Shown piece after piece: positions 1-32,531 of a stretch of DNA of 32,531 nt. The notes under the pieces were generated by a model. That model had not been told where the DNA came from. It did not search any database and saw only the letters and a program-made list of their open reading frames with translations. Position 1 is the stretch's first letter; each line of letters opens with the position of its first letter. The position numbers were made by a program, and so were the translations under genes. Source of the DNA: a virus. The stretch lies in the IMG/VR virus record IMGVR_UViG_3300029787_000197, positions 1 through 32,531 of that record; one strand, written 5' to 3'.

Positions 1-107
1 AACGACAATACAGTGAAACTGTATCCTACAAATGCTATAAGGGTTCTGCAGAATTAGAGGATAATATTGACGGTAGTAAGAGTATTAAGAAATTGATCTT
101 GAATTAA
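1..107 (+). CDS. C-terminal end of an unknown protein (truncated by window edge)
   Basis: One reading frame is open from the left edge (first full codon at base 3) to a TAA at 105-107, giving 34 residues that end in KLILN. The other two plus frames hit stops within the first 57 bases. The stop shares its last A with the ATG of the next gene (TAATG), the same tight coupling seen through this phage block, which supports it being real. The fragment is charged (Glu, Asp, Lys) and has no motif I recognise, so no function is offered. Confidence 0.6.
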   Translation, partial: RQYSETVSYKCYKGSAELEDNIDGSKSIKKLILN

Positions 108-670
108 TGTTATTATACGAACCATTCAAAGTCCAAATAGGTCAGGTTGAATTAAAACATGACTGTGAAAAATTAAAAGAATATTCACTCAAACTAAAAG
201 AAAAATCACCGGGAAGAAAAGTAAGTAACGTAGGTGGTTGGCAATCTAATGATTTATCAATAGATAAAAAAACAAAATCCCTAATGAATGAGATTGTAAC
301 TAAAACAAATGAGTATGCCAAAATATATAATTTCAATAAACCCCTAAAACTTTGGAACTTTTGGATAAATGTTAATTCTACAGGCTCTAGAAACATGATG
401 CATGTTCATCCTGGCTCTCCTGTTTCAGGAACTTTTTACATTGAAACACCTGAAGGCTCTGGTGCAATATCATTTACAAGGGGAGAAGATTTATTACAAT
501 ATCATTATGAGGGATGTTACAATAAACCAAATGCGTTTATTTCTGATAAATTTTTTATAAAACCTAAGCAAAATTATCTAATTTTATTTCCTGGATATTT
601 AAAACACGAGGTAGAGACAAACTTTTCTAAATATGATAGAATTTCTTTATCGTTTAATATGATATTTTGA
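107..670 (+). CDS. 2OG-Fe(II) oxygenase, TIGR02466-like (paralogue of the gene at 13908)
   Basis: The 187-residue protein has the pattern of phage TIGR02466-type Fe(II)/2-oxoglutarate oxygenases. A strand reads FWINVN (about 85-90), followed by HVHP (H99, H101), SG at 107-108 and an aromatic FYIE strand. The C-terminal half has LILFPGYLKH (H167), then R178 in RISLSF, which would bind the 2-oxoglutarate carboxylate. H99/H101 and H167 are the likely iron ligands. Such enzymes hydroxylate an unactivated carbon using O2; the substrate cannot be read from the sequence. The start overlaps the previous stop by one base and there is no clear ribosome site, so translation is probably coupled. It resembles the 192-residue protein at 13908-14486 over its whole second half. 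The fold class is well supported; the target is unknown. Confidence 0.82.
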   Translation: MLLYEPFKVQIGQVELKHDCEKLKEYSLKLKEKSPGRKVSNVGGWQSNDLSIDKKTKSLMNEIVTKTNEYAKIYNFNKPLKLWNFWINVNSTGSRNMMHVHPGSPVSGTFYIETPEGSGAISFTRGEDLLQYHYEGCYNKPNAFISDKFFIKPKQNYLILFPGYLKHEVETNFSKYDRISLSFNMIF

Positions 671-671
671 T

Positions 672-1148
672 ATGAATTTAACACGTAATTTTACACTTCA
701 GGAATTAACTAAATCTGATACTGCAATCAGAAGGGGTATTGATAATGAACCTAATGCAGATCAAATTGATAAACTGAAAAGACTTTGTGAAAAAATTCTT
801 CAACCCGTGCGTGATCAATTTGGCAGGGTAAAGGTGACCTCTGGTTATCGTAGCCCTGAGCTATGTGTTGCAATCGGCAGCAGTTTAAATTCACAGCATG
901 CCAAAGCTGAAGCGGTCGATTTCGAATGTGTTGGAGTTGACAATGCTGAAGTGGCAGATTGGGTAAAAACCCATTGCGAGACAGATCAACTTATTCTTGA
1001 ATTCTACACTCCGGGTGAGCCTAATTCTGGATGGATCCACGCAAGTTATGTAGAGTTTCAACCAAGAGCTCAATATATGAGAGCTTTCAAAGAAGACGGA
1101 AAAACTAAGTACAAACCTATCACTGGAAAAGCAGTAGATTTAGTATAA
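672..1148 (+). CDS. Peptidase M15-like murein peptidase (candidate endolysin)
   Basis: A 158-residue protein of the Peptidase_M15_3 / D-Ala-D-Ala carboxypeptidase-like family. The first 12 residues (NFTLQELTKS region) are the usual family start. Zinc-site residues are visible: H76 in SQH after VTSGYRSP (55-62), D83 in AVDFE, and H123 in GWIHASY. The family cleaves peptide cross-links of peptidoglycan, so host lysis or wall penetration is the likely role. It has no signal peptide or membrane segment, so a holin would be needed for release; a holin-like gene lies 24 kb away at 24807. The usual SxHxxGxAxD motif is altered here: the glycine position reads AKAEAVD. It begins one base after the previous stop, inside a chain of oxygenase genes rather than a lysis cassette. 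Confidence 0.85.
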   Translation: MNLTRNFTLQELTKSDTAIRRGIDNEPNADQIDKLKRLCEKILQPVRDQFGRVKVTSGYRSPELCVAIGSSLNSQHAKAEAVDFECVGVDNAEVADWVKTHCETDQLILEFYTPGEPNSGWIHASYVEFQPRAQYMRAFKEDGKTKYKPITGKAVDLV

Positions 1149-1153
1149 TATAA

Positions 1154-1171
1154 ATGCTACATCGGTAGCAT
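1154..1171 (+). promoter_or_regulatory. Start-codon hairpin with TATAAT box upstream
   Basis: A perfect 7-bp inverted repeat, ATGCTAC / GTAGCAT, with a 4-base loop ATCG. The 3' arm contains the first two bases of the ATG at 1170. There is no Shine-Dalgarno sequence in the 21-base gap. An exact TATAAT lies at 1144-1149, but no good -35 box is visible 17 bases before it. A transcript starting about seven bases after that box would begin at or next to the hairpin. The inverted repeat is seen directly; the regulatory role is inferred from recurrence at 9226, 11129, 24996 and 27071. Confidence 0.45.
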
Positions 1172-1706
1172 GGAACTCATTGATACAAATATACCAAAAG
1201 CAATAAATCGTGAGATACTTGACCATCTTGGAACAGTTGGTTGGAAATTTGCCTCTGATAAACAACGTAATCTAGCCGAACCGTTTCATCAATTTATTAC
1301 TGGCGATAAAGTTTTGGATAAAGGCATGTTTATAGCTACGTTTGAAAGACCTGAAATGAACCATACTCCAGATCCAGTGTTAAATAATTTTGGAAAGTGG
1401 GTGTTTTATTTGGTTCAACAGCGAACAAGTTTTAGTTTATTAAGACCTTATAGAATGTTTTGGAATTTTTACACACCTGTATCTAAGCCTGATTGGCATT
1501 GTGATGATCCTAACATAGGCAGCTATGTTTCAATACTATATAATTTACACACGAATGATGGTGGCACTGAGTTCCAAAGCGGTGAAAAGATTGAAAGCAA
1601 AGAAGGACAAGCTATTGTTTTTGAATCTCATCATACACATAGAGGTTATGCACCAACTGAAGTTCATCATAGATTTAATTTAAATATGATATGTTTGACC
1701 AAATAA
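1170..1706 (+). CDS. 2OG-Fe(II) oxygenase, prolyl 4-hydroxylase-like
   Basis: 178 residues with a classic double-stranded beta-helix triad: WHCDD gives H110 and D112, the distal histidine is H157 in HHTHRGY, and R168 in HHRFNLN would hold 2-oxoglutarate. The middle reads YVSILYNLH and GGTEF, the usual strand pattern of P4H-like enzymes. The family oxidises protein side chains or small molecules; the substrate here is unknown. The only in-frame start at the head of the open frame is the ATG inside the hairpin described at 1154. Its 3' end overlaps the next gene by 16 bases. Sequence similarity to the 107 oxygenase is limited to the fold motifs, so these are different subfamilies. Confidence 0.85.
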   Translation: MELIDTNIPKAINREILDHLGTVGWKFASDKQRNLAEPFHQFITGDKVLDKGMFIATFERPEMNHTPDPVLNNFGKWVFYLVQQRTSFSLLRPYRMFWNFYTPVSKPDWHCDDPNIGSYVSILYNLHTNDGGTEFQSGEKIESKEGQAIVFESHHTHRGYAPTEVHHRFNLNMICLTK

Positions 1707-2194
1707 AAAAAGCAATTAGAGAAAGCAAGGTTTGTCATATACCTAATGCAATAGTATCTGATCAGAAAATTGATTTTAATTATATAGGTAGTTTGCTAAA
1801 TAATAGTAATTGTAAAAACAAAATCAAAGTAGATAGAGAATTAGGTGCTAACGAAAATGATATTTTATCTAATCCATTTCAAATAAGAAAAGTTGAAAAT
1901 GCAAATCATATTGCTCCTTTACATAAAATTATATGTGATGGATTACCAGATGTTAAGATAGATCAAGCTGATATATTTTTTTCTATGAAAAGATCTATTG
2001 GTGCTGCGCATGTAGATAGAGAAAATTCTTTAATCTTAGGTGTATATAAAAATACAATTTATAGATTCGAAAACCAAGATTTGAGTGTTGTTGTTAAACC
2101 TGGTGATTTGTTGTTGTCTCCTTCAGGTCATACACACTTTGCAATGTCGTATCAGGAAAGAATTATTTTATCATGGGGATTGTACACAAACTAA
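1691..2194 (+). CDS. Cupin/2OG oxygenase-like protein with HxD...H triad
   Basis: 167 residues. AAHVDRE supplies H107 and D109; 38 residues on, SGHTHF supplies H147 or H149, followed by R157 in QERIILSW. Between them LILGVY and KPGDLLLSPSG look like cupin strands. This fits an Fe(II)/2OG dioxygenase or a JmjC/cupin-type enzyme. The N-terminal 90 residues are AT-rich in codon use and show no motif. The start overlaps the preceding gene by 16 bases and the end overlaps the methyltransferase by 22 bases, so the three genes are probably made together. A non-catalytic cupin is possible, but the complete HxD...H...R set argues for an enzyme. Confidence 0.72.
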   Translation: MFDQIKKAIRESKVCHIPNAIVSDQKIDFNYIGSLLNNSNCKNKIKVDRELGANENDILSNPFQIRKVENANHIAPLHKIICDGLPDVKIDQADIFFSMKRSIGAAHVDRENSLILGVYKNTIYRFENQDLSVVVKPGDLLLSPSGHTHFAMSYQERIILSWGLYTN

Positions 2195-2871
2195 ATACCA
2201 GAAACAAATTACGAATAATGCAACAATGCCTGAACAGAGGCATTCAATATGAAACAGTAGACTCCTGCATGTTCTACTATTCATTAGTCAAAATGAAAAA
2301 ACCAAAATTAGTTCTTGAGCTTGGCACAGGTAATGGTTCAACAGCATTTATGATTGGACTTGCTATGATAGAAAATAGCAGAGGTGAAGTAATTACCATA
2401 GATAACGGTAAAGACTGGATTGGAATGGGAGAATATGAAAAAGCCATTAGGTGGTTTACAAAACATTACAAATTAGAAAAGCATGTTGATTTTAGATGTG
2501 AAGATATAGATTTAGAAAAAATTAAAGTTGATAAAATTGATATGGTTATCAGTGATTTTGATCGAAGTGCAAAGTTTAATTTATCACTTATTATATGGTG
2601 GTTATATAATGCAAATGAATATTCATCTTTGTTTATTGATAGTTTGTCAGAAAATTTTGATGCGTATTCTCATGTAAAAGAAACCATTGATTATTTCAAT
2701 AGAGGAATTGTGCCTGGTAATTTACCAAAAAACCTATGGCCATTAGTGCAAGGTTACAAATTTACACAAACTGATATAAGAAAATGCAGGAATATGATAG
2801 AACATAATAGTATAACGTGGATAAAAAAAGAACCACATTTTATAGGAGTAGAAAAACTTTATTATGAATAA
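2173..2871 (+). CDS. SAM-dependent methyltransferase, class I
   Basis: 232 residues with Rossmann-type methyltransferase motif I LELGTGNGS at 48-56, an acidic residue closing strand 2 (ITID77NG) and a motif IV-like segment DMVISDFD at 123-130. The layout resembles the Methyltransf_24 group. No DNA methylase DPPY/NPPY or PCQ motif is seen, so a small molecule, sugar or protein acceptor is more likely than DNA. It overlaps its oxygenase neighbours at both ends (22 and 8 bases), which suggests use in the same modification pathway. Methyl transfer after hydroxylation is one possibility; this is inference. Confidence 0.8.
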   Translation: MGIVHKLNTRNKLRIMQQCLNRGIQYETVDSCMFYYSLVKMKKPKLVLELGTGNGSTAFMIGLAMIENSRGEVITIDNGKDWIGMGEYEKAIRWFTKHYKLEKHVDFRCEDIDLEKIKVDKIDMVISDFDRSAKFNLSLIIWWLYNANEYSSLFIDSLSENFDAYSHVKETIDYFNRGIVPGNLPKNLWPLVQGYKFTQTDIRKCRNMIEHNSITWIKKEPHFIGVEKLYYE

Positions 2872-3508
2872 AATTGAATTTCAATTTTTACCAAACTTAC
2901 CAATAGCGCGTGTGGTATTAGATAAAGATAAAATGGAAAAGATATACAACGAGTGTATCAATCTCAAAGATTATGAAAGTCAAAAATTTACTACAGGATT
3001 ACAATCTTACAAAACACCTATTCATTACAGAATGAGAGAATGTAACCAGCTTATTCAAGAAGAAGTCTTAGGTATTGGTAAAGTGTATCAAGAAAAATTC
3101 GATATATTTTCAAGAAATTTAACTAACTCAAATCCTGATTTGTTAATAGATGCATCAGATATATGGGTTAACTATCAGAAAAAAGGAGATTACCTTCCAT
3201 TACATTTACATGAGGGTCTATTGTCTTGGGTGTTATGGGTTCAAATACCTTATGACATTGAAAAAGAAAGAGAAATTGATAACACTGGTAAAGGGGGCAA
3301 AGGGAATACTTCGTGTTTTGCATTTAATTATTCTACAATTGATTGTAACTTACAATCACAAATTATACCTGTATCTAAAAAAGAAGAGGGAACTTTGCTG
3401 ATGTTTCCCTCAAAATTGCAACATTTATGTTATCCTTTCTATACTTCAGATGGTGAAAGAATATCAATATCAGGTAATTTAAAATATAGAATGGAGGTGG
3501 TAAAATAG
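2864..3508 (+). CDS. 2OG-Fe(II) oxygenase, phage type
   Basis: 214 residues. IWVNYQKKGDYLPLHLHEG holds H114 and H116 after a tryptophan-containing strand; GTLLMFPSKLQH gives the distal H187; R199 in GERISISGN is the 2-oxoglutarate contact. This is the arrangement of phage 2OG oxygenases related to TIGR02466, with an extra charged, Gly-rich loop (about 133-150) between the central strands. It overlaps the methyltransferase gene by 8 bases. It is the last of the first enzyme group; the GGAGGTGG near its 3' end serves as ribosome site for the small basic protein that follows. Confidence 0.8.
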   Translation: MNKIEFQFLPNLPIARVVLDKDKMEKIYNECINLKDYESQKFTTGLQSYKTPIHYRMRECNQLIQEEVLGIGKVYQEKFDIFSRNLTNSNPDLLIDASDIWVNYQKKGDYLPLHLHEGLLSWVLWVQIPYDIEKEREIDNTGKGGKGNTSCFAFNYSTIDCNLQSQIIPVSKKEEGTLLMFPSKLQHLCYPFYTSDGERISISGNLKYRMEVVK

Positions 3509-3511
3509 ATT

Positions 3512-3667
3512 ATGGCAATAAGTAGATCACAAATACCTGCACAAGTAGAGGGAAAGCTTAGAGGAGCTAGAAAGAACCCTATGGCTAAAAAGCTGAGGAC
3601 TTCAAAATATAAGCAAAAAGTGATACACTCCAAGAAAGTGTATAATCGTAAAAGGACAATAACGTAA
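3512..3667 (+). CDS. Small Lys/Arg-rich protein, 51 aa
   Basis: The ATG at 3512 follows a good ribosome site (GGAGGTGG, about 3493-3500), and the stop TAA at 3665-3667 shares its last A with the adaptor ATG. Sixteen of 51 residues are Lys or Arg, with no Cys and no hydrophobic segment. It is probably a nucleic-acid-binding or virion-associated peptide; no family is recognised. A 7-bp perfect hairpin (3623-3643) lies inside its 3' end. It parallels the 42-residue basic protein at 13780, which also sits at a boundary between structural and oxygenase genes. Confidence that it is translated is fairly high; its function is open. Confidence 0.65.
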   Translation: MAISRSQIPAQVEGKLRGARKNPMAKKLRTSKYKQKVIHSKKVYNRKRTIT

Positions 3668-4362
3668 TGGCAACATCAGGAACTACAGCATTTAATTTAA
3701 ATATTGATGAAATTATCGATGAGGGATACGAAAGATGTGGTCTTTCAACAACCTCTGGTTTCAGTCTTAAGTCAGCACGAAGAAGTCTTGATTTATTATT
3801 TGCTGAGTGGGGCAACAGAGGCATACACCTTTGGAAAGTAGCTTTGCATGAAAAAGCATTAGTGCAAGGACAAGCTGAGTATTCTGTGGCTTCAGACGTA
3901 AGCGATGTGCTAGAAGCTTTTATTTCATCTACTGCAGCTTCTTCTAATGGAATTAATACTCAAGATGTTTCTCTTACAAAAATTGATAGATCTGCATATG
4001 CTGCTTTACCAAATAAGCTTTCACAAGGTCAACCATCACAATATTATGTACAAAGACATAAGACACCTAAAATATTTTTATATCAATCGCCTGATTTGAA
4101 TACTTATACAACACTTAAATATTATGTAATAAAAAGAATTGAAGACGCTGGAGCATACACAAATGATGCAGATGTTGCATATAGATTCTTGCCATGCATG
4201 TGTGCTGGTCTTGCTTATTACATATCAATGAAGAAAGCACCACAAATGGTGCAACAAAATAAATTAATTTATGAGGATGAGCTGAAAAGAGCTTTAGATG
4301 AAGATGGACAAAGAGCATCTACATTTATTACTCCACAATCATTTTATCCTAATGGACTATAA
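3667..4362 (+). CDS. Head-tail adaptor protein (P22 gp4 / SU10 adaptor-like)
   Basis: 231 residues. The N-terminal pattern (NIDEIIDEGYERCG, then ARRSLDLLFAEWGNRG) is typical of helical adaptor proteins that dock under the portal ring in short-tailed phages. The middle is beta-rich, with a proline-bearing segment before QYYVQR, and the C-terminal region is helical (CAGLAYYISMKK, then YEDELKRALDED). In this family the protein links portal to tail nozzle, and the local order (adaptor, unknown, second adaptor) is common in marine podovirus-like genomes. The start is coupled to the basic protein by TAATG. Identification is by pattern, not alignment. Confidence 0.72.
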   Translation: MATSGTTAFNLNIDEIIDEGYERCGLSTTSGFSLKSARRSLDLLFAEWGNRGIHLWKVALHEKALVQGQAEYSVASDVSDVLEAFISSTAASSNGINTQDVSLTKIDRSAYAALPNKLSQGQPSQYYVQRHKTPKIFLYQSPDLNTYTTLKYYVIKRIEDAGAYTNDADVAYRFLPCMCAGLAYYISMKKAPQMVQQNKLIYEDELKRALDEDGQRASTFITPQSFYPNGL

Positions 4363-4364
4363 CA

Positions 4365-4811
4365 ATGGCAAAATACGCAACAGGTAAAAATTCAAAAGCA
4401 ATATCAGATAGATCTGGAATGCAATTTCCATATACTGAAATGGTTAAAGAATGGAATGGATCATTAGTTCATGTTTCTGAGTTTGAACCAAAGCACCCAC
4501 AGATAAGAAGAAAAAGAGCTGTTGCAGATGCTATAGCTTTACAAAACTCTAGAGTGATGAAATTTCAACAACCATCAGTCAAATTTGCAAACGATGTTAC
4601 AATATCAGATTCAGGGGGAGCTTCAGTTGGTGTTGCCAATCTAAGTCTACCAGGAGACTTTGCTTTTAGAACTGAAGTGTTTCCAACTACACATAGTGAT
4701 ATTACAAAAGGTCCTGGTGTTGCCTCTATGGTGCCTGAGGACCCATCTGTACAAAATCAAAGAAGAGAACTTAAAATGTTAGTAAGACAAGTAACGGTGG
4801 TAATATCATGA
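4365..4811 (+). CDS. Conserved phage protein between adaptor genes, unknown role
   Basis: 148 residues beginning MAKYATGKNSKAISDRSG and continuing with EMVKEWNG and a Glu-Pro-Lys-His-Pro-Gln segment. I recall this N-terminal pattern from adaptor regions of many marine phages, but I know no function. It has no Cys pair, membrane segment or enzyme motif; the region after about residue 70 is beta-like. The gene sits two bases after the first adaptor and overlaps the second by four bases (ATGA). A minor virion or connector role is the natural guess from position. Confidence 0.6.
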   Translation: MAKYATGKNSKAISDRSGMQFPYTEMVKEWNGSLVHVSEFEPKHPQIRRKRAVADAIALQNSRVMKFQQPSVKFANDVTISDSGGASVGVANLSLPGDFAFRTEVFPTTHSDITKGPGVASMVPEDPSVQNQRRELKMLVRQVTVVIS

Positions 4812-5464
4812 GTATTTCTCATTCTGCATTTATTACACAAGTTAGAAACTACGCAGAGGTAGATTCTAATGTTTTAACTGATACTATAATCGATGAGTTC
4901 ATTAGATCTGTTGAATTAGATGTAGCAGGAAAGGTAGATTATGACGACCTTAGAAAATATTCTACATCGACTTTTACTGCAAACAATAGGTTTGTAAGTT
5001 TACCTGGAGACCTTACGATTATGAGATCTATCGAGGTAATAAATGGCTCAACAAGAATATTTGCACAAAGAAGAGATACAAGTTTTATATCAGAATATAA
5101 TAACTCAGGAGCTACAGGTGTACCTGAGTATTGGGCAAACTGGGATGATTCTAATATCATTGTAGCACCTACTCCAGATCAAGCATATACAATTCAAATT
5201 AATTTTATTACTGATCCAAAACACTTTACATCGACTAATTCAACGTTTTTATCAACTTATCAAGAATCTATGCTTTTGCATGGTGTCCTATCTGAGGCTT
5301 TTAGGTTTTTAAAAGGACCCCAGGATATGTACAAACTGTATGAAACAAAGTACAATGAGGAAGTACAGAATTTTGCTCTTCAACAAATGGGGAGAAGAAG
5401 ACGTGCTGAATATGATGATGGAGTACCTAGAATTAAGATACCTTCACCATCACCAAATAGTTAA
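4808..5464 (+). CDS. Second adaptor-like / tail connector protein
   Basis: 218 residues. The C-terminal half has YQESMLLHGVLSEAFRFLKG followed by a helix around YKLYETKYNEEV, a signature of phage gp6/gp4-type adaptor and connector proteins. The N-terminal part has DEFIRSVELDVAGKV and a beta stretch with RFVSLPGDLT. It ends in a basic, proline-rich tail (GRRRRAEYDDG, then PSPSPNS). It probably forms the second ring of the neck or tail tube together with the product of 3667. The start overlaps the preceding stop by four bases. Confidence 0.65.
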   Translation: MSISHSAFITQVRNYAEVDSNVLTDTIIDEFIRSVELDVAGKVDYDDLRKYSTSTFTANNRFVSLPGDLTIMRSIEVINGSTRIFAQRRDTSFISEYNNSGATGVPEYWANWDDSNIIVAPTPDQAYTIQINFITDPKHFTSTNSTFLSTYQESMLLHGVLSEAFRFLKGPQDMYKLYETKYNEEVQNFALQQMGRRRRAEYDDGVPRIKIPSPSPNS

Positions 5465-5484
5465 AAATTTAAAAGGAGAAAACT

Positions 5485-5940
5485 ATGGCGATAACAACAA
5501 ATGCAATTTGCAATTCATTCAAAAAAGAATTGTTAGCTGGTGAGCATGACTTTGATACCGCTCCAGGTGGAGATACGTACAAGTTAGCTATGTTTACTTC
5601 TCAAGCAACGCTTGGGGCTTCTACTGTAGGTTACGCAACACCCAATGAAGTATCATCACCATCAGGTGGATACTCTGCTGGTGGAAAAGCTTTAGTCAAC
5701 TCAGGAGTAAAAGTATCTTCTGGTGTGGCTATAACAAGTTTTTCTAACTTGTCTTTCACTGGTGTGACTTTGACTGCTAGAGGTGCATTAATTTACAACA
5801 CAACAACTGATGCTGGTTCTGGAACCACAAACGCAGTTGCTGTACTAGATTTCGGCTCAGACAAAACTGCAACGTCTGGAACATTTACTATTCAGTTCCC
5901 TGCGTTCACAACTGCAGCTTCAATCTTAAGACTTGCTTAA
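5485..5940 (+). CDS. Putative virion protein, beta-rich, 151 aa
   Basis: 151 residues preceded by a strong ribosome site (AAAGGAG at about 5471-5477). The start MAITTNAICNSFKKELL and the later GGDTYKLAMFT, GYSAGGKAL and TIQFPAF are a pattern I recall from marine phage structural regions, without a certain function. It is rich in Ser, Thr, Gly and Ala and predicted to be mostly beta, as in decoration or fibre-base proteins. It sits between the adaptor and two repetitive fibre-like genes, which supports a virion role. Confidence 0.6.
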   Translation: MAITTNAICNSFKKELLAGEHDFDTAPGGDTYKLAMFTSQATLGASTVGYATPNEVSSPSGGYSAGGKALVNSGVKVSSGVAITSFSNLSFTGVTLTARGALIYNTTTDAGSGTTNAVAVLDFGSDKTATSGTFTIQFPAFTTAASILRLA

Positions 5941-5958
5941 AGTAGGTAAAATGAAAAT

Positions 5959-7314
5959 ATGTCTAATGCTTGGGGTCAATTAACTTGGGGAGAGAATGAT
6001 TGGGGTGCACAAAATAATACATCTCCAATCGCAGCTTCTCAAATTTTAAACTCAAGCATTGGAACAACATCAATCCCTAACGAAGGTTTAATTGAAATTG
6101 GTTGGGGAAGAGACACATGGAACGATAACGCAGCCTGGGGTATTGCTGGTACTCTTATCACCGGCTCAGTCACATTAACATCATCTGCAGGTCAAGTTAC
6201 AATCGATGCAGAAATAGGATCTGGTTGGGGTCGTGGTACATGGAACAATAATGAAGCTTGGGGTATTGCTGGAACTCTAATTACACCTTCTGTGTCGATG
6301 GCTTTCTCAACAGGACAAGTTACAATTGATTCTGAGATTAGTGTTGGTTGGGGTGGAGATGCATGGAACATAAATGCTTGGGGTGATCTTGCAGGAGCTT
6401 ATGTTGATGTAACAGGAACTCAATTTGCGTCAAGCGTTGGTAGTGTTACACAAAGTATTGATGCTCCAGTTGATGTAACAGGATCTCAACTAAACGGAAG
6501 TGTTGGTCAAGTAATTGGATCTGCAATTGTTGATGTAAGCCCAACTGGTATTCAAGCTACATTTAGTATTGGAAATGAAGATACAACACAAGGTGTTGAG
6601 CAAGATGTTACTGGATCACAGTTAGCTTCTTCAGTTGGATCTGTAACTATTGATAACACTTTCTTAATTGGAAGTGGTTGGGGTAGAGACACTTATGGCA
6701 ACTTAGGTTGGGGTGTTAATTATTCTGCTCTTCCTTCAATGGCTGCACTTACAATGTCAGTTGGTAATGAAGAGGCACAAACTGATGTTGAGGTATCTGT
6801 AACTGCACCAAACGCATTAGGATTTACATTTGCGGTACCATCGTTCTCAATACAAATTGATGCAGATATAACTGTCCTAGCTACTGAAGATCAATTAGAT
6901 ATGACTTTGGGTAGTTTCTCATTAGTACAAGATACTAACGAGCCTGTAACTGGTCAACAAATGACAGCATCTGTAGGTCAAGTAGATGCAGTTTCTGTAG
7001 CAGATGCAAGTGGAATACAAGGCACATTAACATTAGGAAACTTTACTCTAGTTCAGTCAACAAATGAGTCTGTCACAGGTCAACAATTGACTATGACAAT
7101 GGGTAACGCAGATGAGGTTCCTGATCAAATTGTTGGGGTATCAGGATTACAAGCTGCTACTTCTGTTGGAAGTGTTGGTATTGTTATTGATTGTGTAGTT
7201 GATGTAACGGGCACGGTATTGACTTCAACAGCCGGTAGCACTAGTATCTATGCATGGCGTGAGGTTGACCCTGGAGTAAATAATAATTGGACAGAGGTTG
7301 ATTTAGCAGCGTAA
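5959..7314 (+). CDS. Repetitive virion or fibre protein with WG and VTGxQL repeats
   Basis: 451 residues made almost wholly of repeats. Residues 1-150 carry Trp-Gly motifs (AWGQLTWG, then three units starting GWGRDTW, GWGRGTW and GWGGDAW, spaced exactly 41 residues apart). From about residue 155 on there are many shorter units of the form VTGxQLxxSVGxV, and the Trp motif recurs once near residue 235. Such Ser/Thr/Val/Gly repeats suggest a beta-solenoid or stacked beta fibre. There is no Cys-rich or enzymatic motif. The ATG at 5951 runs into a stop after four codons, so 5959 is used; only a weak AGGT lies upstream. It is probably a receptor-facing or tail-associated structural protein; its surface Thr, Ser and Asn would be suitable for modification. 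Confidence 0.65.
   Translation: MSNAWGQLTWGENDWGAQNNTSPIAASQILNSSIGTTSIPNEGLIEIGWGRDTWNDNAAWGIAGTLITGSVTLTSSAGQVTIDAEIGSGWGRGTWNNNEAWGIAGTLITPSVSMAFSTGQVTIDSEISVGWGGDAWNINAWGDLAGAYVDVTGTQFASSVGSVTQSIDAPVDVTGSQLNGSVGQVIGSAIVDVSPTGIQATFSIGNEDTTQGVEQDVTGSQLASSVGSVTIDNTFLIGSGWGRDTYGNLGWGVNYSALPSMAALTMSVGNEEAQTDVEVSVTAPNALGFTFAVPSFSIQIDADITVLATEDQLDMTLGSFSLVQDTNEPVTGQQMTASVGQVDAVSVADASGIQGTLTLGNFTLVQSTNESVTGQQLTMTMGNADEVPDQIVGVSGLQAATSVGSVGIVIDCVVDVTGTVLTSTAGSTSIYAWREVDPGVNNNWTEVDLAA
6100..6413 (+). repeat. Three tandem 123-bp coding repeats (WG units)
   Basis: GGTTGG starts at 6100, 6223 and 6346, each 123 bases (41 codons) apart. The encoded units begin GWGRDTW, GWGRGTW and GWGGDAW, and all share an AWG a few residues later. 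The third unit is incomplete. The DNA copies differ at many third positions while the protein is kept, so this is an old, selected repeat rather than a recent duplication. Confidence 0.85.
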
Positions 7315-7351
7315 GAAGTGTAAAATTATAATTATTTAGGAGAAAAATTTT

Positions 7352-8680
7352 ATGGCATCAAGTTATTCAACAGACCTCAAACTAGAGTTGATGGTAACCG
7401 GTGAAAATGCTGGTACATGGGGTGACAACACAAACGAAAATTTAAAATTACTTCAACAAGCAATTGCTGGATTTGAATCAGTAACACTTACAAATGGTGG
7501 TACAGTAACACTAGCGATGACTAACGGAGCATTATCAAACGCTCGTAATATGGTTATTAAGTTTGCTACAATTACTTTGAACAGTGCATCAGTTGTAACA
7601 ATCCCAGATGGAATTGAAAAATTCTACATCTTTGATTTGACTGCTGTGTCTGGAGTTTCAAACTTAACAATCAAAACTGTAAGTGGTACAGGTTTTGCAC
7701 CAGCAGAACAAAAAATTGTTGCTGCATATGCTGACGGTACAAACTTAAACGAAATTGCACTTGACACTTTAGGTGGTACAATCGGAACTGCTCAAATAGC
7801 AGACAATGCTGTTACAACTGCAAAGATTCCTGATAACGCAATTACAACTGCTAAGATTTCTGCAAACCAAGTTACAACTGCAAAAATACCTGACAACGCA
7901 ATTACAACTGCAAAAATTTCTGCACTTCAAGTAACAACTGCAAAAATTGCTAACGATGCTGTTGGTTCTGACCAATTAGCAAACACTCCAGTTTCAGCAG
8001 GTTCTTACACTAATGCTGCTATCACTGTTGATGCTCAAGGTAGAGTTACAGCTGCAGCTTCAGGAGCTGCTTCAGGTGGAGATGCATTTGACTTTACATT
8101 AGCTGTTGCTGGACCAGGACCAGTTTCTACAACTTACTCACCACTTAACCCTTCCTCAACTGCAGGTTATGGTTACATGGCTGGTGGATCTGGAAACGGT
8201 GGTCAAAGAGGAGTACCAGTTAGAATTGGTGGTAACGGTGGAACAGGATCATATGGTTTCTTTACATTCAATGCACCAGGTGGACTTAGCGGAACTACAG
8301 TTAACGTAGGTGGCCCAGGTGGTGGATCACAATTTGGTAACATCATGTCAGTATCTTCTGCAAACAATGGTGGAAGTCAGATAGATCCAGGTAACCCAGG
8401 TTCTGTAACTTTCAACTTACCAGGTGGTAACGTACCAGGTACAAACCAAAACTCATTAACAAATACTCCATTTGATAACAGTGCTGACTATGCACCGCTT
8501 GTCATGCTTTTTGAAGGAGAAACTACTGATGCATTTGGTAATACTTACCCAGGTGCTCAAAACGGATTCTTTTTAGTTCAAAATATTCAAGGAGGACAAG
8601 GTGGATCTCCAAACACACCAAGAACAGATGGTAATCCAGGATACTTATTCTTCTATGAGAAAAATGGAGGAGGATTCTAA
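7352..8680 (+). CDS. Tail fibre protein with 10-residue repeats and Gly-rich tip
   Basis: 442 residues. The N-terminal 40 residues (LELMVTGENAGTWGDNTNENL) are a common marine phage fibre head that anchors to the tail. Residues about 154-203 are five 10-residue repeats of the form (V/I)TTAKI plus four variable residues, alternating PDNA and SANQ/SALQ types. Residues about 210-240 contain TVDAQGRVTAA, a known fibre motif. The last 190 residues are Gly-, Asn- and Pro-rich (GGSGNGGQRG, GGNGGTG, GGPGGGS), like polyglycine or collagen-like fibre tips that bind the host surface. There is a strong ribosome site, AGGAG, at about 7339-7343. The last base overlaps the next ATG. Host recognition is the likely role. 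Confidence 0.82.
   Translation: MASSYSTDLKLELMVTGENAGTWGDNTNENLKLLQQAIAGFESVTLTNGGTVTLAMTNGALSNARNMVIKFATITLNSASVVTIPDGIEKFYIFDLTAVSGVSNLTIKTVSGTGFAPAEQKIVAAYADGTNLNEIALDTLGGTIGTAQIADNAVTTAKIPDNAITTAKISANQVTTAKIPDNAITTAKISALQVTTAKIANDAVGSDQLANTPVSAGSYTNAAITVDAQGRVTAAASGAASGGDAFDFTLAVAGPGPVSTTYSPLNPSSTAGYGYMAGGSGNGGQRGVPVRIGGNGGTGSYGFFTFNAPGGLSGTTVNVGGPGGGSQFGNIMSVSSANNGGSQIDPGNPGSVTFNLPGGNVPGTNQNSLTNTPFDNSADYAPLVMLFEGETTDAFGNTYPGAQNGFFLVQNIQGGQGGSPNTPRTDGNPGYLFFYEKNGGGF
7811..7960 (+). repeat. Five tandem 30-bp coding repeats in the fibre shaft
   Basis: The sequence (G/A)TTACAACTGC (one copy GTAACAACTGC) recurs at 7811, 7841, 7871, 7901 and 7931. Units 1/3 and 2/4 are more alike, giving a 60-bp higher-order period. 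They encode TTAKI-containing 10-residue units of the fibre shaft. Units lie in frame without spacers, so this is not a CRISPR. Confidence 0.9.
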
Positions 8681-9189
8681 TGGCACACATTATCTGGAAC
8701 GCAGCAGGATATCATATTGGTTTATCAGCTAACGACACTGATAAAGATTATTTTTTATCTCATGAACCAACTGCAACAACAACGAGTATATCAGAAGCTG
8801 ATTTCTTATCTTTAGTTAGAAAAGAAAAACAACTTCTAGGTGCTGATCACTCATTAGATAATACTGATGAAACAAGATATGAATGTACCAAAGACAGTCA
8901 CCAAATAACTGATTGGGATTGTGGAGGAAGAATTCCTAATGCAAACTATTTTAAAGAAATTCTAGAAGGTATCATTAAACAATGTGATGACCATATGTAT
9001 TGTCACAATGAAGATAAAGATACTGCATTCAACGCAAAAGTCACTAGTCACAAAGCTAATTGTGAAACAATACTAGGTGAAATCAATGGCGGCACATGGG
9101 CTGAACCATCATGGCCAACTGATTCAGTATATAAGTATTGTGAAGGTAGATTTGGCTCTGCTTTGAGTGATTGGGAAATCCCAGTTTAA
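8680..9189 (+). CDS. Fibre-adjacent protein of unknown function
   Basis: 169 residues starting MAHIIWNAAGYHIGL; the ATG shares its A with the fibre stop (TAATG) and has a GGAGGAGG site just upstream at about 8667-8674. It contains six Cys (ECTK, WDCGG, QCDDHMYCH, NCET and KYCEG) and several His, so a metal site or disulfides are possible, though the spacing matches no zinc motif I know. Direct coupling to the fibre gene suggests a fibre chaperone or a fibre-associated subunit. No family is recognised. Confidence 0.5.
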   Translation: MAHIIWNAAGYHIGLSANDTDKDYFLSHEPTATTTSISEADFLSLVRKEKQLLGADHSLDNTDETRYECTKDSHQITDWDCGGRIPNANYFKEILEGIIKQCDDHMYCHNEDKDTAFNAKVTSHKANCETILGEINGGTWAEPSWPTDSVYKYCEGRFGSALSDWEIPV

Positions 9190-9218
9190 TTGACTTCTTA
9201 AGATAATTAAAATAGAAC
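9190..9218 (+). promoter_or_regulatory. Candidate sigma70-type promoter before the second enzyme group
   Basis: TTGACT (9190-9195) is separated by exactly 17 bases from TAGAAC (9213-9218). The first matches the -35 consensus at five of six positions and the second matches -10 at four of six. It lies in one of the longer gaps of the late region (36 bases). A start about seven bases after the -10 box would fall at or next to the ATG at 9226, producing a leaderless message. In A+T-rich DNA chance matches are common, so this is tentative. Confidence 0.35.
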
Positions 9219-9231
9219 ATCTTGTATGTTC
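9215..9231 (+). promoter_or_regulatory. Start-codon hairpin at 9226
   Basis: GAACAT / ATGTTC, a perfect 6-bp inverted repeat with loop CTTGT. The whole ATG at 9226-9228 is in the 3' arm. No Shine-Dalgarno sequence precedes this start. Same arrangement as at 1154 and 27068. Confidence 0.4.
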
Positions 9232-9987
9232 GAGAAGAAAATTAAATTTCTTTGTCTAAAAGAATATCTTGAATTTGCTGATCATAAACCTGAGCCGGTT
9301 TCTCTAAACTTACCAGAGTGGTATAAAAAATTAGAGCATACTTTCAAAAACATGACAGTAAAAGGTTGTCTTCCTTTTATGGATACTTTGACAACTGGTT
9401 ATTTAATAAGAGCAAGTCAAGACTTTTACATTGATTTACAACACAATCCTGAAGCAAAGAATGATGAAGACAAATGGCATATGAGATGTGCACCTGCATT
9501 TGCAGTAGCTTCTCCATCATTAAAAGCTAACGCTGAATATTTGGGTTTAGATATTTCAGGAAGCACACATCACTATAAACAATTAGAAGGCTCAAAATTT
9601 ATAGAAAGAAATTTAGCATCTCATTTTATTAAGTTTGATAATCCTTGGTATATAGAAACACCTCCAGGATATTCTTGTCTATTTACACCTCCTCTTAACA
9701 ATGGTGACGATAGGTTTGAATGTTTAGCAGGTATAGTTGATACAGACACTCATTATATGAGAATAAACTTTCCTGCAGTATTCAATGGTTGGAAATATAA
9801 AAATGGTTATAAGGGCACTATTAAAAAGGGGACACCTTTGGTACAAGTAATACCATTTAAAAGAGAAAGTTGGAAAATGGAGATAGGTACTGTAGACAAA
9901 AAAGAGGTTGATAGAAGAGGATTTAAAATGACAGTACAAAGATTTAAATATATAAGATCTGTATGGCACAAGAAGATAACAAAATAA
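9226..9987 (+). CDS. DUF6065-like phage protein, unknown function
   Basis: 253 residues. KGCLPFMDTLTTGYLI (about 46-61), then PPGYSCLFTPPLN (about 144-156), GIVDTDTHY and a C-terminal KGTPLVQVIPFKRE (about 203-216) form a pattern I associate with DUF6065-type proteins, found in phages and in bacterial secondary-metabolism clusters. No catalytic motif is known to me. Its 3' end overlaps the next oxygenase gene by 25 bases, so it probably belongs to the same enzyme group. It starts in a hairpin (9215-9231) without a ribosome site. The assignment rests on remembered pattern only. Confidence 0.5.
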   Translation: MFEKKIKFLCLKEYLEFADHKPEPVSLNLPEWYKKLEHTFKNMTVKGCLPFMDTLTTGYLIRASQDFYIDLQHNPEAKNDEDKWHMRCAPAFAVASPSLKANAEYLGLDISGSTHHYKQLEGSKFIERNLASHFIKFDNPWYIETPPGYSCLFTPPLNNGDDRFECLAGIVDTDTHYMRINFPAVFNGWKYKNGYKGTIKKGTPLVQVIPFKRESWKMEIGTVDKKEVDRRGFKMTVQRFKYIRSVWHKKITK

Positions 9988-10571
9988 TTTTTGATCAAAC
10001 ACAAGACAATATAGGTAAATGGGTAAAGATTTACGATAACTTTATGCCTATGGAAAAACTTGCAAAGCTATTACAGTTTTGTAATTCAGATGTATGTAAA
10101 GAACATTGGATAGCTGGAAAAGTTGGTGACAGAGGAGATGGTGGTAAAGTTAAAAAAGAAACAAGAGTTGTTGATTGTTTAGGTCTAACTAATATTGCAA
10201 AATCATATACTGCTGTACACTATGCTTGGTATATGAAAAGTGTAGTTTGTAAATTAATAGAAAAATATGTGCAGGACACAGGTGCACAAATATTTGATTT
10301 TAGAGTTCACGATATAGAGGTTTTAAGATATAATGTAGGTGGTAAGTATGAACCACATATTGATGCAAGTCTAACATATCCAAGAAGAGTAAGTATGATA
10401 ATGCTTCTTAACAATGATTATGAAGGTGGTGAATTATATTTCCCTGGTGTTGGAGAAATTAAGGTCGCGCCAAATAGAGCTATTGTATGGCCAAGTAATT
10501 ATGTTTACATTCATGGTGTTAAACCAATAACAAAAGGAACAAGGTATAGTATAGTATCATGGCTACTTTAA
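9963..10571 (+). CDS. 2OG-Fe(II) oxygenase, prolyl 4-hydroxylase family
   Basis: 202 residues and the clearest P4H-type member here. YEPHIDAS gives H132 and D134, YIHGVKPI gives distal H184, and R194 in GTRYSIVSW binds 2-oxoglutarate. The strand YEGGELYFPGVG followed by KVAPNRAIVWPS is typical of P4H catalytic domains. The N-terminal KIYDNFMP start is also family-like. The family hydroxylates proline or other residues in proteins, or free amino acids; the target here is unknown. It overlaps the preceding gene by 25 bases and the following by 13. Confidence 0.9.
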   Translation: MAQEDNKIIFDQTQDNIGKWVKIYDNFMPMEKLAKLLQFCNSDVCKEHWIAGKVGDRGDGGKVKKETRVVDCLGLTNIAKSYTAVHYAWYMKSVVCKLIEKYVQDTGAQIFDFRVHDIEVLRYNVGGKYEPHIDASLTYPRRVSMIMLLNNDYEGGELYFPGVGEIKVAPNRAIVWPSNYVYIHGVKPITKGTRYSIVSWLL

Positions 10572-11107
10572 AAGAAGCAAAAATTATAAAAGATTTTATT
10601 ACACCAGAGGAAGCAAATTTTTATTTGTGTTATACACAGATGCATCAGAGAAACAATCCTATGGCAAGTAATCCAAATAGTTATGAAGCACCTAATGATG
10701 ATACTGCATATTATTCAGATCCCCTTACTGAAAGTCTAATGTTAATGAAACATGAACGTATGGAAAAAGAATTAGGTATTAAACTATTTCCAACATACAC
10801 ATATTGGAGAATGTATACCTATGGATCTGAACTTAAAAAACACACAGATAGAAAAGCTTGTGAAGTATCAGTTACACTTCATCTAGGTTCAGATGGCACT
10901 CCTTGGCCTATTTGTTTTAACAACGAATGTTATGAATTAAAGCCAGGAGAAGCAGCTATCTACAAGGGAATCGAATGGCCACATTACAGAAAAGAACCAT
11001 ATAAAGGTGACTTTTATAGTCAGGTATTTATGCATTATGTTCATGCTGATGGTTTATACCAGGCATACAAATTCGATCAGAGACCTATGGTAGGTTTAAA
11101 GAAATAA
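10559..11107 (+). CDS. 2OG-Fe(II) oxygenase-like protein
   Basis: 182 residues. After YWRMYTYGS comes KKHTDRKAC with H95 and D97, then VSVTLHLGSDG, KPGEAAIYKG and WPHYRKE with distal H142 and R144. The order of strands and triad fits the 2OG oxygenase fold, with the distal histidine followed closely by arginine. Its C-terminal tail (residues 160-182) is extra. The start overlaps the P4H gene by 13 bases in another frame, so coupled translation is likely. It differs from its neighbour enough to be a separate subfamily. Confidence 0.78.
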   Translation: MATLKEAKIIKDFITPEEANFYLCYTQMHQRNNPMASNPNSYEAPNDDTAYYSDPLTESLMLMKHERMEKELGIKLFPTYTYWRMYTYGSELKKHTDRKACEVSVTLHLGSDGTPWPICFNNECYELKPGEAAIYKGIEWPHYRKEPYKGDFYSQVFMHYVHADGLYQAYKFDQRPMVGLKK

Positions 11108-11128
11108 GGCTTTATGCTATAATAAAGC
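11095..11128 (+). promoter_or_regulatory. Start-codon hairpin with overlapping promoter-like boxes
   Basis: A perfect 7-bp inverted repeat GCTTTAT / ATAAAGC (11109-11115 and 11122-11128, loop GCTATA) ends on the base before the ATG at 11129. An exact TATAAT lies at 11118-11123, spanning the loop and 3' arm. It is preceded at 17 bases by TTTAAA (11095-11100), a four-of-six match to -35. There is no Shine-Dalgarno sequence. A start seven bases after the -10 box would give a leaderless message. Confidence 0.42.
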
Positions 11129-13276
11129 ATGCCTTTAACAAATGTACAGATAAGACCAGGATTCAATAAACAAGTAACTCAAACAGGCGCAGAAGGTCAA
11201 TGGACTGATGGTGACTTTGTGAGATTTAGATATGGGTTGCCTGAAAAAATAGGTGGCTGGGAACAGATTCTTAATAAAACTTTAGTTGGTGCAGTAAGGG
11301 AACAATTAGTTTGGGCAGACTTACTTGGTAGAAAGTATGCTGCACTTGGTTCTAACAAAGCTTTGACTATTTATTTTGAAGGAGCTTTCTACGATATCAC
11401 TCCATTAGACACAGCTCTTACTGGAGCTACATTCACTACAGTGAATGGGTCGCCAACGGTTACCGTAAACAAATCTGGACATGAATTTTCTAATGGTGAC
11501 TTATTTACATTTACATCAGTAACACCACCAGTAGGTGCAGGTTACGTAGCGAGTGATTTTACAACAAACACTTTTGAGGTAGTAAACAGAATAGATGCAG
11601 ATAGTTTTACAATTACTATGGCTGCTAATGCAGGAACCTCAGTTTCTAACAGTGGGTCAGCTACCATAAATCCTTATGTAGAAGTTGGTCCTTTGAATCA
11701 AACTGGAGGATACGGATGGGGAACAGCAGCATGGGGTGGAGCATCAGGAACTGTATCTACACTTAACGGAGCTTTACTTAACGATTCTGCAGGAACAGGC
11801 GGATCTGGAACGTCAATCACATTATCATCTACTGTAGGGTTTCCAACTTCTGGTACAATCAAAGTTGGAGCTGAGTTTATATCGTACACCGGAACATCTA
11901 GTAACGATCTTACTGGCATCACAAGAAATGTTGCCGGAACACAATCTGCACATTCGAATGGTTCAGGGGTTGAATATTATATTGGTTGGGGACAAGCTAG
12001 TTTATCTACAACGGTAATTCTTGATCCTGCGTCTTGGTCTTTAGATCATTTTGGACAAGTCTTAATTGCTACAGTTAAAAATGGTAAAACATATAACTGG
12101 GATCCTTCTGTTGCAAACGCGTTGAATACTAGAGCTACAGCAGTTACAGGAGCCCCTACTAAATCTGTAATGTCAATCGTATCTGAAAGAGACAGACACC
12201 TTATTATTTTAGGAACAGAAACAACTGTTGGTGATGCAGCAACTCAAGATAAAATGTTTATTAGATTTTCTGACCAAGAAAACACAAGCACATATGCACC
12301 TACATCTACAAACACTGCAGGTACTTTTAGGCTAGATTCTGGTGTAAAAATTGTTGGAGCTGTAAGAGCCAAAGATTATATTTTAATTCTTACTGATACC
12401 TCTGCTTATGTAATGCAGTTTGTAGGTCCACCTTTTACTTTCAGTATAAGACAGGTAGGATCTAATTGTGGTCTTATTGGTCAACATGCATTGAGGTATG
12501 TTAATGGTGCTGTCTGGTGGATGGGTCAAGCTGGTGGTTTCTTTGTTTATGATGGTACAGTTAAAAACGTTCCTTGTTTGGTAGAGGATTTTGTATTTAC
12601 AAGTAAAGGAACTAATCTTGGTCTTAACTACAATGCAGGTGAACAAATCTATGCAGGTCTAAATCATTTATATGAAGAGATAAGTTGGTTTTATTGTAAG
12701 AATGGCTCAGAGCAAATTGACAGAGTTGTAACTTACAATTATGCAGAAGGTCTGTGGACTACAGGATCATTATCAAGAACGTCTTGGCATGATTCAACTT
12801 TATACGATGAACCATATGCAACAGAATATACTGCTGCAGCTACACCTAGCTTTCCTGTCATACAAGGTGTTACATCACAGAACGGAGCTACTACATACTA
12901 TGAGCATGAGGTAGGCAACAATCAAGTTGATTCGTCAGGTAATAAAACAGCTATACCTGCTTTTATACAGTCAGGAGATTTTGACTTAGATATAGAAGGT
13001 AATGGTCAATTTTTTATGTCTATGAGAAGATTTGTGCCAGACTTTAAATTACTAACAGGAGATGCACAGGTTACAATTAATCTTAGAAACTTCCCATCTG
13101 ATTCAGCTTCTTCATCACCTTTGGGTCCATTTACAATAAATAGTTCTACTGCTAAAATAGACACAAGAGCTAGATCTAGATTTGCTAATCTTAAAATTGC
13201 TAATCTATCAACTGATCAAAACTGGAGATACGGAACATTTAGAGCTGATATACAACCAGACGGAATGAGAGGCTAA
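11129..13276 (+). CDS. Packaged-DNA stabilisation / tail nozzle protein (P22 gp10-like)
   Basis: 715 residues. The first 45 (PLTNVQIRPGFNKQVTQTG, then GDFVRFRYGLPEKIGGW) are the hallmark start of phage stabilisation/nozzle proteins in marine podovirus-like genomes. Two modules look inserted: about 97-180 (beta, TVTVNKSGHEF and TNTFEVVN) and about 193-288, which begins with GYGWGTAAWGG and continues with a TSITLSSTVGFPTSG module seen in many phage proteins. The remainder resembles a beta-propeller-like nozzle (SIVSERDRHLIILG, GLIGQHALRYVNGAVWWMG). The WG motif also occurs repeatedly in the fibre-like protein at 5959. The role is to close the head and form the tail channel. Confidence 0.78.
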   Translation: MPLTNVQIRPGFNKQVTQTGAEGQWTDGDFVRFRYGLPEKIGGWEQILNKTLVGAVREQLVWADLLGRKYAALGSNKALTIYFEGAFYDITPLDTALTGATFTTVNGSPTVTVNKSGHEFSNGDLFTFTSVTPPVGAGYVASDFTTNTFEVVNRIDADSFTITMAANAGTSVSNSGSATINPYVEVGPLNQTGGYGWGTAAWGGASGTVSTLNGALLNDSAGTGGSGTSITLSSTVGFPTSGTIKVGAEFISYTGTSSNDLTGITRNVAGTQSAHSNGSGVEYYIGWGQASLSTTVILDPASWSLDHFGQVLIATVKNGKTYNWDPSVANALNTRATAVTGAPTKSVMSIVSERDRHLIILGTETTVGDAATQDKMFIRFSDQENTSTYAPTSTNTAGTFRLDSGVKIVGAVRAKDYILILTDTSAYVMQFVGPPFTFSIRQVGSNCGLIGQHALRYVNGAVWWMGQAGGFFVYDGTVKNVPCLVEDFVFTSKGTNLGLNYNAGEQIYAGLNHLYEEISWFYCKNGSEQIDRVVTYNYAEGLWTTGSLSRTSWHDSTLYDEPYATEYTAAATPSFPVIQGVTSQNGATTYYEHEVGNNQVDSSGNKTAIPAFIQSGDFDLDIEGNGQFFMSMRRFVPDFKLLTGDAQVTINLRNFPSDSASSSPLGPFTINSSTAKIDTRARSRFANLKIANLSTDQNWRYGTFRADIQPDGMRG

Positions 13277-13440
13277 TGGCAAAAATTAATATTATAATAC
13301 CTGAACCAAGAAGCGAGTATAGTGAAGAAAACCAAAGACAAATCTCACAAGCTTTAAGAACTACTCAAGATCAACTTAATACAAATTTTCAACAAGAACT
13401 TAAAAACGAACAGGATGCTTTTAATTATTTCTTATCATGA
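13276..13440 (+). CDS. Small coiled-coil-like protein, 54 aa
   Basis: The ATG shares its A with the stop of the nozzle gene, and the TGA overlaps the next ATG by four bases, so it is part of the late chain. Residues 12-50 are hydrophilic and helical (EENQRQISQALRTTQ, then FQQELKNEQDAF), fitting a short coiled coil. Small genes of this kind often follow the nozzle gene in marine phages; the role is unknown and may be a minor virion or assembly factor. Confidence 0.6.
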   Translation: MAKINIIIPEPRSEYSEENQRQISQALRTTQDQLNTNFQQELKNEQDAFNYFLS

Positions 13441-13787
13441 CAATACGATATAAAAACCAAGGATATAAACAAACTGGGACTGGTAAGACAACAGTATTCA
13501 CATGTCCTACTGATGCAACAGTTATAGTAAAAAGTATTTATTGTGCAAATAACGATGGGTCATCAGCAATTTTAGTCAACATGAATTTAGTAGACTCATC
13601 TGATTCAAACACAGAGTATGAATTTTTTAGAGATGATGTTGCTGCTAAATCACAAGTCAATGCTTCTCCCCAAGGATTGAACTTAGAAGCAGGGGATGCA
13701 ATAACAGTACAAGCAGCTACAGGCAGCGGTAAAATTCAAGGTGCAATAAGTTTTGCACTCATAGATAGATCACAGGAAAATGGCTAG
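13437..13787 (+). CDS. Putative virion protein, beta-sandwich-like, 116 aa
   Basis: 116 residues with alternating hydrophobic strands: KTTVFTCPTDATVIVKSIYCAN, AILVNMNLVD, LNLEAGDAITVQ and IQGAISFALIDR. The pattern suits a small beta-sandwich decoration or fibre-base protein; I have seen similar proteins in marine phage structural regions without a firm function. It overlaps both neighbours (4 and 8 bases). Confidence 0.55.
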   Translation: MTIRYKNQGYKQTGTGKTTVFTCPTDATVIVKSIYCANNDGSSAILVNMNLVDSSDSNTEYEFFRDDVAAKSQVNASPQGLNLEAGDAITVQAATGSGKIQGAISFALIDRSQENG

Positions 13788-13908
13788 AGTAAAATTTGTA
13801 AACTTTACCCCAAGACCAAAACCACCTAAACGTCCAGGTCGTCATAAGAAAAGACTTAACAAAAGCGAGAAACGGAGCTATAAGAAGTACAACTCTCAGG
13901 GACGTTAG
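13780..13908 (+). CDS. Small Lys/Arg/Pro-rich protein, 42 aa
   Basis: The ATG at 13780 follows CACAGGAAA (AGGA five bases before the start region); the stop TAG at 13906-13908 shares its G with the GTG of the next oxygenase gene. Sixteen of 42 residues are Lys or Arg and five of the first 19 are Pro (TPRPKPPKRPGRHKKR). It is too short to fold alone; a nucleic-acid-binding peptide, a packaged basic peptide, or a substrate of the adjacent hydroxylases are possible. It mirrors the 51-residue basic protein at 3512. Confidence 0.6.
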   Translation: MARVKFVNFTPRPKPPKRPGRHKKRLNKSEKRSYKKYNSQGR

Positions 13909-14486
13909 TGATTCAACATATTCTTAAAACACCAATCCATGTAGGAAAATTAGAAGAACCTATATTAACAAGATCGATAATGACGATGGTTAATGATTGT
14001 ATGCATACCAAAAATTTTAGAACAGAAAGCAATTTTGGTGGATTACAAACTAATAAGTATGATGCGAATACAAACGAAAAACTTTCAGTAAAACTATTAG
14101 AAGAGACCACTAAATACGTTGAGTCTTTACATAGAAAAAAACAATTTAAAATAACACTTAATGGATTTTGGATTAATATAAATATGAAAAATCATTTTAA
14201 CGTAGAGCATATGCATTATAATTATCAAAACAAATTTTCTGGTATATGGTATGTGCAGTGTGGTGAGGGGTCTGGTAATTTAGTATTTAAAGGACGTGAT
14301 GACTTTGTATCAGTAAGCCAACTAGACCAATATTTTAATAAAGAGTTTACTAACGATTATGAATTACAACCAAAACCTAATGATCTTATTTTGTTTCCGT
14401 CATATCTTAAACATTGGGTAAAACCTAACATGACTGAAACACCTAGAATATCAGTAGCTTTTGATATAGGTTTTATTGACGTATGA
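13908..14486 (+). CDS. 2OG-Fe(II) oxygenase, TIGR02466-like (paralogue of the gene at 107)
   Basis: 192 residues starting at GTG, with AGGGA upstream and a one-base overlap with the basic protein stop. Family motifs: FWININ (87-92), EHMHYN (H101, H103), FSGIWYV, GEGSG, LILFPSYLKHW (H169) and PRISVAF (R180). The same order occurs in the protein at 107-670 (FWINVN, HVHP, SGTFYI, GSG, LILFPGYLKH, RISLSF), so these are paralogues about 13.8 kb apart. The reaction class is clear; the substrate is not. It overlaps the next oxygenase by four bases. Confidence 0.85.
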   Translation: MIQHILKTPIHVGKLEEPILTRSIMTMVNDCMHTKNFRTESNFGGLQTNKYDANTNEKLSVKLLEETTKYVESLHRKKQFKITLNGFWININMKNHFNVEHMHYNYQNKFSGIWYVQCGEGSGNLVFKGRDDFVSVSQLDQYFNKEFTNDYELQPKPNDLILFPSYLKHWVKPNMTETPRISVAFDIGFIDV

Positions 14487-14971
14487 AAATAATTGACAAC
14501 TTTTTAAATGACGAAGAATTTAAACCTATAGTAGAAACATTTTTGGGTGAAGAGTTTCCATGGTTTTACAATGATGCAATATCAGAACGTGGTGATGACA
14601 GGTTTCAATTTATACATGGACTGTACAAAGACTGTACATTTGTTTCTAATTTTGCACCACTTATGTTTCCAATACTAAACAAACTTAATATGTTTATGTT
14701 AAAGAGAATCAAAGCAAATCTAATTACAAGAACAGAAAAACAACTTAAATCTATACCACATATTGATTTTAAAAATATCAAAACAGCCATATTCTACGTG
14801 AACACGAACAACGGATACACACAATTCGACAACAAAACTGTGCCTTCAGTTGCTAATAGAATTGTAATATTTGACAGTAATCTTAAGCACTCTTCAGTAT
14901 CTCAAACAAATACAAAACAAAGGGTGGTTATAAATTTTAATTATGTTACACAGGAAAACAATGAAAATTAA
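14483..14971 (+). CDS. 2OG-Fe(II) oxygenase, P4H-like short form
   Basis: 162 residues. It begins MKIIDNFLNDEEF, the typical start of 2OG oxygenases of phage and bacteria. The triad is H93 and D95 in PHIDF, distal H136 in NLKHSSV, and R147 in KQRVVINFNY. Between them, TAIFYVNTNNGYTQF replaces the usual GGxxxF strand with NNGYTQF. Closely coupled to the preceding oxygenase (ATGA overlap). Together they form the third oxygenase site in the window. Confidence 0.82.
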   Translation: MKIIDNFLNDEEFKPIVETFLGEEFPWFYNDAISERGDDRFQFIHGLYKDCTFVSNFAPLMFPILNKLNMFMLKRIKANLITRTEKQLKSIPHIDFKNIKTAIFYVNTNNGYTQFDNKTVPSVANRIVIFDSNLKHSSVSQTNTKQRVVINFNYVTQENNEN

Positions 14972-15275
14972 AGGTGATAACACAAGTATCTATTTTGCTT
15001 TCAACGATGAGGAGATAGCTAAAATAAATAAGGTTGGTTTTATACAAATAGAAAATGCAAACAGAAAGCATTTTTTAAATATGATGATGGGTCTTTGTGT
15101 AGAGCTTAACAGAGCAACTGACGAGGAATTTGCTAATTTACTTTCAAAGGGAGATACTGTAGAAGATAAGGATAGTACAAATAAAAATGAAATAAAACGT
15201 GTTAAACCAGAAAACATAACGGAGGAACAATGGCAGAATTACCTAAAATTCCTGCAGAAGCAAAAGAAATCATAA
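14961..15275 (+). CDS. Conserved small phage protein, 104 aa, unknown
   Basis: I prefer the ATG at 14961 over the in-frame ATG at 14943 because AGGAAA lies just before it and the protein then starts MKIKGDNTSIYF. It has an N-terminal beta part, a helix around HFLNMMMGLCVELNRATDEEF and a highly charged C-terminus ending in KFLQKQKKS. No domain is recognised. It overlaps the oxygenase by 11 bases and the next gene by 46. Confidence 0.5.
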   Translation: MKIKGDNTSIYFAFNDEEIAKINKVGFIQIENANRKHFLNMMMGLCVELNRATDEEFANLLSKGDTVEDKDSTNKNEIKRVKPENITEEQWQNYLKFLQKQKKS

Positions 15276-15427
15276 AACATAAAAGGACGGGAGCTGTATA
15301 TGCTGATAAAGCTGCTTTTGATGCTGATGTTGCTGATCCCAATACTGATACTACTGCTGATGATTATAGACAGGACTTGGAAATAACTGTAGCTAAGCTG
15401 ACCATTCAAGGCAAAACCAAAGAATGA
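15230..15427 (+). CDS. Small acidic phage protein, 65 aa, unknown
   Basis: A strong ribosome site (GGAGGAA, about 15222-15228) precedes the ATG at 15230. The protein holds HKRTGAVYADKAAFDADV, followed by a Thr/Asp-rich stretch (NTDTTADDYRQD) and a short C-terminal strand. I recall similar short proteins from pelagiphage-type genomes but know no function. It overlaps the glycosyltransferase by four bases, so it may be co-expressed with it. Confidence 0.55.
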   Translation: MAELPKIPAEAKEIIKHKRTGAVYADKAAFDADVADPNTDTTADDYRQDLEITVAKLTIQGKTKE

Positions 15428-16356
15428 AACCTAGAGGCGCAACTGAACTACAGTTGGAGATGTTACACAAACACGTTTCTAAGGACGTGTTAGATCAAGT
15501 ACAAATATGTACATCAATACCAGGTAAAGTTCCTATAGATCCAAGTAAACTAAATATACTTTGGCAAAAGAATTCTTATGATCAGCCAAATCTTCAAGAG
15601 TTCTTTGGTAATAAAGCCAGACATAATGATTATGATTGGTATGTATTCAATAGTCATTGGTGTTATGAGAAGTTTAGATATTTCTTTGATATACCTGCAC
15701 AAAAATCTGTAGTAATTAAAAATGGTTGTACAAGTTTTCCAACCAGAAAGATTTATAAAAAAGGTGATCCAATAAAAATATTGCATCACAACACACCTTG
15801 GAGAGGCTTAAATGTATTGTTAAGAGCAATGCAAGATATAACAGATCCTAACATTACTTGTGATGTCTACAGCTCTACACAAGTTTATGGTGACTCATTT
15901 AAACATAACAATGATGATCAATTCAAAGCATTATATGCCCAAGCAGAAAAATTACCGAATGTGAATTACATTGGTTATAAACCAAATGAATACATTCTAG
16001 AACACATGACTGATTATGATTTGTATGTTTACCCTAGTATATTTGAAGAAACTTTTTGTGCATCAGCTCTTGAGGCTTTAGCTGCAGGAGTGCATGTGAT
16101 AACAAACAATTATGGTGCACTGTACGAAACATGTGCTGAGTGGCCTGTATATGTTAACTATTCTGATAACTACCTACAGATGGCAAAAGACACAGCAGTG
16201 GCTATTAAGGTTGCATCACAATATTTACATGAGGATCACATACAAGACCATCTTGAGGAACAACAAAAGTTTTATAAAAGATTTTACAATTGGAAAAAGA
16301 AGGGTGCAGAATGGGAAAGTTTCTTGAGAGGAGCACTGAGTGAGCGTAAAGCCTAG
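15424..16356 (+). CDS. Glycosyltransferase, GT-B fold (GT4-like)
   Basis: 310 residues. The C-terminal domain has the GT4 donor-site pattern: NYIGYKPNEYILEHM, YVYPSIFEETFCASALEALAAG with E209 and E217 in an E-x7-E spacing, then VHVITN. The N-terminal domain has WVFNSHW-like WYVFNSHWCYEKF and KILHHNTPWRGLNVLLRAM, a usual GT4 hinge. It would transfer a sugar from a nucleotide donor to an acceptor (protein side chain, DNA base or host glycan). It has no membrane segment, so it is cytosolic. It sits among late genes, directly after two oxygenases, and overlaps the next glycosyltransferase by 17 bases. Confidence 0.82.
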   Translation: MKPRGATELQLEMLHKHVSKDVLDQVQICTSIPGKVPIDPSKLNILWQKNSYDQPNLQEFFGNKARHNDYDWYVFNSHWCYEKFRYFFDIPAQKSVVIKNGCTSFPTRKIYKKGDPIKILHHNTPWRGLNVLLRAMQDITDPNITCDVYSSTQVYGDSFKHNNDDQFKALYAQAEKLPNVNYIGYKPNEYILEHMTDYDLYVYPSIFEETFCASALEALAAGVHVITNNYGALYETCAEWPVYVNYSDNYLQMAKDTAVAIKVASQYLHEDHIQDHLEEQQKFYKRFYNWKKKGAEWESFLRGALSERKA

Positions 16357-17191
16357 ACCAAAGATACCTGACCAAGTTGCTGCTCTTGCACCAATGTGGA
16401 AAACGGACACCGAACAAGTCAAACTAAAATTAAATAAAGCACCGTACTCAATATTTGTTGCTACACCTGTACACGATCAATGTTCTATTCATTACACACA
16501 AGGCTTACTTGAATTCCAACAGTTATGTATCAAAAGAAATGTAGATGTAACCTTTGCAATCATGAAGTCATCACTAGTGACTCAAGGTAGAAACCTTTGT
16601 GTTTCAAGCTTTTTAGAATCAGATTATACACATATGCTATTTGTAGATTCAGATATATTGTTTAATGCAGAATCAATTTTTAAAATGATACAGAGAGATA
16701 AGGATGTGATATCAATACCTTATCCTTTGAAGACGTTAGCTCATAATAAAGTTTTTGATAAATTTAAAAAAGGTGAGATCAAGACATCTCAAGATATACA
16801 AAAATGGTCAAATCTATATCCAATGAAAGTATTAAATGAGAAAGATATTACAGTAGAGAATGGAGTCATTGAAGTAACACACAGTCCGACCGGATGTATG
16901 TTAATCAAGAGGGGTGTGTTTTCCAAACTAATACAAAAGTATCCTGATAAAGCTATTGTTCAAAAGACTGTTATTAACGGTAAATATGTAACTAAACCGC
17001 ACATGTGGAACTTCTTTGATTGCTTACATGATCCTGTAGAGAAAACATATCTTGGAGAAGACTTTGCTTTTTGTAAGTTATGGAGAGATATAGGTGGTCA
17101 ATGTTTCGCCTTTATTGACGATCCTATTGCTCATATAGGTGAACATCAGTATGAAGGGCGTTTCGCTGACGAGTTGATATTACCTAAGTAA
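16340..17191 (+). CDS. Glycosyltransferase, GT-A fold with DxD motif
   Basis: 283 residues, start GTG with GAGAGGAG upstream (about 16327-16334). HMLFVDSDILF (98-108) carries the DxD motif D103-S-D105 that binds metal and nucleotide sugar; SPTGCMLIKRG (182-192) and YLGEDFAFCKLW (237-248) match GT2-like enzymes, and H265 in IAHIGEH may be a metal ligand. The first 35 residues are basic and probably a tail. Together with the GT4-like gene this gives a two-enzyme sugar pathway. Targets are unknown. Confidence 0.78.
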   Translation: MSVKPRPKIPDQVAALAPMWKTDTEQVKLKLNKAPYSIFVATPVHDQCSIHYTQGLLEFQQLCIKRNVDVTFAIMKSSLVTQGRNLCVSSFLESDYTHMLFVDSDILFNAESIFKMIQRDKDVISIPYPLKTLAHNKVFDKFKKGEIKTSQDIQKWSNLYPMKVLNEKDITVENGVIEVTHSPTGCMLIKRGVFSKLIQKYPDKAIVQKTVINGKYVTKPHMWNFFDCLHDPVEKTYLGEDFAFCKLWRDIGGQCFAFIDDPIAHIGEHQYEGRFADELILPK

Positions 17192-17220
17192 AATGGTAAT
17201 ATTCTACATTAAAGATCTTT
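17176..17220 (+). promoter_or_regulatory. Hairpin plus palindrome at a module boundary
   Basis: ATATTACC / GGTAATAT (17177-17184, 17195-17202) is a perfect 8-bp inverted repeat, extended by one G-T wobble, with a 10-base loop. The glycosyltransferase stop lies in the loop. A 10-bp palindrome AAAGATCTTT follows at 17211-17220, then a ribosome site AGGAGA. No T-run follows the hairpin directly, so a simple intrinsic terminator is doubtful; RNA processing or regulation at the start of the ejection genes is possible. Confidence 0.4.
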
Positions 17221-17239
17221 TATAGGAGAAATATACTAA

Positions 17240-18238
17240 ATGTTACAATTCTTACCCTACGCATTAGCAGCCTACGGAGGTTATCAAGGATATCAAGGTG
17301 CAAAGGATTCAGGAGCATCTGGTCTTGGCAGAATATTAGGAGGAGCTATCGGTGCTTACGGTGGATATAATTTAGGTCAAGCTGGTGGTTTTGCACAACG
17401 TGCAGGTTTTGGTTCTACTGTTCCAACGTTCACAAACATACCTGGAGTATCACAGATACCTTTCATGTCACAATTCAGTAACACTCCAGCTATAAATTCA
17501 AGATCAATGTCAGCAGTGCCTGGTGGTGGTGATCCAAAAATGTTTGCACCTACAGATCAGAAAAAAGCTACATCACTTTTAGATATTTTAAAATCAGAAA
17601 ATGATAAGGGTAATATGGTTTACAACCCAGCAAAAGTATCTGGAGCATTAGCAGCTACATTATATGCAGCAGGAGCATTTGATAATCAACCAACTGATAT
17701 ATATTCTCCAGGTTACAATATGAGTTATTTAGAATTACAAAAACAAAGACCAGGTTACACATACATAGATCCTGCTACAGGACAAGAAAAACAATATGAA
17801 AAAGTTTATGCACCTGAGGAACAAGGTAAAGATGACAAAAGATTTGGTCCTTACTCTATGAATGTTCAAAGACTTAGAACAGGTGGTATAGCGGAGATAC
17901 AAAAATTTAATGAAGGTGGTGTTAACTATCTTCCATCAAAAGTTTCACATGACGAAAACGATGCAACTAATTATGTTAGAGCAACGGGATATGTAGAAGA
18001 TGGAGCAGGAGTCGGTGATAAAGACGAGGATACAATGTTAGCTCAATTAGCAGACGGTGAGTTTGTAACAAGAGCAGATGGAGTGTTAGGTGCTGGAATC
18101 ATAGCTGGTGGAAATCCAAATAGTATGAAAGATCTAAGAGAAAAAGGTGCCAAATATTTCTACGAACAACAAGCTAGATACAAACGTGTATTTGATTTAT
18201 TGAAGGAGAAAAATGGCGACAGCACAAAAAAAAATTAA
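17240..18238 (+). CDS. Virion protein with glycine zipper, ejection type
   Basis: 332 residues, with AGGAGA upstream. Residues 5-50 are Gly/Ala/Tyr-rich (YALAAYGGYQGYQG, GAIGAYGGYNLG), a glycine-zipper type membrane segment seen in phage ejection proteins. The middle is Pro/Ser-rich. The C-terminal part (about 265-320) is helical with DTMLAQLADGEF and a YFYEQQARYKRVF helix, which I recall from marine phage internal virion proteins. It is the first gene of the ejection group and overlaps the next by 26 bases. Likely role: part of the channel that carries DNA across the envelope. Confidence 0.6.
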   Translation: MLQFLPYALAAYGGYQGYQGAKDSGASGLGRILGGAIGAYGGYNLGQAGGFAQRAGFGSTVPTFTNIPGVSQIPFMSQFSNTPAINSRSMSAVPGGGDPKMFAPTDQKKATSLLDILKSENDKGNMVYNPAKVSGALAATLYAAGAFDNQPTDIYSPGYNMSYLELQKQRPGYTYIDPATGQEKQYEKVYAPEEQGKDDKRFGPYSMNVQRLRTGGIAEIQKFNEGGVNYLPSKVSHDENDATNYVRATGYVEDGAGVGDKDEDTMLAQLADGEFVTRADGVLGAGIIAGGNPNSMKDLREKGAKYFYEQQARYKRVFDLLKEKNGDSTKKN

Positions 18239-18671
18239 ACCCCTAGTAAGCATATTACCATTAGAGCCAAAAGACATTGAAAAGTTTTGGCCACTAGCTG
18301 AGTTCATGGTGGCAGAGGCTTTAGTATTTTCTGGTAAGTATGCAGATCCATCTTGGGTTATGGAGAACTTAAAAAAAGATTCTATGCAATGTTGGATTAT
18401 GTTTGGATCTGATGAGCTAGAGGAAAACAAAGTATTTGGTATTTGTGTTGGGCGTATTGCAGAAATGCCAAACTATCTTCAATACGAAATATTAATTTGC
18501 ACAGGTAAGAGAAGAGATCTTTGGGAAGATTCTCTTATACAATGCGTAACAGATTTTGCTACAGTCAATAAATGTAAAAGACTTAGTATAATGGCCAGAC
18601 CCGGTTGGGAGAAAGTTTCTAAAAAGTGGGGCTGGAAAAAGAAACATGTACAACTAGAGAAATGGATTTAA
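18213..18671 (+). CDS. GNAT-like protein in the ejection cluster (T7 gp13-like position)
   Basis: 152 residues; GAAGGAG precedes the ATG at 18213. ILPLEPKDIEKFW starts a GNAT-like domain; YLQYEILICTGKRRDLW, CKRLSIMARPGW and KKWGWKKKHVQLEKW follow the final strand pattern of the acetyltransferase fold. The acetyl-CoA loop (Q/RxxGxG/A) is not clear, so it may be an inactive fold used as an assembly or internal-core protein, as with T7 gp13. Neighbours on both sides are ejection-type genes. Confidence 0.55.
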   Translation: MATAQKKIKPLVSILPLEPKDIEKFWPLAEFMVAEALVFSGKYADPSWVMENLKKDSMQCWIMFGSDELEENKVFGICVGRIAEMPNYLQYEILICTGKRRDLWEDSLIQCVTDFATVNKCKRLSIMARPGWEKVSKKWGWKKKHVQLEKWI

Positions 18672-18672
18672 T

Positions 18673-19521
18673 ATGAGTTTTTTAGGAGGCGGAAGATCAT
18701 CACAACCATCGACACCATCATCAACTACATCTTTTGTTCGTGAAGCTCCCGGTATAGAAGAACGAAAGATAGAGTTGATGGACATTGCGCGTCAGGTAGC
18801 GCAACAGCCAATCAATTTACCTGATGTTCAAGTAGCACCATTATCTGGTTTAGAACAATTAGGAATGACTGCTGCAGGTACAACAGGTGTTGGAGCAGGT
18901 ACGGTTGGTTCTGGTATAGGGCAAATTACAGGAGCGGCAGCTCCTATCGGTGCAAGTCAAATAGCACAATACTTAAATCCTTATCAATCTTACGTGACAG
19001 ATGAGATAGCAAGACAATCAGGAATTATGTCAAACCAATTAGCAGCTAACGCAGTAAGAGCTGGTGCATTTGGTGGCGGAAGAGAAGGTGTTCAACAAGC
19101 TGAATTACAGAACAGAACTTTAGATGCAATGGGTAGAGCACAGGCTCAAGGTTTTAATACAGCATTAGGTGCTGCACAAAGACAACAGCAAGTTGGTTTA
19201 TCAGCAGGTCAACAATTAGGTCAGCTAGGTCAGCTTCAACAAGGAATGGCTCAACAAGATATTAATCAATTATTAGGTGCAGGTGGGGTTCAAAGACAAT
19301 TAGCTCAATCTGCTCTCGATGCACAAAGACAATCAACATTACAACAACAGTATGAACCATACCAAAGAGCTGAGTTCTTGGCTAACTTATATGCTGCTGG
19401 ACCTAAAACACAATCAGGATTAACGATGGGTACAGCTCCAACTACAAGTCCATTAGCACAAGCAGCAGGTACAGGTATAGGAGCATTCGCAGCTTATCAA
19501 GGTATGCAACAAAATCAATAG
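18673..19521 (+). CDS. Internal virion protein, Gln/Ala/Gly-rich
   Basis: 282 residues beginning MSFLGGGRSSQPSTPSS. A central block (about 97-160) reads YLNPYQSYVTDEIARQSG, then LAANAVRAGAFGGGR, a pattern recurring in marine podovirus virion proteins. Residues 160-235 are a long Gln/Ala helix with glycines; the C-terminus (GTGIGAFAAYQG) is a possible glycine zipper. It lacks enzyme motifs. Position suggests an ejected internal protein analogous to T7 gp14. Confidence 0.6.
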   Translation: MSFLGGGRSSQPSTPSSTTSFVREAPGIEERKIELMDIARQVAQQPINLPDVQVAPLSGLEQLGMTAAGTTGVGAGTVGSGIGQITGAAAPIGASQIAQYLNPYQSYVTDEIARQSGIMSNQLAANAVRAGAFGGGREGVQQAELQNRTLDAMGRAQAQGFNTALGAAQRQQQVGLSAGQQLGQLGQLQQGMAQQDINQLLGAGGVQRQLAQSALDAQRQSTLQQQYEPYQRAEFLANLYAAGPKTQSGLTMGTAPTTSPLAQAAGTGIGAFAAYQGMQQNQ

Positions 19522-19529
19522 GAGGTTAA

Positions 19530-21683
19530 ATGTCAATAAACAAAATATTAAACCGTCCTATTTTTAGAAAAGAAGCATTAAAAAAAGGTCATCTCAAACC
19601 TATAACAGCACAAACAGGTATAATGGTTGGCCAACCTTATACACCTCCACCACCTCCAGCTGTAAGACCTGGTATGTTTAAAAGAGGATTAAGAGCTATT
19701 GGAACTCCAGCATTTGGTTTTGGTTATGGTTTAACTGATTCCACATTAAGTGGAGTAGCACCTAACATGAATCCCTATGCTAGAGAAGCTATTAATGTTG
19801 GTGCTGGTCTTGGTTTAAACTCATTAGCATTACGATATGCACCAGCAGCATTATCATCAGGTTTCTTACCTGCAACCTTAGCTCTTGGTATTGGATACGG
19901 AACAGGTGAACTAGTCAAAGCAGGTATTAAAGAAAGAAAAAGAATAAAAGCTATGTCTCCAAAAGAGTATGAAGCTTTTAAAAACGAACAAGAGGCAAAA
20001 GCTTTTAGTTATTTTGGTGATGGTTTATCTGATTCAGATTTGTTTGGTGATTTCAAACCTGAAGTGGTAGATGAAATATCTAAAAAGAAACCCCCAACTA
20101 CAATACCTAATCCTGGATCAGGTAGACCAAGTTCTAAATTTTATAAACAAAAAGAAACTGACATAGCAACTGAGCCAGACAATGTAACTAAGTTTGGTAA
20201 AGAGAAAAAAATTGATACTGCTAAAATTGCAGAGAATGCAGTTGAAGCTAATAGTGGTAGAGCTGGGGATACTGCAAGTGCTGTAGCTAGAGAAAAAACA
20301 TTACCACAACCAGAGGCACCAAAAGTTGAAGGTGCACCTACAATAGATAATCAAGACGATGCTCCTAAAGGTAAGGGAGATCCTGATAAATCTACCATTG
20401 GAGCAGGAAGTGCACTTAAATTACAATTAGATGAAGCACAAAAAATGGTTGAAGATATGAGAAAAGGTAAAGGTTCAAATGCTAATTTAGTATTTTTAAC
20501 AAACTTAGCATCAGGTCTTCTTACAGGAAAAACAAATAAAAGCGGCATAGGTGGTGCTATGGAAGTCTTTGGAGCTGCATTAGGACCAGCAACTAATAAT
20601 ATGATTATGGTCAAAATGAAAGAAGATGAGATTAGAGATAATTTATTAGGAAGAGTATTAGATTTCCAATCTGACTTCTTAAAAGCACAGAACGAAGCTT
20701 ATGTAATGCCTGACACTGACCAAGTTGGAGTTATTCAAATGACTAACAAAGAAGATAGAATTGTAAACGTCCCAGGTAGAATATTAAAAGATGGAACAAA
20801 ACAAATTGCAACGGGTCGAGTAGATCAAAATGGTGTTAACATTTATCAAACAGTAGATCCATCACTAAACTTTATTAATAATGATGATGCTAACAAGAAT
20901 ACATTAGAGCTTGCAGAAGGTATTGCTGGTAAGTATGCAGCCGTAAACTTAATTAATAGAAGTTTAGGTATCATTGAAGCAGGTGGAGCAGATGCCGGTG
21001 TGACTGGTGCTATTGGATTATACGGAGGCCGTATCACAGAAGCATTAGGAGATGTATTTAGCTTCGCTAAAATTGGTGGAGATAGTGAACGTGAAGTAAG
21101 AGCAGCAGGTAAGGCAGCTTTTGAAATAGAAAAAAACAAAGCTGCAATAGCTTTAGTTGCATCAGGTGAATTCGAAGACAAACAATCTGCAATGAAATAT
21201 TTAAATACAAGTTTAGGAACGTTTGAGAAAAACAGAAGAAGCGCATTATCAAATGCTAAGAAGAGATTAGAGGGTGGTAATTCACTTGACTATGAAAGAC
21301 TTGCAATTAATGAAACCGTTCTTGTTTACAAACTAGCAAACTCATTGAAAGCAAAAGACAGGTTAACTCAAAAGGATATTGAGATGGCTAAAGGTCTTGT
21401 TAAAGTATTCCCACTATTAAGAGGTGAAAGAAACGTTATTGCATCATTAACAGCTACAGCAGAAACTATTCTTGATGATATTAAACAACAAGAAAGATTA
21501 TACGAGAGAGCTGGTGGATCTTCACAATACTTACTAAATGAAAGAAAAGCTTATGGTTTATTACCTGAAGGTATGACACTAGATACCATGAGAGATTTTG
21601 AAAGTAATAAATTTGATGAACTTAGAAAAAAGGTAGAGGAGATGACTGAGGAAGACTTCGACAGAATGTTTCCTAACTTATAA
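19530..21683 (+). CDS. Large internal virion/ejection protein, 717 aa
   Basis: Ribosome site AGGAGG upstream. Near residues 35-45 there is a polyproline run (TPPPPPA), then a hydrophobic Gly/Ala/Leu stretch at about 90-127 (GLGLNSLALRYAPAALSSG). Residues 180-300 are charged, low complexity and probably disordered. The rest is mostly helical (KAAFEIEKNKAAIALVASG, TEEDFDRMF). No muramidase or polymerase motif is found. Size, position and composition suit an ejectosome component. Confidence 0.6.
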   Translation: MSINKILNRPIFRKEALKKGHLKPITAQTGIMVGQPYTPPPPPAVRPGMFKRGLRAIGTPAFGFGYGLTDSTLSGVAPNMNPYAREAINVGAGLGLNSLALRYAPAALSSGFLPATLALGIGYGTGELVKAGIKERKRIKAMSPKEYEAFKNEQEAKAFSYFGDGLSDSDLFGDFKPEVVDEISKKKPPTTIPNPGSGRPSSKFYKQKETDIATEPDNVTKFGKEKKIDTAKIAENAVEANSGRAGDTASAVAREKTLPQPEAPKVEGAPTIDNQDDAPKGKGDPDKSTIGAGSALKLQLDEAQKMVEDMRKGKGSNANLVFLTNLASGLLTGKTNKSGIGGAMEVFGAALGPATNNMIMVKMKEDEIRDNLLGRVLDFQSDFLKAQNEAYVMPDTDQVGVIQMTNKEDRIVNVPGRILKDGTKQIATGRVDQNGVNIYQTVDPSLNFINNDDANKNTLELAEGIAGKYAAVNLINRSLGIIEAGGADAGVTGAIGLYGGRITEALGDVFSFAKIGGDSEREVRAAGKAAFEIEKNKAAIALVASGEFEDKQSAMKYLNTSLGTFEKNRRSALSNAKKRLEGGNSLDYERLAINETVLVYKLANSLKAKDRLTQKDIEMAKGLVKVFPLLRGERNVIASLTATAETILDDIKQQERLYERAGGSSQYLLNERKAYGLLPEGMTLDTMRDFESNKFDELRKKVEEMTEEDFDRMFPNL

Positions 21684-21685
21684 TT

Positions 21686-24600
21686 ATGAGTACGCTACAA
21701 AAATTACAGAAAAAGTTAGATGATAAAACTTTGAATCCATCAGAATTTTCTGATGAGCAAAAAGTTATAATTGATGCTTTAATAGACTCAGGTAAATTAA
21801 AAGGACCTAAGATGGGTGATCTAATGGACATGCGAGAGGGTGCTAGAGAAGAAGTAGTATCTGAAAAAGAATTTTTACAAGATCCATTAAAAGCATCTAC
21901 AGGGGTTGGTTTATCTACGTATGAACTTACTGGAGATATTATCGGATCTATATTTCCTTATGTATATAATAGAAAAAAAATATTTAGAGCAGCTAAAGAA
22001 GGTAACTTATTAGGTAAAGGTCCAGGTTATTTTGCTACTAAAGCTGTTCAATTAGCTGATAAATTACCTGGAAGATTTAAATTGTTTGGTGGAGTATTGA
22101 AAGGTCTTGGTAAATTAGTTGACCCAGTATCAAGAGCTTACAGGGGGCCATTATTAAAAACAGAAGTACAGTCCATACTTGGTGGTACAGTTGGTGCTGG
22201 TGTAGGATCTTTAACTTACGATACATTAAATGAAGCAGCAGGAACTCAAATAGCTGCAGCTCTTGCAGATGATTTATCTGAAATACCTGAAGGAGAAGTA
22301 GAAAGAGATCAATTAGTAAACGCAGGTGTTGCAATGAAAAATGCATTGATGTGGAATACTGGTGCATCTTTATTATCACCATTTATTTTTGGACCTATGG
22401 GTAAAGGTATTAAAAAATTATTTGGCACAGTTGGGCCTAAACAAAAAGAACTTGCACAGTTTGCAAGAGACAAAGGTTTACCATTACCACTATTATCTGG
22501 ATTGAAAGAAGGACAAGGACCTTTAGCAGGTCTAGGTAGAAACTTCTTCAGATTTATGGGGGTATTCCCACTAGTAGCACCTGTAGGTAAGATTGCTAAA
22601 TCGGAAGCGGAGATTGCAGGTGGTAAAAGATATTTAGAGGACATTCAAGCTTACTCACCACTTTTAAAAGTAAGTGCTATAAACAGTAGTATAAGACAAC
22701 AAGCAGAAAAAATATTTGTACAAAACGTAGATCTTTATAACAGTGCATATAAAACATTTGATAACTTAGTTACTACCGCAGGTAATCCAAAAATAATAAA
22801 ATTAGATAAAACACAAAAAGCTGCAAGAGAGTTTTTAGAAGAAAACCAACAGATGTTTCCTGAGTTTAGTGAATATCTAGAGGGCATGTATGGTGTTGCT
22901 GCTAAACAACAAGACATAGATAAAATACTTACTATGCAGGCAGATCCTATAAATCAATTTATGAAAGCTATGCTACAGATAAGAGATGGTATGATTACAC
23001 CAAAACAATTCAAAGGTGTAATGACTATGCTTAATAATGCAATTGAAGGTAGCAGATACTCAACATTAAAAGACAATATGTTTATTATGAGAGAAGCAAT
23101 GGAGACAGATTTTGCTAAGTTTGGTGAAGACATTTACAATCCTGCAAAATACATGCAAGATGAAGGTATAAAAGCAACATATGATACTATTGCAAAACAA
23201 AGTGGTAAAGATTTAGCGGACCAATACATACAAAAAACAATTGATTCTGCAGAACTTCTTAAAGGGCAACTACTCAAAGCAAACAAAATATTTGCTGATG
23301 TTCAAGGTTTTTATCAATTGTCTCCGCTGGTAAAAAGTTTAAGAAAATTTGACAGAAATGCATTCACTGCAAAAAGTCTAGAGGGCTTTCAAGGTGCAGG
23401 TACTCAATACAGAGATCAATTATTTAAAGATATTGGGAGAGAAGTGTTTGAAAATGATTCTGTCGATGCATTAGTACAATTTAAAAAACTAATTGGTGCT
23501 GAGGCATCTAGGGAAATAGGAGCAAAAGCAACACAAGGTGGACAAGATTTATTTAAGGCAGTGACTGCGAAGTATGCATTTAATAAATTTTTAAGAGCTT
23601 TCAGTAGTCCCTCTGATGCAGGTGCTAAATCAGTTTGGAACTTTATTGATGAGGATGCATCTATAAATGCAGGAGCTTCATATTTATCAGATACATTAAA
23701 AGTATTAACAAGAGATCAGAAAAGAAATCTTACAGACTTTAGTATCAAAGATGTTGCAAAAAATAATGGCATATTCAATACAACAGAATTAAAATTTGGT
23801 GGTGATGATTTTGCTGAATTTAGTGCAGATAAATTTATGCAATCTTTTGGTATCAAAAATTCTTTTGATGAAGCAGGTAGAAGAAAAATACAATATATGC
23901 TTGGTAACAAAGGAGCCGAAGAGTTTTACAACTTTGCAAGTTACATGAAAGCAATCGGTGAAACAAAACTTTCTGATCCTTCACAGTTCCTAGCCAGAAG
24001 ACTTACACTTGGTGGTGGTATTGCTGGAGGACTTATATTTGGTGCGCCAGGTTTTATTGCTTCAGCTGCACTGTTACTTTTATCTAGAAGAGCTGGGCAG
24101 ATACTTACTGATCCTGTTGCTCTAAGAGCTATGAATGATGCACTATTGCCAGATGAAACATTAAGATTATTAAGAGGTGAGTCGCTTGGAACTGGTACGC
24201 CTAAAGCAACTTTCTTACCTGGAAGAGATTACTATTCAGGAAGAAGTGTTCAAACAATTGTCGATGCACTTAAAGTAAATGGTATTACTGGTAAAGCTAA
24301 AGCTGTGACTGAGTCCGCATTTAAACTTGGTTTGACCAGAAAGAGAGATGCACTTGCAAGATTAATTAATTATTTAGGTGAAGAAGATAAAGACATACCG
24401 TACGTAGATCCTAAAAGTATTAACGAACAAGAAATAATAGAAAAGTTAAGTCAAATACCTATGTCTATACCTGAACCAATTTATGAAGAGAATGTACCTG
24501 ATAAAGTAAAAGAAACTATGTTTGCAAATGATTTTACTGAGTCTTCAGGCAGCGCAGAAGAAGATAACAATTTAGTTGGTATGATTAATACTTCCATACA

Positions 24601-24814
24601 AGCAAATGCAATATCTGATAACGAAGAAGCTGAGAGAGATGTTGAAGAGTATGGATCTGTCATGGGTGATATACAATTACAAAACCCAGTAACTCCAGCT
24701 GCACCACCGGCTACCGGACAAGCATCAGCTGCACAAGTACAGGGACTATTTCCAAATGATCCAACAAGTGCTTTGATTGCACAAAGAAGAGAACAAGGAC
24801 AAAACAATGCCTAA
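21686..24814 (+). CDS. Largest internal virion/ejection protein, 1042 aa
   Basis: The longest gene in the window. Residues 1-60 are charged helix; an amphipathic and hydrophobic region follows. A strongly hydrophobic hairpin-like segment lies at about 772-803 (GGGIAGGLIFG, then FIASAALLLLSRRAG). The C-terminus is acidic, then Pro/Ala/Gln-rich (NPVTPAAPPATG). Long helical stretches between 330 and 700 resemble T7 gp16-like ejection proteins, without a visible lytic transglycosylase motif. Its stop region overlaps the holin-like gene by eight bases. Role by position: forming the DNA delivery channel. Confidence 0.6.
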   Translation: MSTLQKLQKKLDDKTLNPSEFSDEQKVIIDALIDSGKLKGPKMGDLMDMREGAREEVVSEKEFLQDPLKASTGVGLSTYELTGDIIGSIFPYVYNRKKIFRAAKEGNLLGKGPGYFATKAVQLADKLPGRFKLFGGVLKGLGKLVDPVSRAYRGPLLKTEVQSILGGTVGAGVGSLTYDTLNEAAGTQIAAALADDLSEIPEGEVERDQLVNAGVAMKNALMWNTGASLLSPFIFGPMGKGIKKLFGTVGPKQKELAQFARDKGLPLPLLSGLKEGQGPLAGLGRNFFRFMGVFPLVAPVGKIAKSEAEIAGGKRYLEDIQAYSPLLKVSAINSSIRQQAEKIFVQNVDLYNSAYKTFDNLVTTAGNPKIIKLDKTQKAAREFLEENQQMFPEFSEYLEGMYGVAAKQQDIDKILTMQADPINQFMKAMLQIRDGMITPKQFKGVMTMLNNAIEGSRYSTLKDNMFIMREAMETDFAKFGEDIYNPAKYMQDEGIKATYDTIAKQSGKDLADQYIQKTIDSAELLKGQLLKANKIFADVQGFYQLSPLVKSLRKFDRNAFTAKSLEGFQGAGTQYRDQLFKDIGREVFENDSVDALVQFKKLIGAEASREIGAKATQGGQDLFKAVTAKYAFNKFLRAFSSPSDAGAKSVWNFIDEDASINAGASYLSDTLKVLTRDQKRNLTDFSIKDVAKNNGIFNTTELKFGGDDFAEFSADKFMQSFGIKNSFDEAGRRKIQYMLGNKGAEEFYNFASYMKAIGETKLSDPSQFLARRLTLGGGIAGGLIFGAPGFIASAALLLLSRRAGQILTDPVALRAMNDALLPDETLRLLRGESLGTGTPKATFLPGRDYYSGRSVQTIVDALKVNGITGKAKAVTESAFKLGLTRKRDALARLINYLGEEDKDIPYVDPKSINEQEIIEKLSQIPMSIPEPIYEENVPDKVKETMFANDFTESSGSAEEDNNLVGMINTSIQANAISDNEEAERDVEEYGSVMGDIQLQNPVTPAAPPATGQASAAQVQGLFPNDPTSALIAQRREQGQNNA

Positions 24815-24983
24815 AAAAAATGCGTTAGAAAAAATAGAGAATCATGAAAAGATTTGCAGGTTAATGCAAAGACAAACCTTTGATCGAATCGATCGTATGG
24901 AAGCACGTATTGCTAGAATGGAAAAGTTTATAATTGGTGGATTAGGTGCAATTCTTTTAGCTGTACTTTCGAATCATATGTAG
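24807..24983 (+). CDS. Holin-like small membrane protein (XhlA-like layout)
   Basis: 58 residues. Residues 1-39 are charged with a short coiled coil (DRIDRMEARIARMEK); residues 40-55 (FIIGGLGAILLAVLS) form one membrane segment. This layout is like XhlA-type haemolysin enhancers and small phage holins. I chose the ATG at 24807 because upstream in-frame ATG at 24777 lies deep inside the previous gene; ACAAGGAC lies before 24807. A holin would allow the M15 peptidase at 672 to reach the wall. An ejection-related membrane anchor is also possible. Confidence 0.58.
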   Translation: MPKKNALEKIENHEKICRLMQRQTFDRIDRMEARIARMEKFIIGGLGAILLAVLSNHM

Positions 24984-24994
24984 TATTAACTACA
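24979..24994 (+). promoter_or_regulatory. Start-codon hairpin before the nuclease gene
   Basis: TGTAGT / ACTACA, a perfect 6-bp inverted repeat with loop ATTA, ends two bases before the ATG at 24996. It includes the TAG stop of the holin-like gene. No Shine-Dalgarno sequence lies in the 12-base gap. TAGTAT (24981-24986) is a weak -10-like match inside it. Confidence 0.38.
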
Positions 24995-24995
24995 A

Positions 24996-25664
24996 ATGAA
25001 GTTAGTAAAGAAATATCCTTACAAACATTACAACAGATTTTCAGACACAACAGGACGTAAATATTTGGTAGACAATGTAAAAGTACCAAGTGTAACTACA
25101 ATTCTTAGTGCAACTAAGGATAGAAGATTTTTAGATAATTGGCGTAGAAAAGTTGGTGACAAAGAAGCAGATCGTATAATGACACAAGCATCAACAATAG
25201 GAACAGAGATGCACCAGGTGCTAGAATACACTCTAAACGGTCAAGGATATTACAATGCTCAGGATGAAGGTGCTAAACCTAGAATGATGGCAAAAACCAT
25301 TTTGAACAATATAAGGTTAGATGAAATATGGGGCAATGAGATAAGCCTTGAATATCAAAACAAGTATGCAGGTACATGTGATTTAACAGCAATAGCATAC
25401 GGAAAGCCGAGTATTGTTGACTGGAAACAAGCAAATAAGCCAAAAAAAGAAGAGTGGGTAGAAGACTACAAACTTCAGTTGGGTGCCTATTATTTAGCCC
25501 ATACGGCTAATTACGGGCCCATAGAGCAGGGGGTAATAGCAATTTGCACCCGAGACCTACGATATCAAGAGTTTAAGCTTTCTGAGGCAGATTTGAAAGA
25601 GTATGGAGATAAGTTCTTACACAGAGTAGAACAATTTAATAAGCTACAACAGCCAGTCTCTTAA
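24996..25664 (+). CDS. PD-(D/E)XK exonuclease, Cas4/RecB-like
   Basis: 222 residues with the RecB-like nuclease series: GTEMH (H73), E115 in NEISLEY, D129 in GTCDLTA, DWK (D142, K144) and Q161 followed by Y165 in LQLGAYYLA. These residues bind metal and cut DNA; the Q-x3-Y motif marks the RecB/Cas4/lambda-exonuclease-like branch. No Fe-S cysteine set is present, so it is not a typical Cas4. It probably processes DNA ends in replication, recombination or host DNA breakdown. Its 3' end overlaps the minus-strand helicase gene by 21 bases. Confidence 0.85.
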   Translation: MKLVKKYPYKHYNRFSDTTGRKYLVDNVKVPSVTTILSATKDRRFLDNWRRKVGDKEADRIMTQASTIGTEMHQVLEYTLNGQGYYNAQDEGAKPRMMAKTILNNIRLDEIWGNEISLEYQNKYAGTCDLTAIAYGKPSIVDWKQANKPKKEEWVEDYKLQLGAYYLAHTANYGPIEQGVIAICTRDLRYQEFKLSEADLKEYGDKFLHRVEQFNKLQQPVS

Positions 25665-27071
25665 GTCTTCTTCACCTAGAGTTTTAGCAGCTATTAAACC
25701 TTTGCTTGTAAGTGACTTCATAATAGCCTCATCTAATGTATTTTTTGCAACTATATCAATATAAACTACAGTTCCTTTTTGGCCCATTCTATGAGCACGG
25801 TCTTCTGATTGTTTTCTTATTTCCAAGTTATAATTGTTACTGAAATAGATAACAGTATTGACAGCAGTAAGAGTAAGACCAAAACCCCCGGTAGTAGGAT
25901 TGCCAACCAAAAAGCGGCAGCTAGGATCTTGTTGAATACGATCAACAGCATTCTTTCTATCTTTGACACTAACTTCTCCATATATACTCACAGTTGATTC
26001 TGGGCCATATTTATCAATAAGAAATTTTTTTATTTCATGGATATTATATAAATAATTTGCCCATATTATCACTTTACCATCTGTCTCATCTAGTGTCTCC
26101 TCCAGGGCATTTAGCTTAGATTTGTGTAATGTCATGATTTCTCCATCATCATTTTTAGTAAAACCATTACATACTTGATGTAACTTAACAATTTCTGTAA
26201 GTTTATTAGAAAATGATATTGTACTATCTTCAACAATTGCCAATGCTGAAGTTCTTAGACGATTATATATATTTTTGCTTTCACCTTCGAGTTCAATGTA
26301 TCTTTTCTGACGTACCTTCGGCTTCAGGTCTAGACATTGGTCTTTACGTATTCTAGTAGAAAACTGTCTTAGTTTAGTCTCCAACTCCTCCAAACGCTTA
26401 TAATATTTAGGCACACTAATGTATCTACCAGACCCGACTGGTATATCAGTCATCTCTGCATATCTATTTCTAAAAGCAAGATAACTTGAAAAACCCAATA
26501 ATTCTGGACTTAAAAATTGACATTGTGTATATAAGTCTAATGGAGATTTTGTTATTGGGGATCCTGTTAATATCCGCCTTATATGGGATAGTTTTTGTAA
26601 TCCTAAAATGTTTTTTGTTCTTTTTGCTGATCTGTTTTTTATTGTGGTTGATTCATCCAGTGTTACAAAATTTAATTTATTTTCTCTAAGATATTCTACA
26701 CAAGCGTTAAAACCTCTTTTTGTTGATAAAGCTTCAACGTTTATTAGAAAGATTCTAAGGTGTTTGAATTCTTGCAACTTATAATATTCTTTTGGTTTAT
26801 CTATATTCCATTTATATATTTTATATTTTATTACTTCAGGCATATGTACTTCTATTTCACTTTCCCAATTTGTGTATACTGATTTAGGTGCAATAACTAA
26901 TGCAGCAGTCACACTTCTTTGTAAATAAAGGTAAGCAAGATTATCTATAGTAACTTTTGTTTTGCCTGTTCCCATTTCCATAAAATACGCCCATTGCATT
27001 TTTACAGCTGATTCGTTCAAAGCATTTCGTTGATGCTCATATGGGATAGTCTTATACGGAAATTTCCACAT
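25644..27071 (-). CDS. SNF2-family superfamily 2 helicase (only minus-strand gene)
   Basis: 475 residues. Walker A is MGTGKT (33-38), motif II is DEST (139-142, a variant of DEAH), motif III is LTGSPIT (168-174), the C-terminal lobe has VIIWANY (334-340), GGFGLTL (395-401) and DRAHRMGQ (424-431) with R425 and R428 as arginine fingers. These are full-length SNF2/Rad54-type translocase motifs. In phages such proteins remodel or unwind DNA in replication, recombination or packaging. It faces its neighbours: it converges with the nuclease (21-base overlap) and diverges from the gene at 27141. The start has no ribosome site but a hairpin. Codon use looks like the neighbours, so a recent transfer is not evident. 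Confidence 0.88.
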   Translation of the reverse strand: MWKFPYKTIPYEHQRNALNESAVKMQWAYFMEMGTGKTKVTIDNLAYLYLQRSVTAALVIAPKSVYTNWESEIEVHMPEVIKYKIYKWNIDKPKEYYKLQEFKHLRIFLINVEALSTKRGFNACVEYLRENKLNFVTLDESTTIKNRSAKRTKNILGLQKLSHIRRILTGSPITKSPLDLYTQCQFLSPELLGFSSYLAFRNRYAEMTDIPVGSGRYISVPKYYKRLEELETKLRQFSTRIRKDQCLDLKPKVRQKRYIELEGESKNIYNRLRTSALAIVEDSTISFSNKLTEIVKLHQVCNGFTKNDDGEIMTLHKSKLNALEETLDETDGKVIIWANYLYNIHEIKKFLIDKYGPESTVSIYGEVSVKDRKNAVDRIQQDPSCRFLVGNPTTGGFGLTLTAVNTVIYFSNNYNLEIRKQSEDRAHRMGQKGTVVYIDIVAKNTLDEAIMKSLTSKGLIAAKTLGEEDLRDWLL

Positions 27072-27108
27072 CTTGATTTAGATATAATTTTTTTGTTGCA
27101 AAGGTCAA
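27068..27108 (-). promoter_or_regulatory. Minus-strand promoter candidate and start-codon hairpin
   Basis: On the minus strand TTGACC (27103-27108) is 16 bases from TATATC (27081-27086), a reasonable promoter for the SNF2 gene. A start about seven bases on would be within a few bases of its ATG (27069-27071). The ATG lies in the 3' arm of an inverted repeat ATATCT / AGATGT (27080-27085 and 27068-27073, loop six bases, one G-T wobble). No ribosome site is present. Confidence 0.38.
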
Positions 27109-27130
27109 GGGAATAAATTAAGAGTCCAAC

Positions 27131-27136
27131 AGGAGG
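27131..27136 (+). promoter_or_regulatory. Strong ribosome binding site for the replication block
   Basis: AGGAGG, four bases before the ATG at 27141, the best Shine-Dalgarno match in this half of the window. The 69-base gap 27072-27140 separates divergent genes and must hold signals for both; I see no convincing plus-strand -35/-10 pair, though a TATAAT is at 27083-27088. Confidence 0.6.
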
Positions 27137-27140
27137 ATAT

Positions 27141-27680
27141 ATGGATATTGAAAAAATGTCGAACATTGACATTAATCAAGATAGTGTGAAATCTATTTCT
27201 GATAAATGCAATCAATTAAAAAATCTTAAAAGTCAAGTTGAAGAAGAAGAAGAAAAATTATCTCTACTAAAAAACAAAGCACGTGATTTAGAAGAGAGAG
27301 TCATTCCAGAGATGATGCAGGAAGCAGGTGTATCTTTGTTGAAATTAGCAGATGGTTCTACTGTAGAAGTAAAACCATTCTATGCAGCAAAAATTCCTGA
27401 GTCACGAGTTGAGGAAGCCTTCGGTTGGTTAAGAGGTAAAGGGTTCGAAGATCTAATTAAGAACACAGTTACCGCTTCATTCAGCAGAGGACAAGACAAC
27501 CAAGTCTCTGAATTAATAAAAGTGTGCGAAGACAATGGATTTGCTTACAATAAAAAAGAAAAAGTAGAGCCAATGACTTTAAAAGCTTTTGTTAAAGAAC
27601 AAGTTGAAACAGGTAAGGAATTACCATTTGATTTGTTCGGAGTATACATCGCAAATAAAACAAAAATAACAAATAAATAA
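27141..27680 (+). CDS. Coiled-coil phage replication-region protein, unknown
   Basis: 179 residues. Residues 18-55 form a coiled coil (QLKNLKSQVEEEEEKLSLL). After it comes RVIPEMMQEAGVSLLKLADGS and an EAFGWLRGKGFEDLIKNT segment, a pattern I recall from conserved phage proteins beside ssDNA-binding or exonuclease genes. A role in replication or recombination follows from position only. The stop is 11 bases before the next ATG. Confidence 0.55.
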   Translation: MDIEKMSNIDINQDSVKSISDKCNQLKNLKSQVEEEEEKLSLLKNKARDLEERVIPEMMQEAGVSLLKLADGSTVEVKPFYAAKIPESRVEEAFGWLRGKGFEDLIKNTVTASFSRGQDNQVSELIKVCEDNGFAYNKKEKVEPMTLKAFVKEQVETGKELPFDLFGVYIANKTKITNK

Positions 27681-27691
27681 TAGGTAACAAC

Positions 27692-28486
27692 ATGAAGATA
27701 AAGAACGGACAATCGAACGAAGTAGCGATTAAGAAGACGGCCGGTGCAGTTGCTAATGTTAACATTGAGCAATTCGCTGACGAGGGATTTGATAACGTAG
27801 ACGCAAATAGTTTAGCGTTACCATTTCTAAAAGTTCTTGGACAACTATCACCACAAGTCACACAAGGTGATAGTCAATTTATAGCAGAAGCTAGACCAGG
27901 AATGATTTACAATACTGTGACTAATGAGTTGTATGATGGTGCTACAGGAATAAGTGTAATACCTTGTTTCTACAAGCTAGAGTACATTGAATGGAAGGAT
28001 AGAGATAAGGGCGCAGTTGCACCTGTAAATGTTTATCCTGCTGATTCAGATATCATGTCTAAAACTGTCAGAGATGACAAAGGCAAAGATAGACTTGAAA
28101 ATGGTAACTATGTAGAGGAAACGGCTTCTCATTACGTAATGGTAATTGAAGAAGACAAGTCTTCTACAGCTTTAATCACAATGAAATCTACTCAAAGAAA
28201 AAAATCTAAGAAGTGGAATTCAATGATGATGTCTCTTAGAGCTAAGAAAAAAGATGGTAAGGGTTTTTTTAGACCAGCACCATTTACTCAATCTTATATG
28301 CTTAAGACTGTGCTTGAGAAAAATAATCTAGGTTCTTGGTACGGTTGGGAGATAGAGCATGTTGGACAAGTGGAGAGCGAAGAAACAATCAGAGCAGCCT
28401 TTGACTTTTATGAGTCATGTAAAAAAGGTGCTGTGAGAGCAAACCACAAAAACGAAGATCAAGCGGAACAAAAAACTCCATTCTAG
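27692..28486 (+). CDS. Possible ssDNA-binding protein of phage replication
   Basis: 264 residues, ribosome site AGGTAAC upstream. LPFLKVLGQLSPQVTQGD, PGMIYNTVTNELYDG and ISVIPCFYKLEYIEW form a conserved phage family I associate with replication-module genes, possibly single-stranded DNA binding. A basic patch (STQRKKSKKW) and an acidic C-terminal region with Glu/Asp fit that idea loosely, though the last residues are KTPF rather than a classic acidic tip. It lies just before the primase, one base apart. Confidence 0.45.
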   Translation: MKIKNGQSNEVAIKKTAGAVANVNIEQFADEGFDNVDANSLALPFLKVLGQLSPQVTQGDSQFIAEARPGMIYNTVTNELYDGATGISVIPCFYKLEYIEWKDRDKGAVAPVNVYPADSDIMSKTVRDDKGKDRLENGNYVEETASHYVMVIEEDKSSTALITMKSTQRKKSKKWNSMMMSLRAKKKDGKGFFRPAPFTQSYMLKTVLEKNNLGSWYGWEIEHVGQVESEETIRAAFDFYESCKKGAVRANHKNEDQAEQKTPF

Positions 28487-28487
28487 T

Positions 28488-30062
28488 ATGGAAGTACTTG
28501 ACAAAACCTTGGGAGAGTTTGTAGAACTCTTCCAAGGCTCTTCTACATATTTTGGTGCTTCAACACCATTGGGTCACAAACGTGACCGCGATGGCAAACA
28601 AGAATTCAGACATTGGGTTGAACCAGAGCCAATGACTAAAGAGCATTGGTTACAACATTTAAAAGGAGAAAAATACTATGGATCAGTTCCCATTCGAGAT
28701 GATAATTCATGCAGTTGGGGGGTCATCGATGTTGATCGTTATAATATACAGCATAAGGAAGTTATATCGGTTATACGGAAAAGAAAATACCCACTCGTCC
28801 CATTCCGTTCCAAATCAAACGGACTCCATTTAATTTTATTCATTGACGGTGTAGTTGCTGCATCGGACATGAGAAGAAAATTATTAGAGATTGCATCTGA
28901 TTTAGGTGTTAATGATACGACCACAGATATTTATCCTGCACAGGATGAAGTTGATTTGACACCTGAAGATTGGAATCAAAAAAGAAAAGGTAATTTTGTA
29001 AACCTACCATACCAAAAAGCACACATGACAACTAGAGTTGCAATGGACAATGATGGCAACTCAATAAAATTAGAAAATTTATTTAAGTTTGTATCTGAAT
29101 ACAGACTTACACCAACACAGTTTAAAAAATTAAAAGTATTTCAAGATGATGAAACAAAAGATTATCCACCATGCGTAGTAAATTTTATGAAAAATAAAAT
29201 ACAAAAAGGTGAAGGTCGTAATGATGCTATGTTTAACGTAGCTGTATTAGCAAAAAAAATTAATCCGGATCCAGTTATGTATCAAGACTGGACAAGAAGC
29301 ATGATGTCAAAGGTATGTACAGAAGCACTCCACCCGCAGGAGTTAAACAATATATTTAAAGGTGTAGAGAACAAAGAGTATACTTACAAATGCAAAACCT
29401 CTGTAGCTAGAATGCATTGTTCATCTACTACTTGTTTAAGACGTAAACATGGGATTGGTAAGAACGAGGCCTTACCTGAGGTTGGTAAACTTACAAAAGT
29501 AAATTCTTATCCTGAACCATATTGGATTTTACCTATACAAGGAAAGTCTATAAGACTATCCACAAAACAATTGTATCAACAACAATTACTCGGAGAGGCT
29601 TTACTTAATTATGATATTGTTTGGAGAGCACTTAAACCAACTAAAAGAGATCCAGATCCATACAGAGATTGGCTTGAAGAACTAATGGCAACTAAACAAG
29701 ATATGGAGGGCTTTGATTCTAAAGAGGAACTTGATGATGTATTTAATTCAAGAATGTCTAGGTTCTTAGAAGATGTAGAAGATACAACTGAGTTTGATCA
29801 GATAGACTCAGGTAACATTTGGAAGGACGATATTGAAATGAGATTTAAATTAGAAACATTTAAGTCTTTTATGAAAAAGATGGGGTACAATTGGAATGAA
29901 AAAGAATGTACCAAGTTTTTAGAAACAGGTGGTGCGCAACCTAAATCAAAATTCAAAGGTATTCAGACCCGACATTGGGTGGTAGAATTACCAAAACAAA
30001 GTGAACACAAAAATAAAGATGTCAAATTCGTTAAAACAAAAGCTGCGTGGGAAGACAATTAA
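28488..30062 (+). CDS. Archaeo-eukaryotic-type primase with cysteine cluster
   Basis: 524 residues. GVIDVDRYN carries D81 and D83 (the DxD of AEP primases), FRSKSNGLHL carries S110 and H114, and FVNLPY (170-175) is the expected strand after the catalytic core. PPCV (C229), then GEGRNDAMF (241-249), and C302, C311 and C316 form a four-cysteine set in the order seen in primase C-terminal domains that bind a metal or Fe-S cluster. The region after about 330 is separate, helical and may contact the helicase. No helicase motor is fused. The gene overlaps the downstream UvrD-like helicase by 44 bases. It would make primers for phage DNA synthesis. Confidence 0.75.
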   Translation: MEVLDKTLGEFVELFQGSSTYFGASTPLGHKRDRDGKQEFRHWVEPEPMTKEHWLQHLKGEKYYGSVPIRDDNSCSWGVIDVDRYNIQHKEVISVIRKRKYPLVPFRSKSNGLHLILFIDGVVAASDMRRKLLEIASDLGVNDTTTDIYPAQDEVDLTPEDWNQKRKGNFVNLPYQKAHMTTRVAMDNDGNSIKLENLFKFVSEYRLTPTQFKKLKVFQDDETKDYPPCVVNFMKNKIQKGEGRNDAMFNVAVLAKKINPDPVMYQDWTRSMMSKVCTEALHPQELNNIFKGVENKEYTYKCKTSVARMHCSSTTCLRRKHGIGKNEALPEVGKLTKVNSYPEPYWILPIQGKSIRLSTKQLYQQQLLGEALLNYDIVWRALKPTKRDPDPYRDWLEELMATKQDMEGFDSKEELDDVFNSRMSRFLEDVEDTTEFDQIDSGNIWKDDIEMRFKLETFKSFMKKMGYNWNEKECTKFLETGGAQPKSKFKGIQTRHWVVELPKQSEHKNKDVKFVKTKAAWEDN

Positions 30063-31632
30063 AATCTTTGGACCCCCAGGCACAGGTAAGACTGAGAATC
30101 TACTCAAGAGAGTACAACGTTATCTTAAACAAGGTTTCTCCCCCGATGAAATCTGTTACATATCATTTACCAACAAAGCAGTTAATGAATGCGTGGCCAG
30201 GGTCAGGAAAAGATTTAAAGAATATGATGAGGATGATTTCAAATATTTTAGAACACTACATTCTTTGGCCAGACAACAGTTTGCTGAGATTCCCGTTTTA
30301 GATCCGAAAGCAGACCTGCTGATGTTTCATACACAATACGGAACTATCAAAGTTAAATATCAAGAAGGCCATGATGATCAAAAAGTATTTAACAATTGGT
30401 CTCTGCAAATATATGACAGAGCTAGAAACATGAAGGTTGATCCTGTGTGGCTTTACAAACAACAACCAAGAAAATCTGTAAGGTTGCAGCAATTTAAGTC
30501 AATTATAAATGGCTACGAAGAATTTAAAACAATGGAACTGGAGAACGGACAACGGACACCTGATAGACTAGACTTCACTGACATGGTGCAGAAGTTTATA
30601 GATGATGGAGTATCTATACCATTTAAAGTTTTGATGGTTGATGAAGCTCAAGATCTAACACCTTTACAATGGGACTTGGTTGTTAAATTAGCAAAAGCTG
30701 TTGACAGAGTTTATATTGCAGGTGACGATGACCAAGCTATTTACGAATGGAATGGTGCAGATGTAGAGTTGTTTCAAAACTTTCCTGGTAAATCTCTTGT
30801 GTTGAAAAAGAGTGTGAGATTAAATAAAAATATACATCACTTCTCTAATTGTATTTTAAATTCTATGGGTGACAATCGTGTAGAAAAAGAATTTTATTCA
30901 AATGGTAAAGATGGTGCAGTGTACAGGTGGGGTGGTTTGAAAAAGGTGCCTTGGGATATGGACGGTGATTGGATGGTTCTTGCTAGGATAAACGATGTTA
31001 AGAAGGAGCTGCAGCAGGAGGCAAAAGATTTAGGTTTGTATTATCAAGATCAAAAGAACAACAAGTCATTTGATCCGAATCAGTATCACGCAATTAATTT
31101 TTGGGAGTCTATTTGTAAAGGCGGCAGCATAAGCAGAGAAGAAGCTGTTACCATGTATGAGTATTTATTAAACATAGACCACGGATACCGGTCATCGGAC
31201 AGCAAGAAATGGAGTTTTGCCCACCCAAACCAAGTATTTAATTTTGATGAATTACATCTTAGATGTGGTATGAGAGATGAAAGGGGACCATGGCAAGAGA
31301 TATTCAAAAGAAAATTCAAGGACAAAGATAAATTATATTTTAACAAACTTATGAAAGCTGGTGTAGATTTAAACTTACCACCTAAAATTATCATAGACAC
31401 AATACATCAAGTCAAAGGAGGCGAGGCAGATAATGTTGTCCTGGCGAGTAAATGTAATTTTCCATCACACTTTGATAAAAAGAATTTAGCAGATAAAGTA
31501 AAAGAACTTAGGGTTTGGTATACAGGTGCCACTAGATCTAAAAGCACACTCCATCTGTTGGGCACTTATCATCAATATAACTTTCCTTTGGGAAAGTATT
31601 ACAAACAATACGAGGCAACTTATGACAGATAA
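30019..31632 (+). CDS. UvrD/PcrA-like superfamily 1 DNA helicase
   Basis: 537 residues from the ATG at 30019; a GTG at 30001 would add six residues. Motifs: FGPPGTGKT (Walker A, about 17-25), CYISFTNKA (motif Ia), MVDEAQD (motif II), AGDDDQAIYEW (motif III), IDTIHQVKGGEADNV (motif V) and WYTGATRSK (motif VI). These are complete UvrD-family signatures. It would unwind DNA at replication or recombination. The overlap with the primase (44 bases) and the last 11 bases shared with the DUF3310 gene point to coupled synthesis. Confidence 0.88.
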   Translation: MSNSLKQKLRGKTIKIFGPPGTGKTENLLKRVQRYLKQGFSPDEICYISFTNKAVNECVARVRKRFKEYDEDDFKYFRTLHSLARQQFAEIPVLDPKADLLMFHTQYGTIKVKYQEGHDDQKVFNNWSLQIYDRARNMKVDPVWLYKQQPRKSVRLQQFKSIINGYEEFKTMELENGQRTPDRLDFTDMVQKFIDDGVSIPFKVLMVDEAQDLTPLQWDLVVKLAKAVDRVYIAGDDDQAIYEWNGADVELFQNFPGKSLVLKKSVRLNKNIHHFSNCILNSMGDNRVEKEFYSNGKDGAVYRWGGLKKVPWDMDGDWMVLARINDVKKELQQEAKDLGLYYQDQKNNKSFDPNQYHAINFWESICKGGSISREEAVTMYEYLLNIDHGYRSSDSKKWSFAHPNQVFNFDELHLRCGMRDERGPWQEIFKRKFKDKDKLYFNKLMKAGVDLNLPPKIIIDTIHQVKGGEADNVVLASKCNFPSHFDKKNLADKVKELRVWYTGATRSKSTLHLLGTYHQYNFPLGKYYKQYEATYDR

Positions 31633-31870
31633 AGACATGTTCGATGATGTTTTTCCTCAAGAGAGACAGGTAGGTGGATCTCACTACGTCCACTTTACCA
31701 TTCAGCCCTACGAATTCATTGCAAAGAATGATTTATCATTCTTCCAGGGCAACGTAATAAAATACGTTTGTAGATATCGTTTTAAAAACGGTGTTGAAGA
31801 TTTAGATAAAATTATTCACTACTGTGAATTAGAGAAGTTAAAACTAAAGGACGAGAAGAAAAAGAAATGA
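31622..31870 (+). CDS. DUF3310 family protein, 82 aa
   Basis: The ATG at 31622 is inside the end of the helicase gene, giving a protein starting MTDKDMF. GSHYVHFTIQPYEFI and GNVIKYVCRYRFKNGVEDLDK are the signature of DUF3310, small phage proteins common in replication or nucleotide-metabolism modules, with no firm function. The C-terminus is a Lys-rich tail. It overlaps the next small frame by four bases (ATGA). Confidence 0.82.
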   Translation: MTDKDMFDDVFPQERQVGGSHYVHFTIQPYEFIAKNDLSFFQGNVIKYVCRYRFKNGVEDLDKIIHYCELEKLKLKDEKKKK

Positions 31871-31953
31871 TGTACGTTTTATCATTATCGATAGTGATAA
31901 TGATATATGGTTTTATATGTATGTTGTTATATTTTTGGGATAAAGAAAAATGA
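31867..31953 (+). CDS. Possible 28-aa single-span membrane peptide
   Basis: Starting at ATGATG, the frame encodes a short hydrophobic stretch (SLSIVIMIYGFICMLLYFW, residues about 6-24) ending in DKEK. Both ends overlap neighbours by four bases (ATGA), the same coupling as nearby genes, which favours translation. Against it: the frame spans an unusually strong hairpin (31880-31905), and without it the 79 bases between neighbours would be an ordinary regulatory gap. Function unknown. Confidence 0.4.
   Translation: MMYVLSLSIVIMIYGFICMLLYFWDKEK
31880..31905 (+). promoter_or_regulatory. 10-bp perfect hairpin / operator-like palindrome
   Basis: TATCATTATC (31880-31889) and GATAATGATA (31896-31905) are exact inverted repeats around GATAGT. 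It is the longest perfect stem I found in the window, 45 bases before the carbamoyltransferase start. It may be an operator, an RNA hairpin or a processing site. No T-run follows directly, so terminator activity is doubtful. Confidence 0.5.
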
Positions 31954-32531
31954 TTATAGCAGGTATAGGAATGGGCCACTTAGCTTCAGTTACACTGATG
32001 CAACATGGTAAAATAATTTATTACAACGAAGAAAGAAAGCTATCTAGGATAAAAGACATAGGTGGTATTCCCTACAGATGTTTAGATCAAATAAAAAAAC
32101 AAGGATATAAAATTGATTTAGCATATTCAACTTCATACAATCGTGAAATACTAGAAACAAATAATCTAGCAAACTATCTACATTTTTTAAAAATTTATGA
32201 TAACGATCTTATTACATTAGACCAACCCCACCATGCATCACATGCTATCAAAGCTTTTGTTGACTCTGGTTTTGACGAAGCAAGAATTTTTGTAATAGAC
32301 GGACGAGGTAGTTATTGGGATGGTCTTGGCCATGAAGTCTGCTCTATCTATGACATGAGCAAGAAAGACATGGTTTGTATATTTAAACAGATTTACAAGT
32401 TCAATTGGTCAAACCAACAACCCAAAGCAGCTCTAGGTATTACAAAGGATACTGTGTTTAATGTTTCTGACAAGGTGCACTTAGGTGAGTTCTATGCAAA
32501 AATTTCAGAAAAATTTGGCTACAGAAAAGAA
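31950..32531 (+). CDS. Carbamoyltransferase, NodU/CmcH family (N-terminal part)
   Basis: The frame opens with ATG at 31950 and stays open to the window edge (194 codons), so the gene continues to the right. MIIAGIGMGHLASVTL, then EERKLSRIKDIGG, HHASHAIKAFVDSGF and FVIDGRGSYWDG match the N-terminal (Kae1-like) domain of NodU/CmcH carbamoyltransferases; members transfer a carbamoyl group from carbamoyl phosphate to a hydroxyl. Known members act on Nod factors and antibiotics, and phage relatives have been linked to modified cytosine in DNA. The active-site C-terminal half is out of view. A hydroxylated acceptor would suit a genome rich in 2OG oxygenases. Confidence 0.82.
   Translation, partial: MIIAGIGMGHLASVTLMQHGKIIYYNEERKLSRIKDIGGIPYRCLDQIKKQGYKIDLAYSTSYNREILETNNLANYLHFLKIYDNDLITLDQPHHASHAIKAFVDSGFDEARIFVIDGRGSYWDGLGHEVCSIYDMSKKDMVCIFKQIYKFNWSNQQPKAALGITKDTVFNVSDKVHLGEFYAKISEKFGYRKE

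Follow-up and report, generated by a model that had tools for sequence, protein, structure and literature searches.

Pelagibacter, an abundant ocean bacterium, is the host of the pelagiphages. Clusters of oxygenase genes among tail genes have already been published for pelagiphages of the HTVC023P type, for which eight non-orthologous types of 2-oxoglutarate (2OG) oxygenase were reported in 2022 (Wittmers et al., PMC9599517). Cyanomyoviruses carry several 2OG-Fe(II) genes per genome plus a 'ferrochelatase domain' gene (Sullivan et al. 2010, PMC3037559). In HTVC008M, gp068-gp072 form a single run of four 2OG oxygenases and a fifth gene, a homologue of gene 10559 described below, among virion genes, between tail and baseplate genes.

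We analysed a 32.5-kb stretch of viral DNA, hereafter the window. Judged from its sequence, the window is a fragment of the genome of an HTVC023P-type pelagiphage: it holds a homologous late region that is syntenic and has the same gene order, its tail hub protein is 63% identical to the HTVC023P counterpart, and its glycosyltransferase region matches at 74% DNA identity. The locus resembles those of PMC9599517 in group, in its tail-region site, and in the 'ferrochelatase' neighbour, but differs in having eight oxygenase genes within one 15-kb stretch, above any related record counted. This count covers the window only, with gene 107 standing at its 5′ edge. The original prediction held that one or two such genes are usual in marine phages and that the number here is unusual. 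The former is wrong, as HTVC023P-type relatives hold three to about seven. The latter is contradicted by these relatives, by the HTVC008M run, by the cyanomyoviruses with several each, and by PMC9599517; rarity of the cluster is thus ruled out. HTVC008M is nevertheless a T4-like myovirus with different surrounding genes. The cyanomyoviruses hold the same families, but their genomes are about three times larger or more and their 10559 homologue adjoins replication genes. P-SSM2 has six TIGR02466-like places, and its members are scattered.

The gene map confirmed that the oxygenase genes form three groups between structural genes in a late region (Table 1; genes are named by their start positions). 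Each group consists of abutting or overlapping genes, with overlaps of 4 to 29 bases. The protein encoded by 9226 was considered as a ninth oxygenase and rejected: its model gave faint dUTPase-like matches (E about 2e-3), with no oxygenase among those listed. Promoter and terminator scans gave site numbers no higher than in shuffles.

Table 1. Oxygenase genes and neighbouring features of the window.
Feature	Position	Strand	Metal and 2OG site residues, or evidence
2OG-Fe(II) oxygenase TIGR02466/PF13759 (phrog_81)	107..670	+	H99xH101, H167, R178
M15 peptidase, probable endolysin, between oxygenase genes	672..1148	+	PF08291 1.1e-17
2OG oxygenase-like, phrog_274	1170..1706	+	H110xD112, H157, R168
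JmjC/ribosomal-oxygenase-like protein	1691..2194	+	H107xD109, H149, R157
SAM-dependent methyltransferase	2173..2871	+	PF13578 5e-6; overlaps both neighbours, same run
2OG-Fe(II) oxygenase PF13759 (phrog_81)	2864..3508	+	H114xH116, H187, R199
Tail fibre protein, C-terminus glycine-rich	7352..8680	+	phrog_892 and other tail-fibre families
DUF6065/phrog_7084 protein, conserved first gene of middle cassette	9226..9987	+	faint dUTPase-like fold
Prolyl-hydroxylase-like 2OG oxygenase (PF13640, phrog_61)	9963..10571	+	H132xD134, H184, R194
phrog_2954 'ferrochelatase', reassigned as predicted double-stranded beta-helix oxygenase	10559..11107	+	H95xD97, H142
Tail hub/stabilisation-type virion protein, HTVC023P gp72 homologue	11129..13276	+	phrog_3287 1.1e-86
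2OG-Fe(II) oxygenase TIGR02466/PF13759	13908..14486	+	H101xH103, H169, R180
2OG oxygenase-like, phrog_274	14483..14971	+	H93xD95, H136, R147
Group 1 glycosyltransferase, just 3′ of last oxygenase group	15424..16356	+	PF00534 1.4e-15
Possible second glycosyltransferase	16340..17191	+	weak Anp1 match, PF03452 3.4e-4, below curated cut-off

All eight open reading frames of the original prediction are present at the starts it gave. Their assignment to several oxygenase subfamilies was borne out by profile matches and, for 10559, by predicted fold, and membership of all eight in the Fe(II)/2OG oxygenase superfamily is almost certain. Five subfamilies were distinguished: three genes are TIGR02466/PF13759-like, two belong to phrog_274, and there is one each of the prolyl-hydroxylase-like, JmjC-like, and phrog_2954 types. 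In the profile searches proposed earlier, four of the eight genes scored above Pfam cut-offs: 107 (PF13759, 7e-21; TIGR02466, 3.5e-25), 2864 (PF13759, 1.4e-13), 9963 (PF13640, 9.5e-16), and 13908 (PF13759, 4e-19). The NCBIfam cut-off for TIGR02466, 62.5 bits, was passed by 107 (89 bits) and 13908 (74.4 bits) and not by 2864 (30.3 bits). Genes 1170 and 14483 matched phrog_274 (4e-18 and 2.6e-49, respectively) and, below threshold, PF13640 (6e-5 and 0.002); given their oxygenase site and PF13640/TIGR02466 similarity, we take the PHROGs label of this family, 'DNA endonuclease V', to be wrong for these two members. Direct matches of 1691 were limited to weak cupin/JmjC similarity, and 10559 had no Pfam match. 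The 1691 family profile aligned with the JmjC 50S L16 arginine hydroxylase (4ccl) over the HxD...H region (whole-sequence E 2.9e-5; best single-domain i-Evalue 0.04), although 1691 is half as long and the similarity is borderline. The PDB relatives of 107, 2rg4 and 3bvc, are both uncharacterised. Profile-profile comparison among the subfamilies was weak (probability about 20%), and none of the eight genes matched an AlkB or TET/JBP profile.

The metal triad, HxD/E (or HxH)...H, occurs in all eight genes and is conserved among homologues. The HxH variant is used by the three TIGR02466-like members and by their relatives. An Arg positioned in sequence for the 2OG carboxylate was found in seven genes; the full HxD/HxH...H...R site originally ascribed to all eight therefore holds for these seven, and 10559 has H95/D97/H142 without the usual Arg. 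In the TIGR02466 set (81 sequences), the three His are kept in 94-96% and the Arg in 71%. The corresponding values were 93% for H and D, 86% for the second H, and 90% for R in the phrog_274 set (29 sequences), and 100% for H, 87% for D, 100% for the distal H, and 84% for R in the 9963 set (61 sequences). In the 10559 set (55 sequences), H95 and D97 are kept in 100% and H142 in 98%; all four residues of 1691 are invariant in a set of four divergent sequences. A loose H-x-[DEH]...H...[RK]x[ST] pattern turned up in 8.7% of shuffled versions of the eight proteins. The short motif by itself was thus dropped as evidence, and the identity claim rests on the profiles.

Gene 10559 matches phrog_2954 (4.8e-50), a family labelled 'ferrochelatase'. 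Structure prediction had been proposed for all eight genes; the double-stranded beta-helix was predicted and searched for 10559, the one gene of the eight that was modelled, and the other seven were assigned from sequence. The AlphaFold model of 10559 (pLDDT 94) matches prolyl hydroxylases. The whole model aligned with double-stranded beta-helix oxygenases at Z of about 14 (VIA-align), and Foldseek agreed on prolyl hydroxylases; the Pseudomonas EF-Tu prolyl hydroxylase 4iw3 was among the best fold matches. Prolyl 4-hydroxylases (Pseudomonas PPHD, PHD2, viral vCPH, PiuC/PKHD) thus resemble 10559 in modelled fold and 9963 in sequence. However, their identity to 10559 is about 13%, and 10559 lacks an Arg or Lys at the usual 2OG-binding place past the distal His; R84, R98, and R144 are candidate substitutes. 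Searches with 10559 found no Pfam or NCBIfam family of any kind at E ≤ 1, and its family profile, run against PDB sequences, hit no ferrochelatase chain. Ferrochelatases were also missing from the fold matches listed. These results argue against that identity. In cyanophage ACG-2014f, a 362-residue fusion protein combines the 10559 family (residues 11-182, E 3e-45) with the 9963 family (residues 187-361, E 4e-45). Based on the fold model, the conserved iron ligands, the lack of a ferrochelatase profile, and this fusion to a prolyl-hydroxylase-like enzyme, we reassign phrog_2954 as a predicted oxygenase family that is mislabelled in databases; 10559 would use 2OG. This predicted reassignment is what is new here: no paper pointing out the mislabel was found in open PMC text.

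The linkage to tail genes was evaluated in 60 IMG/VR loci, chosen by the tail-hub gene alone and having at least 1.5 kb of upstream sequence. An oxygenase gene lies within 2.6 kb upstream of the tail hub in every one (60/60), and genes of both the 9963 and 10559 types lie just upstream of it in 48. A fibre homologue occurs within 5 kb in 32 of the 34 loci with enough sequence. The isolates HTVC023P and HTVC027P and phage 023Pt_psg01 have oxygenases at the same site, inverted in HTVC027P. Oxygenase numbers and subfamilies differ between relatives, and some same-site copies have lost metal ligands, which suggests that some copies have roles other than catalysis.

Coordinated modification of a phage product, as originally proposed, is possible, and is favoured by the steady placement of the oxygenases beside tail genes. 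In the reading that we prefer, eight single-domain Fe(II)/2OG-type oxygenases, encoded and presumably expressed with late tail genes, would hydroxylate side chains of tail or receptor-binding proteins, the most likely targets. The hydroxyls would perhaps serve the glycosyltransferases and methyltransferase encoded nearby as attachment points, so diversifying the virion surface. Enzymes 9963 and 10559 would probably be a pair acting on one substrate. As a whole, this mechanism is plausible but tentative. The lack of AlkB or TET/JBP matches, the HTVC008M run of five genes, the overlaps within groups, the 60-locus linkage, the shared site in the isolates, and the ACG-2014f fusion were counted for it, as was the fact that most of the nearest solved relatives (P4H, PHD2, EF-Tu hydroxylase, L16 arginine hydroxylase) have protein substrates. 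Counted against it were the scattered P-SSM2 members, the lost metal ligands, the absence of a collagen-like G-X-Y run from the window, and two cyanophage contexts: the ACG-2014f fusion gene is near ribonucleotide reductase, and in P-SSM7 and S-CAM22 a DNA methyltransferase and the clamp-loader gene gp62 flank the 10559 homologue, which is not close to tail genes. Adjacency of 10559-family homologues to replication genes weakens a purely tail-bound role.

That cyanophage placement would also suit oxygenases modifying host proteins during infection, such as translation factors or ribosomal proteins, rather than virion proteins. Two of the matches, L16 arginine hydroxylase for the 1691 family profile and 4iw3 for the 10559 model, have targets of this kind. 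At about 13% identity, however, a substrate is not transferable from these hydroxylases, and the strong tail-gene linkage in pelagiphages makes host targets unlikely. The position beside tail genes may mean no more than that the insertion site is tolerant or that the genes are expressed late. A tolerant cargo site gathering fast-turning oxygenase genes without a shared pathway would account for the varying numbers and subfamilies, the inversion in HTVC027P, and the copies without metal ligands; retention of the middle pair, 9963/10559, in 48 of 60 loci and fusion of both its domains in ACG-2014f render it very unlikely.

Auxiliary metabolic functions, acting on small molecules, 2OG balance, or nitrogen or iron metabolism, have been put forward for cyanophages (PMC3037559) and, with a ferrochelatase partner, for pelagiphages (PMC9599517), and host iron-uptake genes were up during infection in a study of HTVC022P/HTVC027P (PMC12753301). 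The supposed partner appears to be no ferrochelatase, however, and many divergent small paralogues in one genome, placed beside tail genes, are better explained by diversified substrates than by a single metabolic step, so that we regard a metabolic function as quite unlikely. Modification or repair of phage DNA or its nucleotides would agree with the PHROGs label of phrog_274, with the DNA methyltransferase adjoining 10559 homologues in cyanophages, and with the neighbouring DUF6065 protein, which has the faint dUTPase-like fold and which other viruses encode close to thymidylate synthase or ribonucleotide reductase. It is very unlikely, given that none of the eight genes matches the AlkB or TET/JBP families and that the oxygenases of the HTVC023P-type group accompany tail genes rather than replication genes.

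The reassignment bears on published interpretations. The 'ferrochelatase' has been tied to haem and iron regulation (PMC9599517), and phrog_2954, read as an auxiliary gene for ferrochelatase, has been reported to be enriched in seasonal viruses (PMC11561400). If phrog_2954 is an oxygenase, the iron and haem reading falls and both signals merge into one, that of oxygenases. Marine phages might carry a multi-enzyme protein-hydroxylation module, including the abundant family phrog_2954 and its prolyl-hydroxylase-like partner, by which tail proteins would be chemically diversified and host recognition influenced, a generalization that we consider somewhat doubtful. The reassignment makes hydroxylation of pelagiphage tail proteins a testable question.

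All eight oxygenase-like genes of the original prediction, named here by their start positions, were found as open reading frames in the window, and their families and conserved metal ligands back this identity. Because the short oxygenase motif also occurred in 8.7% of shuffled sequences, family membership and ligand conservation, rather than the motif, were taken as evidence. Homologue alignments revealed that each of the oxygenase families keeps its metal ligands. Among the PF13759 genes, 107 and 13908 exceeded the TIGR02466 cut-off. In the 1691 family, H107, D109, H149 and R157 were invariant at identities as low as 26%; four divergent types of this family were built into a profile, which hit the JmjC L16 arginine hydroxylase 4ccl with a whole-sequence E of 2.9e-5, the single-domain value being only 0.04.

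Oxygenase genes and other features (window positions unless a locus is named)
Feature	Position	Family or context
2OG oxygenase	107, 2864, 13908	PF13759/phrog_81
2OG oxygenase	9963	PF13640/phrog_61
2OG oxygenase-like	1170-1706, 14483-14971	phrog_274
'Ferrochelatase' of PHROGs	10559	phrog_2954
JmjC-like	1691	cupin/JmjC matches, weak only
First oxygenase group	107-3508	by M15 peptidase and head-tail genes
Second oxygenase group	9963-11107	between fibre and tail hub
Third oxygenase group	13908-14971	ahead of two glycosyltransferase-like genes
Head of middle cassette	9226-9987	DUF6065/phrog_7084
Virion-region protein	5959-7314	repeated WGxxxWNxNxWG-type and VTGxQLxxSVG-type motifs; without any family match
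Gene start, truncated at contig end	31950-32531	borderline PF02543 (carbamoyltransferase N-terminus), E 4e-5
Ligand-less phrog_274-like proteins	L009:9538-9981, L008:549-992, L076:4801-5283	between 10559 homologue and tail-hub gene
Inverted oxygenase genes, HTVC027P	L004:14093-15754 (MN698241.1 42092-43753)	same site

The PHROGs label of phrog_274, 'DNA endonuclease V', which has been carried over into records such as 023Pt_psg01, looks wrong for 1170 and 14483, whose sequences bear an oxygenase metal site. The phrog_274-like proteins of three related loci have lost the HxD and distal H ligands, although the family profile recognises them with E values from 4e-5 to 3e-16; these are possibly pseudo-enzymes with a non-catalytic role.

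The phrog_2954 family is named ferrochelatase in PHROGs and in most annotated phage records listed for homologues, a reading adopted in PMC9599517 and in PMC11561400, which names phrog2954 explicitly. Searches of 10559 against Pfam and NCBIfam returned zero families at E≤1, and a PDB search using a 48-sequence family profile found no ferrochelatase chain. H95, D97, R98 and H159 were invariant and H142 and R144 almost so; the HxDRxxC motif is common to HTVC008M, HTVC033P, P-SSM7, S-CAM22 and ACG-2014f. The AlphaFold model (mean pLDDT 94.3) best matched Pseudomonas prolyl-4-hydroxylase, HIF prolyl hydroxylase 2 and chlorella-virus collagen prolyl hydroxylase in Foldseek, and VIA-align against P3H1, 2rg4, PiuC and PHD2 gave Z of approximately 14-15 over 144-173 residues. 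The family is thus predicted, with very high confidence, to be a double-stranded beta-helix metal oxygenase; among the eight, this fold was predicted for 10559 alone, the other modelled protein being that of DUF6065. Whether the phrog_2954 family uses 2OG is uncertain because the customary arginine after the distal histidine is absent. The reassignment is not entirely new, as homologues in the GenBank records of S-CREM1, S-SCSM1 and 023Pt_psg01 are already named oxygenases.

The window is a viral fragment of 32,531 bases whose gene order agrees with its closest annotated relatives, the Pelagibacter podophages HTVC023P and HTVC027P and phage 023Pt_psg01. HTVC023P-type genomes span 57-61 kb, so the window represents about half, and further oxygenase genes could fall outside it. 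Counted as separate genes, oxygenases numbered 4, 3 and 4 in these relatives, respectively, about five to seven in long IMG/VR relatives, and 7 in 19 kb of locus L053. The window's eight in 15 kb tops this range yet is continuous with it. HTVC008M has four oxygenases and a 10559 homologue in one row, and P-SSM2 has six TIGR02466-like places. Wittmers et al. described eight distinct non-orthologous 2OG-Fe(II) types in the group, often close together and next to the 'ferrochelatase' (PMC9599517); Sullivan et al. reported as many as five 2OG-Fe(II) genes per cyanomyovirus (PMC3037559), and the Phold paper found PHD-like oxygenases widespread in marine phages (PMC12774648). Given these counts and reports, the premise that one or two such genes are usual in marine phages is incorrect.

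Genes abut or overlap within each oxygenase group. The first group includes a methyltransferase, and near relatives keep its gene order. The reading frames of 9963 and 10559 share 13 bases, and phrog_3531 matches both products because a 362-aa protein of cyanophage ACG-2014f fuses both families (residues 11-182, 10559; 187-361, 9963). The gene at 11129 encodes a 715-aa virion protein, the tail hub, with 63% identity to HTVC023P gp72. Using this protein alone, not the oxygenases, 80 viral contigs were fetched, of which the 60 with enough upstream sequence were counted. An oxygenase lay ≤2.6 kb upstream of the tail hub in 60/60 loci, which are close relatives rather than 60 independent events and may include the window's own record. 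Both 9963 and 10559 types were upstream in 48/60, the DUF6065 gene plus both in 38/60, and a fibre homologue was within 5 kb in 32/34. Unlike in most relatives, the HTVC027P oxygenase genes lie in the opposite orientation to the tail genes.

The DUF6065 protein (model pLDDT 87) had faint dUTPase-like matches (E about 2e-3). Its homologues are frequent in haloarchaeal tailed viruses, adjoining thymidylate synthase in HSTV-2, and one lies near ribonucleotide reductase in cyanophage S-RIM4.

Modification of host proteins by the oxygenases is unlikely, and a role in small-molecule metabolism somewhat more so. Less probable again is that the genes are unrelated cargo, and DNA modification is the least probable of these readings. 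The simplest reading, held tentatively and at somewhat below even chances, concerns the tail; it is weakened by the cyanophage homologues of 10559, which adjoin dam and gp62. According to this tail-protein reading, the oxygenases would be co-expressed with tail proteins and would hydroxylate them, and the hydroxylated proteins may then be glycosylated.
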